64,000 nucleotides of DNA, taken from the NCBI RefSeq assembly GCF_021646545.1, contig NZ_JAKIRP010000003.1, forward strand, positions 496,001-560,000. The letters are read 5' to 3'. The notes beneath the pieces were generated by a model that made no database searches, was not told the origin of the DNA, and saw only the letters and a program-made list of their open reading frames with translations. Numbering within the stretch: the stretch's first letter is position 1; every line of letters starts with the position of its first letter. The stretch is from Chitinophaga filiformis (GTDB taxonomy: Bacteria; Bacteroidota; Bacteroidia; Chitinophagales; Chitinophagaceae). Shown piece by piece: positions 1 to 64,000 of the stretch. Position numbers and translations under genes: made by a program.

Positions 1-832
1 TCCGCAGGTTGAATATGGCCTCCTGCGCCACTGCTGTCTCGAACTCCACGTAGTGATTAAAATGAGCCATGATAGCCAGGTGCTTTCCTGCAGCGGTTAC
101 TTTGGCTAATAACTCCAACAACTCGTCCTTGTCGGTGTCTGTCACGAACTTGTGAGGCCAGTAGCTGAGCGATTTCGTCCCTATCCTGATCACCTTCAGG
201 CTTTTCACTTCCAGCAGGGGCAGCAGATAATTTGCCAGGATACGGGGACTCATAACCATAGGGTCCCCTCCTGTCAGCAACACATCTGAGATGTAAGGAT
301 TAGCCTTGAGGTAGGCTACCAGCGGCTCTATTTCTTTCGCCTGCATCTTGAAGCCCGGTTCATTAACGAACTGAGGCCACCTGAAGCAGAACGTGCAATA
401 AGCGTGGCAGGTCTGGCTATGACTGGGAAAGAACAGTATAGTATTACGGTATTTATGTTGCATACCATCCAGCTTTTCTCCCAGGAAATAAGGTGTATTA
501 TGATCCACCTGGCCAGCAGGATGTGGATTCAATGACAACCGTATATCATGGATCAGATTACGGTAGGATACCTCATCCATGTTCCGCATTCCCCATTTCA
601 ATTGATCATAATGTAATTCGGTCAGCATTTCCTTATGTGGAAAGTTCAGGCGAAAGATCGGGTCGTCGGGAACATTTGTCCAGTTAATAAGATTCTCCAA
701 TACGTAGTTATTCGTCTTAAAAGGATAGATCTCACTAACTATTCTGATGTCCTCCATCTGCCTGTGATCCAGTAACATTAATTGGGGAATCTTATCAAGC
801 TGATTGATATTGTATGATTTGAACTTAAACAT
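1..832 (-). CDS. KamA-like radical SAM aminomutase family protein (3' end beyond window)
   Basis: The gene starts at the ATG at 830-832 and stays open for 277 codons to the window edge, so its C-terminus is missing. A radical SAM cluster motif C142-x3-C146-x2-C149 (CHAYCTFC) is present, followed by FRWPQF, a TGGDP motif near residue 187, RIGTKSLSYWP near 216 and AHFNH near 256. These order and spacings match the lysine 2,3-aminomutase (KamA/YodO) family, whose members move an alpha-amino group to the beta carbon using SAM, a 4Fe-4S cluster and PLP. The sequence around the cysteines belongs to the CxxYCTFCFRWPQF subgroup rather than to classical KamA, so the substrate is uncertain. It sits 48 bp downstream of the oxygenase gene in the same operon. 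Inference: it may supply a beta-amino acid or modify a residue of the peptide. The PLP-binding lysine would lie outside the window and could not be checked. Confidence 0.85.
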   Translation of the reverse strand, partial: MFKFKSYNINQLDKIPQLMLLDHRQMEDIRIVSEIYPFKTNNYVLENLINWTNVPDDPIFRLNFPHKEMLTELHYDQLKWGMRNMDEVSYRNLIHDIRLSLNPHPAGQVDHNTPYFLGEKLDGMQHKYRNTILFFPSHSQTCHAYCTFCFRWPQFVNEPGFKMQAKEIEPLVAYLKANPYISDVLLTGGDPMVMSPRILANYLLPLLEVKSLKVIRIGTKSLSYWPHKFVTDTDKDELLELLAKVTAAGKHLAIMAHFNHYVEFETAVAQEAIFNLR

Positions 833-880
833 TACAAAAAATTGAAAGGGAGTTTACGAAAAGGGGAAGCATCTCCGGAC

Positions 881-1846
881 TCAGGCCATCGAAACCAATA
901 TCTTTCTATCTCCGGTAAATGGCAGACGACCATGTAGCGACAGCATATTATCCACCATCAACAGATCACCATTTTCCCAGGGAACAGGAACTGTTACGTC
1001 GTCCATTACCCGGATGATCTCATCGATATATTCTTTCTGTATCTCTGAGCCATCGCCGTAACGGGCATACATAGGCAGTCCATTAGGATCATTATTTGCC
1101 AGGAACATCAGGGTTTCAAACACTTCCTCACCATAAATGACAGGATAAAACTGATCTACCTGGTTAAACCATAAGCGGTCGCCGGTAACAGGATGTTTCC
1201 TGATGGCGGGTCTTGTCTGTTCGAGTCGCACGGCACCGTCAGGTTGCCATTTAACGGTGATACCGTTTTCATTGCAATAAGACTCCATGAACTGTTTATC
1301 TGTCGTTTCGAATGCTTCCTGCCAGGAAGGACCAAGTCCTGCACCGCCGTGCAGATTGCGGATATAAGTAATGCCTTTCGCTTCAAATTCTTCTACTATA
1401 GCAGGAGAAAGTAATTCCAGCACCTTCTTGCAATCGCCGACGGTTGTTTCACCTCCCGTATCTGCTTTGTTGATACAGCAAAAGAAGATATGCGCCGGCC
1501 AGAGATTAGAATAGGAAAATTCAGTGTGCAGGCGGATGATAGACGCTGCATCGTATTCGGAGGCATTGTATACATTGGAGGTATGTTTGCTTCTGCTGGA
1601 ATTCCCATCCAGGAAACTGGAGGAGGCAGGATGCAGACGTTTCATTAACCCGCTAAAAGCGTCAATAGAATCTATATTAATGCCTCTTACGTGAATAGCA
1701 CCATTTCTCAGCAGTGTCGATTCCATGAGTTCGCGTTTCTCATGGTACCAGTCAGCGAAGAAATCAGTGCTTACCTGCTCTTCAAATTTCAGGAACACGG
1801 GCAGTTTATCCTCACCTATGTGAGCAATAGATTTAGTTAAGTTCAT
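881..1846 (-). CDS. TauD/SyrP-type Fe(II)/2-oxoglutarate-dependent oxygenase
   Basis: A 321-residue protein of the TauD/TfdA (clavaminate synthase-like) fold. The iron triad reads H107-x-E109 (LHTEFSYS, followed by WPAHIFF) and distal H305 (DNMLSLHGR), with R314 (TGDR) placed to bind 2-oxoglutarate. A GGET segment at 131-134 is typical of the family. The HxE form is shared with the NRPS-associated SyrP, AsnO and VioC-like enzymes, which hydroxylate the beta carbon of amino acids such as Asp, Asn or Arg, either free or carrier-bound. It lies 26 bp downstream of the CmlA-type hydroxylase. Inference: it beta-hydroxylates Asp, Asn or another residue of the peptide; the sequence does not fix the substrate. 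The start is the ATG at 1844-1846; an ATG slightly upstream is out of frame. Confidence 0.9.
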   Translation of the reverse strand: MNLTKSIAHIGEDKLPVFLKFEEQVSTDFFADWYHEKRELMESTLLRNGAIHVRGINIDSIDAFSGLMKRLHPASSSFLDGNSSRSKHTSNVYNASEYDAASIIRLHTEFSYSNLWPAHIFFCCINKADTGGETTVGDCKKVLELLSPAIVEEFEAKGITYIRNLHGGAGLGPSWQEAFETTDKQFMESYCNENGITVKWQPDGAVRLEQTRPAIRKHPVTGDRLWFNQVDQFYPVIYGEEVFETLMFLANNDPNGLPMYARYGDGSEIQKEYIDEIIRVMDDVTVPVPWENGDLLMVDNMLSLHGRLPFTGDRKILVSMA

Positions 1847-1872
1847 ACATGAAGGTTTAGCGATGTTATAAA

Positions 1873-3471
1873 TCAGATTTCATACAATAATTCTTTTTCG
1901 CCGAACAGTCTCTCTGCGGCTATGTTGTTTTCTCCGCAATCTGTGATCAGCTTATTGGATGCTACAATGGGGTTGGCATCCTCATGATATCTTACACTGC
2001 TGATAAATTCAATCCAGGGTTCCAGCCCCATTGCGTACACATACAATTCACGGGGTTTAAATGTACTCACGAGCGCTTGTCCGCGGGGAAAGTTGGACCC
2101 TGCCAGCCTGCGGGAAAGATCCTTTTCTCTTTGTATCTCTTCCGTCATCAGTGGTCCGTATACCCATGTAAAGGGCGCACCATCGCACTCCATACCGAGG
2201 AAGATGATATCCACGGGCCCCGTCTGTTTCACGACGTGTTCATACAAGCGGGGTTCTATATTGCATGAGTCAGCGAGGAATAACATGGACTGTGAACCGA
2301 TCCTCACATGATAGCAGAGCTTCGAACGGATGTTCAGGTCACCGTGTTCACCGAGGAAAGGTAGGCCGGTAATTGTACAGTTACTGAAAGTGATAGACTC
2401 CATTTCTTCCAGTTCCACTACATTATGGAAACCGATCATGTTGAACATCAGCTTAAGATTCGGGTCCTGCAGGTTCCCCATACTGCCTCTCGGTACAATG
2501 ATCTTTTTGGTCTTATGACGCAGATAGAGCATGGTTTCAAACAGGATATGGTCCTGGTGATTGTGTGTGATCAGGATATAGTCTATTTCCTCTGGCAGAT
2601 CGCTGTAAGAGAATCTTTCCACCTCGGCCTGGTAACCGTAATAACTGATAACAGGATCCACGAGAATTGATATTTCCTTCGTTTCTACCAGGATACAGGC
2701 ATGTCCGAAGTAACGCATCCGTATTTTATCACCGGTATAACGTTCGTATTTAGGAGGGGCCTCTGTTGTGAAAAATGATTGGAACAGTTCAAGATCTTCA
2801 TCAGCGATGCCCAATGCATCTTTTATTTCACTGAAACTACCCGGAACCGTCCTCATACGATGCAGGCGGTCTACCAGGCTGCTGGAGAAAGGAATATTCA
2901 GTTCTATACTGGTCGTATCTTTCAACCTTGCTGTACTCAGTACAAAAGGGCGTTCATCGTTGGTGGTAAGCCACATAGCCAGACTCTGCGCGTTCTCGTT
3001 GTAATATTCACTCTTATACATCAGCTGCTCGAAAAAACGGAAACCGGGATTGTTATGCAGATCGTAATTGATCTCAACAAGTCCTTTCAATATATCAGGT
3101 ACTCTTTCATACAAAGGATCCAGCGAGAACCCGTGCGCTTCCTGCTGCAAGAGGTTGTCCAGATCCTTGATAGCTTCGGCAAGTTCCAGCATGTGTTTCC
3201 TGCTTTCTTTTGTTTCAGCGATCAGTTGTTTAATATCCTCTGCCCGGTTCGTATCATAGTTCATGAACGGTCCTCCCAGCATTTTCGGATTACGGATAGC
3301 TGCAGCGTGCACCTGCGGCGCCTGTACATAAGAGCTCATGATCCTGAGGTGCCTCGACTGTATGTTCATAGCCGCTGTTGGGGGATAGATCAGGTGCGTC
3401 CAGGCATACCACTTATCTATTAAGGGTTCTAATACCACATTGGGTCTGAGGTATACCACTTCATTTTCCAT
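1873..3471 (-). CDS. CmlA-type diiron beta-hydroxylase (metallo-beta-lactamase fold)
   Basis: A 532-residue protein that looks like CmlA of chloramphenicol biosynthesis along its whole length, and CmlA is about the same size. The N-terminal half carries the CmlA-like opening (YLRPNVVLEPL, then WYAW, RHLRIM and GGPF) and is thought in this family to recognise carrier-bound substrate. The C-terminal half is a metallo-beta-lactamase fold with ITHNHQDH (H303, H305, D307, H308), LGEHGD (E375) and LADS (D401) as metal ligands. Family members CmlA and FrsH use a diiron centre and O2 to beta-hydroxylate aminoacyl groups bound to NRPS carrier proteins. Here it lies 29 bp after the terminal NRPS gene, so it probably acts in trans on one or more modules of this assembly line. 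Which residue is hydroxylated cannot be read from the sequence. Confidence 0.92.
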   Translation of the reverse strand: MENEVVYLRPNVVLEPLIDKWYAWTHLIYPPTAAMNIQSRHLRIMSSYVQAPQVHAAAIRNPKMLGGPFMNYDTNRAEDIKQLIAETKESRKHMLELAEAIKDLDNLLQQEAHGFSLDPLYERVPDILKGLVEINYDLHNNPGFRFFEQLMYKSEYYNENAQSLAMWLTTNDERPFVLSTARLKDTTSIELNIPFSSSLVDRLHRMRTVPGSFSEIKDALGIADEDLELFQSFFTTEAPPKYERYTGDKIRMRYFGHACILVETKEISILVDPVISYYGYQAEVERFSYSDLPEEIDYILITHNHQDHILFETMLYLRHKTKKIIVPRGSMGNLQDPNLKLMFNMIGFHNVVELEEMESITFSNCTITGLPFLGEHGDLNIRSKLCYHVRIGSQSMLFLADSCNIEPRLYEHVVKQTGPVDIIFLGMECDGAPFTWVYGPLMTEEIQREKDLSRRLAGSNFPRGQALVSTFKPRELYVYAMGLEPWIEFISSVRYHEDANPIVASNKLITDCGENNIAAERLFGEKELLYEI

Positions 3472-3500
3472 AAAAACAATATTAACGTTAACAAAACGGG

Positions 3501-6500
3501 TTACTTATCCTTGTCTGTGATGCTTGTTACCACCAATTGCAGGTTCCTGGGCAATGTGATGGCATCATAATGGTCTCCCTGTGTGAACAGATGCGTGAAG
3601 CGGCCGCTGGTATACCGTTCCCAATCTTTCATGTGGAGGAAATCATTATGAATATTCTGTTTGGCCTTAAAGGCGATAATATCTCCTTTTATCTTTCCTT
3701 TCTGTTCATACGCTTCGCTGAGACGGAGATTATGATAGAACAGTTGCTCGAGGTGGTTCCTGTGGGTATCTTCCAGCCCTACATCTGCCAGCCAGTCACG
3801 CAGCCAGTTTACCTCCTGCTGAATGGCATCCCTTGAAAGCTCTATCGACTGTTTACGTTTCTTTTTATCCCTGATGTCTCTGTCCAGGAGCAGCAAAGTG
3901 GTACGTATTCCTTTTTCCTCCAGCATCTTCGCTACTTCGAAGGCAATAGTACCACCGAAAGAGAAACCTGTCAGTACTACTTCCTTTCCTGGTTCATTCT
4001 CCAGTATAGCCGTCGCAAACCGCCTAACCTTTTGTTCGATGGTAGTGTCGAAATCTTTACCATCATCAAAGCCTGCATCCTGTAAACCATAGCAGTTATA
4101 TGTTCCCTGCAGCGCTTTACCCAGTTCCATATATAACAAGGAAGTACCTATCAGGGGCGCAAAGCAATACATACGGGGCAGATCCGGTTCTTTCCTGTTC
4201 AGGCTTAACAAAGTGCCCTTCTGTTCTCCACGTGTATCAGCGAGTGCTAACAGTGATTCAATAGTGGGATGGCCAAGGAAATCGCGCAGTGATAATCTCA
4301 GGTTAAGCTCCTTATTCATCCTTGATACCAGCTGCACCGCCCTCATGGAGTGACCTCCCAGTTCGAAGAAGCTGCTGGTAACACCCACAGCATCCAGGTT
4401 CAATACTTCTGCCCATATTACAGCCATCTGACTTTCCAGTTCATTGCGGGGTGCTACAAATGTTGTAAGACTATCTATTTCCGGCGCTGGCAGCAGGGTC
4501 TTATCTACCTTACCATTGGTGGTCAATGGTACAGCAGGTATCAGTATGAACCATGCAGGTACCATAAATGCAGGTAAGAACCTGCCGATATGCTGTTGCA
4601 GCTCTTTCCGGTCTACTGCTGTTTGTGCTGTATAATAAGCCACCAGGTACTCTTCCTGCTGAAGTGATGTTTTGGTTACGATGGCCTCTTTTATGCCGGG
4701 ATACTTCAGGATGGCAGACGCGATCTCGCCTGGTTCGATACGGAAACCATTCAGTTTGATCTGCTCATCCGCCCGTCCTGTATATTCAATCTCACCTTTA
4801 TGATTCCATCTTCCCTTATCACCACTGCGATATAATTTGCCAGGACCAAAAGGATCAGTAACAAAGCGGGCAGCAGTCAGTTCTTCCCTGTTGAGATAGC
4901 CAATAGCCACGCCTGCGCCACCGATATAGATCTCTCCTTCTACACCTACAGGCTGCAGTTGTTGCAGTTCATCGAGAATATAGATCTGTGCATTATCTAT
5001 AGGCTTACCAATAGTAATATAATCTGCGGATGTTATTTCACTGACTGTACAACCCACCGTTGTTTCCGTCGGACCGTATTCATTGAAGATCCTCATCTGA
5101 GGGTTCAACTCTTTCAGTGTGAGAACATGATCTGGCAGGAGGGCTTCTCCACCTACAATGGCAGTATTGACAGCCGTTTTCTCTAACTGTAGGCTTGCCA
5201 GTACACGTATATGTGCCGGTGTGATCTTTACCGCCGTCAGCCTGTCGTTTGTAAAGACCTCTTTCAGCGCTGCCAGTACATCTTCTTCCGGCGTCAGGCA
5301 TACTTCATCACCACGCAGTAAGCCACTCAGCAGACTGGTAATGGTAAGGTCGAAAGACAATGAAGAGAATACGCCGAATACATGGCCGGTGGTATTGTCA
5401 AAGTAGTGACGGTTAACGAATGTCAGGTAGTTCATCAGAGATGCATGAGAGATCAGCACTCCTTTTGGCATACCTGTAGAACCGGAAGTGTAGATGATGT
5501 ATGCGGGAGCTTCCTGGTTTACAGCTGGCAGTGTTCCGGGCACCGTCTGATCAATATCCTTTACAGCCCCATTCAGTGCCAGTACCCTTCCGCTCCACGG
5601 CCATCCGTCATGATCTGTCATTAACAATGTGGCCGCCGCATCATCGAGAATGTACCTGATCCTGTCTTCAGGCAGGGTACTGTCTATTGGAAGATAGGCG
5701 GCTCCTGTTTTGAGAATAGCCAGTATACTGATAAGCGACCACTCATTCCTGTTGACCATGATCGCCACCACATCTCCCGCTTTTGCCTGGTAGTGTTGTA
5801 TGAGATAAGCAGCCAGTTTATCTGACAAGCTATCTAATGCTGTAAATGTGTACTTTGTCTTACCAGCAATAAGTGCATTCTTGTCAGGATGCATAGCAGC
5901 TACCTTCCTGAAGGCGTCTACAATGGTCACTGAAGGAATATCTGCACTGGTATCATTCAGTGTTGTCAACAGCAGCGTTTCTTCCTGCGCAGGAAGAAAT
6001 TTTATACGGTTCAGCGATAAAGCTGGATATTCTCCTGCATTGATGATCAACTGATATATGTGTTCACAGAGACGGACCATTCTGGCCTCGTCAAACAACA
6101 CTGTACTATACTCCAAGGTCAGTAAAAGATCATCTCCCTGTTTTCTGAAGAAGAATGTGAGATCAAACTTACTGATCTCTGTGGCTACTGATGCTTCTTC
6201 CACAAGCATATCCTGCAGGTTCAACAGGTCTTCTTCCTTCCTGTCTTCATCCTGTAATACCAGCATGACATTGAACAGCGTGCGCTTATTGAGCGGCTTG
6301 TATTCATTCACGGCATCTACCAGCAACTCAAACGGGAATGATATGCGGTCGTAAGCAGCAATAGCATTCGCCTTCACTTCCCTGAGCAAGGCATCAAATC
6401 CACATTCCTCATCAATCCGCGAACGAAGCGCGATGGTATTCAGAAAGAAGCCTATCTGATTTTGCAGATCGGGATGTTCCCTGCCGGTAACAGGCAATCC

Positions 6501-9500
6501 AAGCACAATATCCTTGTCTCCCGTATAACGATAGATCAGCAGCTTAACGATAGCAGCAAGCCCCATCATAAGTGTGGCCTCCTGTTCTTTTATCAGGGTG
6601 AAGAGTTTTCCGTTAAGTACTCCCTGCATCCTGCTGTAATATCTCTTGCCCGTATTATCCGGTATAGCAGGTCTTGGTCTGTCAGCCGGCAGTTCCAGCA
6701 CCGGTATATCGCCCGAGAAGCGATTTACCCAGTATTCCCGGTGTTCCGACATCTTTGCGATGTTCTCCTCATTCTTCGTCCACATCACAAAGTCCCGGAA
6801 CTGCAAGGGCAGCGGTTCCAATGGATTGGGTCTGTCTTCCAGGCATGCGGAGTACAGTATTACCAGTTCACGCATCATGACCTGCATCGACCATTCATCT
6901 GCAATGATATGATGTATACATACCAGGAAAAGGTATTGGTCATCTTTTACCTGCCACAGCTTTAATCTTAATAATGGTCCCATCCTGAGATTAATAGGAA
7001 TACCGGCCCATTCTTCCGCCGCTACGAGGCTTTGCTGTTCCGCATCAGGAAGCGCCCGCAGGTCTTCAAAGCTTATCCAGTTATCGAAATCGTCATATTG
7101 TTTTATCTGCTGCACAGGTTTGTCGTTCACCAGGAACAGCACGGAGCGCAATATTTCATAACGCTCCACCAGCAGGCGTACAGCTGCTTCAAATGCAGTC
7201 CTGTTAAATGGTCCTCTAAGCCAGTAGGTATACGGCATATTGAACGTTTCCAGGTTGTTGAGCATCTGCTGCTGAATCCATAAGCGTTCCTGACTATTGG
7301 AAAGCGGATAATATTCCTGTACAGGCGCCGGCGGTATAGCGCTGAATAATTGTTTTCCACTCTGGTCTATCAGGGCAGCCAGGTCGGATAATACCGACCG
7401 CAGGAAAATTTCTTTCAGCGGTAGTTTTACTTCAAGACGTTTATAGATCAGGGAGGCTGTCTGTATCGCTTTCAGTGAGTGTCCTCCTAATGTGAAGAAG
7501 TTGTCGTTCCTGCCGATGTTCTTTGTACCGAGTACCTCTTCCCATATCTTAGCCAGCACCTTCTCCGTCATTGTTTCCGGGGCTATATAAGCACCTTTGG
7601 TTAGTCCGGGCACTGGCAGACGGGCACGGTCCACTTTGCCATTCCTGTTCAGCGGAACAGCATCCAGCAGCACCAGGTGAGCCGGCACCATATAATCCGG
7701 CAGGAAACGCTGCAGATATTCGCGGACGGTATCTGGCTGTATATTCCTGTCGCTAGCATAGTAAGCTACCAGGTATTTATCGGCGCCATTACCATAAGCC
7801 AGTACAGTAGCATGGGTAATGCCCTCCAGCCTGATCATCAGGGCCTGAATTTCACCCGGCTCTATACGGTAACCACGGATCTTCACCTGGAAATCTGCCC
7901 TGCCATTGAACCGGATCAATCCTTCCTCCGTCCATGAGCAGACATCACCGGTATTGTACATCACCGTGCCGGGTTGGTACGGATTATCAATGAAGCGACT
8001 GGCTGTCAGCTCCGGCTGTCCCAGGTACCCAGTGGCAATACCAGGTCCGCTGAAATATATTACGCCCGGAACACCTACCGGTAATAATTGCAGATTAGCA
8101 TCCAGGATATATGCCGGCATATTGGATAAACCCCGGCCTAAGATCAGTGATTCATTCGCTTTCGTAAGCTGATACCAGGTACAGTAAATAGTAGTCTCTG
8201 TAGGACCATACATATTCCACAACACCTTACATCTATCCAGCAGCCGTTGTGCCAGCGATGCACTCAGGGTATCTCCCCCTGTGATGATCGTCAGTCCTTC
8301 TGTTCCATTCCACCCACTTTCAGTCAGCAGGTGCCACATACCCGGCGTTGCCTGCATAAAAGTGATTCCCTGCTGCATCATCAGCTGCAGCGCCTCAGGA
8401 GAGTGGACCTCATCCCTGCTGGCCAATACCACCGTAGCCCCATTTATCAATGGCAGCAGCAATTCCAGTACAGACATATCAAACGAAGCCGTTGTAATAG
8501 CCAGTAACTTATCGGTATTGTTGATACCCGTCTTTTTGCTAAGCCCCTGGAACAGATTATAAACCGCGCCATGAGGGATCATTACGCCTTTTGGTTTACC
8601 GGTGGAACCTGAGGTATAGATCACATAAGCTACATCCGCTGGCTGGATTTCATGAACACTGACTACTGCGTCTGACAACAGTTCTTCTGTGATTATCTGT
8701 CCCTGATAGAACGACAGTAAGGGCACTTCTTCCACTCCTGCAACAACTGCAGTTGCCTCACTGGTCTCAAGCAGGTATTGTAATCTTTCTGGCGGAGCGG
8801 TGATATCAAGTGGCAGATAACCGGCACCGGATTTAAGTATCCCCAGTATGGCAATCAGTAGCCATTCATTACGATCCACCATCACGGCTACGAGTTTATT
8901 AGCGCCCGCATAACCGTTGTGCTGCAGATAGGCGGCCAGTCTGTCGGCGCGTTTATTAAGCTCAGCGTACGTTATCTGCCGTTTACCGCTAACAAGCGCT
9001 ATCGCTCCCGGTGTAGTTGCTGCGTGTCTGCCGATCAGTGTCCCCAGCGGTGTAAAGGGCGGGAATTCCTCTGCTATGTTATTATAGTTATGCAGCAAGT
9101 CATGTTCTTCTTCAGGACTCAGGTAAGACAATCGCGATATTGGTGTAGACGGTGCAGCTACTGCCGCTTCTATCAGCCGATGCAGATGTTGCCCCATACG
9201 TGTGATGCGGGCATGCGTAAACAGCGCACTGTTATATTCTATCTGCAATTGCAGACCATCCGCCTGTTGTTTAAAATAGAAGGTAATATCAAACTTGCTG
9301 CCCCCAAGATGCATATCCAGCTCTTCGTCACGACGGACTGTTCCGCCTACAGGCACTTCTTCATCTGCATCCCTGAGCACTATCATGACGTCAAAAATTG
9401 CCGAGCGGCTTACATCGCGGTTAATGTCTATGTCTTCCACCAGCAGATTGAAAGGATATTCCTGGTTAGCGTACGCTTCCAGCGCTGTCTCTCTTACAGC

Positions 9501-12500
9501 CAACAGATTGCCGGCAAAGCCCTCGTCTCCTGTGAGCGTGGTTCTAAGTACCAGGGTGTTCACATACAAGCCTATCTGGTCTTCCAGATCAGGGTGTTCC
9601 CTTCCGGCTACGGGCGTACCGACAACAATGTCTGTTTGCCCCGTATAACGATACAGGAGAGATTTCACGGCCGCCACCAATCCCATGAACAAGGTAGCCT
9701 GCTTACCAGCCACCAGTGACTGTAGTGCTGCCAGCACCTCGGCCGGAATAGTATGGTAATAATTTCCTCCCTCAAAACGCTGTATAGGCGGACGAGGGAA
9801 ATCAGCAGGCAGTTCCAGTACAGGCAGATCTTCCTGCAGCTTACTCCTCCAGTATGCCTGCTGCGCCAATAGTGACGCACTATCACGATTATTGCGCTGC
9901 CAGCTTGTATAATCTTTGTATTGAACAGACAGCACCGGCAAACGAGCCTCTTCCTTGTTCTCCAGCGCCGTATAGATAGTTGTAAGTTCGCGCTTCAGTA
10001 CCTGTAGCGACCATTCATCTGCAATGATGTGATGAATAACCAGCACGAGATAATGATGCGTGTCACTATCACTAAATACAGCGGCCCTTAACAAAGGACC
10101 ATTACTAAGATCAAAAGGCTGGCGGGTGAATGCCGCTATCTTCGCCTGCAGACTGCTATCGGCAGCTTCGCTATGCAAATGGAAACCGGCAGATTGTCTC
10201 ACCATCTGCACCGGCTTACCATCTATAGTATCAAATACGGTACGCAATATTTCATGACGGGCGATGAGGATCCCGAATGCTGCTGCAAGCAACTCCCGGT
10301 CCAGCTTACCCTCGTATTCAAACACCTCTGTGATAGAATACGCCAGGTCAATACCATCAAACTGATGTAATACCCACAGCCGCTGTTGTGCATAAGACAC
10401 AGGGTAATAAGCCGCAGGTGCTGCTGATGGTATGGCTATATATTGTTCACGTTTGGAATGCTGTATGAAGGATGCCAGCGCTTCCAGCGTGGGATGTTTA
10501 AACACATCTTTCAGCGAGATCTTCACAGAAAGGTCTTTATACACCCTGGCTACCAGCTGCATGGCTTTTAATGAATGTCCTCCGCAGGTAAAGAAGTCGT
10601 CCGTTACACTTACCTGTGACAGACCAAGAATATCTCTCCATATTGCTGCGAGTTGTTTCTCCAGCTTGTTACGCGGTGCGATGTACTGGTTTCCGGTGGT
10701 AGTCAGCGGAACGGGTAGTTTTACTTTATCCACCTTTCCGTTGCTGTTCAGCGGCATAGCCTCCAGCTGTACGTACCAATTGGGAACCATGTACTCTGGC
10801 AGGGACTGCGACAAGTATGTCCTCAAATCCGCTGTAGTGATACTATGATCTGCCGTATAGTAGGCCACCAGCTGTTTATCCTCTTTTTGTGTCACTACAG
10901 TAACAAACACTTCCTTCACACCCTCATAAGCAGACAGCGCCTGCGCGATCTCTGCTGTTTCGATACGATAACCGCGGATCTTATGCTGTTCGTCCCTTCT
11001 GCCGGCATATCCTAATTGTCCGTTAAAGTACCAGCGCCCACGGTCGCCACTACGATATAAGAGATGATCGGTTAAGGTATGATGTATAAACTTCCCGGCT
11101 GTAAGCTGTGGTTGCCCGAGATAACCAGCTGCCACCCCGGTACCTCCGATAAAGATCTCACCCTCAATACCTACAGGCGACAACTGCAGCCTGTCGTCCA
11201 GTACGAGGATCTGCGCATTGGCCACAGGTGTTCCTATGTAGATACGGTTGTCGTCCTTCACTTCATAAACAGTACATCCTACTGTCGTTTCTGTAGGACC
11301 ATATTCGTTAAAGATCCTGATATCAGGGTTGAGTTGTCGTAATATCCTGATATGTCCACTATGCAATTCTTCGCCTCCGGCGATGATCGTATGGACTTTG
11401 GTAGCCGTAATATTGAGCAGTTCCAGCGCACTGATATGAGAGGGCGTCAGCTTCACCGCATTTACTACAGCACTGGTGAAAGTTTCAGATAATACCTGTT
11501 CGATGTTCTCTCCGGGGAAGAGCTGCACACTGTCTCCTCTCAGCAATCCTGACAGAAGCCCTGTAATCGTGAGGTCGAAAGATAAGGATGTAAACACACT
11601 GAAAACATTGCCCCGCTGATCATTGAAGTACCAGCTATTGGCCCATAACAGATAATTCAGGAGTGCTTTATGTTGTATAATAACGCCCTTAGGATTGCCG
11701 GTGGAGCCAGATGTATACATTACATAGGCCACATCTTCCGGAGCAACAAGCGGCAAGGGACCGCTCTCCCATTGTGTAATACCTGTGCGGATAGCGGATG
11801 TAGACAGTACCGGCACATCTGCGATAGTGATTTCTTCATCTGCAATCACTAATACCGCCGCAGTGTCTCTGAGAATATAACTGATCCGCTGAACAGGATA
11901 AGTAACATCCATCGGCACATATGCGGCGCCTGCTTTCAAAACGGCCAGTACAGAAACGACCGCCCACTCATTCCGTGGTAAAAGCAACCCAACTATATTA
12001 CCTGGTTTTAAGCCATAATGGCTGATAAGACGCGTAGCCAGACGGTTAGTATAGTCGTCCAGTGTTGAGAAAGACATTTGCCGTTCTTCGCACAATATTG
12101 CAGGAAGGTCTGCCCAGACAGGGCTGCGCAAGCCCAAGAGTGCCGGCAAAGTATCTTTGCTAATCGGTGCTACTGTTTTATTGAATACATGTAACAGTCT
12201 CTCTTTTTCCCCGGCATCCAGGAAATCCGCATCAATAACAGCAGCTCCGCCACATAATTGTTCCAGCAGTTTTCCGAAGTGCCGACCCATGAGCTCAATC
12301 CTTTCTCTTGCGAAGAGATCTGTGTTATATTCCAATGTCAGCGTAATACCATCTCCACGGTCGAGGAACCAGAAGGTAAGATCATATAAGCTGGTAGTAA
12401 CACCCACCCTGTCTTCTTCTACCTGCAGACCATTCATTTGTGGTATAACTTCTTCCGCCTGCATACCCTGTTGCATGACCACTGCCACATCAAAAATGGG

Positions 12501-15500
12501 AAAGCGACTGAGATCACGTGGTATATCCAGCTCATCTACCAGTTTATCAAAAGGATATACCTGGTGCTCAAATGCCGCCAGCATAACATGTTTCACCTGA
12601 TCCAGCAATGCCGGAAACGCTGCATTGCCATCAATGACAGTTCTCAGCGCCAGCGTATTCACATAAAAACCGATCTGTTCTTCCAACTGTAAATGTTCTC
12701 TTCCCGCTACTGTGGTACCCACGATGATATCTGTCTGTCCTGTGTAACGGTAAAGCAGCGCTTTCACAGTAGCTACTAATCCCATGAATAAAGTGGCACC
12801 CGCTGTTCCGGTCACTTCTTCTAAAGAAGTCCTGAGTGTAGCAGGGATATGAAAACGCAGCTGCTCACCATTATAAGTGCGATTGTTACCTCTGGCATGA
12901 TCGAGCGGTAGTTCCAATACGGGTAATTCGCCGGAGAGCGTATTGTGCCAGAAATCCCTATGCTCCTGTAAGTTGTCGCCACTCAGCTGTTCCAGCTGCC
13001 ACACCGCGTAATCTTTATACTGGAGCGGTAGTGGTTTATATTGATAAGCCTTTCCGCTATGAAATGCATTGTATGCGGTGATCACTTCTTTCACAAACAC
13101 CTGCATAGACCATTCATCGGAAACGATATGATGTACAGCAAGCAAAAGCGTATGCTGATCTGCTGATAATTGCAATAACCAAACACGCAATAATGGTCCC
13201 TGGCTAAGAGAGAATGGCGTAGCTGCCATTAACTGTTTATATTGCTCTACCGTGCCGCTACCGTCGCTGAGATCATGTGTAACGATAGTGAAATCCAGAT
13301 CATTTGCTACCATTACTTTCTGCCTGGGAGTTCCATTGACCAAAGGGAAAATCGTACGCAGACTTTCATGCTTTTCTATCACTTTCAGGAAAGCCTGCTG
13401 CAAAGCGGCCTGGTTCAGGGCGCCCTGTAAAGTGTAAGCCAGCGGACGACTATAAGCCACGAGGTTTTCTTCCAGCTGATCAATCACCCACAAGCGACGC
13501 TGCCCGTGTGAAAGCGGATAGTCCTGCTGAACGGGCGCCAGAGCGATCTGCTGATATTTTCCCGCATTCGTTCCGCTGATTAATACTGCCTGAGCAGAAA
13601 TTGTAGTATGATTAAAGATATCGGCGATGGTCAGCTGTATCTCAAGCTCCTTATAAATACGTGATATCAGCTGTATGGCCTTCAATGAAGAGCCGCCAAT
13701 GGTAAAGAATGAAGTATTGCGCCTTACTTTATCCACACGCAGAATAGCCTTCCAGATACCGGCAAGCTGCTGTTCTACACCCTCATGTGGTTCGTCACTG
13801 CCTTCCTGTTCCTTGCGGTCCGCAGGTCTGGGCAGCTTTTTCCGGTCTACCTTTCCATTGATATTCAGCGGAAAGGCCTCCATATAAATATAATGCACCG
13901 GCAGATGCGTAAGCGGCAGTTCTTTCTCCAGCAAAGCTCTCAATGTGGAGGCTTCATATTCTCTCCCACTGTAGTAACAGATCAGCTCCTGCACCAGCTC
14001 TTCGTCCTGCTGTACGATCAGCTCTACCTGGCGTATGTCCTCCAACCCCAGCAATGCCTGGCGTATGCCGTCCAGTTCTATACGCACACCGTGCAGTTTT
14101 ACCTGATCATCTCTTCTGCCAAGGAGCTCAAGTATACCATCATTACTGTAGCGGCCTATATCGCCGGTACGGCAAACGAGGAACCGGTCATCTTCCAGCA
14201 ATGGATTAGGTACAAATAAAGTATCCGTCAGTATGGGGTCAGTATACCCCAGGGTAACATATGGACTACTGATATAAACCTCTCCGATCTCTCCCTCCAC
14301 ACAAAGTAATCCATTGTTGATGACGGCAATGCTCGTATCGGCGATAGGTTTCCCGACGGGCAGCACATCTCCCGGCTCCCAATCCAAATTATCTATATGA
14401 TAACAGCTCTTTAGAATAGTGGTTTCTGTCAGTCCGTACATATTCGACAGACGTGCGCCACCATTTACTTTCTGCCAGTTCAGCACATCGCGTCCATACA
14501 AACGTTCTCCCGCGAGTACAACATGTCGCAGTGCCGGCAGGTTAATACGCGATTCCTCCATTTCACGTGTAATAAGGCGAAACAGGGAGGGAACCGTCTG
14601 AAGAATGGAAATACGCATATCAGACAACCATTGCACCAGCGAAGGAATACGTTGACGGGTATCAGGAGCGGGTATGCATAATGTAGCCCCCGAAGTAAGT
14701 GCCACAAGTATATCTTTCAGGGATGCATCAAACGTGACAGGCGCTATCTGACTGATCCTGCTGTCAATGCTGACTGCAAATTCCTTACTATGCCATTGTA
14801 TGTAATGACTGAGGCTACGGTGACTACCTTTGATGCCCTTGGGCACACCAGTTGAACCGGAAGTATAAAATACATAAGCAGGCGCGTCATCCGGGATAAT
14901 AACATCCAGCGCTGCGGAAGATAATTCTTCCGGCAACACTTCATACGCTGGCAACATACTTTCCGGTGTAAAACAACGATACGGACGTTTTTCAATACCT
15001 ATCAGCGATGAGAATGCAATGTCCAGTTCACTCAGGATCTCTTCTCCGGATGCGGGCATTTCAAGCACCAGGGGAATATCTCCTGCCATTCCTTTGACAT
15101 GCTGCAGGGAATTGCTGTCAGTGATCAATATTACCGGATTCAGTTGTTGCAATATCCCTGACAATATACGTTGTGGTTGCCGCAGGTCCAGCGGCAGGTA
15201 TACCCCACCACTTTTCATCACCGCCAGCATAGCCGTAACCAGGTTGATACCGGATGTGAGCACGACACCGATAGCATCTCCAGGGGTCACTCCTTTTGCT
15301 TTCAGCAATCTCGCCAACCGGTTACTGTCCTTCTCCAATTCTTCGTAACTAATCCTGGCCGCTTCTTCTTGGACAGCCACCAGCTGAGGATACAGCGCGG
15401 CTGTTTCAGCAAACAGCTGGAATACTGGTGTATGCGATTTTACGACTTGTCGTTTGTCAAAAGCTACTGCCCCTTCCGGCACCGACCTATTATGATACGT

Positions 15501-18500
15501 CAATGTCCGGAGACTGTTGTCGGGGGTTGCTAGTATTGCCGTGAGCAGCCTGTCAAGGTCTTCAGATATGGTAATGATCCGGCTCGCGTTGAACAGATCA
15601 GTATTATATTCGATACCGGCTTCCAGCACCTCATTCCGGATGCTGAACTGAAAACGCAGGTCTCCTTTACTGATGGATAAGAGCGAAGGCGCCGTTTCTA
15701 TCTCTATTCCCTTCATTTCCTGTACTGCCGAAGTATCCAACTGCACATTCTGCAATACCACCGCCACATCAAATAAAGGGTTACGGGCGGGATCTGCATC
15801 TGCGCCCAACTCGTCTACCAGCAGATCAAATGGATATGTCTGATGCTGAAATCCGTTTACAGCACAATGTTTTACAGCCTCCAGCAATACCGAAAAGCCT
15901 TCGTTGCCATCTACCTGTGTTCTAAGTGCAATTGTATTGAGATAATAACCGATCTGGTCTTCCAATTCAGTATGCTCGCGGCCAGCAACAGGTGTACCTA
16001 TTACGATATCTGACTGCCCTGTATAACGGAACAGCAAGGTTTTCACCAATGCTACCAATCCCATAAACAGGGTGGCTTCTTTTTTATTCAGATATGCCTG
16101 GAAAGCAATGCTTCTTTCTTTATCAATATTGAAATGATACTGCGCTCCTCTATAAGTGGGTATCTGTGGCCGTTGCCTGTCTGCCGGCAGCAACAATGCC
16201 TGTATGTCGCCGGCCAGCTGCTCCAGCCAGTATTTACGGTGTGTGCTATGTTCACTGTTCTCTACCTGTGTTATCTGCCAGGCAGCATAATCTTTATACT
16301 GCAGCTGCAATGGTGATAATGGACTACCCTTCCCATCATGATACGCATTATAGAGCAGTAACAATTCCTTTATCATTAGCTGCATCGACCATTCATCAGA
16401 AATGATATGATGGATACCAAACAGTAATGTAAATTCTTCCGCGGCGGTTTGCAGCAACACAATACGAAGCAGGGGTCCTTTATCAAGATCATAAGGTGTT
16501 TCTACTACTTCTCTCTGACGTTGTGCAATGATCAATTCAATATCTTCCCCTGCACTGATATCCTGGAAGGTAATTGCAAAACCTGATTCTGCCAGGCTAT
16601 TGATCTTTTGTTTAGGTTCTCCGTTGTGTAATATGAAAACAGTTCTTAGCGACTCATGCCGCTCAAGCACCGTATAAAATGCTGCAGTTAATGCCTCCTT
16701 GTTCAGTTTTCCTTTCAGCCGATATGTCTCCAGTCCGTTAAAAGGCTGTGCATCCCGCAATCTTTGGGACTGCAACCATAAACGCCTTTGAGAATATGAC
16801 AGCGCATAATGCGCCTGTACGGCGACGGGCCTGATGGACTGAAAAACCGCTTTCTTCGCTTCGCGGATCAGTATTGCCTGTCCGGCTATGGAAGTATGTT
16901 TAAAGATATCGGCAATGGTGAGCTGTACATCATGCTCCTTATAAATACGAGAGATCAGCTGGATAGCTTTTAAGGACGATCCTCCATTCACAAAAAATGA
17001 AGCATCCCTGCTGATATTTGTGATGCCGAGGATAGCCTGCCAGATGGTTAACAATTGCTGTTCCAGTCCGGCATGCGGCGCATCAAACTGATGCCCTGCC
17101 ACGAGTTGTTCCGGTCTGGGCAAACGCTTTCTGTCCACCTTACCATTAATGTTCAGCGGAAAGCTGGCCAGCCACACATAATGTGCCGGCAGATGGCTGA
17201 CAGGCAATTCTTCTCCCAATAGCTCACGCAGGTCAGCATCTTTTCGGGGATTACCCACATAATAACAGATCAATTCCTGCTGAAAGTCATCGTCCTGATA
17301 TACGACCAATTCCACCTGATCCACCCCTTCCTGTTTCAGCATGGACGATTTAACTGCATCCAGCTCTACACGCACGCCATGGATCTTTACCTGTTCATCG
17401 CGCCGTCCCAGCAATTCCAGCGTACCATCCGGGCGGTAACGTCCCAGGTCGCCTGTTCTGCATACAATATCTTGCCGGTCTTTTACCAGCGGATTCTGCA
17501 CAAATAGTGTCTGAACATTTTCCTGATCAATATAACCTTTGGTTACATAGGGGCTCTTAATATATACATCTCCTATTTCACCTCCTGTACATAAACCACT
17601 TTCATTGATAACGGCCAGCTGAGTATTGCTGATGGCTTTTCCTACCGGGATCACTTCTCCCGGCTGCCATTCCCAATGCGGGATACGATAGCAGGACTTG
17701 AGGATGGTCGTTTCAGTAAGACCATACATATTGTAGATAACAGTATGCTCTCCGGCAACAGCACGCCAGTTAAGCACATCCTTTCCGTATAACTTTTCGC
17801 CTGCCAGCACCACGTATTTCAATTGTGGTAAGATGATCTGCTGCTCCTTCATGGTCCTGGTGATGAGGCGGAACAAAGAAGGCACTGTTTGCAGCAGCGT
17901 AATGCCGGAATTGTACAGCCACTTTACGAGGGCCGGTAACTGATAACGCACAGCAGGATCAGGTATGCACAGGGTTGCGCCAGTGCTCAATGCAGTGAGT
18001 ATATCTTTCAATGATGCATCAAAAGTGACCGGGGCCAACTGACTGATCCGGGTTGACTCATCCATCTTTAGTTCCCCCGCATGCCAATGGACATAATGGC
18101 TCAGGCTTTCATGGCATCCCAGAATACCTTTGGGAGTACCAGTAGTACCGGAAGTAAAGAAAATATAATTGCTGTCATCCGCCTGTTGTGGTACTTCTGG
18201 CAATGTAGTACTGAAGGCAGACAACGTAAGTGTTTCACAAGTATAATTATCACCTGTCAATCGGGCCAATGTATAACCTGACTCCTGTGTTTCAATCATA
18301 CTGGCATCCAGCTGCAAATCTGCCAGTAAGCTATGCGCTGCCGCAGGGAGACCTATCAGCAAAGGGATATGCACTTTCCGTTGCAGGAGGAACTGTTGCA
18401 GCTTGTCCAGATCTTCTGAAAAGGTGATCAGCGCTGACGGATTTGTAAGCGACAGCATCTGTAATACACGCGCCGGCGCCTGGTCAATATCCAGGGGCAC

Positions 18501-18743
18501 ATACACCTGGTTGGTCTTGAAACATGACAGCATGGCAACAGTCAGCCTGATGCTGGAATGCATAACAACGCCGACGTTACTGCCGGGAGTAATACCGAGC
18601 GACAATAACACATGAGACAATCTGTTACTTTCCTTAGAAAGTGCTTCATAGCTGATTACATCGTGGGACTCTTCAATAGCTACCTTGTCTTTCAGCAATG
18701 CAGCCTTATTTTCTATAACGCTATGGATAAATGATTTCGACAT
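3501..18743 (-). CDS. NRPS, five modules and terminal thioesterase (A-T-C-A-T-C-A-T-C-A-T-C-A-T-TE)
   Basis: A 5080-residue synthetase that should be the last protein of the assembly line. It begins directly with an A domain and has no C domain of its own in front. Approximate layout in residues: A-T 1-640 (phosphopantetheine Ser590 in NGGSSLKA); C-A-T 647-1735, 1740-2775, 2780-3808 and 3812-4840; TE 4843-5080. Pocket residues aligned by eye to GrsA give D-A-K-Q-V-A-M-I-L for modules 1 and 2, D-L-T-K-I-G-E-V-G (Asn code) for modules 3 and 5, and D-M-L-Q-I-G-M-I-Y for module 4 (close to Gly-type pockets). All four C domains read HHxxxDEWS in place of HHxxxDGxS. No epimerisation or methyltransferase domain is present. 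The missing N-terminal C domain must come from another protein; two proteins in the window end with a suitable one. ATG start at 18741-18743. Confidence 0.95.
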   Translation of the reverse strand: MSKSFIHSVIENKAALLKDKVAIEESHDVISYEALSKESNRLSHVLLSLGITPGSNVGVVMHSSIRLTVAMLSCFKTNQVYVPLDIDQAPARVLQMLSLTNPSALITFSEDLDKLQQFLLQRKVHIPLLIGLPAAAHSLLADLQLDASMIETQESGYTLARLTGDNYTCETLTLSAFSTTLPEVPQQADDSNYIFFTSGTTGTPKGILGCHESLSHYVHWHAGELKMDESTRISQLAPVTFDASLKDILTALSTGATLCIPDPAVRYQLPALVKWLYNSGITLLQTVPSLFRLITRTMKEQQIILPQLKYVVLAGEKLYGKDVLNWRAVAGEHTVIYNMYGLTETTILKSCYRIPHWEWQPGEVIPVGKAISNTQLAVINESGLCTGGEIGDVYIKSPYVTKGYIDQENVQTLFVQNPLVKDRQDIVCRTGDLGRYRPDGTLELLGRRDEQVKIHGVRVELDAVKSSMLKQEGVDQVELVVYQDDDFQQELICYYVGNPRKDADLRELLGEELPVSHLPAHYVWLASFPLNINGKVDRKRLPRPEQLVAGHQFDAPHAGLEQQLLTIWQAILGITNISRDASFFVNGGSSLKAIQLISRIYKEHDVQLTIADIFKHTSIAGQAILIREAKKAVFQSIRPVAVQAHYALSYSQRRLWLQSQRLRDAQPFNGLETYRLKGKLNKEALTAAFYTVLERHESLRTVFILHNGEPKQKINSLAESGFAITFQDISAGEDIELIIAQRQREVVETPYDLDKGPLLRIVLLQTAAEEFTLLFGIHHIISDEWSMQLMIKELLLLYNAYHDGKGSPLSPLQLQYKDYAAWQITQVENSEHSTHRKYWLEQLAGDIQALLLPADRQRPQIPTYRGAQYHFNIDKERSIAFQAYLNKKEATLFMGLVALVKTLLFRYTGQSDIVIGTPVAGREHTELEDQIGYYLNTIALRTQVDGNEGFSVLLEAVKHCAVNGFQHQTYPFDLLVDELGADADPARNPLFDVAVVLQNVQLDTSAVQEMKGIEIETAPSLLSISKGDLRFQFSIRNEVLEAGIEYNTDLFNASRIITISEDLDRLLTAILATPDNSLRTLTYHNRSVPEGAVAFDKRQVVKSHTPVFQLFAETAALYPQLVAVQEEAARISYEELEKDSNRLARLLKAKGVTPGDAIGVVLTSGINLVTAMLAVMKSGGVYLPLDLRQPQRILSGILQQLNPVILITDSNSLQHVKGMAGDIPLVLEMPASGEEILSELDIAFSSLIGIEKRPYRCFTPESMLPAYEVLPEELSSAALDVIIPDDAPAYVFYTSGSTGVPKGIKGSHRSLSHYIQWHSKEFAVSIDSRISQIAPVTFDASLKDILVALTSGATLCIPAPDTRQRIPSLVQWLSDMRISILQTVPSLFRLITREMEESRINLPALRHVVLAGERLYGRDVLNWQKVNGGARLSNMYGLTETTILKSCYHIDNLDWEPGDVLPVGKPIADTSIAVINNGLLCVEGEIGEVYISSPYVTLGYTDPILTDTLFVPNPLLEDDRFLVCRTGDIGRYSNDGILELLGRRDDQVKLHGVRIELDGIRQALLGLEDIRQVELIVQQDEELVQELICYYSGREYEASTLRALLEKELPLTHLPVHYIYMEAFPLNINGKVDRKKLPRPADRKEQEGSDEPHEGVEQQLAGIWKAILRVDKVRRNTSFFTIGGSSLKAIQLISRIYKELEIQLTIADIFNHTTISAQAVLISGTNAGKYQQIALAPVQQDYPLSHGQRRLWVIDQLEENLVAYSRPLAYTLQGALNQAALQQAFLKVIEKHESLRTIFPLVNGTPRQKVMVANDLDFTIVTHDLSDGSGTVEQYKQLMAATPFSLSQGPLLRVWLLQLSADQHTLLLAVHHIVSDEWSMQVFVKEVITAYNAFHSGKAYQYKPLPLQYKDYAVWQLEQLSGDNLQEHRDFWHNTLSGELPVLELPLDHARGNNRTYNGEQLRFHIPATLRTSLEEVTGTAGATLFMGLVATVKALLYRYTGQTDIIVGTTVAGREHLQLEEQIGFYVNTLALRTVIDGNAAFPALLDQVKHVMLAAFEHQVYPFDKLVDELDIPRDLSRFPIFDVAVVMQQGMQAEEVIPQMNGLQVEEDRVGVTTSLYDLTFWFLDRGDGITLTLEYNTDLFARERIELMGRHFGKLLEQLCGGAAVIDADFLDAGEKERLLHVFNKTVAPISKDTLPALLGLRSPVWADLPAILCEERQMSFSTLDDYTNRLATRLISHYGLKPGNIVGLLLPRNEWAVVSVLAVLKAGAAYVPMDVTYPVQRISYILRDTAAVLVIADEEITIADVPVLSTSAIRTGITQWESGPLPLVAPEDVAYVMYTSGSTGNPKGVIIQHKALLNYLLWANSWYFNDQRGNVFSVFTSLSFDLTITGLLSGLLRGDSVQLFPGENIEQVLSETFTSAVVNAVKLTPSHISALELLNITATKVHTIIAGGEELHSGHIRILRQLNPDIRIFNEYGPTETTVGCTVYEVKDDNRIYIGTPVANAQILVLDDRLQLSPVGIEGEIFIGGTGVAAGYLGQPQLTAGKFIHHTLTDHLLYRSGDRGRWYFNGQLGYAGRRDEQHKIRGYRIETAEIAQALSAYEGVKEVFVTVVTQKEDKQLVAYYTADHSITTADLRTYLSQSLPEYMVPNWYVQLEAMPLNSNGKVDKVKLPVPLTTTGNQYIAPRNKLEKQLAAIWRDILGLSQVSVTDDFFTCGGHSLKAMQLVARVYKDLSVKISLKDVFKHPTLEALASFIQHSKREQYIAIPSAAPAAYYPVSYAQQRLWVLHQFDGIDLAYSITEVFEYEGKLDRELLAAAFGILIARHEILRTVFDTIDGKPVQMVRQSAGFHLHSEAADSSLQAKIAAFTRQPFDLSNGPLLRAAVFSDSDTHHYLVLVIHHIIADEWSLQVLKRELTTIYTALENKEEARLPVLSVQYKDYTSWQRNNRDSASLLAQQAYWRSKLQEDLPVLELPADFPRPPIQRFEGGNYYHTIPAEVLAALQSLVAGKQATLFMGLVAAVKSLLYRYTGQTDIVVGTPVAGREHPDLEDQIGLYVNTLVLRTTLTGDEGFAGNLLAVRETALEAYANQEYPFNLLVEDIDINRDVSRSAIFDVMIVLRDADEEVPVGGTVRRDEELDMHLGGSKFDITFYFKQQADGLQLQIEYNSALFTHARITRMGQHLHRLIEAAVAAPSTPISRLSYLSPEEEHDLLHNYNNIAEEFPPFTPLGTLIGRHAATTPGAIALVSGKRQITYAELNKRADRLAAYLQHNGYAGANKLVAVMVDRNEWLLIAILGILKSGAGYLPLDITAPPERLQYLLETSEATAVVAGVEEVPLLSFYQGQIITEELLSDAVVSVHEIQPADVAYVIYTSGSTGKPKGVMIPHGAVYNLFQGLSKKTGINNTDKLLAITTASFDMSVLELLLPLINGATVVLASRDEVHSPEALQLMMQQGITFMQATPGMWHLLTESGWNGTEGLTIITGGDTLSASLAQRLLDRCKVLWNMYGPTETTIYCTWYQLTKANESLILGRGLSNMPAYILDANLQLLPVGVPGVIYFSGPGIATGYLGQPELTASRFIDNPYQPGTVMYNTGDVCSWTEEGLIRFNGRADFQVKIRGYRIEPGEIQALMIRLEGITHATVLAYGNGADKYLVAYYASDRNIQPDTVREYLQRFLPDYMVPAHLVLLDAVPLNRNGKVDRARLPVPGLTKGAYIAPETMTEKVLAKIWEEVLGTKNIGRNDNFFTLGGHSLKAIQTASLIYKRLEVKLPLKEIFLRSVLSDLAALIDQSGKQLFSAIPPAPVQEYYPLSNSQERLWIQQQMLNNLETFNMPYTYWLRGPFNRTAFEAAVRLLVERYEILRSVLFLVNDKPVQQIKQYDDFDNWISFEDLRALPDAEQQSLVAAEEWAGIPINLRMGPLLRLKLWQVKDDQYLFLVCIHHIIADEWSMQVMMRELVILYSACLEDRPNPLEPLPLQFRDFVMWTKNEENIAKMSEHREYWVNRFSGDIPVLELPADRPRPAIPDNTGKRYYSRMQGVLNGKLFTLIKEQEATLMMGLAAIVKLLIYRYTGDKDIVLGLPVTGREHPDLQNQIGFFLNTIALRSRIDEECGFDALLREVKANAIAAYDRISFPFELLVDAVNEYKPLNKRTLFNVMLVLQDEDRKEEDLLNLQDMLVEEASVATEISKFDLTFFFRKQGDDLLLTLEYSTVLFDEARMVRLCEHIYQLIINAGEYPALSLNRIKFLPAQEETLLLTTLNDTSADIPSVTIVDAFRKVAAMHPDKNALIAGKTKYTFTALDSLSDKLAAYLIQHYQAKAGDVVAIMVNRNEWSLISILAILKTGAAYLPIDSTLPEDRIRYILDDAAATLLMTDHDGWPWSGRVLALNGAVKDIDQTVPGTLPAVNQEAPAYIIYTSGSTGMPKGVLISHASLMNYLTFVNRHYFDNTTGHVFGVFSSLSFDLTITSLLSGLLRGDEVCLTPEEDVLAALKEVFTNDRLTAVKITPAHIRVLASLQLEKTAVNTAIVGGEALLPDHVLTLKELNPQMRIFNEYGPTETTVGCTVSEITSADYITIGKPIDNAQIYILDELQQLQPVGVEGEIYIGGAGVAIGYLNREELTAARFVTDPFGPGKLYRSGDKGRWNHKGEIEYTGRADEQIKLNGFRIEPGEIASAILKYPGIKEAIVTKTSLQQEEYLVAYYTAQTAVDRKELQQHIGRFLPAFMVPAWFILIPAVPLTTNGKVDKTLLPAPEIDSLTTFVAPRNELESQMAVIWAEVLNLDAVGVTSSFFELGGHSMRAVQLVSRMNKELNLRLSLRDFLGHPTIESLLALADTRGEQKGTLLSLNRKEPDLPRMYCFAPLIGTSLLYMELGKALQGTYNCYGLQDAGFDDGKDFDTTIEQKVRRFATAILENEPGKEVVLTGFSFGGTIAFEVAKMLEEKGIRTTLLLLDRDIRDKKKRKQSIELSRDAIQQEVNWLRDWLADVGLEDTHRNHLEQLFYHNLRLSEAYEQKGKIKGDIIAFKAKQNIHNDFLHMKDWERYTSGRFTHLFTQGDHYDAITLPRNLQLVVTSITDKDK
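3504..4217 (-). other. Type I thioesterase domain
   Basis: The last 238 residues are an alpha/beta hydrolase domain with nucleophile motif GFSFGG (Ser4928), a likely Asp in LLLLDRD (Asp4954) and a His in GDHYDAI (His5058). It releases the finished peptide by hydrolysis or by attack of an internal nucleophile. The sequence alone does not say which ring, if any, is formed. Confidence 0.88.
4218..7317 (-). other. NRPS module 5 of the TE protein: C-A-T, predicted Asn, last extension step
   Basis: FDLTITSLL, AVKITPAH, AIVGGE and NEYGPTETTVG again give D-L-T-K-I-G-E-V-G (Asn). The carrier motif reads GGHSMRA. The C domain is the most divergent of this protein: it has SFPFELL where the others have YPFDLL. 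Confidence 0.8.
7318..10409 (-). other. NRPS module 4 of the TE protein: C-A-T, Gly-like pocket
   Basis: FDMSVLELL, MQATPGMW, IITGGD and NMYGPTETTIY give D-M-L-Q-I-G-M-I-Y. This is close to the Gly code D-I-L-Q-L-G-L-I-W and to the single module at 27588-30950 (D-M-V-Q-I-G-M-V-Y). A small residue is likely, but the exact one is open. Confidence 0.65.
10410..13529 (-). other. NRPS module 3 of the TE protein: C-A-T, predicted Asn
   Basis: FDLTITGLL, AVKLTPSH, IIAGGE and NEYGPTETTVG give D-L-T-K-I-G-E-V-G, which matches the established Asn code. The C domain carries a SLYDLTFWF segment shared only with the partial C domain at the right window edge. Carrier motif is the ordinary GGHSLKA. Confidence 0.8.
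13530..16805 (-). other. NRPS module 2 of the TE protein: C-A-T, same pocket class as module 1
   Basis: The C domain has HHIISDEWS and, near its end, the SKGDLRFQF segment seen only in C domains ahead of D-A-K-type A domains. The A domain repeats D-A-K-Q-V-A-M-I-L exactly, and the carrier motif is GGSSLKA. Confidence 0.8.
16806..18743 (-). other. NRPS module 1 of the TE protein: stand-alone N-terminal A-T didomain
   Basis: Translation starts only about 30 residues before recognisable A-domain sequence, so there is no C or docking domain ahead of it. Pocket D-A-K-Q-V-A-M-I-L from FDASLKDIL, LLQTVPSLF, VVLAGE and NMYGLTETTIL. The A5 core reads YGLTETT instead of YGPTETT. Carrier motif GGSSLKA, Ser codon at 16974-16976. 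A lysine at pocket position 239 occurs in published Glu codes, so an acidic residue is a weak prediction. Confidence 0.8.
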
Positions 18744-18775
18744 CTGGAATGAAGTTTTGGGAATCTTGCAATATT

Positions 18776-19438
18776 TCAGGGGCGCTGCAGAACGAGTATC
18801 AGCCTGTCAGCCGGCTCTTTTCTGAAATATTTCGGGATAACACGTTGTTCTTTTATGCTAAATCCTGCGGCCAGCGATGCTGCTATCACAGATTCATTAT
18901 CGGAAGGCCGCTTTCCTGAAAAAAGTATGGGCAGGCCATAGTCACAAACATTATTAATAAAAAGATGCCCGCCGGATTTGACCAGTGTAAACAACTCTGC
19001 AAGCAGACTCTTATAGTCTACATAGTTCAGTACCTGGGAAATAATGATATTATCGAATACCTCACCAGCCAACTGCTGTTGCAGATCCTCCGCAAAGGAC
19101 ACTGCATTCATATCAAGATTGAGTAAACGGCAAGCGCCCTGGTCCCGGAGCCATTGTAAGGCATCCCTGTCGTTTTCCAGGAAAGTGATACTTGCTGACG
19201 CTGGCAGCACTTCCCTTAATTCAGGGGAGTATAACAGCGGAGTGAAAAACGGACCAATCTCCAGGATATCACCTTTCAGCTGTCTCCTGTTCTTCAGCAA
19301 ATAGGGGATCAGTCTCCTGCCACCCATTACCATTCTTATCCGGGCGTCCCGATCAAATTCTTCACCAAACCGGTTGTCAGTGAGCGGCCATCCGCTCCAT
19401 TCAACCATATATTTCTCCGGAATTAAAGCGTCGATCAT
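18776..19438 (-). CDS. Class I SAM-dependent methyltransferase
   Basis: A 220-residue protein with a Rossmann-type SAM-binding site: LEIGPFFTP at residues 59-67 as motif I, an acidic residue after the second strand in ITFLEND (Glu88 or Asp90), and VFDNIIISQVLNY at 127-139 as motif IV. The glycine-rich loop is unusual, with GPFFTP instead of GxGxG, but this form occurs in class I enzymes. No membrane segment or leader is seen. The gene sits precisely between the NRPS that ends in an orphan C domain (20 bp away) and the NRPS that begins with an orphan A domain (32 bp away). Inference: it methylates an O, N or C atom of the peptide or a precursor; the target is unknown. Confidence 0.88.
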   Translation of the reverse strand: MIDALIPEKYMVEWSGWPLTDNRFGEEFDRDARIRMVMGGRRLIPYLLKNRRQLKGDILEIGPFFTPLLYSPELREVLPASASITFLENDRDALQWLRDQGACRLLNLDMNAVSFAEDLQQQLAGEVFDNIIISQVLNYVDYKSLLAELFTLVKSGGHLFINNVCDYGLPILFSGKRPSDNESVIAASLAAGFSIKEQRVIPKYFRKEPADRLILVLQRP

Positions 19439-19458
19439 CAGGGTTTCTTTTTGGGTTG

Positions 19459-22400
19459 TTAATAAGATTCATCAATGTCAGACATGAAATGAATTTGTTG
19501 CTTCTCAAGACGGGCCGCCTGGGTATCTTCCATATAGCTGATCCGGCGGAGTAATATACCGGGATCAGCAACGACATTGGTCAACAATGCTTTCAGGTCC
19601 ACGAACATCTGTTCTATACGTGAGGCATCAAACAAATCGGTATTATATTCAATATTGCCGGCTATACCACCTTCACTCTCTATAAACTGGAAACGGAGAT
19701 CTCCCTTGCTGATATGCAGCTCCGGCAATTCCGCCTGTATGGTCACTCCTTCCATAACGGTATCCTGTCCCTTATTCACCTGTACGTTTTGCAATATCAC
19801 AGTGACATCAAAAACGGGATTGCGGGAGATATCCGTACCTGCACCCAGTTCTTCCACCAGGTGATCAAACGGATATTCCTGGTGTGCATATCCTTCCAGG
19901 GCAATCTTCTTTACCTGCTCCAGGTAACTGCTGAAGGTTTCTTCTCCACTTAGCTTTGTGCGTAGCGCAATTGTGTTGAGGTAATATCCTACCTGGTTCT
20001 CCAGGTCCGGATGCTCTCTGCCTGCTACAGGCGTGCCAATGATAATGTCTTCCTGTCCGGTGTAACGGTACAGTAACGTCTTCACCAATGTTACCAATCC
20101 CATGAACAAAGTACAGTTACTGTTGTTCAGCAATTGCCTGAACCCATCCGCAAGAGATGCATCTATGCTGAAATGGAAATGCTGTCCATTGTAAGTCTGA
20201 ACGGCCGGCCGCTGGCGACCGGAAGTCAGGGATAAGCGGGGCAGCTCGCCTCCCAGTCTGGACAACCAGTATTCCCGGTGTGCTGTGAACAGGCTATCGT
20301 TTGCTGATGCCAGTTGCCAGCGTGCATAATCCCTGTACTGTATCCTTAAGGGGGGAAGTACTGCAGCTGTTCCTTTCAGCGCTGCATTGTACAGCAACTG
20401 CAGTTCCCGCAACATGATCTGCATAGACCATTCATCCGAGATGATATGATGGATACCAAAGAGCAAGGTATATGATGCCGGTCCGGTCTTTATCAGTTGT
20501 ATCCTTAACAGGGGGCCCTTATCCAGTTCATAAGGCGTACCTGCAATCGCCAGTTTGCGTTGCGCGATCTTTTCCTGTTGTGCAGGGTCGGCAGAGAGGT
20601 CTTCATAGATCATGCTGAAGCCTGTGCTATCAACCGGACGAACACCTTGCTGCGGTTCGCCATCTACCAGTACGAACACCGTTCTCAGACTTTCATGTCT
20701 TTCCAGGAGGAGCCCAAATGCCTTTGACAATACCTCCGGTTGCAGGTCACCTTCCAGATAATACACTTCAAGGCCATTAAAAGGCTGTATTTCGCATAAA
20801 CGCTGACAAACCACCCATAACCTTCGCTGCGCATGAGAAAGGGGATAAAAGGCACTTTCCTGCGTTTTTCTGATCTCCTGATATCCGGCCTTCTTTGCAC
20901 TGTCCAGCAATGCTGCCTGTGCAGCGATGGTCGGGTGATTAAATGCATCACCGATGGTGAGCTGTACATCCAGCTCCTTATAAATGCGGGAAATAAGCTG
21001 TATTGCCTTCAGCGAAGAACCTCCTGCCACAAAGAAGGAAGTATTCCTTCCAATACGGGACACTCCCAAGAGTCGCTGCCATATACCGAGCAGCTGCTGC
21101 TCCGTGCCGTTCTGAGGAGCTTCGTATTGCTCTCCCTCCATGATCTCTTCCGGCCGGGGCAACTTCTTACGGTCTACCTTCCCGTTAAGGTTGAGCGGGA
21201 AGCTTTCCATCCATATGTAATATCCGGGCAGGTGACTGGCAGGTAGTTCATTCGCCAACTGCTGCCGGAGTTCCCCGCTGTCCCGGTGTTGACCGCTATA
21301 ATAGCATAACAGGGTCTGTTCGTCTTCCTGTTCATGCAGTATCAGCTCTACCTGTGTAATACCACTAAGCCTGAGCAGGCTGCTGCGGATACCCGCAAGC
21401 TCTATACGTACCCCATGTAATTTAATCTGCTCGTCACGGCGTCCCAGCAATTCCAGTGTGCCGTCCTTATGGAAACGTCCCAGGTCACCGGTCCGGCAAA
21501 CAAGTTCTTCCCGGTCCTTCACCAATGGATTCTGTACAAAGAGTTGTGCGGTCAGAGAAGCATCTGTATACCCCTGCGTCATGTACGGGCTTTTGATATA
21601 CACCTCTCCTATCTCCCCTTCTACACATAAAACATCATTGCTGATGACAGCGACGCTGGTATGGCTGATAGGAGTGCCTGCCGGGATCACAGAACCTGCT
21701 TCATGTTCTCCATCAGGGACTTCGTAATAACATTTCAGAATAGTTGTTTCTGTCAGACCATACATATTAGCGATACGGGCAGTTGTATTGATCTTTCTCC
21801 ACTGACTGATATCACGTCCATACAATTTCTCTCCTGCAAGTACGATCTGCCTTAGGGAAGGTATATTGCGCTGCTCCTGTAAGAGACTCTTTGTAATAAG
21901 TCTGAATAAGGAAGGTACTGTTTGCAGGATGGTAATGCCTGCATCTGACAACCACCGGCCCAGCTGATGTGGCCTGTAACGGTCTTCCGCTGAAGGCATA
22001 CAAAGTGTGGCTCCAGCTGTTAATGCTACCAGTATATCTTTCAGTGAGGCATCGAATGTAACAGGCGCCAGCTGACTGATACGGTCAGCGGCATCAACGA
22101 CGTAGTGCTCCCGGTGCCAGTGAATATAATGGGCAAGGCTCTGGCTCCGGCCGATAATACCCTTAGGCGCACCTGTTGAACCGGATGTATAAAAAATGTA
22201 GGCTGCATTGTTACCGGCAACTGGCAGCGGACTATCCTCCACTGCAGGAATGTCGGCAGGCCAGTAGCTTCCTCCTTCAAGTTGCATCAACTGCAGCTCC
22301 TGCGAGGCTACTGCAATAGCTGAAATATCATCCAGCTCCAATCCCTTTACAAGGGAACCCATAGAAGATGGTACACCTAGCAGGTAGGGTACGGCGACGC

Positions 22401-25400
22401 CTATGTCAGAGAATTTCTCCATATGCTCTGATCCAACGATCAGTATATGCGGGGCTTGTGCCTCGAGTATATTTTTTAGTCGCCCTACAGGTTGATCCAC
22501 ATCCAATGGCATATATACCACACCTGCTTTCAAACAAGCGAGTAAAGTGGTGACCAGGCGTATACCGGCAGGTAGCAGTACACCCACCGTATGCCCGGGC
22601 ATTATATCCAGTGCATGCAATGCCTGTCTCAAGCGGTTGCTATCGGCCTCCAGGCTGGCATAGGTGATGCTCTCCTCCGGTGTTTCAATGGCATGTTTTG
22701 CCGGATACTGTGCGGCGATCGCAGAGAAAGAAGTGTGTAGGGTGGGCAATTCCTGCACCGGCATTACTTTATCAAAATCTGCTGCTGCAGCGGGTACCAG
22801 GTGATTATGGTATACATGCTGCTTTAATGGCAAACCGGGCCTTGCGATTACTGCCCCCAGCAACCGATCCAGGTCGCCGGCCATATTAGCCACCCGCTTC
22901 TCATCGAACAATGCTGTGTTATATTCAATACTGCCTTCCAGTGAGCCATTATCCAGCGCAAACTGAAAACGCAGATCACCTTTACTCGTTTTCACATCTA
23001 CCCGCTCCCTTTCCACACTCAGTCCCTGCAATGCGGCTTCCGGACCGTCATGTACCCTGATATTCTGCAATACCACTACCACATCGAACAAGGGGTTTCT
23101 GCCCTGGTCTGTTCCCGCACCCAGGTCTTCCACCAATGCATCAAACGGATATAGCTGATGGTCAAAAGCTGATAAGGCTGTTTTCTTTACCCGCTGTAAC
23201 AGCTCGCCGAAATCGATATTACCTGACACCTGTGTGCGTAAGGCCAGGGTATTGAGATAATAACCTATCTGGTCTTCAAGGTCGGGATGATCACGACCCG
23301 CTACCGGTGTACCGATAATAATATCTTCCTCTGCCGTATACCTGAACAGCAAAGCTTTTACCAGCGCAAGCAATCCCATAAAAGGAGTCACACCTTCTCT
23401 TTCGAGGTAAGCAACGAATGCACGGGCATTGGCGGTGTCGATAGTAAAACTATACTGAGCACCATCGTAAGTTCTGATTGCCGGCCGTGGACGATCCATC
23501 GGCAATATCAATCGTGGTAAGGGACCTTCCAATGTTCGCAACCAGTATTGCTGTAGTGTCTGAACGGCTGTACCCGAAAGCTGCCTGCTATGCCAGGCAG
23601 CATAATCGCGGTACTGTATTTTTAAGGGAGACAGTGAAATGTCGTGTTTATTACTGTAGGCGTTATAATACACCAGCAGTTCCCTCAACATCAGTTGCAT
23701 AGACCATTCATCAGAAATGATATGATGAATGCCAAACAACAATGTATGTGTTTGTTCACCGGTTTTCACCAGCTGCACTCTCAGCAGCGGGCCTTCCGCC
23801 AGGTTATAAGGCGTCCTGGCTATCGCATTGATCATCTCCTGCGGAACTGCACCCAGCTCGGCATATTGCACATCAAAACCACTTTCTGCCACTGTACGTA
23901 TGCGCTGCTTAGGAGATCCGTCTACCAGTACGAACGTAGTGCGGAGACTTTCATGCCGTTGTAACAGTGCATTGAACGCTGCTATCAGCGCAGCTTTGTC
24001 TAACGTACCCTGCAAGCGGTATATCTCCAGTCCATTGAACGACAATGAGACATTTTGCTGTTGGGCTGCTATCCAGATCCTTTTTTGCGCATGCGAGAGC
24101 TCATAGTACTCCTGTGTCTGCACCGGAGTGATAGTCTCGTATAATGCTTTCTGCGCTTTGCTTACCAGCACTGCCTGCGCTGCTATGGTAGGATGATCAA
24201 AAATTTCCTTGATAGTAAGATGTACTTCCTTTTCTTTAAAGATCAGGGAAATCAGTTGTATGGCTTTTAGGGAAGAACCTCCTATCACGAAAAATGATTC
24301 CTCGCGGCCAATACGCTCTATGCCAAGCAGGCGTTTCCAGAGCAAGCTGATATCCTGCTCTATTCCCGGCAAAGGCGCTTTATATTTATCTGCCGACAAC
24401 AATGCCTCCGGTTGCGGCAATTTCCTGCGGTCTACTTTACCATTAATATTCAGCGGAAATGCATCCATCCACAGATAGTATGCCGGCAGATGGCTTGCAG
24501 GCAGTACTTGCTCCAGTTCCTGCCGCAGGTTTTCGCTCTTCCACTGCTGACCGGTATAATAGCAAAGCAGCACCTGCCCGCCATCTTCGGTCTGCTGTAC
24601 GATCAGCTCCGTTTGTGTAATACCTTCCAGTTGCAGTATGCTGCTGCTCACTGCACCCAGTTCCACCCGCACGCCATGCAGTTTTATCTGCTCGTCGTTA
24701 CGACCCAGTAATTCCAGCATACCATCTTCGCGATAGCGGCCAACATCACCTGTCCGGCATACGTATTCCACCCGGTCGTTCACTAATGGGTTCCTTACAA
24801 ACAATTTTTCTGTGAGCGCCGGATCTGTATAGCCAAGGCTTACATAAGGACTTTTGATATACACATCACCAATTTCGCCGGCTACGCACAATACGTTATT
24901 CCTGACAACAGCTATACTGGTGTTGGCGATAGGCTGGCCTACAGGTATGATGTCGCCTGCGGCCCCCTCCCATTGTGTTAGCGGGTAGTAGCTTTTCAGT
25001 ATCGTCGTTTCGGTAAGACCATACATATTCACCATCAATGCATCATTGCCATTAACTGCCCGCCATTGCTGAATATCCCGGCCATACAATCTTTCTCCCG
25101 CCAGTACTATCAGGCGGAGTGACTGTAAACGGCTGTTAGCAGCTGCCAGTTCTTTGGTGATCAGCCGGAACAGGGAAGGAACAGTCTGCAGGATTGTAAT
25201 ATTAGCCGCCGCCAGCCATTTCACCAGTAACGCCATCTGAAAACGTTCTTCCGGCTCAGGAATGCAAAGTGTAGCGCCACTTGTTAAAGCTACCAGTATG
25301 TCTTTCAGCGAGGCATCAAATGTGGCAGGCGCCAGTTGGCTTATGCTGTCCTTACTTCCTACCTGATACGTTTCCCGATGCCAGTGTATATAATGCGCCA

Positions 25401-27591
25401 GACTCTGAAGATCACCTTTAATTCCTTTAGGTGTTCCTGTTGAACCGGATGTGAAGAAGATATAGGTACCTGCATATGCGGGGATGGTTTCCTCTCCTAC
25501 TATTGGTAGCGTAATCCCGCTTAATACGTAATCTGTCCCATTATAAGCATACAGTTGTAGTTGTTCGGCCAAACTATCTATCAGTGAAATATCATCCAGT
25601 TCCAGGTCTTCCAGCAAAGTTGATGTCAAACCAGGTAATCCCAGCAGATAAGGCACCCTGGTATCCAGTTGCTGACCGATAGCTTTTACCTGCTCCAGGT
25701 CCTCCATTCCTGTGATAAGTACCTGTGGGGCTTGCTCTTTCAGGATCTGCAGACTCCTGGTTAAAGGCTGCTGTATATCCAGCGGCATATATACGCCACC
25801 ACTGTGCAAACAGGCAATCAGAGAAACAACCTGCCGGGTTCCGGAAGGCAGGAATACGCCAACACGGGTCTCCGGAGAAACACCCAGCAATGCCAGTAAC
25901 TGTGCCAGCCGCCGGCTTCTCTCATCTAATGCTTTGTAGGTCAGTTGCTCTTTACCTGACGATATCGCAATGTTCCCGGCAAATCTACGTGCAGTATCAT
26001 TAAGCACAACATGTAATGCGGGGTACTGCGGAGCCGCCATCACCTTGTCAAAGTCTGCCGCTCCCTGTGGGATGGTTTTATCATGGTAAACGTGCTGCTG
26101 TAGCGGCAACATTGGATTGGCAAGAATGGAAGACAGCAGACGGTTAAGGTCTGCTGCTATCACGGCTATCCTCGAAGCATTGAACAAATCTGTATTGTAT
26201 TCAATTCCACCTTCCAGTACACCATTTTCGTATGCAAACTGGAAGCGCAGATCCCCCTTACTGATATGCAGATCTACCGCCCTGGTATCTATCGTAATAC
26301 CATTCATGGCGGGGAAAGCACGCTGACGTTGCTGTTCGCTCTGCATAATCACTACCACATCAAACAGGGGATGCCTGTTAGGCGCTGGTGCGATGCCCAG
26401 GTCTTCTACCAGCTGGTCAAAGGGATACATCTCATGACCAAACCCATTCAACGCTGTCTCCTTTACCTTTTCCAGCAGCTGATCAAATCCTGCGGTACCA
26501 TCTATTCTCGTTCTCAATGCCAGTGCATTCAGAAAGTTACCAATCACTCCTTCCAGGTCGGGGTGCTCACGGCCTGCCACAGAAGTACCGATGATAATAT
26601 CTTCAGCTGCCGTATAACGGTACAGCAACACTTTCACCAATGCCAGCAGTCCCATGAAAAGCGTTGCACCTTTCGACTGCACATACTGCTGCAACTGTGG
26701 CCCGGTATTTTCGCTGAATGTGAAATTGTACTGTGCCCCCTGGTGGGTCAATACATCTGCTCTTGGTTTATCCAGGGGCAATTGGAGCACAGGTAATTTA
26801 CCGCTTAGATGATCCAGCCAGTAATCACGATGTGCATTTATCCTGTCTCCCTGTAAATGTTGTAGCTGCCAGGCTGCATAATCTTTAAACTGAACAGGCA
26901 GGGGTGACAGGTCGGGCATCGCATCTGCATCGAAAGCATTATACAGGAGCAGTAATTCCTGTAACATCACCTGCATTGACCACTCATCGGAAATAATATG
27001 ATGCATGGACAATAACAAGAGGAACTGCTGTACACCTGTCTCCAGCACATGTACTTTAAATAACGGCCCTGTCAGCAGATCAAATGGAGTATTGGCAACA
27101 GCCTGCACATAAGCCTCCGCGTCTTCCGGCTGAGACCACGTTACTTCGAACCCGCAATCACTAAAAGGTATGATACGCAATTTCGGCAGGCCATCTACAA
27201 CCGCAAACAGTGTTCTCAGGCTCTCATGACGTTCAACCAATGCTGCAAACGCCCCGGACAAGGCCGCTTTATTCAGCGGACCTTCCAGGGTATACACGTT
27301 GAACATGTTGTAGGTTAACTGTCCTTGTCCCTTCTGTTCCAACAGCCACATTCTTTTCTGTGCAGGCGACAATTCATAATAGGGGCTTTCCGCTACCTGA
27401 GGGATCTTCCGGAAAGCAGCATGTTCTATATTTTTCAGGAAACGGGTGATCAACTCTTTATTTGACCTGATCTCTGCAATCAGGTCGGCGGTCAGTACGC
27501 CATCAGGCGCAGTAATACTGAGCTTATCATCTTTCAGCCTGAGTTGAACTTCTAGTTCCTTTAACCGGGAAAGTAAACGCTGGATGCTCAT
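19459..27591 (-). CDS. NRPS, docking-C-A-T-C-A-T-C, ends in an unpaired C domain
   Basis: A 2710-residue synthetase. Residues 1-57 (MSIQRLLSRLKELEV onward, with APDGVLT at 28-34) match a TubC-type N-terminal docking domain. The first C domain begins near residue 71, the second module near 1163, and a third C domain spans about 2250-2710 and ends the protein. Both A domains have pocket D-A-K-Q-V-A-M-I-L and both carriers read GGSSLKA. All three C domains read HHIISDEWS and contain SKGDLRFQF. The C-terminal tail ends in SDIDESY and lacks the DEI-hydrophobic ending found on the two preceding proteins, so a different docking mode is expected. The ATG at 27589-27591 overlaps the stop of the preceding gene as ATGA, indicating translational coupling. 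Confidence 0.95.
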   Translation of the reverse strand: MSIQRLLSRLKELEVQLRLKDDKLSITAPDGVLTADLIAEIRSNKELITRFLKNIEHAAFRKIPQVAESPYYELSPAQKRMWLLEQKGQGQLTYNMFNVYTLEGPLNKAALSGAFAALVERHESLRTLFAVVDGLPKLRIIPFSDCGFEVTWSQPEDAEAYVQAVANTPFDLLTGPLFKVHVLETGVQQFLLLLSMHHIISDEWSMQVMLQELLLLYNAFDADAMPDLSPLPVQFKDYAAWQLQHLQGDRINAHRDYWLDHLSGKLPVLQLPLDKPRADVLTHQGAQYNFTFSENTGPQLQQYVQSKGATLFMGLLALVKVLLYRYTAAEDIIIGTSVAGREHPDLEGVIGNFLNALALRTRIDGTAGFDQLLEKVKETALNGFGHEMYPFDQLVEDLGIAPAPNRHPLFDVVVIMQSEQQRQRAFPAMNGITIDTRAVDLHISKGDLRFQFAYENGVLEGGIEYNTDLFNASRIAVIAADLNRLLSSILANPMLPLQQHVYHDKTIPQGAADFDKVMAAPQYPALHVVLNDTARRFAGNIAISSGKEQLTYKALDERSRRLAQLLALLGVSPETRVGVFLPSGTRQVVSLIACLHSGGVYMPLDIQQPLTRSLQILKEQAPQVLITGMEDLEQVKAIGQQLDTRVPYLLGLPGLTSTLLEDLELDDISLIDSLAEQLQLYAYNGTDYVLSGITLPIVGEETIPAYAGTYIFFTSGSTGTPKGIKGDLQSLAHYIHWHRETYQVGSKDSISQLAPATFDASLKDILVALTSGATLCIPEPEERFQMALLVKWLAAANITILQTVPSLFRLITKELAAANSRLQSLRLIVLAGERLYGRDIQQWRAVNGNDALMVNMYGLTETTILKSYYPLTQWEGAAGDIIPVGQPIANTSIAVVRNNVLCVAGEIGDVYIKSPYVSLGYTDPALTEKLFVRNPLVNDRVEYVCRTGDVGRYREDGMLELLGRNDEQIKLHGVRVELGAVSSSILQLEGITQTELIVQQTEDGGQVLLCYYTGQQWKSENLRQELEQVLPASHLPAYYLWMDAFPLNINGKVDRRKLPQPEALLSADKYKAPLPGIEQDISLLWKRLLGIERIGREESFFVIGGSSLKAIQLISLIFKEKEVHLTIKEIFDHPTIAAQAVLVSKAQKALYETITPVQTQEYYELSHAQKRIWIAAQQQNVSLSFNGLEIYRLQGTLDKAALIAAFNALLQRHESLRTTFVLVDGSPKQRIRTVAESGFDVQYAELGAVPQEMINAIARTPYNLAEGPLLRVQLVKTGEQTHTLLFGIHHIISDEWSMQLMLRELLVYYNAYSNKHDISLSPLKIQYRDYAAWHSRQLSGTAVQTLQQYWLRTLEGPLPRLILPMDRPRPAIRTYDGAQYSFTIDTANARAFVAYLEREGVTPFMGLLALVKALLFRYTAEEDIIIGTPVAGRDHPDLEDQIGYYLNTLALRTQVSGNIDFGELLQRVKKTALSAFDHQLYPFDALVEDLGAGTDQGRNPLFDVVVVLQNIRVHDGPEAALQGLSVERERVDVKTSKGDLRFQFALDNGSLEGSIEYNTALFDEKRVANMAGDLDRLLGAVIARPGLPLKQHVYHNHLVPAAAADFDKVMPVQELPTLHTSFSAIAAQYPAKHAIETPEESITYASLEADSNRLRQALHALDIMPGHTVGVLLPAGIRLVTTLLACLKAGVVYMPLDVDQPVGRLKNILEAQAPHILIVGSEHMEKFSDIGVAVPYLLGVPSSMGSLVKGLELDDISAIAVASQELQLMQLEGGSYWPADIPAVEDSPLPVAGNNAAYIFYTSGSTGAPKGIIGRSQSLAHYIHWHREHYVVDAADRISQLAPVTFDASLKDILVALTAGATLCMPSAEDRYRPHQLGRWLSDAGITILQTVPSLFRLITKSLLQEQRNIPSLRQIVLAGEKLYGRDISQWRKINTTARIANMYGLTETTILKCYYEVPDGEHEAGSVIPAGTPISHTSVAVISNDVLCVEGEIGEVYIKSPYMTQGYTDASLTAQLFVQNPLVKDREELVCRTGDLGRFHKDGTLELLGRRDEQIKLHGVRIELAGIRSSLLRLSGITQVELILHEQEDEQTLLCYYSGQHRDSGELRQQLANELPASHLPGYYIWMESFPLNLNGKVDRKKLPRPEEIMEGEQYEAPQNGTEQQLLGIWQRLLGVSRIGRNTSFFVAGGSSLKAIQLISRIYKELDVQLTIGDAFNHPTIAAQAALLDSAKKAGYQEIRKTQESAFYPLSHAQRRLWVVCQRLCEIQPFNGLEVYYLEGDLQPEVLSKAFGLLLERHESLRTVFVLVDGEPQQGVRPVDSTGFSMIYEDLSADPAQQEKIAQRKLAIAGTPYELDKGPLLRIQLIKTGPASYTLLFGIHHIISDEWSMQIMLRELQLLYNAALKGTAAVLPPLRIQYRDYARWQLASANDSLFTAHREYWLSRLGGELPRLSLTSGRQRPAVQTYNGQHFHFSIDASLADGFRQLLNNSNCTLFMGLVTLVKTLLYRYTGQEDIIIGTPVAGREHPDLENQVGYYLNTIALRTKLSGEETFSSYLEQVKKIALEGYAHQEYPFDHLVEELGAGTDISRNPVFDVTVILQNVQVNKGQDTVMEGVTIQAELPELHISKGDLRFQFIESEGGIAGNIEYNTDLFDASRIEQMFVDLKALLTNVVADPGILLRRISYMEDTQAARLEKQQIHFMSDIDESY
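19462..20855 (-). other. Orphan C-terminal condensation domain
   Basis: A complete C domain (about 460 residues) with PLSHAQRRLW, HHIISDEWS, YPFDHLVEELG and SKGDLRFQF, followed by a short tail and a stop codon where an A domain would be expected. The SKGDLRFQF segment predicts that its partner A domain, on another protein, is of the D-A-K class. Confidence 0.85.
20856..24111 (-). other. NRPS module 2 of the two-module protein: C-A-T, D-A-K pocket class
   Basis: Identical pocket residues D-A-K-Q-V-A-M-I-L and carrier motif GGSSLKA. The A8 core reads VKLHGVR or IKLHGVR-like, with His where most A domains have Arg. Confidence 0.8.
24112..27381 (-). other. NRPS module 1 of the two-module protein: C-A-T, D-A-K pocket class
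   Basis: FDASLKDIL, ILQTVPSLF, IVLAGE and NMYGLTETTIL give D-A-K-Q-V-A-M-I-L. This C domain receives the chain from a module of a different pocket class (27588-30950) yet still carries SKGDLRFQF, so that segment follows the acceptor rather than the donor. Confidence 0.8.
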
Positions 27592-30500
27592 AAAATGATC
27601 TCATCGGTTTTATTGGTGCTCAATTTTTCATATTGACTGTCCCTGGCCCATTCCATAATTTCTATTTCCGCATAGAGATCTGCCAGGGTGGGTAACATAA
27701 ACAGGTCGCGCAGTTCCAGTTTCAGTGACAGTTCTTTCTGAATCCTGGACAATACAAGTATGGCCTTGAGGGAATGTCCGCCCAATGCAAAGAAGTTGTC
27801 GGTAATACCCACACGTTCCACACCAAGCACTTCTTCCCAGATAGTGGCCAGCAATTGTTCTGTCTTATTTCTGGGCGCTACATATTGTACCTGTTTACGT
27901 TCGGGTTCGGGCAGCAGACTACGATCCACCTTTCCATTCGGCGTCAGCGGAAATTCCTCCAGGCGAAGAATATAGGCGGGCACCATGTAATCGGGCAGAT
28001 AGCGTCGTAAATGCTGTTGTATGATCTCTTCGGATACATTGTCCTGGCTTGTATAATAAGCGGCAAGATATTTCTCGTTCTCCCGCTCAAAGGCACATAC
28101 AATAGCATGGTTAACACCTGCATACTGTAGCAGTATATGCTCTATCTCTCCCGGTTCTATCCTGTATCCGCGTATCTTCAGCTGATGGTCGCCACGGCCG
28201 TAATACCTGAGATATCCATCGGCCGTCCAGCTACAGATATCGCCGGTATCATACATGAGTGTTCCCTGCAGGAAGGGATTATCTGTAAATCTGCCGGCTG
28301 TCAGTTCCGGTTGTCCCAGGTAGCCCGCCGACACTCCGGCCCCGCTGACGAATAATCTGCCGGGTACACCAACCGGAAGCAATTGCCGGTTGGCATCCAA
28401 TACATAAGCCTTCATGTTTGAAATACCCCTGCCGATCAGTACTGCATCCGCAGCCTGCCGTACCTTATGCCAGGTGGCATAAACGGTGGTTTCCGTCGGG
28501 CCATACATATTCCATAAAGTATCGCAACGGTCCAGTAAACGTTGCGCCAGTGAAATGCCAAGTGCCTCGCCGCCGGTAATGATCTTTAACGCCGGGTTAC
28601 CTTGCCATCCGCTTTCTATAAGTAAATGCCACATACCCGGAGTAGCCTGCATCATCGTAATACCATCATCCAGGAGCACCTGTAATGCATCTGTCGAATA
28701 CACTTCTTCACCTGTGGCTATGACCAGCTGACTTCCGTTCACTAAGGGCAGCAACAATTCCACGACAGACATATCAAAGGAGGCCGTTGTAACTGCCAGC
28801 CATTTGTCTGCGGCACTGATGCCTGTTTCGTGACTCATTGCCTGCATCAGGTTATAAAGCGCCGCATGACTGATCATCACGCCTTTCGGCTGTCCTGTAG
28901 ATCCTGAAGTATATATAACATATGCGAGTGTATCGGGAGTTATCTGCAATAACTGCGGCATTGCTGAACTACTGTATATCGCTTCATCACTGACAATCAC
29001 TGCCTGCCCATCATAGCCAGACAAGAGCGCCTGCAATCCTTCGCTGGTCAATACGACACTGCTTCCACTGGCAGTCAGTATCTGACGGATACGTTCTGCC
29101 GGTGCGTTATAGTCAACCGGCAGATAAGCAACACCAGATTGTAATACTCCCAGTATAGCAACAGGCAACCACTCAGTGCGCTCCAGCAATATACCTACAG
29201 GCGCCTGATCACCGGGCTTCCGTTGTTGTTGCAGGTAAGCAGCTAACAGCTTTGCCTTTCTTTCCAGCTCACCATAACTTAACCGGCTTCCTCCGGCAAT
29301 AACGGCCGTCTTCTCCCAGTGTAATGCAGCCTGCTTTGCAATAAGTGCAGGTACCGGCACAAATGCCGGAAATGCAACTGAGGTATCATTAAACTGCTCC
29401 AATATCAGTTGCGATTCTGCCGGGTTGATATATGGCAGTTCACTGATGGCCAGGTCCGGTGATGCTGTTGCGCTCACCAGCAGTCCTTCCAGATGTGTAA
29501 CCATCCGTTCTATCCTGACACGGCTGAAAACATCTTTGTTGTATTCAAGTTCTATCTGCAAGCCTTCGGGTTTCTGTTTGAAGTAGAATGTCAGGTCAAA
29601 CTTGCTACCAGAGAGAGGGATATCCAGTTCCTGCACATCTACACCAGGAAGTTTCAAGGGGATGCTTTCATTAGCATCCTGCAGTACTACCATGACATCA
29701 AATATGGGTGAACGGCTGATATCCCTTTTCATGCCCAGTTCCTCCACCAGCAGGTTGAAAGGATAGTGCTGATTGGCATAGGCCTTCAAAGCCATATCCT
29801 TCACGCTATCCAGCAGCTCATTAAATCCTTTCTTTCCATCTAACTGCGTACGTAATACCAATGTATTCACATAAAAGCCTATCTGGTCTTCCAGGTCAGG
29901 ATGCTCTCTTCCCGCCACCGGTGTTCCCACAATAAGATCTTCCTGCCCGGTATAACGATATAATAGGGTCTTTACGATAGCCACCAATCCCATAAAAACA
30001 GAGGCGGTACGTTTCTGTACCAGGTGGGCGAACAATTGTTGTTTTTCTGCCGGGATCATCGCCACTACACGTTCTCCGTTGTAGGTCTGCACTGGTGGAC
30101 GAGGCTGATCTGCCGGCAGTTCAAGTACCGGCAGGGGGCCTTTCAAATGCTCCAGCCAATAGTTTCGCTGCTCCTGTCCACTGCTCTCATGCAATGATTC
30201 CAGCTGCCATGCGGTATAGTCTTTATACTGGATCTCCAGTACAGCAGGTGTGATGGTTACCCCCTGGGAATAAGCGTCATATAAGGACAGTATTTCTTTC
30301 ACCAGCAGTTGCATAGACCATTCATCTGCAACGATGTGATGGATGCAGAAAGCAAACAGGGATACCTGCGGAGCTACCCTCAGCAGGCATACTCTTAGCA
30401 ATGGCCCTTCCTGCAGATTGAAAGGTGTGGATATGACATGTTGTATCTTTTCCCAGGCAGCCTTAGAGGGATCAGGTAATACCTGAAGATCTTCATATAT

Positions 30501-30950
30501 CAGCTGACAACCGGCGGCTGAAGCAGGTAATATTTTCTGACGCGGTTCCCCATCCGACAACAGGAATACGGTCCTTAGACTTTCATGGCGCTGTACTACC
30601 GTCTGAAATGCCTTCTCCATTGCCGCTATGTCGAGGTTACCGCGAATGTTGCAGATCATGGGTATGTTATATACGGCAGTGGTATCTCCAAACTGGTCCA
30701 TCAGCCACAGTCTGCGCTGCGCATGGGAAACCTGGTAGTGCTCCTGTTGGGGCACGGGTTTGATCTTCCGGTAGTTTCCTCCCTGCAGATTACGCAGGAA
30801 TGAGGTGATGGCAGATTTTTCCTTCTTCAGTTCCTGGATAAGTTCGGGCGTAAGTACCCCCTCAGGGGCACTAATGCTCAGCTGACCATCTTTCAACTGA
30901 AGGCTCACCTGCAATTGCTTCAACCTGGCTAACAATAAGCTTATGCTCAT
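27588..30950 (-). CDS. NRPS, single module (docking-C-A-T)
   Basis: A 1120-residue one-module synthetase. Residues 1-57 form a TubC-type N-terminal docking domain closely related to that of the next protein. The C domain begins near residue 71 (VSHAQRRLW) with HHIVADEWS. The A domain starts near 530 and gives pocket D-M-V-Q-I-G-M-V-Y, close to Gly-type codes, so a small residue is the best guess. The carrier motif GGHSLKA lies near residue 1060. The protein ends in KTDEIIL, a short acidic-hydrophobic tail like that of the upstream protein (KIDEILL). Both tails precede partners with TubC-type docking domains, which fits a tail-to-docking-domain hand-over. Its ATG overlaps the upstream stop codon by ATGA, and its own stop overlaps the next start in the same way. 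Confidence 0.95.
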   Translation of the reverse strand: MSISLLLARLKQLQVSLQLKDGQLSISAPEGVLTPELIQELKKEKSAITSFLRNLQGGNYRKIKPVPQQEHYQVSHAQRRLWLMDQFGDTTAVYNIPMICNIRGNLDIAAMEKAFQTVVQRHESLRTVFLLSDGEPRQKILPASAAGCQLIYEDLQVLPDPSKAAWEKIQHVISTPFNLQEGPLLRVCLLRVAPQVSLFAFCIHHIVADEWSMQLLVKEILSLYDAYSQGVTITPAVLEIQYKDYTAWQLESLHESSGQEQRNYWLEHLKGPLPVLELPADQPRPPVQTYNGERVVAMIPAEKQQLFAHLVQKRTASVFMGLVAIVKTLLYRYTGQEDLIVGTPVAGREHPDLEDQIGFYVNTLVLRTQLDGKKGFNELLDSVKDMALKAYANQHYPFNLLVEELGMKRDISRSPIFDVMVVLQDANESIPLKLPGVDVQELDIPLSGSKFDLTFYFKQKPEGLQIELEYNKDVFSRVRIERMVTHLEGLLVSATASPDLAISELPYINPAESQLILEQFNDTSVAFPAFVPVPALIAKQAALHWEKTAVIAGGSRLSYGELERKAKLLAAYLQQQRKPGDQAPVGILLERTEWLPVAILGVLQSGVAYLPVDYNAPAERIRQILTASGSSVVLTSEGLQALLSGYDGQAVIVSDEAIYSSSAMPQLLQITPDTLAYVIYTSGSTGQPKGVMISHAALYNLMQAMSHETGISAADKWLAVTTASFDMSVVELLLPLVNGSQLVIATGEEVYSTDALQVLLDDGITMMQATPGMWHLLIESGWQGNPALKIITGGEALGISLAQRLLDRCDTLWNMYGPTETTVYATWHKVRQAADAVLIGRGISNMKAYVLDANRQLLPVGVPGRLFVSGAGVSAGYLGQPELTAGRFTDNPFLQGTLMYDTGDICSWTADGYLRYYGRGDHQLKIRGYRIEPGEIEHILLQYAGVNHAIVCAFERENEKYLAAYYTSQDNVSEEIIQQHLRRYLPDYMVPAYILRLEEFPLTPNGKVDRSLLPEPERKQVQYVAPRNKTEQLLATIWEEVLGVERVGITDNFFALGGHSLKAILVLSRIQKELSLKLELRDLFMLPTLADLYAEIEIMEWARDSQYEKLSTNKTDEIIL

Positions 30951-33900
30951 AATAGTATCTCGTCAATTTTTGTGGGATTCGTAATAGTGGTTACATTGGT
31001 TTGCGTGCTCTTCGCCCATATCAGCACGGCTATTTCATCATGAAAATCTGAGAGTATGGGGTGCTGGAATAAACTGCTTAATTCCAGTTTTATGGAAAAC
31101 TCTTTATGTATTCTTGACAACACCTGTATTGCCTTCAGTGATTGTCCTCCGAGCAGGAAGAAATTGTCATCTATGCCCACCCTTGAAACGCCCAGTATAT
31201 CCTGCCATATAACAGCCAGTTTTTCTTCCGTTTCATTCCTCGGTGCGGTAAAGTCGGTAGTAACGGGAACAGGGGCTGGTAATGCATCCCTGTCTGTTTT
31301 TCCATTCACTGTAAGTGGTATGGAAGGTACCCTTATGAAATAGGCAGGTATCATGTACTCGGGCAGATGATGCTGCAACCAGGCTCTCAGTGTCTGCGGA
31401 GGAATCTCATCATTTCCTACGTAGTATGCAGCCAGAAAAACGTCGGCGGCGTTGCCGAATGCACATACAACTGCCTGTTCTATCTGCTCGTGCTGCATCA
31501 GTTGATGTGCAGCCTCTGCCGGCTCTACGCGGTTTCCCCTGATCTTCACCTGTTCATCTGCACGACCCGTGAATTCAATGTTCCCATCAGCCAGCCATCT
31601 TCCCGTATCTCCGCTGTCGTACATCACACCACTATGGAAAGGATTGCTTAAGAAGCGCTCTGCCGTCAGATCCGGCAATCCGAGGTACCCCAGTGCAAGT
31701 CCCTCTCCTGCTATATATATCCTGCCATTCACTCCCACCGGCTGCAAACGCATGTTTTCGTCGAGTATATACACCTTTCTGCCTGCAATCGGCTTTCCGA
31801 TAGGCACAGCACCTTTTGTTGCGTTGGTAACCCGGAAAGAGGTAGTTACTACTGTCGATTCCGTAGGACCATAGTTGTTATACAATTTGCACACTGGTGC
31901 GGGTATATGCCCCAGGGCTTCCCCTCCAGTCAGTAGTGTCAGATCAGTATTTAGTGCAACTCCGCTGTTCAGCAGTGTTCTGCAAACTGCTGTTGGGAGG
32001 AAACAGTGAGAAATATCATGCGTTGCCAGGAAGCTCCCCAGCAATTCCATATCCGATCTGGCGCTTTCCGGTATCGTGTATAAGGTTGCTCCATTCAGCA
32101 GATAGGGCCATATTTCCCAACCGGAAGCATCAAAGCTAACGCCGGCAAACAGGGTCGCCCTGCTATTTGCATTCACCTGGAAGGCTGTCGTATGCCAGTC
32201 ACACAACTGTACGATGCTGGAATGAGACACCATTACTCCTTTGGGCCTTCCCGAAGATCCGGAGGTATAAATAACGTATGCCAGATCATCTGCTTCGGGT
32301 ATAACAATATCCTGTTGCTGTCCAATCTCTTCCCAGCGCACATCTGCCGGCAATACGGTTACATCTTCGCAGCTAAATGGCACTGCAGATAGGGCCACTT
32401 TAACACCTGCATCTGCAAGCATATACCGGATCCTTTCCACAGGCAGACTGGCGTCGACCGGCAGGTATGCGGCGCCTGCTTTTAACACGCCCAGCATGCC
32501 GGTTATTAGCCACTCACTCCTGTTCATGATCAGCGCTACGGGTTCCTTTGGTTTAACCTCACCGGCAGTAACCAGGTACCTGGCTAATTGCGTTGAACGA
32601 TTGGACAATGTTCTGTAGTCCAGCTGTGTGCCCGCATCCAGGTAAGCGATTTTTTGTGGTGTACGCCTCGCCTGAGCTTCAAACCTGCTCACCAGCGTTT
32701 CTTCAGACACTGGTGCTACCAGGCCATTGAACGCTTCCAGTAACTGCGCATTTTCTTCATCTGACAGCATTGCTGCATCTCTGATCGGGCAATCGGGATC
32801 TGCTGCAAATGCTGCTGCCAGTTGTATAAAATGGTTCCCCAGTCCCTGTATCCGCTCCTTATCAAATAAGGCGGTATTATATTCCAATGTAAGCGCTAAT
32901 TCCTCATCCGTTTCGGTGAACAAGAAGGTCAGGTCAAACTTGCTGAAACCAGTATCCAATTTTATTTCAGTAGCGTTGATATCTTTCAGTCCTACCGACT
33001 TTCTGCCATCATGCAATACCATCATCACATCGAATAGCGGAGAATGGCTTAAATCCCTCCTGAGAGACAGTTCCTTCAGTAAAAGGTCAAAAGGATATTC
33101 CTGATGTGTATATGCATCCAGCAACAACGCTTTCACCTTTCGCAGTAAACTGGCAAAACCAGCAGCCGCATCCAGTTGCATGCGTAAAGCCAACAGATTG
33201 ACGTAAAATCCGATCTGGTCTTTTAAAGCAGGATGATCCCGTCCGGCTACCGGTGTTCCTACTATAATATCTTTTTGTCCCGAGTAACGGTATAAGAGCA
33301 CATATACCAGCGACAACAAGCCCATGAACAGACTGCTGTTTTCCTCTTTCATTAAACGCTGGAGTGCTTTAAACGCCCCGGCAGGAATAACTACATCAAT
33401 ACGTTCACCACTATAAGTCATGACAGGTTCCCGCTGACGGTCTGTAGGCATAGACAACAAGGGCAGGGGCTCATGCAGGAGCTGTGTCCAGTACTTTCTG
33501 GCGGCAGCAGCTCTTTCTTCCTGTAAGACTGTTTGCTGCCAGACACTATAGTCCTTATACTGTATAGCAAGATTGTTTAAGCCAGGCTGATTCCCCTCGC
33601 GGTAAGCATTATACACTGCCAGCAGCTCTTCCATCAATATGCCCATGGACCACTCATCTGCAACGATGTGGTGCACTACCAGTACAAATACATATTCTTC
33701 CGCTTCCAATTGCCAGATACATGCACGTACAAGAGGACCTTCTTCCAGGTTGAAACTCGCGATCACTGCCTCTTCCGCAGCCTTAAGCACCAGCTGTTCT
33801 TTGTCTGCAACGGCCGACAGATCACCATATGCCAGATGAAATGTCATATCTGCAATCTGCTGAAAGGGAACACCATGTTGGGTAACGAACCTAGTCCGGA

Positions 33901-36900
33901 GACTTTCGTGACGCGCGATCACATATCTGAATGCAGCTTCCAGCAAAGGAATATCTATATTGCCTTTCAACCGGTAACAGAGGTGTATGTTATAAGCCAC
34001 TGCTACTTCCTTAAACTGATCCAACACCCATAAGCGCTGTTGCGCATGCGATAAGGTATAGTATTCCTGTTGTGGTACCACTGGTATCGGCTGATAACCC
34101 GTCTGTTCCCGCTGCGCCAGTAACAATGCCTGGGCTTGTAATGCAGGATGAAGGAACAGATCGCGTAACTCAAGGCGTACACCTGTCTGCTCATAGACAC
34201 GGGACAATACCCTCACTGCCGACAATGAATGACCGCCCAGGGAAAAGAAATTATCACCTCGGTGAATCACTGCTATTCCCAGTTCCGCCGCCCAGATACT
34301 CGCCAGTAATACTTCACGTTCTCCCTCCGGCAAGGCGGCTTGCGACACCTCAGGTAGGGGCAACCTTTCACGGTCTATCTTCCCATTCACCGTACGAGGC
34401 AGCTGCTCCAAACATACCAGGTGAGCAGGCACCATATACCAGGGTAGCAACGATAATAAATATGATCTTAATGTATCTGCACTAACTGTCTGACCACTGT
34501 AGTAAGCCACCAATTGTAATACGCCTCTTATCTCCACTGGTACTACCACACTGCTTTCTATCCCTGTATACCCCTGCAACACATATTCTATCTCTCCGGG
34601 TTCTACGCGATAGCCGCGTAGTTTCAACTGTGTGTCAACTCGACCGCCAAATACCAGCTCCCCATCAGCAGTCCACCAGCCCTGGTCGCCGGTACGGTAT
34701 AATATACCAGCGCCATATTGATTCGGTATAAATCGTTCGGCGTTCAATTCATTCCGATGCAGATACCCCTTGCTGATGCCTGTTCCGCCCAAAACAATCT
34801 CGCCTCTCACTCCTGCCGGCTGCAAACGCCCCTGGCTATCCAGTATATATACAGCGCGATTACGGATCGGACGACCCAGCAAGCCTGCCTTTGAGCGATC
34901 TTCTATTTTATGATATGTGGCACATACTGTGCTCTCTGAAGGACCATAGGTATTGTAAATATTCAATGATAAGGGCAACTTATCTATCTGGCCCGGCCTT
35001 AATTCATCTCCTCCACTGATCAGTGTCTTCAGGCTGGATAGATCATACCCACCATGATTGATTTCACCAACGACAAGTGGCGTTGTACTTAACAACGTCA
35101 CGCTATGACGATGGATCAACTCACATAAGGCGGATACTGCCTTACCGCCCTCCGGCGCTATCACTAACGCACCGCCTGCCATCAACACCGGATATAATTC
35201 CTCTACAGCGGTATCAAACGATAAGGAGGATTGATGTAATACCACATCTGCACTACTTATGCCAAAATACTCACTGAAAGTCTCCACGTAATCTGTCAGT
35301 GAATCATGACTGATCTGAACACCTTTCGGCTGACCAGTGGAACCAGAAGTATAGATCACATACGCGGTATCTTCTCCACTCACCTCCCAGGCAGGATAAC
35401 TTTCAGCATAGCCCGATAAATCGGTTAACAACAATTCCTGACGGCAATTCAATTCAGGTATTGTTTTATCACTTAACAACAGCACAGCACCACTGTCTTC
35501 CAGCATATAACGGATGCGTTCTACAGGGTAATCAGTATCTATAGGCAAATACGCCGCTCCTGACTTCAATATACCCAGCAAGGCTATAACCGTACTTGCA
35601 GAACGGCCCGCCAGTAAGCCCACTATACTGCCAGCACCCACACCACATGTCAAACGCAGGTAATGCGCCAGGCGGTTAGAAGCTGATTCCAGTTCGGCAT
35701 AACTCAATGCGCTCTCTCCATCCCTGATAGCTATCGCTGTGCCAGGGTGTCTGCTGATCAACTTTGTAACCGTTACCTGTGTTATTCCTGCCGGCTGAGG
35801 ATTGAACGATAATAAACGCTCACGCTCCGTAGCTGACACAATATCGTAACTATTCAGCGCCATATCAGGTGAAGCTGCTATGGCAGCACACAGGTAACTA
35901 TAATGTTCCAGCAAACGGCTCATCTGCCATTCGCTGAATAAAGAAGTATCATAACGCAGCTTTAGACTTATACCTTCTGCAGATGGCCAGCATTCCAGCT
36001 GCATCGCATTTAAACTGCTACCATTGTCCAGGTCTTCTGTTGTAACCTTCAGCCCTTCATTATTCTTTTTACTAAAATCCTGATAGAGGAATAAAATATC
36101 GTAAATGCCAGGTTCCTGTAACCCTGATAATATTTGTTCACTGCTCTCCTGGTGAACATATGCATCCAGTAACTGTTCATGTACATCCCGCTGGTAGTCG
36201 CGGAAACTCTTATCGCCTGCCAGCTTAAAACGCAGGGGTAATAACTGTAAATAGTATCCTACCTGACCTTCCAGGTCCGGATCTGTTCTGCCGGCGCTAT
36301 CTGTGCTCAGCATCAACTCAGACTGACCTGTATATCGATGCAGCAATAGGCTGAATGCTGATAATAAGGTGGTAAACAATGTCACCTCATTGCTTATGCC
36401 AGATAAGCCAGCTACCAGTTCTGTATTTAAATGATGATATACAATGTGGCCTTTACGTGCATTATTACGGTGACCACCCCATACGCTCAGATCAGTAACA
36501 GGCAATACGCCAGTTAATAACGAAGACCAATAGTCCGTCTGCGTTGCCCGTTCTTCTGACCAGTCTAAATAATCTTTATACTGGATACGTGGCATTGGTA
36601 AGCTAGCCGTATCTCCAGACAAGTATAACTGTTCCAACTCCCGGCTGATCACATCTATAGACCAACCATCGCTGATAAGATGGTGAATGACAAATGCGAA
36701 GTAGTATTCGGTAGCAGATAACCTGAAAAGCGTTACCCGTAATAAAGGGCCATGATACAAGTCAAATGCAGTTGCAGCTTGTATCAGTGCTGCTGCTTTC
36801 GCGGCCGACAGTGGCTCTTCTTCACTACTTAGATCCACCACATTCACCCTAAAGCCAATTTCATCTACTGGTAACACCCGCTGATATACCTCTCCGTTCT

Positions 36901-39900
36901 GTACAACAAACACAGTACGAAGCGATTCATGGCGGGACACGATACAGGAAAATGCATCTATGAAAGCCTGATCGTTAAAATCCTGTTCATACGATAACCT
37001 GCAGAACTTTGCTATGTTAAAGGCAGTCTTAGCATCAGCTGTTGCTTCTGATAACCATATTCTCCGTTGTCCGGCTGATAATTTATAATGTGACCGGTTT
37101 GCCGTTACTGGTATCGGCTGATAGCCTGTCTGTTCTCGCTGTCCCAGTAACAATGCCTGGGCCTGTAGTTCAGGATGAAGGAACAGATCGCGTAACTCAA
37201 GGCGTACACCCGTCTGCTCATAGAGACGGGACAAGACCCTCACGGCTGATAGTGAATGACCGCCCAGCGCAAAGAAATTATCGCCTCGGTGAATCACTGC
37301 TATTCCCAATTCCCCTGCCCAGATACTTGCCAATAATACTTCGTGTTCTCCTTCCGGCAAAGCTACTTCCAACACAGTAGGTAAGGGCAACCTTTCACGG
37401 TCTATCTTCCCATTCACCGTACGAGGCAGCTGCTCCAAACATATCAGGTGAGCAGGCACCATATACCAGGGTAACAACGATAATAAATATGATCTTAATG
37501 TATCTGCACTAACTGTCTGACCACTGTAGTAAGCCACCAATTGTAATACGCCTCCTATCTCCACTGGCACTACCACACTGCTTTCTATCCCTGTATACCC
37601 CTGCAACACATATTCTATCTCTCCGGGTTCTACGCGATAGCCGCGTAGTTTCAACTGTGTGTCAACTCGACCTCCAAATACCAGCTCCCCATTAGCAGTC
37701 CACCAGCCCTGGTCTCCGGTACGGTACAACATACCAGCGCCATAATGATTCGGTATAAATCGTTCGCCGTTCAATTCAGCCCGATGCAGATACCCCTTGC
37801 TGATGCCTGTTCCGCCCAAAACAATCTCGCCTCTCATTCCTGCCGGCTGCAAGCGCCCCTGACTATCCAGTATATACACGGCACGATTACGGATCGGACG
37901 ACCCAGCAAGCCTGCCTTTGAGCGATCTTCTATTTTATGATATGTGGCACATACCGTGCTCTCTGAGGGGCCATAGGTATTGTAAATATTCAATGATAAA
38001 GGCAACTTATCTATCTGACCCGGCCTTAATTCATCTCCTCCACTGATCAGTATCTTCAGGCTGGATAGATCATACCCACCATGATTGATTTCACCAACGA
38101 CAAGTGGCGTTGTACTTAACAACGTCACGCTATGACGATGGATCAACTCACATAAGGCGGATACTGCCTTACCGCCCTCCGGCGCTATCACTAACTCACC
38201 GCCTGCCATCAACACCGGATATAATTCCTCTACAGCGGTATCAAACGATAAGGAGGATTGATGTAATACCACATCTGCACTACTTATGCCAAAATACTCA
38301 CTGAAAGTCTCCACGTAATCTGTCAGTGAATCATGACTGATCTGAACACCTTTCGGCTGACCAGTGGAACCGGAAGTATAGATCACATACGCGGTATCAT
38401 TACCGTTTATCTCCCAGGCAGGATAACTTTCAGCATAGCCCGATAAATCGGTCGACAATAATTCCTGGCGGCAATTCAATTCAGGTATTATTTTATCACT
38501 TAACAACAGCACAGCACCACTGTCTTCCAGCATATAACGGATGCGTTCTACAGGGTAATCAGTATCTATAGGCAAATACGCCGCTCCTGACTTCAATATA
38601 CCCAGCAAGGCTATAACCGTACTTGCAGAACGGCCTGCCAGTAAGCCCACTATACTGCCAGCACCCACACCACAAGTTAAACGCAGGTAATGCGCCAGGC
38701 GGTTAGAAGCTGATTCCAGTTCGGCATAACTCAATGCGCTCTCTCCATCCCTGATAGCTATCGCTGTGCCAGGGTGTCTGCTGATTAACTTTGTAACCGT
38801 TACCTGTGTTATTCCTGCCGGCTGAGGATTGAACGATAATAAACGCTCACACTCCGTAGCTGACACAATATCGTAACTATTCAGCGCCATATCAGGTGAA
38901 GCTGCTATGGCAGCACACAGGTAACTATAATGTTCCAGTAAACGGCTCATCTGCCATTCGCTGAATAAGGAAGTATCATAACGCAACTTCAGGCTTATAC
39001 CTTCTGCAGATGGCCAGCATTCCAGCTGCATTGCATTTAAACTGCTACCATTGTCCAGGTCTTCTGTTGTAATCTTCAGCTGTTCACCTAAACGAGAGAA
39101 TCCGTTAAAGTGCTGATAAAGGAATAAAATATCGTAGATGCCAGGTTCCTGTAAACCTGATAATAGTTGTTCACTGCCCTCCTGGTTAGCATATGCATCC
39201 AGTAACTGTTCATGTACATCCCGCTGGTAGTCGCGGAAACTCTTATCGCCTGCCAGCTTAAAACGCAGGGGTAACAACTGTAAATAATATCCTACCTGGT
39301 CTTCCAGGTCCGGATGTGTTCTGCCGGCGCTATCTGTGCTCAGCATCAACTCAGACTGACCTGTATATCGATGCAGCAATAGGCTGAATGCAGATAATAA
39401 GGTGGTAAATAATGTCACCTCATTGCTGATGCCTGACAAGCCAGCTACCAGTTCTGTATTTAAATAGTGATATACGATGTGTCCTTTACGAGCGTTATTC
39501 CGGTGACCGCCCCATACACTCAGATCAGTAACAGGCAATACGCCACTTAATAACGAAGACCAATTGTCCGTCTCCGTTGCCCGTTCTTCTGACCAATCCA
39601 GATAATCTTTATACTGGATACGTGGCATTGGTAAGCTAGCCGTATCTCCTGACAAGTATAACTGCTCCAACTCCCGGCTGATCACATCTATAGACCAACC
39701 ATCGCTGATAAGATGGTGAATGACAAATGCGAAGTAGTATTTGGTAGCAGATAACCTGAAAAGTGTTACCCGTAATAAAGGGCCACGATATAGGTCAAAT
39801 TCAGTTGAAGCCTGTGCCAGTGCTGCTGCTTTCGCGGCCAACAATGGTTCTTCTTCACTGCTCAGATCCACCACATTCACCCTAAAGCCAACTTCATCTG

Positions 39901-42070
39901 CCGGCAACACCCGCTGATATACCTCTCCGTTCTGTACAACAAACACAGTACGAAGCGATTCATGACGGGACACGATACGTTCAAACGCCCGTGTGAAGGC
40001 ATCAACTGAAATCGGCCCTTGTATATGCCCGCCACAGGCAATATTAGCAGCTACACTCGCTCCTTCCAGCTGACAAAAATTCCAGAAGCGCCTTTGTCCG
40101 GCGGAAAGTCTGTACAGTGAACGCGGGGTTGTTACCGGGATCGTATTTGCTTCACTATGCTCTTTTCCTAACAGGTATCGCTGCAGGGAACTGATGGTGT
40201 TATGCTCAAACACTTCCCTTACCGTCAGCTCAAACCCAACTGCCCTTAACCGGGATACCAACCTCACCGCCTCCAGGCTGTTCAATCCATGCCGGAAAAA
40301 GTCTTCATGTGGGTCAGCAGAGACACTGAACACCTCCTGTACGATCGCTCTCACGGTGTCTTCGTCTACCTTGTAATACGCTTTATCCAGCAAGGACAAC
40401 GCCTCCTGCTGACTGTCATGATCGCCACGCTCAAACTGTTGCACTAACAGATAATGCTGCACTTTGCCGCTTGTTGTACGGGGCACACTTTTCACCATTA
40501 CGATCCTATCCGGTACGATGCCTAGTTTAGTCAGCAGTTGTGCCCTCAACTGTATGACCAGTGGATGGAACTCCTGTACTGATCTGCGGAAATGCACAAA
40601 CAGCACTAATTCGTGTTTGTCGCTGCCGGCAGGCAATGCCTGACACGCAACGATATCTCCCGGCTTAATACCCGGTATCTGTGCATGATGCTCTATATCC
40701 TGCGGATAATAATTCTGTCCGTTAATGATGATAATATTCTTAGCTCTCCCTGTTATGTATAACTTTCCTCCAGTAATAAAACCAAGATCCCCCGTCTTTA
40801 ACCAACCATTTTCAATGGCCCGGCTGCTTGCTTCCGGATTGTTATAATAACCACTTGTCACATTGTGCCCACTGATCCATATATTACCGATATGATCATC
40901 TGCCAGCAATTCACCCTGATCGTCCGTAATAGCAATGCTGGTTGAGCTCATCGGGTGACCTACACAGGCAAAGTGCAACCTGTCCGGCACATACCTGACA
41001 CGATCACCTGTCTGCAGGTAGTTCCTATCCAGTGAAACAAACTGTAGTGGCTCTTCCGGAGTGGGAAGTGTTACCGCCACACAGGCCTCTGCCAGTCCAT
41101 AGCCCGGGAACATGGTATGCGCCCTTAACCCGAAACTGCTCATCACCTGCATGAAGTCTTCACAGAGCGATTTATTAATAGGCTCTGCACCATTATAGAT
41201 GATCCTCACCGCTTCCAGGTCCCAGGCAGGCCTGTCAATACCCGATAATGCCGCCAGCAGATACTGATACCCGAAATTCGGTGAATACAATTGAGTGATC
41301 CGGTGCTGATGCGCTTTCTCCATCCATAATAGTGGCCGCCTGATAAAAAGAGGCGTTGCTATCAGATACTGGTTGATGCCGGCAATTACACAGGACAAAT
41401 GAAAACATATCAGTCCCATATCATGCGTTAGTGGTAACCAGCTTAAGGCCCTATCAGCAGCAGTGGTGGCAGAACGCTCGCAGATATCGCTGATATTGGC
41501 CAGCAGGTTCCCGTGCGTTAACATAACACCCTTGGGATGAGAGGTTGAACCGGAAGAAAACTGTATATAGGCTATATCCTCCGGTGCTGATGGCAACAGC
41601 GTACCACTGCCTTCGGCAGCAGTCAGCGATTCAATGGATATATGCCGTACACTCATCTCTTCCCACGCTGCGAGGCAACCCTTCTCTTCGGCATACCTGC
41701 GGGCAGGCGCCGCCCAGTTATCCTCACTCAGCAGAAAAGGATGATGTAGTGTACTCCACACGTTAAACAGCTTATCTTTATGGCCTTCCTGACTGCCCAT
41801 GGCAATGGGAACAGGAATGATCTTCCCATACAGACAAGCCCAGAAAACTGTCAGAAAAAACGCATTGTCCTCTATCTGCATAACCAGCTCATCGCCAGGT
41901 TTTACTCCCTGCAACGTAAGGTTATACAACACGTGCAATGCATGCTTTTGCAGATCATCATACGACAGATACCGTTCCTTATCTGAAGCCAGAATAAAGG
42001 TGATGCCGGTAGCCCTCTCCGCAGCCTGCTGAAGTATATCAACCAAAGAATTACAACGCTCCTGTATCAT
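30947..42070 (-). CDS. Loading NRPS: FAAL-ACP-(C-A-T)x3
   Basis: A synthetase of about 3707 residues that starts the lipopeptide. Residues 1-545 are a fatty acyl-AMP ligase (FAAL): QFSSGSTSHPKGV near 170, FPGYGLAEA near 320 and TSGKVQ near 533. It activates a free fatty acid as acyl-AMP and passes it to the ACP that follows (GLNSLEAV, Ser598). Three modules begin near residues 653, 1661 and 2671. The first two have the same pocket D-T-E-S-I-G-T-V-C, resembling Lys-type codes, and are a tandem duplication. The third reads D-A-W-C-L-G-N-V-V, close to the Leu code. Only the first two C domains keep the canonical HHLISDGWS. The protein ends in KIDEILL. Start: I chose the ATG at 42068-42070; an in-frame GTG at 42074-42076 is possible, but all other complete genes here use ATG. 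Confidence 0.95.
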   Translation of the reverse strand: MIQERCNSLVDILQQAAERATGITFILASDKERYLSYDDLQKHALHVLYNLTLQGVKPGDELVMQIEDNAFFLTVFWACLYGKIIPVPIAMGSQEGHKDKLFNVWSTLHHPFLLSEDNWAAPARRYAEEKGCLAAWEEMSVRHISIESLTAAEGSGTLLPSAPEDIAYIQFSSGSTSHPKGVMLTHGNLLANISDICERSATTAADRALSWLPLTHDMGLICFHLSCVIAGINQYLIATPLFIRRPLLWMEKAHQHRITQLYSPNFGYQYLLAALSGIDRPAWDLEAVRIIYNGAEPINKSLCEDFMQVMSSFGLRAHTMFPGYGLAEACVAVTLPTPEEPLQFVSLDRNYLQTGDRVRYVPDRLHFACVGHPMSSTSIAITDDQGELLADDHIGNIWISGHNVTSGYYNNPEASSRAIENGWLKTGDLGFITGGKLYITGRAKNIIIINGQNYYPQDIEHHAQIPGIKPGDIVACQALPAGSDKHELVLFVHFRRSVQEFHPLVIQLRAQLLTKLGIVPDRIVMVKSVPRTTSGKVQHYLLVQQFERGDHDSQQEALSLLDKAYYKVDEDTVRAIVQEVFSVSADPHEDFFRHGLNSLEAVRLVSRLRAVGFELTVREVFEHNTISSLQRYLLGKEHSEANTIPVTTPRSLYRLSAGQRRFWNFCQLEGASVAANIACGGHIQGPISVDAFTRAFERIVSRHESLRTVFVVQNGEVYQRVLPADEVGFRVNVVDLSSEEEPLLAAKAAALAQASTEFDLYRGPLLRVTLFRLSATKYYFAFVIHHLISDGWSIDVISRELEQLYLSGDTASLPMPRIQYKDYLDWSEERATETDNWSSLLSGVLPVTDLSVWGGHRNNARKGHIVYHYLNTELVAGLSGISNEVTLFTTLLSAFSLLLHRYTGQSELMLSTDSAGRTHPDLEDQVGYYLQLLPLRFKLAGDKSFRDYQRDVHEQLLDAYANQEGSEQLLSGLQEPGIYDILFLYQHFNGFSRLGEQLKITTEDLDNGSSLNAMQLECWPSAEGISLKLRYDTSLFSEWQMSRLLEHYSYLCAAIAASPDMALNSYDIVSATECERLLSFNPQPAGITQVTVTKLISRHPGTAIAIRDGESALSYAELESASNRLAHYLRLTCGVGAGSIVGLLAGRSASTVIALLGILKSGAAYLPIDTDYPVERIRYMLEDSGAVLLLSDKIIPELNCRQELLSTDLSGYAESYPAWEINGNDTAYVIYTSGSTGQPKGVQISHDSLTDYVETFSEYFGISSADVVLHQSSLSFDTAVEELYPVLMAGGELVIAPEGGKAVSALCELIHRHSVTLLSTTPLVVGEINHGGYDLSSLKILISGGDELRPGQIDKLPLSLNIYNTYGPSESTVCATYHKIEDRSKAGLLGRPIRNRAVYILDSQGRLQPAGMRGEIVLGGTGISKGYLHRAELNGERFIPNHYGAGMLYRTGDQGWWTANGELVFGGRVDTQLKLRGYRVEPGEIEYVLQGYTGIESSVVVPVEIGGVLQLVAYYSGQTVSADTLRSYLLSLLPWYMVPAHLICLEQLPRTVNGKIDRERLPLPTVLEVALPEGEHEVLLASIWAGELGIAVIHRGDNFFALGGHSLSAVRVLSRLYEQTGVRLELRDLFLHPELQAQALLLGQREQTGYQPIPVTANRSHYKLSAGQRRIWLSEATADAKTAFNIAKFCRLSYEQDFNDQAFIDAFSCIVSRHESLRTVFVVQNGEVYQRVLPVDEIGFRVNVVDLSSEEEPLSAAKAAALIQAATAFDLYHGPLLRVTLFRLSATEYYFAFVIHHLISDGWSIDVISRELEQLYLSGDTASLPMPRIQYKDYLDWSEERATQTDYWSSLLTGVLPVTDLSVWGGHRNNARKGHIVYHHLNTELVAGLSGISNEVTLFTTLLSAFSLLLHRYTGQSELMLSTDSAGRTDPDLEGQVGYYLQLLPLRFKLAGDKSFRDYQRDVHEQLLDAYVHQESSEQILSGLQEPGIYDILFLYQDFSKKNNEGLKVTTEDLDNGSSLNAMQLECWPSAEGISLKLRYDTSLFSEWQMSRLLEHYSYLCAAIAASPDMALNSYDIVSATERERLLSFNPQPAGITQVTVTKLISRHPGTAIAIRDGESALSYAELESASNRLAHYLRLTCGVGAGSIVGLLAGRSASTVIALLGILKSGAAYLPIDTDYPVERIRYMLEDSGAVLLLSDKTIPELNCRQELLLTDLSGYAESYPAWEVSGEDTAYVIYTSGSTGQPKGVQISHDSLTDYVETFSEYFGISSADVVLHQSSLSFDTAVEELYPVLMAGGALVIAPEGGKAVSALCELIHRHSVTLLSTTPLVVGEINHGGYDLSSLKTLISGGDELRPGQIDKLPLSLNIYNTYGPSESTVCATYHKIEDRSKAGLLGRPIRNRAVYILDSQGRLQPAGVRGEIVLGGTGISKGYLHRNELNAERFIPNQYGAGILYRTGDQGWWTADGELVFGGRVDTQLKLRGYRVEPGEIEYVLQGYTGIESSVVVPVEIRGVLQLVAYYSGQTVSADTLRSYLLSLLPWYMVPAHLVCLEQLPRTVNGKIDRERLPLPEVSQAALPEGEREVLLASIWAAELGIAVIHRGDNFFSLGGHSLSAVRVLSRVYEQTGVRLELRDLFLHPALQAQALLLAQREQTGYQPIPVVPQQEYYTLSHAQQRLWVLDQFKEVAVAYNIHLCYRLKGNIDIPLLEAAFRYVIARHESLRTRFVTQHGVPFQQIADMTFHLAYGDLSAVADKEQLVLKAAEEAVIASFNLEEGPLVRACIWQLEAEEYVFVLVVHHIVADEWSMGILMEELLAVYNAYREGNQPGLNNLAIQYKDYSVWQQTVLQEERAAAARKYWTQLLHEPLPLLSMPTDRQREPVMTYSGERIDVVIPAGAFKALQRLMKEENSSLFMGLLSLVYVLLYRYSGQKDIIVGTPVAGRDHPALKDQIGFYVNLLALRMQLDAAAGFASLLRKVKALLLDAYTHQEYPFDLLLKELSLRRDLSHSPLFDVMMVLHDGRKSVGLKDINATEIKLDTGFSKFDLTFLFTETDEELALTLEYNTALFDKERIQGLGNHFIQLAAAFAADPDCPIRDAAMLSDEENAQLLEAFNGLVAPVSEETLVSRFEAQARRTPQKIAYLDAGTQLDYRTLSNRSTQLARYLVTAGEVKPKEPVALIMNRSEWLITGMLGVLKAGAAYLPVDASLPVERIRYMLADAGVKVALSAVPFSCEDVTVLPADVRWEEIGQQQDIVIPEADDLAYVIYTSGSSGRPKGVMVSHSSIVQLCDWHTTAFQVNANSRATLFAGVSFDASGWEIWPYLLNGATLYTIPESARSDMELLGSFLATHDISHCFLPTAVCRTLLNSGVALNTDLTLLTGGEALGHIPAPVCKLYNNYGPTESTVVTTSFRVTNATKGAVPIGKPIAGRKVYILDENMRLQPVGVNGRIYIAGEGLALGYLGLPDLTAERFLSNPFHSGVMYDSGDTGRWLADGNIEFTGRADEQVKIRGNRVEPAEAAHQLMQHEQIEQAVVCAFGNAADVFLAAYYVGNDEIPPQTLRAWLQHHLPEYMIPAYFIRVPSIPLTVNGKTDRDALPAPVPVTTDFTAPRNETEEKLAVIWQDILGVSRVGIDDNFFLLGGQSLKAIQVLSRIHKEFSIKLELSSLFQHPILSDFHDEIAVLIWAKSTQTNVTTITNPTKIDEILL
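30950..34064 (-). other. NRPS module 3 of the loading protein: C-A-T, predicted Leu
   Basis: FDASGWEIW, HCFLPTAV, LLTGGE and NNYGPTESTVV give D-A-W-C-L-G-N-V-V, one position away from the Leu code D-A-W-F-L-G-N-V-V. The C domain reads HHIVADEWS and is of the general type used in the rest of the cluster. The carrier motif is GGQSLKA. Confidence 0.75.
34065..37091 (-). other. NRPS module 2 of the loading protein: C-A-T, duplicate of module 1
   Basis: Same pocket D-T-E-S-I-G-T-V-C. It is nearly identical to module 1 from HESLRTVF in the C domain to GYQPIPV after the carrier domain. The first 90 or so residues of the C domain differ, so the donor-side edge has been kept distinct. Confidence 0.75.
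34080..36945 (-). repeat. Direct repeat copy B (module 2 of the loading NRPS)
   Basis: This 2.87 kb segment is a near-identical direct repeat of 37107-39978. The offset is 3027 bp over the A and carrier domains and 3033 bp over the start of the C domain. The 6-bp difference falls in a short variable C-domain stretch (YQDFSKKNNEGLK here). Long runs differ only by single, mostly synonymous bases. Confidence 0.92.
37092..40116 (-). other. NRPS module 1 of the loading protein: C-A-T, basic-residue-like pocket
   Basis: FDTAVEELY, LLSTTPLV, LISGGD and NTYGPSESTVC give D-T-E-S-I-G-T-V-C. Glu at 239 and Ser at 278 recall published Lys codes such as D-A-E-S-I-G-S-V-A. The C domain is unlike the others: STDSAGRTHPDLEDQVG replaces the usual TPVAGREHPDLEDQIG. 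Confidence 0.7.
37107..39978 (-). repeat. Direct repeat copy A (module 1 of the loading NRPS)
   Basis: Partner of 34080-36945. Similarity starts abruptly at the codons for SRHESLRTVF and stops abruptly after GYQPIPV. In the variable stretch this copy reads YQHFNGFSRLGEQLK, two residues longer. The pattern indicates a recent whole-module duplication or gene conversion inside the gene, not a mobile element. Confidence 0.92.
40120..42070 (-). other. FAAL-ACP loading region
   Basis: Acyl-AMP ligase domain followed by an acyl carrier protein with Ser codon at 40277-40279. The downstream C domain (starting YRLSAGQRRFW) is therefore the one that N-acylates the first amino acid. The chain length and any hydroxylation of the fatty acid cannot be read from the sequence. 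Confidence 0.9.
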
Positions 42071-42093
42071 GAACACAAATGGAGTTTCCTTAT

Positions 42094-42684
42094 TTATTTT
42101 CCTACATTCACCAGCAGCATGTCAGGTCCCTGCTGATTTCCGGTGGAATTGAGTAACAATGGGAAATCGGGGTTATCAAGTATCCAGAAGGCTTCTTTAC
42201 CATCCTGGCTGGTTACATAAAGGGATTTCACCTTTTTGTTATTGATCTTGATCTGTGAAGCCGCTGGTGTTGGTTTCAACACGTACGTGGTGCCACCGTA
42301 CATCGCTTTCTTGTTCTTCACCAGTTCCTTGTAAAACTTCTGTGAATAGAAGAACAATGTCTGGTCTTTCTTCACGTGTCTTTCTTCGCCGGGATTCAGA
42401 TTGTCCCAGTTAAGACTGCTTCCATCCTTTGTACCTTCCGGTGTTACCAGGCATTTCCCCTGAATGGTCTTTTTTCCGTTGATGACCTTATACTGAAAAC
42501 CGACCCCTGTCTTATCCTTGTACAGGACAGTGATCAGAAAATCTATAATGCTGCCGTCAGGCCCTTTGGCCGCATATTTGAGCACATCGCCCTTTTTGAT
42601 GTTTATCTGGCCATTGGCGTTTACCTGGGCTTTAGCTGAGAAGAAGCCCATCAGCAACAAAAAAAGAATACTTAGATAGCGCAT
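42094..42684 (-). CDS. Small secreted protein of unknown function
   Basis: A 196-residue protein that I do not recognise. It starts with a clear Sec signal peptide (MRYLSILFLLLMGFFSAKAQ, cleavage expected after AKA). There is no lipobox cysteine, so it should be free in the periplasm or secreted. The mature part is rich in short beta-strand-like stretches and Lys/Gly turns, with WILDNPDFPLLL near residues 167-178 and no cofactor motif that I can see. Its ATG follows the type II thioesterase stop codon by 2 bp and it precedes the FAAL gene by 23 bp, so it is firmly part of the operon. Possible roles are binding or trafficking of the product in the periplasm, or self-protection; these are guesses from location only. 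Confidence 0.85.
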   Translation of the reverse strand: MRYLSILFLLLMGFFSAKAQVNANGQINIKKGDVLKYAAKGPDGSIIDFLITVLYKDKTGVGFQYKVINGKKTIQGKCLVTPEGTKDGSSLNWDNLNPGEERHVKKDQTLFFYSQKFYKELVKNKKAMYGGTTYVLKPTPAASQIKINNKKVKSLYVTSQDGKEAFWILDNPDFPLLLNSTGNQQGPDMLLVNVGK

Positions 42685-42686
42685 AA

Positions 42687-43406
42687 CTATATGGTGTTTT
42701 TTAAGGAAAATCCGGCATGAACGTTCCGTACGATCAGGCTGGCTATTACAGTAGTGTGTTCGAGAATAAAGAAATGATCTCCGGGAAATTCACGGAGCAC
42801 GATTGGAAAGGTCGTCTCCCGCTGCCAGGCTTCTGCCTGCTCACGGCTGATCCTGTCAGACAAACCATTGAAAACAGTAAGCGGTATATCAAACGGATCA
42901 CAGGGCGCATACTCATAAGTTTCCACCGCTTCAAAATCTGCCCGGAGTATGGGCTCGTATAACTCCAGGATCTCTTCACTGTTCAATATTTCGTCGGTTG
43001 TACCACCCAGCGAACGTAATTTTTCTATGAACTGAGGTCTTGGCAGCTTATGATAGTCCGGCATATCCCGTCGCATAGAGGGGGCTCTGCTACCACTGAT
43101 GAACAGATGAACCGGTAGCGGCAATCGTTCTTCCCTTATCTTCTTCGTTAAAAGATAGGTCAGTAGTCCCCCCATGCTATGTCCGTAAATAGCATAAGGT
43201 TCCTGCAACTTTCCTCTTACCTGCTTAAACAGGTCCTCACACAATACATCCAGGCGCTTTAACAAAGGTTCACCATACCTCGTGCCTCTCCCTGGATAGT
43301 CCAACGGGATCGTAGTCAGAGCGCCGCCTATTGCCTTTTCGAGCGACAGAAATGAATAGCGGTTACCTCCTGCAAAGGGTATACAAAACAGATTGACATT
43401 TACCAT
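42687..43406 (-). CDS. Type II thioesterase
   Basis: A 239-residue alpha/beta hydrolase of the external (type II) thioesterase family, with FCIPFAGG at 7-14, PGRGTR at 38-43, nucleophile Ser77 in GHSMGG, Asp184 in GLSDR and His211 in GDHFF. Such enzymes act in trans to strip wrong acyl or aminoacyl groups from carrier domains and keep the assembly line running. It is separate from the TE domain of the last NRPS, which releases the product. It lies 9 bp after the exporter gene. Confidence 0.93.
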   Translation of the reverse strand: MVNVNLFCIPFAGGNRYSFLSLEKAIGGALTTIPLDYPGRGTRYGEPLLKRLDVLCEDLFKQVRGKLQEPYAIYGHSMGGLLTYLLTKKIREERLPLPVHLFISGSRAPSMRRDMPDYHKLPRPQFIEKLRSLGGTTDEILNSEEILELYEPILRADFEAVETYEYAPCDPFDIPLTVFNGLSDRISREQAEAWQRETTFPIVLREFPGDHFFILEHTTVIASLIVRNVHAGFSLKNTI

Positions 43407-43415
43407 ACTAAAGGG

Positions 43416-45068
43416 TTAATTTTCGACAACCTTGCCAGCATATACCGGGCTGTCGCTTACTATCTTTCCATAATTAAACTTGATGATCCGCGTCGCACAA
43501 TCATAATAGTCATCATCGTGGGTGATGGCAATGATGGTCTTTCCTTTCTCTTTTAATGAGGGCAAAATCTGCTGGTAGAAGTATCTTCTGAAACGAGGGT
43601 CCTGTTCTGCGGCCCATTCATCGAGCACAATTACTTCTTTATTTTCCAGCAGCGCGTAAATAAGTGCAAGGCGCTTCTGCTGTCCTTTGGAATATTTCTT
43701 GCCCAGGGTCTTCTGCTCTCCGTCAAGCTTCAGGATCCTGCCCATATCCATCAGCTCAATATATTCTGACAACTGTGCATTGGCGGCGGTTAACTCAAAA
43801 CCATCATAGTTGTCGTTGAATAAATAATTGGTGGTAAACACAGCGCTCATGCTGTCACTGTAATTTACATAATTCTCATCGTTAATCTCGCGCTCATTCA
43901 GATAGATCTTACCTGAATAAGGCCGGTAAAGCCCGGACAACAAATAGCCAAATGTACTCTTGCCACTGCCATTGCCTCCGGTTACAAACACGATCTCTCC
44001 ACGCTGAATGGCAAGATTAAATGGTTCCAGGTGAAAGCCCTGTTCTTTTCCCTTATCATAACGGTAGCTGACGCCTTCAAAACGTATGCTGTCGAACGGC
44101 TCATCCGCCAGGTCAACAGTAGCAGCAGTATGGCTATCCAGTGCATCCAGCATACTGTCAAATACATTCAAGCGCTGCACAGATATCTTAACGGCAGTAT
44201 AGGTAGGCACCAATGTCAATATGATGGCGATCGGTCCTATAAGATACAAAATAGTGATCAGAAATGCAGACGTTTTCGCTATATCCAGGTGAAACAGTAC
44301 CGGCAGCACAAACATAGTAATGCCCATTACGATATACCAGCTGTAACTACCTATCAGCTCATTATCCATGTACTTTACAGATGTACCTATGGATATATTT
44401 CGTCCTGCCTCCCTGTTCTTAATCAGGAAATTGTCGAATATGGAAAGATTCCTGGTAATACTCATCTTCAGTTCCTTAAAACCATGCAACAGATCTTCCA
44501 GGTGTTTATAATATACATTCTGCAGATCGCGCTGTTTGTTCAGATCTGCTTCTATTGCCTTGTTGCGCACAATATAGAACACCAGCAATGCCGCCATCAC
44601 CAGCAACACAAATGCTGCTCCCATGGGTGCTATCCAGAACAGATAACCAAAACAGCAAAGGATCACCACAAAAGCGTTGAATGCATTCATGAATACTTCC
44701 GGTGCATGTGCCAGCACCTTAGTGTCGTTGATAGCGGTATACACTTTCTCATTTCCCAGCGATTCAAAATCTTCATAAGACGCATGGCGCAGCTTGGTCA
44801 GTATCGTCAATTCAAAATCGAACAGTATGTTATTGGTCAGCCGGATCATGTAAGCCTGAAAGTACCGCGAACAGATTAAGGACGCCGTCACAATTACAAT
44901 AAATACCACCCAGTTGTACGCAGGAAATACGGGAAACGGCTTACCGGCTATCGTACTGTTGATAAACATCAGCAAACCTCCGTTCAATAAGCTATTAAAC
45001 AAACCCAGTACGACCACATAACCGATCGCTTGTTTCGACTTTTTTATCAGTGTATCGAGAAAACTCAT
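43416..45068 (-). CDS. Cyclic-peptide ABC exporter (SyrD/PvdE family, fused TM-NBD)
   Basis: A 550-residue half-transporter. The first ~300 residues contain several hydrophobic segments (about 12-38, 52-66, 130-166, 245-292) as the membrane domain. The ATPase domain follows with Walker A GGNGSGKST (364-372), signature YSKGQ (459-463), Walker B VIVLDEW (479-485) and the switch His517 in THDDD. The overall length, the GQ in the signature and the DEWAAEQDP Walker B match the cyclic peptide transporter family of SyrD and PvdE, which move peptide products or precursors across the inner membrane. Here it most likely exports the lipopeptide or an immature form to the periplasm. No separate outer-membrane or adaptor gene is in the window. 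Confidence 0.93.
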   Translation of the reverse strand: MSFLDTLIKKSKQAIGYVVVLGLFNSLLNGGLLMFINSTIAGKPFPVFPAYNWVVFIVIVTASLICSRYFQAYMIRLTNNILFDFELTILTKLRHASYEDFESLGNEKVYTAINDTKVLAHAPEVFMNAFNAFVVILCCFGYLFWIAPMGAAFVLLVMAALLVFYIVRNKAIEADLNKQRDLQNVYYKHLEDLLHGFKELKMSITRNLSIFDNFLIKNREAGRNISIGTSVKYMDNELIGSYSWYIVMGITMFVLPVLFHLDIAKTSAFLITILYLIGPIAIILTLVPTYTAVKISVQRLNVFDSMLDALDSHTAATVDLADEPFDSIRFEGVSYRYDKGKEQGFHLEPFNLAIQRGEIVFVTGGNGSGKSTFGYLLSGLYRPYSGKIYLNEREINDENYVNYSDSMSAVFTTNYLFNDNYDGFELTAANAQLSEYIELMDMGRILKLDGEQKTLGKKYSKGQQKRLALIYALLENKEVIVLDEWAAEQDPRFRRYFYQQILPSLKEKGKTIIAITHDDDYYDCATRIIKFNYGKIVSDSPVYAGKVVEN

Positions 45069-45089
45069 AAGAATAGTTTTAATAGCGGC

Positions 45090-46967
45090 CTATAAAGAAG
45101 GAACTTCAAAGACCTCAGAGAATATATTGAACGTTAGTATGATGATGAGCAGGTCCATATCATAAGGCGGGGTCAGAATAAAGTCCTTATGCGTATACAT
45201 GGCTTTCAGCCGTTCTACAGTATCCGGATTGAAATAACCTCTTCTTTTAATGTAGTCGTAGGATAACAGATCATTCACCCACTCGTTGTTGTTTTTCAGT
45301 AACTGCGGACTACCAGGCGCCACAAACCCAAATTTCTCACGGTCTATGATCTCTCTTGGCACATATTTATCTGCCAGCCGTTTGAGAATATACTTCTCCT
45401 TCATATTCTTCAACATCAGGCCGGGTGGTATTTGCCGTACAAATTCCACCAGTGGCACATCCAGGAAGGGATAGCGGCCTTCAACGTTATTAGCCAGCGT
45501 CATCCGGTCGCCATGGTCTGCAATAAGATGTCCCGCCAGTCTTAATTTAAAGTCCACATAAGAACGCTGGTGGAAAATATGCCTGTTCTTCAAACGCTTA
45601 TGTGCAACTGCCGGCTGCCGCAAACAGTCAAACTGTGTATACACGTCGTTAACGCCGGTGGAATAAAGCGCTTCTTTTGTGCTCTTAAATTCGTACTCAT
45701 TCTTCTCGTAGATAAAATCTTCATTCCCCCACAAGGTTTTCCTTACCTGGTCTTCCATCAGGTAATCCAGGTCTTTGACCACACCATTCTTCGCCCGCTG
45801 GTAATCGAACTTATAACCGGCATATCCTCCAAAAAGTTCATCAGCGCCTTCCCCGGAGAGAATTACTTTAATCTGCTGGTCCTTTGCCTTTCCTGACAGT
45901 GCCAGCGAGCAGACATTATATGTTTCCTTCAATGGCGCCTCCGAAAAATATACCACCTGCTTCAACTTATTGTCCAGGTCTTTCCAGTTAAACTCCACCT
46001 CATGGTGCATAGACCCGATGTGTTCACTCATAAGCCGCTGGTAGCGTTGTTCGTTGATCTCTTTGTTGTCGGGCGAACCGGAAAAGCAGATCGAAAAAGA
46101 ACTGAAGTCTCTGCCATTCTTCAGGCTACGCATAGTAGCACCGATAATAGACGAGTCTAATCCTCCGCTCAGGTAAAAGCCTACTGGTACATCGGCATGC
46201 ATCCGGTACCTCACAGATTGTTGCAAGAGTTCATCCAGCTGTTCTATGTAATAAGATTCTGTTTTCTCTTCGTAAACATGTGCTTCTTCCGGATATTCCA
46301 GGTCCCAGTACTCATGCAGTTCCAGCTTTCCATTGCTGAATAATCCGTAATATCCCGGCGGCAAACTCCTGATGTGTTTGAACATTGTTACAGGAGCGAT
46401 ATTCGCGGGGAAAGAAAAGATCTGATCAAGTCCGCTGAGGTCCACATCTCTTGGCATACCGGGGAATTCCAGCAGGGCTTTCATCTCCGATCCGAACAGG
46501 AACACGTGTTCCTGCTGACTATAAAACAAGGGGCAAATGCCGAAATGGTCCCTGGCGAAAAACAATGTCTGTTTGCTTTTATCGTACAAGGCAAAAGCGA
46601 ACTGTCCGTTCAGCTTGTTCAGGAACCCGGTCCCATATTCACGGTACAGATGAAGGATCACTTCCACGTCACACGCAGAACGGAACAGATGCCCCCTGGC
46701 CTGCAGATCAGCCCTTAGCTCTTTGTAGTTATAGATCTCTCCATTACAGATCATCACGATGTTATCATCTGCGCTGAAAAAGGGCTGCTGACCGTGTGCA
46801 AGGTCAATAATGCTCAGACGGCGAAAACCAAACCCGACATGCCCGTCTGCATAACTGGTGGCATCATCTGGTCCGCGGTGTTCCATCTTCCCGGCCATCT
46901 GCCTTAGTATATTCTCATCAACGGTCTGCTGCCTGTTATTGTAAATTATCCCGGTTATACCGCACAT
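45090..46967 (-). CDS. asnB: Asparagine synthetase (glutamine-hydrolysing), NRPS-associated
   Basis: A 625-residue class II amidotransferase. Cys2 is the glutaminase nucleophile (MCGITG), with Arg50 (FRRLSIID), NGEIYN at 75-80 and Asp100 in the glutamine site. The synthetase domain has the PP-loop SGGLDSS at 267-273 and a later SGEGADELFGGY. Known members convert Asp to Asn using Gln and ATP, and NRPS-linked relatives sometimes amidate other carboxylates. Two modules of the terminal NRPS have the Asn code, so supplying Asn is a simple role. Amidation of an acidic residue in the product is an alternative. It lies 9 bp after the SGNH protein gene and 21 bp before the exporter gene. Confidence 0.92.
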   Translation of the reverse strand: MCGITGIIYNNRQQTVDENILRQMAGKMEHRGPDDATSYADGHVGFGFRRLSIIDLAHGQQPFFSADDNIVMICNGEIYNYKELRADLQARGHLFRSACDVEVILHLYREYGTGFLNKLNGQFAFALYDKSKQTLFFARDHFGICPLFYSQQEHVFLFGSEMKALLEFPGMPRDVDLSGLDQIFSFPANIAPVTMFKHIRSLPPGYYGLFSNGKLELHEYWDLEYPEEAHVYEEKTESYYIEQLDELLQQSVRYRMHADVPVGFYLSGGLDSSIIGATMRSLKNGRDFSSFSICFSGSPDNKEINEQRYQRLMSEHIGSMHHEVEFNWKDLDNKLKQVVYFSEAPLKETYNVCSLALSGKAKDQQIKVILSGEGADELFGGYAGYKFDYQRAKNGVVKDLDYLMEDQVRKTLWGNEDFIYEKNEYEFKSTKEALYSTGVNDVYTQFDCLRQPAVAHKRLKNRHIFHQRSYVDFKLRLAGHLIADHGDRMTLANNVEGRYPFLDVPLVEFVRQIPPGLMLKNMKEKYILKRLADKYVPREIIDREKFGFVAPGSPQLLKNNNEWVNDLLSYDYIKRRGYFNPDTVERLKAMYTHKDFILTPPYDMDLLIIILTFNIFSEVFEVPSL

Positions 46968-46976
46968 AACAAAAGT

Positions 46977-49064
46977 TTAATTGAGCTCAAAGTGAGTAGC
47001 CGCATTGCTGGTAGCAGTAAATGTGACGATCTCACCAAATACGTAAAAAGCGGCGTCCAGGATAGCCTCATCGGCTGTGGCGCGCTGTTCTGCAGCTGCC
47101 AGCCGTTCCGGCACCGGCCAGCAGATGGTGACTGTATTGATACCATTTGTGCAGATATCTGCCGGTACTGTCAGTGAATGACGTGTCCATTTTCCTGATA
47201 CTGCCACTTCACTTACCTGGACTCCATTCAACAACACGGTGATCTTACCTTCTTCCGGCAATCCAGGCACACGGAGTGAGATATCAAAGAATACCGGTTC
47301 ATCTTTAGCAGCTACCAGGAAGAAGACTGATTGCGCATCCCTGGCCTGATAAAAGGCTGCTTTTGTGCCCTGGTATTCATCATATGAAGTAGCGTGATAA
47401 AATGTCTCCAGCAGGTTAACTGCCTGTATAGATACACCATGTTCCTTATTCCTGAGATCATCTACATACTTAATGAGATTAACGCCCGCTGTCTGCAACG
47501 CAGCTACCATTGCATTCACCAGATCGATCTCCATCGTCTTGCCGGAACGGGGGTGTAAGAGGGCGTGTACATATCTGTCCAGGCGCGTATTGCCTGTTAC
47601 CAGTATTTCCAGTGTTTTGCAAAGATTGTTGGAAGCACTGCGGTTCATCATATCGCAGTAGTAGATCATTGTGCGGGCAATTTCTTTAGAGTACTGCAGT
47701 GCCTTCAAACAGTGATGATACAGTATCCCATACTGCTGCCCCCAATGTGCATTATGAATGGCAGCAAACAAGTGCGCCATGGCATGTACTTCCTGATCGG
47801 GCCTGATGCTTGTGGCAGACACCTTACCATTACCTGTATTACCTGACAACACAAATATCCGCTCAGCTACGGCCTGCATGGCCACCTGTATACCCTCCGC
47901 CGTAAAATGGCAATAGTCAAGGAACAGGTCCTTTCCGGGTATTTTTCCATTCAGGTGCCTGCTGAACACTTCGGGAATGTCTACCACATCTATTTTGTGG
48001 CCCGCCGCTTCCCGAAGGATCGTCTGCCTGGTGATGTTGAACATACGCGGTTTACTATTGGTGCGGCAGAACAAGGCCGTATCTCTCGCCGTTTCCAGAT
48101 AAACACGCGCCTTATCATACTCCTGCAATAGCAGGTGTGCATCAGCCAGCAGTTCATATCCGTACGGATGACTGGGATCCAATGCTATCATCCTACTGGC
48201 ATGTGATATACCGCGTTGCGCATCCTGTTCTTTTAATACCAGCTCTGCCTGATCTCTGGCGGCTATCCAACCGGCAATGCCATTATCAGGCAGCCGTGAT
48301 ATAAAACGCTCTCCAGGCGTACTTCTGCAATCCAGCAGATTGAACTCTGGTATGGCAAATATTACCGGTAATGCAGGACCTCCCACGGTCCGTACGTACT
48401 CCAGGAAAGAACCTACCAGTGTAGAAAATAACTCCTCTAATATCGTTCTTGCACTGCTGATATCCTGATTAAGCACCAATGCCTCTCTTACGCGGGATAG
48501 ATATGTTTTGTCGGTTAATATCATATTCACCAGGTCATCGCGCCAGTTATTCCCCGCCAGGAACAATACCATATCCGGCTCCAGCGCCAGTGCCTCACGG
48601 TAACGCTCCTTCAGACCCGCCATACCCAGATTAGTCTCTGCCAGGTCTATCACCTCAAATTCATCCTTATCGGCATTACCATTTAGTAAAGTACCCAGCA
48701 CCTGTGCAGGCGTAAAACCAGGGTCCAGCAGGAATCCACGAGCTACAGACTCGCCCAGCAGAACGACCCTTTTGCGGGTTCCTTTTGCAGGGATCATGGG
48801 AATATCGGCAAAATAGGTCCAGCGGGCTTTCCTGGAAACATCACGGCTATATACTATTTCGCCGTCTACCTCTTCCGGTTTGTAAATACCTATATGCCCG
48901 GTTGCTGTGGAGCGGGATAATGATGTATCTGCAATGTGTTCATTGGTAATACCCAACTCTTCGAACAGGGTATCTATTGCTATATTGGATGACTGCCCAC
49001 TGCTTAACAATAAAGCAAGGGCGTCTGCTTTCTCTCTTAATGCTGATGATGGTCGTACAGACAT
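46977..49064 (-). CDS. SGNH/GDSL hydrolase-like protein with TPR-like and C-terminal beta-rich regions
   Basis: A 695-residue protein with three recognisable parts. Residues ~98-240 and ~360-405 carry SGNH-fold blocks: VLLGESVARG with candidate nucleophile Ser106 (GES instead of GDS), FLAGNNW with Asn172/173, and DYCHFTAEG with Asp383 and His386. Between them, about 270-335 looks like helical TPR-type repeats (HASRMIALDPSHPYGYELLADAHLL). The C-terminal region from about 590 (a DISLRVPGLPEEGKITVLLNG stretch and ICWPVP) looks like a beta-sandwich, perhaps carbohydrate-binding. No signal peptide is seen, so it should be cytoplasmic. SGNH enzymes are esterases or acyltransferases. A role in adding or removing an acyl group on the lipopeptide is conceivable, but I cannot assign one. 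Confidence 0.85.
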   Translation of the reverse strand: MSVRPSSALREKADALALLLSSGQSSNIAIDTLFEELGITNEHIADTSLSRSTATGHIGIYKPEEVDGEIVYSRDVSRKARWTYFADIPMIPAKGTRKRVVLLGESVARGFLLDPGFTPAQVLGTLLNGNADKDEFEVIDLAETNLGMAGLKERYREALALEPDMVLFLAGNNWRDDLVNMILTDKTYLSRVREALVLNQDISSARTILEELFSTLVGSFLEYVRTVGGPALPVIFAIPEFNLLDCRSTPGERFISRLPDNGIAGWIAARDQAELVLKEQDAQRGISHASRMIALDPSHPYGYELLADAHLLLQEYDKARVYLETARDTALFCRTNSKPRMFNITRQTILREAAGHKIDVVDIPEVFSRHLNGKIPGKDLFLDYCHFTAEGIQVAMQAVAERIFVLSGNTGNGKVSATSIRPDQEVHAMAHLFAAIHNAHWGQQYGILYHHCLKALQYSKEIARTMIYYCDMMNRSASNNLCKTLEILVTGNTRLDRYVHALLHPRSGKTMEIDLVNAMVAALQTAGVNLIKYVDDLRNKEHGVSIQAVNLLETFYHATSYDEYQGTKAAFYQARDAQSVFFLVAAKDEPVFFDISLRVPGLPEEGKITVLLNGVQVSEVAVSGKWTRHSLTVPADICTNGINTVTICWPVPERLAAAEQRATADEAILDAAFYVFGEIVTFTATSNAATHFELN

Positions 49065-49084
49065 ACTCCTTTTTTTAATTAAGA

Positions 49085-50839
49085 TCAGATAAAAGTGTAG
49101 ACGTTAGGGTTCAATTCGAATGAAGGACGCTCCAGGAGATTCTGGTTGATCATCTCCAATATGCTGGTATCATTGTTTTCGTTGTCAATGATAAAATCCT
49201 CCAGTATCAGACAGTCTATGTCGGTGGTAACGAAACATATCAATGCTTCCTCCGGGTTACATACTATCGGCTCATCTCTTACATTGAAGGAAGTGTTCAG
49301 CAGAATAGGACATCCTGTTAAATCTGCAAAGGCTTTCAGCAATGCAGCAAATCGCGGATTGGTCTTTTCACTCACTGTCTGTACCCTGGCCGATCCATCT
49401 ACGTGGGTAATTGCAGGCAGATCAAAGGAAGAGATCACCTGGCAGGTTTCCAGCATAAAAGGTGAAGGATGGTCTATGTCGAAATGTTCGCCTGTTGCTG
49501 ATTCTAATACAGCAGGTGCAAAGGGTCTGAACGCTTCACGTTTCTTTACCATTGCGTTGATGCGGTCGCGCATATCGGCGCCCCTTGGGTCAGCCAGTAT
49601 TGAGCGGGCGCCCAGTGAACGCGGCCCGAACTCCATCCTGCCGTGGAACCAGCCTATCACTTTACCTTCCGCCAGACGTTGTGCCACCTGCTTTACAAGC
49701 TCACCGTCATCCTGGTGCTGCGTATATCGCAGAGAAGTAGCGCTCAGCAATTTCCTGATCTCTGCTGAACCATAGGAAGGCCCCAGGTAAACATGCTCCA
49801 GCTGGCTGGTCATTGCCTCTCCGGATAGATCAGTATGCGCCAATGCCGCTGCCCCAAGTGCACATCCGGCATCTCCTGCAGCGGGTTGTACAAAGAGTTG
49901 TTTAAAAGGACTGTTCTTCAGGATCTTTCCGTTTGCCACACAATTCAAGGCGACACCACCGGCCATACAAAGATTTTCGGCGCCTGTTTTTTCATGCAGA
50001 TAACGCGCCTTCTCTATCAGGATCTCTTCCAGCACTACCTGCAGACTAACCGCAATGTCTTCATGCACCGGCAGTATTGCTGTTTCCTTTTTTCTTGGCG
50101 CCAACCCGAATAATGCAGGCAAGGCCTCACTGTACATCTTCTCTCCTTTCAGGAAATCAAAGTACTCCATGTTCAACTCATACTGACCAGCTTCTCCGTT
50201 CCTGATAAGCTGTCTTATTTTATCAACATACAAAGGCTTACCGTAAGGAGCGAGTCCCATTACCTTATACTCTCCGCTGTTTACGCTGAAACCCAGGTAG
50301 CTGGTAATAGTACTGTATAATAATCCGAGTGAGTCCGGGAAAGATACTTCTTCAAACAGCTCCAGCTTAGCACCCTTACCCATACCATAGGTAGTGGTAG
50401 CCCACTCTCCTACGCCATCTACCGTAAGAATAGCGGCATGGTCGAAGCCGGAATAATAATAACTGCTGGCAGCATGTGACTGGTGATGCTCATAAAATCT
50501 GATGGGACCATCAAAACCAAACTGCTCCCTGATCTGCCGTTCTACGGCTGCATGGTCTGTATTGCGTATACTGTCTGCAGTAATAAATCTGCTGCCACTC
50601 CATAGTTGCCGGGACAATTTCTTTACCGGATCTTCATAATAGGCGATACAGTCAATGTCGGAGATGGTAATGCCTGCTTCTTTCAGGCAATAATTAAAGG
50701 CCGCCTTTGGCAGATCGGGATCATTCTTTTTTCTGCTGAACCTTTCTTCCTGCACTGCGGCTTTCAATACGCCGTCCTGGAGTATACAACAGGCTGAATC
50801 GTGGTAAAAGGCAGAGATGCCAATTATATTTAAACTCAT
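49085..50839 (-). CDS. Carbamoyltransferase (NodU/CmcH/TobZ family)
   Basis: A 584-residue protein with the two-part architecture of antibiotic O-carbamoyltransferases. The N-terminal part has EERFSRKKND (31-40), the metal-binding EHHQSHAASSYY (117-128) and TVDGVGEW (139-146, Asp141). The C-terminal YrdC-like part has FGPRSLGARSILADPR and NTSFNVRDEPIV. Enzymes of this family make carbamoyl-AMP from carbamoyl phosphate and ATP and pass the carbamoyl group to a hydroxyl of the acceptor. Acceptors made available by this cluster would include beta-hydroxylated residues (two hydroxylases are encoded) or a hydroxy fatty acid. The gene follows the right-edge NRPS by 20 bp and is the first of the tailoring block. 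Confidence 0.93.
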   Translation of the reverse strand: MSLNIIGISAFYHDSACCILQDGVLKAAVQEERFSRKKNDPDLPKAAFNYCLKEAGITISDIDCIAYYEDPVKKLSRQLWSGSRFITADSIRNTDHAAVERQIREQFGFDGPIRFYEHHQSHAASSYYYSGFDHAAILTVDGVGEWATTTYGMGKGAKLELFEEVSFPDSLGLLYSTITSYLGFSVNSGEYKVMGLAPYGKPLYVDKIRQLIRNGEAGQYELNMEYFDFLKGEKMYSEALPALFGLAPRKKETAILPVHEDIAVSLQVVLEEILIEKARYLHEKTGAENLCMAGGVALNCVANGKILKNSPFKQLFVQPAAGDAGCALGAAALAHTDLSGEAMTSQLEHVYLGPSYGSAEIRKLLSATSLRYTQHQDDGELVKQVAQRLAEGKVIGWFHGRMEFGPRSLGARSILADPRGADMRDRINAMVKKREAFRPFAPAVLESATGEHFDIDHPSPFMLETCQVISSFDLPAITHVDGSARVQTVSEKTNPRFAALLKAFADLTGCPILLNTSFNVRDEPIVCNPEEALICFVTTDIDCLILEDFIIDNENNDTSILEMINQNLLERPSFELNPNVYTFI

Positions 50840-50859
50840 GGATGATGATTTTATAATGG

Positions 50860-53800
50860 TTAAAAACCTTTGTCTATAGTAGCGCTGAACATATCAGATT
50901 GTAAGCGTTCTGTTTCGCGCTCTTCTTCTGTCAGATAATTAAGTGCGGTTAACGACAGGCTGGGTTGCGCCGTCACAGCTGCTATCAGCTGTTGCAGATG
51001 GAGTAACATACGCTCAATACGCACCCTGTCATAAATGTCTGTGTTGTATTCTATGCTGCCGCTGATATGTGTGCCCTGGTCTTCAAACTGAAAACGCAGA
51101 TCGCCCTTACTGATACCCGGATCAATTGCAGCGGGTGTGATCAGCACATTGGCCATTTCAGGCAGTGCAGCAGCTTCCACCTGTACGTTCTGGAGTATCA
51201 ATACTACGTCAAACAATGGCGAGCGACTAAGATCTCTGTTCACGCCCAACTCTTCTATCAATCTGTCGAAAGGATACAGCTGGTGATCGAATGCTTCCAA
51301 TGCAGTTTGTTTTACTGCAGAAAGCAGTGCATCAAACCCGCTTTCTCCGTCGATGTTGCTTCTTAGGGCCAGTGTGTTCAGATAGTAGCCGATCTGCCCT
51401 TCGAGGTCCGGATGATCGCGCCCTGCGACAGGCGTTCCTACAATGATATCCTGCTGACCACTGTAACGGAATAGTAACAACTTCACGAGCGACAATAGTC
51501 CCATGAACATCGTTACCTGCTGTTCCCCGAGGAAGGAACGCCACTTGTTACTGATCTCAGCACTCCATTCAAACAGGTATTGCTGTCCGTTGTAGGTCTG
51601 CACTGCCGGTCTCGGTCTGTCAGCCGGTAGTTCCAGCACGGGCAGTGTTCCTCCGAGTTTTGCCAGCCAGTAGCTACGCTGCGCCTTCAGGCGAACACTA
51701 TCCATGGCCGTGGACTGCCAATGTGCATAATCCTTGTATTGCAGGGGTAATGGCGGTAGTGCTACTTCCATACCGGCTACGTAACCGTTGTATAGATTCA
51801 GCACTTCTCTTACCAATATCTGCAGCGACCACTCATCTGCTATAATATGATGGATAGCGAATAAGAGCACATAATCTTCTTCATCGCAATGAAGCAGCCT
51901 TACACGCATTAATGGGCCTTCACTTAGATCGAATGGTGATAAGGCCGCCTGTTTTTTGTACTCCTCTACTATCTCTTCTTTGTCAGTTGCTGCCCTCAGG
52001 TCCTCATATTGAATACTTACATTGGCCTGCGCTAAGATCTTTTGTCTTGGCACTCCGTTATTCAGCACAAATACTGTTCTCAGACTCTCATGCCGCAGTG
52101 CCAGCGTGCTAAATGCCTGCTGCAGCAGGGCCGGGAATAACGTGCCTTCCAGACGGTAACTCATGAATATATTGAACGTGGCCTGTCCTTCCATTTGCTC
52201 TTCCAGTACCCACAAACGCTGTTGTGCATAAGAAAGCGCATAATCTTCCGCTTCGGGCACATGCGCAATTGCCATGTAGGCTGTCTTCAGTGCTCCCAAT
52301 ATCAACCTGGCCTGTCCTGCTACTGTGGGATGTTCAAAGACATCTGCAATGCTCAGCTGTACTTCACACATTTTGTAGATGCGGGATAACAATTGTATAG
52401 CTTTCAGCGAAGATCCTCCCATGGTAAAGAAGGATTCGTTCCTGCCAATAGCTGTCGTGCCCAATATTTGTTCCCAGACGTCTGCCACCAGCCGTTCTAT
52501 ACCGGCGTGGGGCAATTCCCGCTGATGGCTGGCCAATACCAGCTCCGGACGTGGCAGGCGTTTACGGTCTACCTTTCCGTTAATATTCATGGGGAATACT
52601 TCCAGCCAGATATAAGCTGCCGGAAGATGGCTTTGTGGCAGCACATCCGCCAATATCTTTCTTAATGCTTCCGCTTCATACCGCCGGCCGGCATAATAAC
52701 AGATCAGTTCCTGTTCTTCATGCAGGATCAGCTCTGTCTGCGTAATACCTTCCTGCTCCAGAATAACCGAGCGTACGCCGGCAGTTTCTACCCTGACACC
52801 ATGTAACTTCACCTGCTCATCTTTCCTGCCCAACAGTTCAAGGATCCCTCCCGGAAGGTAACGCCCCAGATCTCCTGTTCGCACTACCTGCATGTTCTCT
52901 ACAAAAGGATGCGGTACAAAAATGTCTTTACTTACAGGTGACAGATAACCTTTGGTGATGAAGGGGCTGCTGATATACACCTCTCCTATTTCTCCTTCCT
53001 GGCAGTAATGATTATTGTTCAACACAGCGACAGCAGTATGCGTGATAGGCTGCCCTACAGGAATAACAGCGCCTGGTGCAATGCCGGTTTCCGGTATATG
53101 ATAAAAAGTCTTTAATACAGTGGTTTCTGTCAGGCCGTATAGATTGGATACTTTGGCAGCTGCGCCATGTAGCGCTCTCCAGTTGATCACATCTCTGCCA
53201 TACAAACGTTCTCCTGCCAGTATCACCTGCCGGATAGCAGGTAATGGCCCTTGCAGGCTGGCTGTGATCAGGCGGAATAGTGATGGAACGGTTTGCAGTA
53301 TGGTGATATTGTTGTCAGATAACCATGCTCCCAGTAGCTCCATCTGTGGACGGATAGCCGGTGATGGTATGTGTAATGTAGCCCCTGTCATCAATGCAGG
53401 GAAAATATCTTTTAAAGAAGCATCGAATGTTACCGGCGCCAGCTGACTGATATGGTCATTCACCCCAATATTGAAAGCGGCGGCATGCCAGTGTGCATAG
53501 TGGCTGATACTTCCCTGACTTCCTATGATGCCCTTTGGCATTCCTGTAGAACCGGAGGTATAGTATACATAGGCAGACATATCAGCAGTAACATGCGCGG
53601 ATACTGTTATAGCTGTTTTCTCCAACGCTGATGGCACCAGTATCTCAGCGGTATGGCCGCTTTGCTGCAATATTGCTTCCCAGACAGACACCTGTTCCCT
53701 GTCTGTAATCAGTATGGCAGGTGCAGCCTCTTTCAGTATATAAGTCAATTGTTGTATTGGCATTGCAGCATCCATCGGCAGATATATCATACCGGCTTTA

Positions 53801-56800
53801 AAACATGCCAGCAAACTACTTACCTGTGTTATACCTGCTTTCAATGCAACGGCTACCGTTGATTGTATAGCTGTACGCTGCCCCAGGTGGGCTGCCAACG
53901 CCGTATAACGCGCTGTCAGTTCTTCGTAACTAATGGCGCCCTCTCCATCCATGATCGCTATTTTATCCGGCTGTTGTACTGCCTGTGCTGCAATAACATC
54001 TGTCAGCAGCGGATACACAGGCGCTGATATCCGTGCATTGAATGATGCCGCGTGTGATTCATCATCTCTGTAAGCCAGCGAGGAGACCGGCGCTTCCGGC
54101 GACTGAAGGGCCAATACCAGTAACGCCTGCAGGTCTTTAATGATCTGCACTATGCGTTCCCTGTCGAACAGGTCTGTGCTATACTCAATATTACCGCTGA
54201 TATATCCTTCTTCTTCCGCAAAGAGGAATCGCAGATCACCTTTACTTGTTTTCAGTTCCCCTGGCAGCGGAACAACGTCCAGTCCTTCGATTTCCAGTGC
54301 ATCCAATGGCTCCAGGCGGATGTTCTGTAGTATCATCACCACATCAAAAACAGGGTTCCGGCTTACATCTTCTCCTGCTCCCAATATTTCCACCAGTCTG
54401 TCAAACGGATACACCTGGTGTTCAAACCCAGCTGTGGCTGTTTGCTTCACCTGTTGCAGCAACACATTGAATCCGGCATCGCCGTCCACGTGAGTGCGTA
54501 ATGCCAGTGTATTAAGATAATAGCCGATCTGGTCTTCGAGGTCTGCATGATCTCTTCCTGCTACCGGCGTTCCGATTATAATATCACGCTCCCCGCTGTA
54601 CCGGTATAAGAGGGCCTTCACCAGCGATAATAATCCCATGAATAGTGTAGCCTGGTTCTCCTTTACATATTGCCTTAATGCAGCACTGCTTTCTTCAGAA
54701 AAACGGAATGTCAGCTGTTCTCCACTGAAGGAAGGCCTTGCCGGTCTTGGTCTGTCGGCCGGTAAAGTGAGCTGTGGCAAAGTTCCACTTAACTGTTGCA
54801 ACCAGTACTGCTCATGTGCAGCCAGGCGCTCACCGGTCAGTTCCTGCGCCTGCCATAGCGTATAATCTTTGTATTGAATACGCAAGGGCGTCAGCGGATC
54901 AGCGTCCCCCTTCACGCCGGCATTATAGCTGGTCAGCAGATCTTTTATTAACACCTGCATAGACCATTCATCTGAAATAATATGATGCAATACCAACAGC
55001 AATACGTGTTCCTCTGCCCCTGTCTGCAGCAACGATACCCGCAGCAGCGGTCCCTGGTCCAGCACAAACTTATGTTCTCCTGCCAGGCGGATACGCGTGA
55101 TTATCTCTTCGTCCTGTTGTTGCACACCCTGCAGATCTTCATACGCGATGCGGCAATCAGCCTCCAGTATCTGCTGCATGGGAGTACCTTCACGGGTGAC
55201 GAATATCGTCCGCAGACTTTCATGTCTCGCCACTACTGCTGCAAACGCTGCTTCCAGTACATCCCGTCTCAACTGACCAATGATGCGGTAAACCTCCATG
55301 CCATTAAATGCCTGTACATCCCCTAAGCGCAATGTCTGCAGCCATAAGCGCTGCTGTGCGTGTGATAGTGGGTAGTATGCAGCTTCCGGTGCCACAGGAA
55401 TTTCCCTGAACTGCTGTTGCTGCACCTGATCAATCAGGGCTGCCAGGCTTGCCAGTATAGTATTGCCGAAAATATCCCCGATGGATAACTGGGCGCCAAA
55501 CTCACGGTATATTCTTGTGATCAGCTGGATAGCTTTCAGTGAATGGCCGCCGGATAAAAAGAAATCGCTGGAAAAGCCAATATCGCCTCGTTGTAATATC
55601 TCTTTCCAGATAACCAGCAGGCGCTGTTCTGTTACTGTTCCTCCTGTTTCTTCGGCTGCTACCGGCTGATCGGTGGGAACCGGTAAATGCCGGTAGCTGA
55701 TCTTACCACTGCTGTTTAGCGGTAAGGCTTCCAGGTGTATGAACCTGGAGGGTATCATATACTCCGGTAAACTTCTTGCCAGGAACTGCCGTAATACAAG
55801 ACCGTCAATCGCATTCTGAGCCGCATAATAGGCCAAAAGATACTTATCGTCACCCGAAGTCCTCACAACAACAGCAACGCCGTTAATGCCCGGGAAAAGG
55901 GACAATGCCTGCGCTATCTCATCCTTCTCTATCCTGAAACCGCGGATCTTGACCTGATTGTCGATACGTCCGCTGAACTGCAGATTACCATCCGGCAGCC
56001 AGCGGCCTTTATCTCCCGTTCTATACAGCAAGCCACTGCCAAAAGGATTGTCAATAAATTTATCTGTTGTCAACTCCGGACGGTCAAGGTATCCGGCCGA
56101 CAGACCAGCACCCGCAATACACAGTTCACCGTCTACACCCACCGGCTGGATGGCGGATGCGGCATTTAATACATACACCTGTACGTTACTGACAGGCTGG
56201 CCAATCGGCAGGGCGCGCCTGCCGGTATCAGATGCACTCACTTTGTACAAGGTGGTACATACTGTATTCTCGGTAGGTCCATAGCCATTATAGCAAGTGG
56301 TATATGCAGCGGCCCGTACTAAAGCTTCCACCGGCGCCACATCTCCTGCGGTGATCATGAAACGCAATGCAGACAACCTTTCCGGTGGCAGCAAAGCCGC
56401 AAAAGCAGACGGGAATACAGCTGCAGTGATACTTGTTGCGGTGATATAGTCTAAAAGCTGCTCTGCACTCTTTACGGTATTCTCTTCCGGTATTACCAAT
56501 ACGCCACCTCCACATATTGCCATAAAGGTTTCGAAAACGGCGCCATCAAAAGAGAAGGAAGAGAACAACAACACCTTGTCTTCTCTGCCGACTGTTAAGA
56601 TGTGTTGCTGGTTGAATACCATGTTTACAGCGCTGCTATGCCCGATCTTTACGCCTTTCGGCTGACCTGTAGATCCGGATGTATAAATAATATAAGCCAG
56701 GTCATTTGCTGCTACGGCAACTGCCGGATTTTCCAGCGGCAGGTCTGCATTATACAGTTCGATATCCATGACTACCAGCGATCCGCTGAAATAATCAATA

Positions 56801-59800
56801 TCAAACATGAAAGCAGATTCTGTCAGCAATATTTTCGCGCCTGCATCTTCCAGCATAAAGCGGATACGGTCTTTCGGAAGTTGACTGTCTACCGGCAGAT
56901 AAGCCAATCCGGCTTTCAGGGCGCCCAATAAGCCAATGATCTGCCACTCATTCCGGCCGGGCATAATGGCCGCAATGTTTCCTTTTTCCACATGATGTGT
57001 ATCGAGGAGCAGTCTTGCCAACTGGTTTGCACGCTCATTCAATGTGCGATAGCTGCAAGTCCATCCCGGACCTTCCAATGCAATAGCATCCGGATGAAGC
57101 TCTGCCTGCTCTTCGAAAAGATCTATCAGTGTTTCCTTTGTCGGGAAAATAACGGTTGTATCGTTGAAAGATGCCAGCAGGTCCTGCTCAACATCAGATA
57201 AGAGCTCAAATGTCTGAAGGCTCTTTTCCGGAGCCGACAAGACCGACGTCAGGAGCTGCTGCAGGTGAGTAGTCATCCGCTGTATGCGGTCAGGATTGTA
57301 TAGGTCAGAATTATACTCGAGTGTCAATCCGATACCGGAAGCTGTATCCGTAAAGAAGAAGCGCAGGTCGATCTTACTCACCGGTAATTGTATAAACGCG
57401 TCTTCAACATGTAAGCCCGGCATTGCAGGCAGTGGTTGTTCACTGGTATTATCCAGTACTACCACCACATCAAACAGTGGCGCTCTGCTCATATCCCGCT
57501 CCAGGTCCAGCTCATCTACCAGCATATCGAATGGATATACCTGGTGCGAATACGCTTCAAGCGCGGCCTGTTTTACCTGCTGCAATAATCTGCGGAAACT
57601 TTCCCTCCCATCAAACTGAGAGCGCAACACCAGGGTGTTAATAAAAAATCCTATCTGGTGTTCCAGGTCAGGATGCTCGCGTCCCGCCGACGGCGATCCG
57701 ATAATAATATCTTCCTGTCCTGTATAACGGTATAATAACGTTTTTACCAATGTCACCAATCCCATGAAGAGCGAAGCGCCTTCTGAAGCTGCCAGTTCTT
57801 TCAGACCATTACTTAATGTTTCCGGCAATTTAATATATACTTGTCCGCCGTTATAGGTCTGCACAGGAGGTCTTGGATGATCAACGGGCAGGTCGAGCAC
57901 CGGAATGTCTCCTTCAAACCGGTTCAGCCAGTATGCACGGTGTTGCTGCACCTTCTCTCCTGTCAGCTCCGTTTCCTGCCATGCCGCGTAGTCTTTATAT
58001 TGTCCTTTCAGTAACGGTAAGTCGTATGGTGTTCCTGTAAGCGCTGCGTTATATACTGCAATCAGCTCTTCCAGTATAACGCGTAATGAGCGTTCATCTG
58101 AAATAATATGGTGCATGGACAATACGAACAGGTATACCTCATCTGCTGTCTGCATCAATTTCGCTTTCATTAACGGACCATTCTTCAGATCAAATGGTTC
58201 GAGGGCCAGTTGCATCGCTGCGGTTCTAGCCTGCTCTTCCGCCTGCGGGTGATCTCGCAGATCTTCCAGCTGCAATGCAAATCCGCTTTCTGCTGCTGTC
58301 CGTATACGCTGCATGGGTACGCCGTCCACCACTTCAAAGACGGTGCGCAGACTTTCGTGACGTTCTATCAAAGTATTGAATGCTGTTGTCAATGCATCCC
58401 GATCCAGCTGACCTTCCAGCCGGTAGCATACCGGCAGGTTATAAGCAATAGAACCTTCCGGTTCAAACTGGTCCAGCACCCATAGTCTACGCTGTGCATG
58501 CGACAACTTATAGTACTTCTGTGCAGCCACTCGACTGATGGGCGAATAACTGCCTGCCTGTGTCCTGTCAATCTCTGCTGCCAGATCAGACAATACCGGG
58601 TACAGGAAAAGGTCTTTCAATTCTATTCTTATACCCAGCTGTTTATATAAGCGGGTTACTACCTGTATACCCTTCAGGGAATGTCCACCTGCATCAAAGA
58701 AATGATGCTTTGTACCCAGTTGCTCATTCCCCAGTATCTCTTTCCATATTTCCAGTAATACAGCTTCTGTCGGTGTTACAGGTTGTTCAACCGCTACCTC
58801 TATATCGGCCTGTGGCGCTTTCAGTGCTTTACGGTCAATCTTACCACTGTTGTTCATCCTAAATTGCTCCACCTGTACAAAGTACGATGGCAGCATATAC
58901 TCAGGTAAAAACTGTTGCAGGTGAGTACGCAGTGTAGCGCTTGTTATAGTGCCTGTTGCTGTGTAATAGGCCGCCAGGTATTTATCCGCATCACTGCCAA
59001 AAGCCTTTACTACCGCAGCGCTGACACCCGGATAGCTTAACAGTGCCTGTTCCACTTCTCCGGTTTCAATTCGATAACCTCTGATCTTTACCTGGTCATC
59101 CAGTCGTCCGGTGAAATCAATGTTACCATCGGTCAGCCAGCGTCCTGTATCACCTGTTCTATATAAAAATCCCTCTCCATAAGGGTCTTTGATAAATTTC
59201 GTCGCTGACAGCATTTCATTATTGTAATATCCCATGGCTACGCCCGCGCCTGCAATGCATATTTCACCGCTGATGCCTACAGGCAACAACTGCTGTAGTT
59301 CATCCAGTATATACACACGTACATTATGCACAGGTTTTCCTATGGGCAGTTTGCCCAGGCCTGCGTCTGCAGAGGTTACCTGGTAAGAGCTGGCCCATAC
59401 TGTAGCTTCTGTAGGACCATAACAGTTATAGTAATCAGCGAAAGCGGCACATGCAACTGCTGTAGGCACATGTGCAACATCACCAGCTGTAATGATCTTT
59501 CGCAGGAAATGCAGTTTGGTAATATCCAACGCTGTCAGATAAGAGACTGGTAATATCACAACTGTAACGCCTGCTGCTTCCATGTATTCCGTTACCCTGG
59601 CGCCATCCCTCCCTAAGGCAGCAGGAATCAACACAAGCGTTGCTGCGGCAGCAAAGGCCATAAAGATCTCTGCTACGGAAGCATCGAAAGAAGGAGATGC
59701 AAACTGCAATACCCTGTCGGTTGTGGTAGTACCAAAAACTGACAGTTCGTTATGCACCATATTCACCACACCGGCATGATTGATCATTACCCCTTTGGGC

Positions 59801-62800
59801 TTACCGGTTGAACCGGAGGTATAGATAATGTATGCCAGATCGGACGGGCCGGAAAGTGGCGGCAGATTATCTTCGCTTTTGGGTAATTCGGGTATTTCAA
59901 TATCGGCGACCAGCAATTGTCCGGTGAAATAGGTTACATCCAGCAGATAGTCTGATATTGTTATGAGTAATGGTAAGCCAGTATCGTCTATAATATACCT
60001 GATCCTTTCAACAGGGTAAGACGCATCGATCGGTACATAGGCGCCTCCTGCTTTCAATACACCAAGAATGGAAATAATCAGCCACTCCTGCTGACCAGCC
60101 ATTACACCAACAGGTGTACCCGGCTCAACGCCATGTTGCTGCCGCAATACTTTTGCCAGGCGATTGGCTTTCTCATTCAGGGCCTTGTATGTCATCGACC
60201 TGTCGCCCGATACAAGTGCTATGGCATCCGGCGATTGCTTCACCTTCGTTTCAAAAAGATCTGCCAGTGTCAGGCCTTGTGGGTAGGCGAATTCTGTTTT
60301 GTTAAATACCGACAATATCTGCGTACGTTCTGCTTCAGGCAGCATGTTCAACCTTGCCAGTTCCGTTTCGGGATCACGGGCCACTGCTATCATGAGGCTT
60401 TCCAGGTGCTGCATCATGCGTAGCATACGGTCTTCATCATACAATTCCTTACTATATTCCAGCTTCAGATAAAGTCCTTCGCTGGTTTCCCGGAATGTAA
60501 AATGCAGGTCAACCTTGCTCAGCCCAGGCTTCAGTACCACTTCAGTGATCTCTATATCATTCATCTCAGGATACAGATCTTCAGCGGTATTCTCCAAAGT
60601 GATCACAATGTCGAACAATGGCGCACGGCTGATATCGCGTTCCAGTCCCAGTTCATCCACCAGCATATCAAAAGGATATGCCTGATGTGCATAGGCACTG
60701 AAGGCGGTTTCCCTTAGTTCCCACAGATACTGACGGAAGGGAGTCCTGCCACCGGGATAAGAGCGCAAAGGCAGAATGTTCAGATAATAGCCGATCTGAT
60801 TCTCCAGGTCTGTATGGTCCCTGCCAGCTACCGGCGTACCTACAATAATGTCTTCCTGTCCGCTGTACCGGAATAACAGGGTTTTCACCAAGGCCGTAAG
60901 CAGTATAAAACGCGTGGCTTGCTCCTGTCGGCACAAAAGATCCAGGCCACTGATACCTTCCTGGTTAAATTGATAAGTGACCTGCCCGCCACTGTAATGC
61001 TGTACCACCGGCCTTAGCCTATCTGCCGGCAATTCCAGCTTGGGTAATGTACCACCCAGCTGTTCTTTCCAATATTTCCTGTGGAGCATGAGCTGCGCAT
61101 CGTTCAGCGCCTCCAGCTGCCATGCAGCATAGTCTTTATAATGTATCCTTAAGGATGGTAGCGGTGTAACGCTTCCCTGCCGGAAGCTGTTATAGTAATA
61201 CAACAGTTCACGTATCAGCAGGCGGATAGACCATTCGTCTGCTATGATATGATGTATACATAAAAAGAATAACCTTTCGTCATCTGCTGTTTGCAATAAG
61301 TGCACCCGCAGCAATGGAGCGTCAGACAAATCAAATGGCTGTAATGCCAGTTCCAATGCTCTTGTTTCAGCAGCCCTCCGTGCATCCTGCGCTCCACGAA
61401 GGTCTTCTCTGACGATTGTAAAGGCGAGATGCTCTATTGAGATAATCTCCTGCACCGGATTATCGCCTCTCATTACAAAGCGCGTACGCAGGCTCTCATG
61501 ACGGGCCAGCAATGTGTTGAAAGCATTCTTCAATGCCACTTCGTGCAATGGGCCATTAAAGTAGTAGCTCATTGGCAGATTGTATAACACTGCATTACCT
61601 TCCAGCTGATGTAACAGCCATAATCTGCGTTGTGCGTGTGACAAGGGATAATATTCCTGCGACGCCACTTCCGGAATATGCGTATATGCACTGTGGTCTG
61701 CCTTTTTTACTGCTGCAGCAAATGCGCTTAATACGGGATAGCGGAACAGGTCTTTTAACTCCGCCCTGATCTGAAGGTCTCTGTATATTCTCGCAATCAC
61801 TTGTATGGCCTTCAGTGAATGACCACCCAGGTGAAAGAAATTATCTGTTACACTCAAAGTATCCACACCCAATATCTCCTGCCATATGGCGGCGATGCTA
61901 CGCTCTGCTTTTGTTACCGGTGCCACATATTCCCGCGTATCATGCAATTCCGGCAGTGGTAACGCCTTTCTATCAATTTTTCCATTCGCATTCACAGGCA
62001 ATTGTTCCAGCTGTACAAATGCAGATGGTATCATGTATGCCGGCAGGAATGCAGAAAGGTAATTATGTAACGCTGCCGTATCTATTTTTACAGATGCGAC
62101 GAAATAAGCCACCAGCTTTTGCTCCCTGTCAACAGTTTTCAACACTACCACAGCCTGTAAGATGCCTTCGTATTGGTTGATCTGTTCTGCGATCTCTCCT
62201 GTCTCTACACGATACCCTCTGATCTTCACCTGCTCATCTTCCCTGCCTGAGAAATACAATACACCGTCAAAGCCAATGGCACATTTGTCGCCCGTGCGGT
62301 ACAATACGCCTTCTGCTATTGATGGTATTTCAATAAACTTCTCTGCCGTTAGTGCCGGTCGCTTCCAGTAACCATCTGACAGCCCTGCGCCACCTATAAA
62401 AAGATTGCCCGGTACACCTGCAGGCACCGGCATAAAATGATCGTCCAGCAGGTAAATATTTGTATTCGCAACAGGTCTTCCCAGGGGAATAACAGCATCG
62501 GCAGCTGTTACTTTATGAGCGGCAGACCATATTGTTGTTTCTGTAGGACCATACACATTCCATACTTCTGCAGCTGCACCCAATAACTGAACAGCCAGTG
62601 TGCGGCTAAGCGCTTCACCGCCACACAACAACTTCATACCATTGTGACCACTCCAGCCATGCTCAAATAAGAGACTCCATAGTGAGGGTGTTGCCTGCAT
62701 GATGGTTGGTTGTTGTGCATGGATCATTTCCTGTAAGAGGAATGGCGTGTTTACAACATCATTTGCTGCGAGGATGACGGTTGCTCCATTAAGCAAGGGC

Positions 62801-64000
62801 AGGAATAACTCAAGTACAGAAATATCAAATGAATAAGTAGTTACCGCCAGCAACCTGTCGCTGCTCGTCACTTCCAGCATAGCAGTCATGCTATGCAGTA
62901 GATTGATGACTGCCTTATTAGGCACCAATACGCCTTTAGGAGTGCCGGTTGACCCGGAAGTATACATCATATAGGCCAGACTATCGCCACTGGCTGCTAT
63001 TGGTGGATTGTCCACCAGTAAGGTATACGGCGCCTTAAATACGTCCGGCATATATACAGTTGTACATGCATCCTCTTCCTCCTGCCGGTCCGTCAGTATT
63101 ATCTGCGTGTCACTGTCTTTCAACATATAGGATATCCTTGCTTCCGGCAGTGAAGGATCTACCGGCAAATAGCCGGCGCCGGTTTTCAGAATACCCAGTA
63201 TTCCCGGTAGCAGGTATTCATTTCTATCCGTCTTCAGGGCAATAACGTCTCCCGGCACAATTCTATGCTGCAGTAGCAGGTAATTTGCCAACTGGTTGGC
63301 CCTTACATTCAGGTCATGGTATGACCAGGTCTCATTGCCCATCACAAGCGCTTTCTGATCGGGTGCCCGTTGTACCTGTTCTTCAAATAAGGAGATCAAT
63401 GTACCTGCAGCGGGGTATGGCAGCTGCGCTCCTGTCAGCTGTTGCTGTATCCACTCCGATTCCGTGGCAGACAGATAACTGATCTTGTTCAGCGGCTTCC
63501 GGCTGTCAGCCAGTATGTTCGCCAGTAGTTGCAGCAGATGATCACATGCATTTGTGATCCGCTGTGCTGCAAATACGTCTGTATTATATTCCAGTGTGAG
63601 CTTCACTGTCTCGCCGACATGTGAGAACCAGAAAGTGAGATCGTACAGACTTGTGTGCACGGGCATACCGATCTGTGATACCTGTACACCTTGCATTGCA
63701 GGCGTCTGCAGTGCGGTCTGTTCTTCCCGGTAGATAATGGCTACGTCGAATACCGGTGAGCGGCTCATATCTCTTTGCAACTGCAGCTGATCTACCAACA
63801 GGTCAAAAGGATACACCTCATGGGCATACAATGCCAGCGCATGTTCTTTGATCTGTTGCAGTAAAGGCACAAAACCATGGTCGCCGTTTATGTGGCTTCT
63901 CAATGGTAACGTATTCAGATAAAAACCTATCTGCTGCTCAAGGCCTGCTCCGCTTCTGCCGGCGACTGGTATACCGGTGATAATATCTTCCTGTCCCGAA
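50860..64000 (-). CDS. NRPS, at least four modules, ends in an unpaired C domain (5' end beyond window)
   Basis: The reading frame is open to the right edge, so the N-terminus is missing. A TTG codon at 63901-63903 lies inside a C domain and is not the start. Visible order: partial C, A, T, then three C-A-T modules, then a final C domain and the stop at 50860. Pockets read by eye: D-I-L-Q-L-G-V-I-W (Gly), D-A-A-I-I-A-C-V-W and D-G-F-A-I-A-G-V-C (both with an ITAGD core as in GrsA-type aromatic or hydrophobic domains; unassigned), and D-A-K-Q-I-A-L-V-L. The four complete C domains read HHxxxDEWS, except the third domain (second complete one), which has HHIISDERS. There is no epimerisation domain. 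The tail ends in ATIDKGF. The partial first C domain resembles module 3 of the TE protein (SLYDLTFWF), suggesting that a D-A-K-type module precedes it. Confidence 0.95.
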   Translation of the reverse strand, partial: SGQEDIITGIPVAGRSGAGLEQQIGFYLNTLPLRSHINGDHGFVPLLQQIKEHALALYAHEVYPFDLLVDQLQLQRDMSRSPVFDVAIIYREEQTALQTPAMQGVQVSQIGMPVHTSLYDLTFWFSHVGETVKLTLEYNTDVFAAQRITNACDHLLQLLANILADSRKPLNKISYLSATESEWIQQQLTGAQLPYPAAGTLISLFEEQVQRAPDQKALVMGNETWSYHDLNVRANQLANYLLLQHRIVPGDVIALKTDRNEYLLPGILGILKTGAGYLPVDPSLPEARISYMLKDSDTQIILTDRQEEEDACTTVYMPDVFKAPYTLLVDNPPIAASGDSLAYMMYTSGSTGTPKGVLVPNKAVINLLHSMTAMLEVTSSDRLLAVTTYSFDISVLELFLPLLNGATVILAANDVVNTPFLLQEMIHAQQPTIMQATPSLWSLLFEHGWSGHNGMKLLCGGEALSRTLAVQLLGAAAEVWNVYGPTETTIWSAAHKVTAADAVIPLGRPVANTNIYLLDDHFMPVPAGVPGNLFIGGAGLSDGYWKRPALTAEKFIEIPSIAEGVLYRTGDKCAIGFDGVLYFSGREDEQVKIRGYRVETGEIAEQINQYEGILQAVVVLKTVDREQKLVAYFVASVKIDTAALHNYLSAFLPAYMIPSAFVQLEQLPVNANGKIDRKALPLPELHDTREYVAPVTKAERSIAAIWQEILGVDTLSVTDNFFHLGGHSLKAIQVIARIYRDLQIRAELKDLFRYPVLSAFAAAVKKADHSAYTHIPEVASQEYYPLSHAQRRLWLLHQLEGNAVLYNLPMSYYFNGPLHEVALKNAFNTLLARHESLRTRFVMRGDNPVQEIISIEHLAFTIVREDLRGAQDARRAAETRALELALQPFDLSDAPLLRVHLLQTADDERLFFLCIHHIIADEWSIRLLIRELLYYYNSFRQGSVTPLPSLRIHYKDYAAWQLEALNDAQLMLHRKYWKEQLGGTLPKLELPADRLRPVVQHYSGGQVTYQFNQEGISGLDLLCRQEQATRFILLTALVKTLLFRYSGQEDIIVGTPVAGRDHTDLENQIGYYLNILPLRSYPGGRTPFRQYLWELRETAFSAYAHQAYPFDMLVDELGLERDISRAPLFDIVITLENTAEDLYPEMNDIEITEVVLKPGLSKVDLHFTFRETSEGLYLKLEYSKELYDEDRMLRMMQHLESLMIAVARDPETELARLNMLPEAERTQILSVFNKTEFAYPQGLTLADLFETKVKQSPDAIALVSGDRSMTYKALNEKANRLAKVLRQQHGVEPGTPVGVMAGQQEWLIISILGVLKAGGAYVPIDASYPVERIRYIIDDTGLPLLITISDYLLDVTYFTGQLLVADIEIPELPKSEDNLPPLSGPSDLAYIIYTSGSTGKPKGVMINHAGVVNMVHNELSVFGTTTTDRVLQFASPSFDASVAEIFMAFAAAATLVLIPAALGRDGARVTEYMEAAGVTVVILPVSYLTALDITKLHFLRKIITAGDVAHVPTAVACAAFADYYNCYGPTEATVWASSYQVTSADAGLGKLPIGKPVHNVRVYILDELQQLLPVGISGEICIAGAGVAMGYYNNEMLSATKFIKDPYGEGFLYRTGDTGRWLTDGNIDFTGRLDDQVKIRGYRIETGEVEQALLSYPGVSAAVVKAFGSDADKYLAAYYTATGTITSATLRTHLQQFLPEYMLPSYFVQVEQFRMNNSGKIDRKALKAPQADIEVAVEQPVTPTEAVLLEIWKEILGNEQLGTKHHFFDAGGHSLKGIQVVTRLYKQLGIRIELKDLFLYPVLSDLAAEIDRTQAGSYSPISRVAAQKYYKLSHAQRRLWVLDQFEPEGSIAYNLPVCYRLEGQLDRDALTTAFNTLIERHESLRTVFEVVDGVPMQRIRTAAESGFALQLEDLRDHPQAEEQARTAAMQLALEPFDLKNGPLMKAKLMQTADEVYLFVLSMHHIISDERSLRVILEELIAVYNAALTGTPYDLPLLKGQYKDYAAWQETELTGEKVQQHRAYWLNRFEGDIPVLDLPVDHPRPPVQTYNGGQVYIKLPETLSNGLKELAASEGASLFMGLVTLVKTLLYRYTGQEDIIIGSPSAGREHPDLEHQIGFFINTLVLRSQFDGRESFRRLLQQVKQAALEAYSHQVYPFDMLVDELDLERDMSRAPLFDVVVVLDNTSEQPLPAMPGLHVEDAFIQLPVSKIDLRFFFTDTASGIGLTLEYNSDLYNPDRIQRMTTHLQQLLTSVLSAPEKSLQTFELLSDVEQDLLASFNDTTVIFPTKETLIDLFEEQAELHPDAIALEGPGWTCSYRTLNERANQLARLLLDTHHVEKGNIAAIMPGRNEWQIIGLLGALKAGLAYLPVDSQLPKDRIRFMLEDAGAKILLTESAFMFDIDYFSGSLVVMDIELYNADLPLENPAVAVAANDLAYIIYTSGSTGQPKGVKIGHSSAVNMVFNQQHILTVGREDKVLLFSSFSFDGAVFETFMAICGGGVLVIPEENTVKSAEQLLDYITATSITAAVFPSAFAALLPPERLSALRFMITAGDVAPVEALVRAAAYTTCYNGYGPTENTVCTTLYKVSASDTGRRALPIGQPVSNVQVYVLNAASAIQPVGVDGELCIAGAGLSAGYLDRPELTTDKFIDNPFGSGLLYRTGDKGRWLPDGNLQFSGRIDNQVKIRGFRIEKDEIAQALSLFPGINGVAVVVRTSGDDKYLLAYYAAQNAIDGLVLRQFLARSLPEYMIPSRFIHLEALPLNSSGKISYRHLPVPTDQPVAAEETGGTVTEQRLLVIWKEILQRGDIGFSSDFFLSGGHSLKAIQLITRIYREFGAQLSIGDIFGNTILASLAALIDQVQQQQFREIPVAPEAAYYPLSHAQQRLWLQTLRLGDVQAFNGMEVYRIIGQLRRDVLEAAFAAVVARHESLRTIFVTREGTPMQQILEADCRIAYEDLQGVQQQDEEIITRIRLAGEHKFVLDQGPLLRVSLLQTGAEEHVLLLVLHHIISDEWSMQVLIKDLLTSYNAGVKGDADPLTPLRIQYKDYTLWQAQELTGERLAAHEQYWLQQLSGTLPQLTLPADRPRPARPSFSGEQLTFRFSEESSAALRQYVKENQATLFMGLLSLVKALLYRYSGERDIIIGTPVAGRDHADLEDQIGYYLNTLALRTHVDGDAGFNVLLQQVKQTATAGFEHQVYPFDRLVEILGAGEDVSRNPVFDVVMILQNIRLEPLDALEIEGLDVVPLPGELKTSKGDLRFLFAEEEGYISGNIEYSTDLFDRERIVQIIKDLQALLVLALQSPEAPVSSLAYRDDESHAASFNARISAPVYPLLTDVIAAQAVQQPDKIAIMDGEGAISYEELTARYTALAAHLGQRTAIQSTVAVALKAGITQVSSLLACFKAGMIYLPMDAAMPIQQLTYILKEAAPAILITDREQVSVWEAILQQSGHTAEILVPSALEKTAITVSAHVTADMSAYVYYTSGSTGMPKGIIGSQGSISHYAHWHAAAFNIGVNDHISQLAPVTFDASLKDIFPALMTGATLHIPSPAIRPQMELLGAWLSDNNITILQTVPSLFRLITASLQGPLPAIRQVILAGERLYGRDVINWRALHGAAAKVSNLYGLTETTVLKTFYHIPETGIAPGAVIPVGQPITHTAVAVLNNNHYCQEGEIGEVYISSPFITKGYLSPVSKDIFVPHPFVENMQVVRTGDLGRYLPGGILELLGRKDEQVKLHGVRVETAGVRSVILEQEGITQTELILHEEQELICYYAGRRYEAEALRKILADVLPQSHLPAAYIWLEVFPMNINGKVDRKRLPRPELVLASHQRELPHAGIERLVADVWEQILGTTAIGRNESFFTMGGSSLKAIQLLSRIYKMCEVQLSIADVFEHPTVAGQARLILGALKTAYMAIAHVPEAEDYALSYAQQRLWVLEEQMEGQATFNIFMSYRLEGTLFPALLQQAFSTLALRHESLRTVFVLNNGVPRQKILAQANVSIQYEDLRAATDKEEIVEEYKKQAALSPFDLSEGPLMRVRLLHCDEEDYVLLFAIHHIIADEWSLQILVREVLNLYNGYVAGMEVALPPLPLQYKDYAHWQSTAMDSVRLKAQRSYWLAKLGGTLPVLELPADRPRPAVQTYNGQQYLFEWSAEISNKWRSFLGEQQVTMFMGLLSLVKLLLFRYSGQQDIIVGTPVAGRDHPDLEGQIGYYLNTLALRSNIDGESGFDALLSAVKQTALEAFDHQLYPFDRLIEELGVNRDLSRSPLFDVVLILQNVQVEAAALPEMANVLITPAAIDPGISKGDLRFQFEDQGTHISGSIEYNTDIYDRVRIERMLLHLQQLIAAVTAQPSLSLTALNYLTEEERETERLQSDMFSATIDKGF
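50863..52245 (-). other. Orphan C-terminal condensation domain of the right-edge protein
   Basis: A complete C domain with LSYAQQRLW, HHIIADEWS, YPFDRLIEELG and SKGDLRFQF, then a short tail and a stop where an A domain should follow. Its SKGDLRFQF segment predicts a D-A-K-type partner A domain on another protein; the N-terminal A domain of the TE protein fits. Confidence 0.85.
52246..55378 (-). other. NRPS module C-A-T of the right-edge protein, D-A-K pocket class
   Basis: FDASLKDIF, ILQTVPSLF, VILAGE and NLYGLTETTVL give D-A-K-Q-I-A-L-V-L, a conservative variant of the class. It is preceded by a C domain with SKGDLRFLF and followed by a carrier with GGSSLKA, so the three-part signature holds here too. 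Confidence 0.8.
55379..58516 (-). other. NRPS module C-A-T of the right-edge protein, specificity unassigned, variant C motif
   Basis: FDGAVFETF, AVFPSAFA, MITAGD and NGYGPTENTVC give D-G-F-A-I-A-G-V-C, with no close match that I know. The C domain has HHIISDERS, the only one in the window with Arg at that place, but keeps the catalytic second His. Confidence 0.6.
58517..61654 (-). other. NRPS module C-A-T of the right-edge protein, specificity unassigned
   Basis: FDASVAEIF, VVILPVSYL, IITAGD and NCYGPTEATVW give D-A-A-I-I-A-C-V-W. Ala at 301 with an ITAGD core is typical of Phe-like domains such as GrsA, so an aromatic or large hydrophobic residue is a weak guess. In the C domain, QATRFILLTALVK replaces the usual xATLFMGLVxLVK. 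Confidence 0.6.
61655..64000 (-). other. NRPS module (partial C)-A-T of the right-edge protein, predicted Gly
   Basis: FDISVLELF, IMQATPSLW, LLCGGE and NVYGPTETTIW give D-I-L-Q-L-G-V-I-W, one position from the established Gly code. The first visible residues (SGQEDIITGIPVAGR) are about two thirds into a C domain, so its active-site motif is outside the window. Confidence 0.8.

Follow-up and report, generated by a model that had tools for sequence, protein, structure and literature searches.

Two synthetases of the Chitinophaga filiformis locus analyzed here have been described as ending in an unpaired condensation (C) domain. This raises the question of whether nonribosomal peptide synthetase (NRPS) modules are cut between C and the adenylation (A) domain that follows it and, if so, in what order the proteins act. 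According to published work, the docking domains that connect NRPS proteins typically lie between modules (PMC8362031). The window, the whole 64,000-nucleotide stretch that was analyzed, corresponds to C23:496001-560000, C23 being its contig in the genome G000. A preliminary description made from these letters alone counted two C-ending proteins and one A-first protein, and proposed that the NRPS running off the right edge also starts with an A domain.

Domain layout of the five synthetases

Domains were mapped with HMMs built from the window's own domains and checked against Pfam. All five NRPS genes, and all features given below in window numbering, lie on the reverse (-) strand, in the gene order right-edge, loading, one-module, two-module and TE. 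The right-edge NRPS (50860-64000 in its window part) has the layout A*-T-C-A-T-C-A-T-C-A-T-C-A*-T-C, where A* denotes an A subtype described below. Its gene extends to position 66708 (C23:562708), 2,708 bases past the window, and HMM mapping and Pfam give the whole protein as A-T-(C-A-T)x4-C. The open reading frame is called from a GTG at C23:562780; the orthologues begin at MIKELIHTVF, and the start was therefore placed at C23:562708, about 21 residues ahead of the A domain. The gene thus opens with A-T followed by the partial C domain seen at the window edge, as had been predicted, with no extra C-A-T module, docking domain or loading domain at its N terminus. Pfam returned only AMP-binding, PP-binding and Condensation matches for the first 1,082 residues, with no TubC_N docking domain (PF18563).

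The two-module NRPS (19459-27591; HMM mapping, Pfam) is arranged as TubC_N-C-A*-T-C-A*-T-C. The terminal (TE) NRPS (3501-18743), A*-T-C-A*-T-C-A-T-C-A-T-C-A-T-TE by the same methods, does open directly with an A domain, which begins at residue 21, and ends in a thioesterase domain (3537-4175, Pfam); neither half of the protein gave a Pfam match to TubC_N (PF18563). The loading NRPS (30947-42076; HMM mapping, Pfam, NCBIfam) is FAAL-like-T-C-A-T-C-A-T-C-A-T, and the one-module NRPS (27588-30950; Pfam, HMM mapping) is TubC_N-C-A-T. Together the proteins hold 16 C domains, 16 amino-acid A domains, one FAAL-like domain and one terminal TE, i.e., ordered C-A-T modules with one initiating and one releasing domain. 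The predicted count of 16 residues (3+1+2+5+5) is correct, the 17th adenylation-type domain being the FAAL-like one. By HMM mapping, no T of the five proteins is followed by a second C-type domain, and hence there is no sign of epimerization (E) domains.

Two C-ending proteins are therefore matched by two A-first proteins, and contig C23 encodes no other A-first NRPS protein apart from the loading protein, treated below: all 16 Condensation and all 17 AMP-binding matches on the contig fall inside the five genes, and no NRPS domain was found in the flanks that were read (C23:480001-497000 and C23:565001-585000). Docking domains at T|C boundaries are present from loading to one-module to two-module, as TubC_N domains at 30792-30944 (one-module) and 27433-27585 (two-module; both Pfam), and absent at both C|A junctions. 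The C-terminal tails KIDEILL of the loading protein (30947-30970) and KTDEIIL of the one-module protein (27588-27611), which have comparable counterparts in relatives, are the likely partners of these TubC_N domains.

The loading protein is a third A-first protein, since its first domain (40454-41992) is of adenylation type. This domain carries LPLTHDMGLI, and thus the HDMGL motif of FAAL starters, at the position of the amino-acid-binding Asp of A domains. Its best NCBIfam match is the fatty acyl-AMP ligase model NF006624 (4e-106, 355.6 bits, the cut-off of 600 being unreached), which outranks the amino-acid A model TIGR01733 (116.2 bits). Such a FAAL-like domain should start a chain rather than accept one from an orphan C domain, and the loading protein is the likely initiator of the line, judged by its domain content.

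Several features of the surroundings are recorded here. Tailoring genes identified with Pfam occupy 42094-50839, 18776-19438 and 2-3471; they encode carbamoyltransferase, asparagine synthase, ABC transporter, type II thioesterase, methyltransferase, CmlA-type and TauD-type proteins, and one methyltransferase gene sits between the two-module and TE genes. A radical SAM protein is encoded at the left edge of the window. The product of 46977-49064 is SGNH-like by eye and has matches in 4 of 244 family genomes, including its own; this gene also led to G085 and G209, which were rejected as sources of orthologous lines within the parts read, two G085 regions and a single G209 contig. The gene for a NusG-like protein (PF02357; C23:565685-566197, L032 685-1197) lies upstream of the NRPS genes and of a gene for an FtsX-type permease; the protein may be an antiterminator for the very long operon. 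Two consecutive C-A-T modules of the loading protein (34118-40117) are near-copies with C domains 86% identical, a recent module-sized duplication. The assembly contains the left part of the cluster, from window position 1 to about 38600, twice, on C22 and on C23. From C22:1 onwards C22 is C23 reversed: the first 9.6 kb are 99.86% identical, and C23:250001-251500 matches C22:283136-284635 at 100%. Extrapolated from these two points, the overlap is about 534 kb and looks like unmerged contigs, not two clusters; it would match the assembly's contamination value of 6.22%.

Orphan C domains and the A* acceptor class

That both the two-module and right-edge proteins end in a full C domain (19522-20850 and 50923-52245, respectively) was confirmed by HMM mapping, Pfam, motif and tree. 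The C motif is present in both (HHIISDEWS, HHIIADEWS), and both cluster among C domains in the tree. A model of the right-edge orphan domain (mean pLDDT 87.8) has condensation domains as its nearest solved folds, the best being 2jgp. Motif, tree and the fold of the right-edge domain rule out an E domain at these positions. Sequence error or frameshift was likewise rejected as the source of the splits, since the same C|A boundaries recur in orthologous clusters and in distant genera. HHxxxD is intact in all 18 aligned terminal C domains from Kordia, Flavobacterium and Chitinophaga.

Which acceptors the orphan C domains serve was addressed with a quick tree of C domains from the window and its relatives. 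It kept 150 domains from 170; the rows excluded were near-copies (from G309, from other G286 genes and from the second region of G316), a row derived from a broken K. algicida ORF, and any row containing stretches of X. One clade of 50 (SH-aLRT 89, under the starred level) comprises every C domain that precedes A* within a protein (32/32) and every orphan C domain of the A*-type clusters (18/18), both from the window included, and none of 83 other C domains (82 before other A domains, one before T). Where A* precedes a C domain but Gly or Asn follows it, the C domain falls outside this clade, indicating that the C class goes with the acceptor. A separate clade holds the other orphan C domains (16 of 34), which come exclusively from the DxRH-type clusters of G285, G276 and G316. 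The four C domains of the two-module homologue in G286 scarcely differ from one another.

The A* subtype accounts for six A domains out of 16, namely the pair in the two-module protein, the first and last of the right-edge protein, and the first two of the TE protein. Both free acceptors (right-edge and TE) thus begin with A*; the loading protein does not. FDASLKDI is common to the A* domains, as are the pocket letters DAKQ(V/I)A(M/L)(I/V)L. Lys or Arg at the third pocket position presumably indicates an acidic residue as the predicted substrate. Against the alpha-aminoadipate model TIGR03443, the three A* domains tested scored 175-205 bits and one DxRH-type domain 252 bits, compared with 140 bits for one ordinary A domain of the cluster and a score short of the 1e-40 limit used for another; all are far under the model's cut-off of 1030 bits. 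By score A* domains thus appear similar to Lys2-type A domains, but the A* proteins have no reductase domain. A literature search did not find the Lys2 pocket-code string. Lys2-like A domains are protein-initial in 38 cases and fused in 38, against 24 initial and 187 fused for other A domains, a comparison biased by loci that were largely fetched through Lys2-like A domains; 6 of the 24 other initial domains are of the DVRH type of G316. Reading head-to-tail pairing from an A* tree was tried and gave no signal, because A* copies are homogenised within genomes.

Recurrence of the cut and its tails and heads

The A-first start of the right-edge protein has its closest named matches in Chitinophaga sp. 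CF418 (94% identity) and C. ginsengisoli (93%). A-first proteins with the same type of head were found at 16 of 71 loci (L051-L064, L068 and L074; loci, not clusters), from nine organisms: the two just named, a Chitinophagaceae MAG, Flavobacterium sp. ENC, F. sp. LC2016-23, F. circumlabens, Kordia algicida, K. aestuariivivens and Agaribacillus aureus. The MAG and Agaribacillus showed heads but no tails. The best match to the A* alignment was 1e-190 or better in 8 of 79 genomes sampled within the genus; across the phylum, where three candidates were scored for each genome, 3 of 395 reached 1e-100, own genome included in both counts. The C|A cut, with a tail of almost constant length, mostly ending in Phe or Tyr, and a short head, is repeated in Chitinophaga, Kordia and Flavobacterium. 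It is, as far as sequence can tell, a recurring division in some Bacteroidota and not a single-cluster oddity. K. aestuariivivens has right-edge (5), loading (3), fused one- plus two-module (3) and TE (5) proteins, again 16 modules similarly arranged, with pocket codes that differ in part from those of the window cluster; G244 has 18 A domains besides the starter. Whereas the window proteins are multi-unit, single A-T-C proteins occur in G275, G286, G276, G285 and G316, and in G275 and G286 the right-edge equivalent is one A*-T-C protein. At L145/L146 (G316:C4:199651-222771) six single A-T-C proteins are followed by an A-T protein, with the pocket DVRH(L/F)ALLA throughout, possibly a line of single exchange-unit-like proteins whose product is perhaps a run of one residue. 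Outside Bacteroidota, in a Holophagae-named MAG (L073, around 9800-9966), neighbouring proteins have a C-last tail (MELDDDF) and an A-first head (NRKLLHRVL) of the kind described here, and the A domain carries FDACFKDI.

A C-A split joined by zippers has been presented as a new architecture, in which zipper-less subunits are reported to have given no detectable product (PMC8362031), and a natural cut at this point should therefore need a docking device. In A*-type clusters the orphan C domains carry tails that reach 20-23 residues beyond the C model. The right-edge protein ends in IDKGF before its stop (50860-50877) and the two-module protein in DIDESY (19459-19479), proposed donor docking motifs of an F and a Y class; in general form the putative donor motif is I/L-D/S-x-x-F/Y. 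Phe or Tyr is the last residue of 27 of 38 distinct tails after a terminal C domain and of 21 of 288 other ORF ends, a descriptive contrast, as the tails are distinct yet related, some come from unrelated genes and the control ends include mechanical ORFs. The 11 exceptions include two two-module tails (G244, G286) and 4 of 9 in G285 and G276; in G285, G276 and G316 together, 12 of 16 tails end in Phe or Tyr. In the right-edge C model the tail is helical up to residue 464 and its final five residues are loose.

On the acceptor side, the TE protein begins with the head MSKSFIHSVIENKAALLKDK (18684-18743), a proposed acceptor docking element that continues into the first A-domain helix; the short N-terminal acceptor motif would be roughly M-x-K/R-x-hydrophobic-I/L-H/Y. 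An AlphaFold model of an A-first head, weak (mean pLDDT 68.7, six rows), places a helix from residue 6. Intact linkers in Kordia read NWFEKPIQKVQPQYIHKSFE, and Flavobacterium heads read MIKKYIHKSFED. The cut seems to fall near the start of the first A-domain helix, leaving the linker on the C side. These recurring motifs are put forward as a docking pair: tails and heads would bind, and particular tails would pair with particular heads.

Proposed assembly order and relation to known systems

We consider it probable that the five proteins form a linear line for an acylated peptide of 16 residues. Synthesis would begin on the loading protein, whose FAAL-like domain would activate a fatty or other carboxylic acid, and the TubC_N domains and short C-terminal tails would pass the chain from loading to one-module to two-module protein. 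The final C domain of the two-module protein would then join the chain to the residue carried by the first T domain of another protein, one that is A-first, such that an orphan C and the next protein's initial A*-T make up one complete module in trans. The parts are compatible with transfer from two-module to right-edge to TE protein. The order put forward earlier (loading, one-module, two-module, right-edge, TE) is thus supported, provided that each protein is used once; its two-module to right-edge to TE portion is what we infer. Single use of each protein, like the product itself, is a prediction from the domain content.

In six A*-type clusters (own, G259, K. aestuariivivens, G275, G244 and G286) the right-edge gene leads the NRPS genes, and the last of them ahead of the TE gene is the two-module gene. 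Gene order therefore does not put the right-edge protein between the two, and the chain could instead by-pass it: the two-module protein would deliver its chain straight to the TE protein, making 11 residues, and a separate chain would begin on the first A-T of the right-edge protein and also end on TE (10 residues), yielding two products or a switch. An artificial A-first subunit from a C|A split is reported to have made peptides alone (PMC8362031), and here both heads and both tails share one general type. We nevertheless regard this arrangement as unlikely. The right-edge protein opens with an A* domain, the class before which C domains of the orphan-C clade stand. All six lineages have right-edge tails with a final F, whereas the two-module tail has a final Y in own, Kordia, Flavobacterium and G275 and a final D in G244 and G286, a difference that suggests separate addresses. 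In Chitinophaga G285, G276 and G316, moreover, A-T-C proteins come after a C-last protein in the gene order, in chains broken by intergenic gaps of up to 5.7 kb, so that A-first/C-last proteins look like relays, not initiators.

The general type shared by the right-edge protein's own tail and head would also fit repeated use, in which the tail passes the chain to the head of another right-edge copy and products of 16, 21 ... residues result; with the single A*-T-C proteins of G275 and G286, runs of one residue would be made. The difference in tail class between the donors speaks against this, and we think it very improbable. The loading protein also begins with an A-type domain, and so a collinear route from right-edge to loading, one-module, two-module and TE protein (17 residues) had to be weighed. 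It matches the gene order, but the FAAL-like domain would supply no amine and the right-edge orphan C belongs to the A*-preceding class; on both counts this route is disfavored, and we give it hardly any credence. Least probable of all, though NRPSs can contain unused domains, is that the terminal C domains are vestigial and chain transfer depends on T-to-C steps alone, given their intact HHxxxD motifs (18/18) and right-edge and TE proteins that would be left with no evident means of receiving a chain.

The linear 16-residue order, with its two C|A junctions, invites comparison with engineered systems. In exchange units (XU) and type S NRPSs, too, the division falls at C|A and A-T-C units are joined non-covalently (PMC8362031, PMC10443035); engineers cut at this point since A-T-C units recombine well. 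The proteins described here likewise break in the C-A linker and carry A-T-C units as separate proteins. Full yield is reported to have been regained after ten native linker residues were returned to the upstream protein (PMC10443035), and the linker of the window cluster seems to stay on the C side too. Type S NRPSs, as described in these sources, use engineered coiled coils, whereas the window cut is natural, has short native tails and heads and involves a special A subtype. It differs as well from the TubC_N (PF18563) boundary, which is T|C, occurs on the one- and two-module proteins and was not found at the A-first starts. SyrB1/SyrE of syringomycin likewise place C and A of one module on different proteins; SyrB1, however, is a lone A-T whose residue is shuttled to a T in cis (PMC8949500), while in the window cluster the chain itself would move to the next protein's T. 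The chitinopeptin synthetases, also from Chitinophaga, are large NRPSs for lipopeptides of 14-16 residues with a metallo-beta-lactamase-fold beta-hydroxylase, but they are described with embedded E domains and a C-starter or PKS start (PMC9248904), in contrast to the FAAL-like start and the lack of any E domain seen here. In a literature search that covered few subscription journals, and whose silence is thus weak evidence, no natural NRPS line cut at C|A was found; the split modules that it turned up were engineered splits, SyrB1/SyrE and one PKS split module.

In our reading, the C|A cut is a natural junction between proteins, placed where engineered exchange-unit and type S NRPSs are split. 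New in this analysis are the placement of the orphan C domains in the A*-preceding clade, the repetition of the cut across genera, the 16 modules of K. aestuariivivens and the relay-like A-first/C-last proteins. On balance we lean slightly towards a broader view, in which the C|A boundary would be a dedicated and ancient junction class of Bacteroidota, with a single hint of it in the Holophagae-named MAG, linked to a lineage of Lys2-like A domains and worked by tails and heads, with A-T-C proteins acting as natural exchange units, i.e., relays that can be inserted, lengthened or shortened. If this is true, these clusters would offer native short docking motifs for the engineered split point, and A-T-C would be suggested as a unit used by evolution. 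Prediction tools that ignore C-last/A-first pairs may misorder or truncate such peptides.
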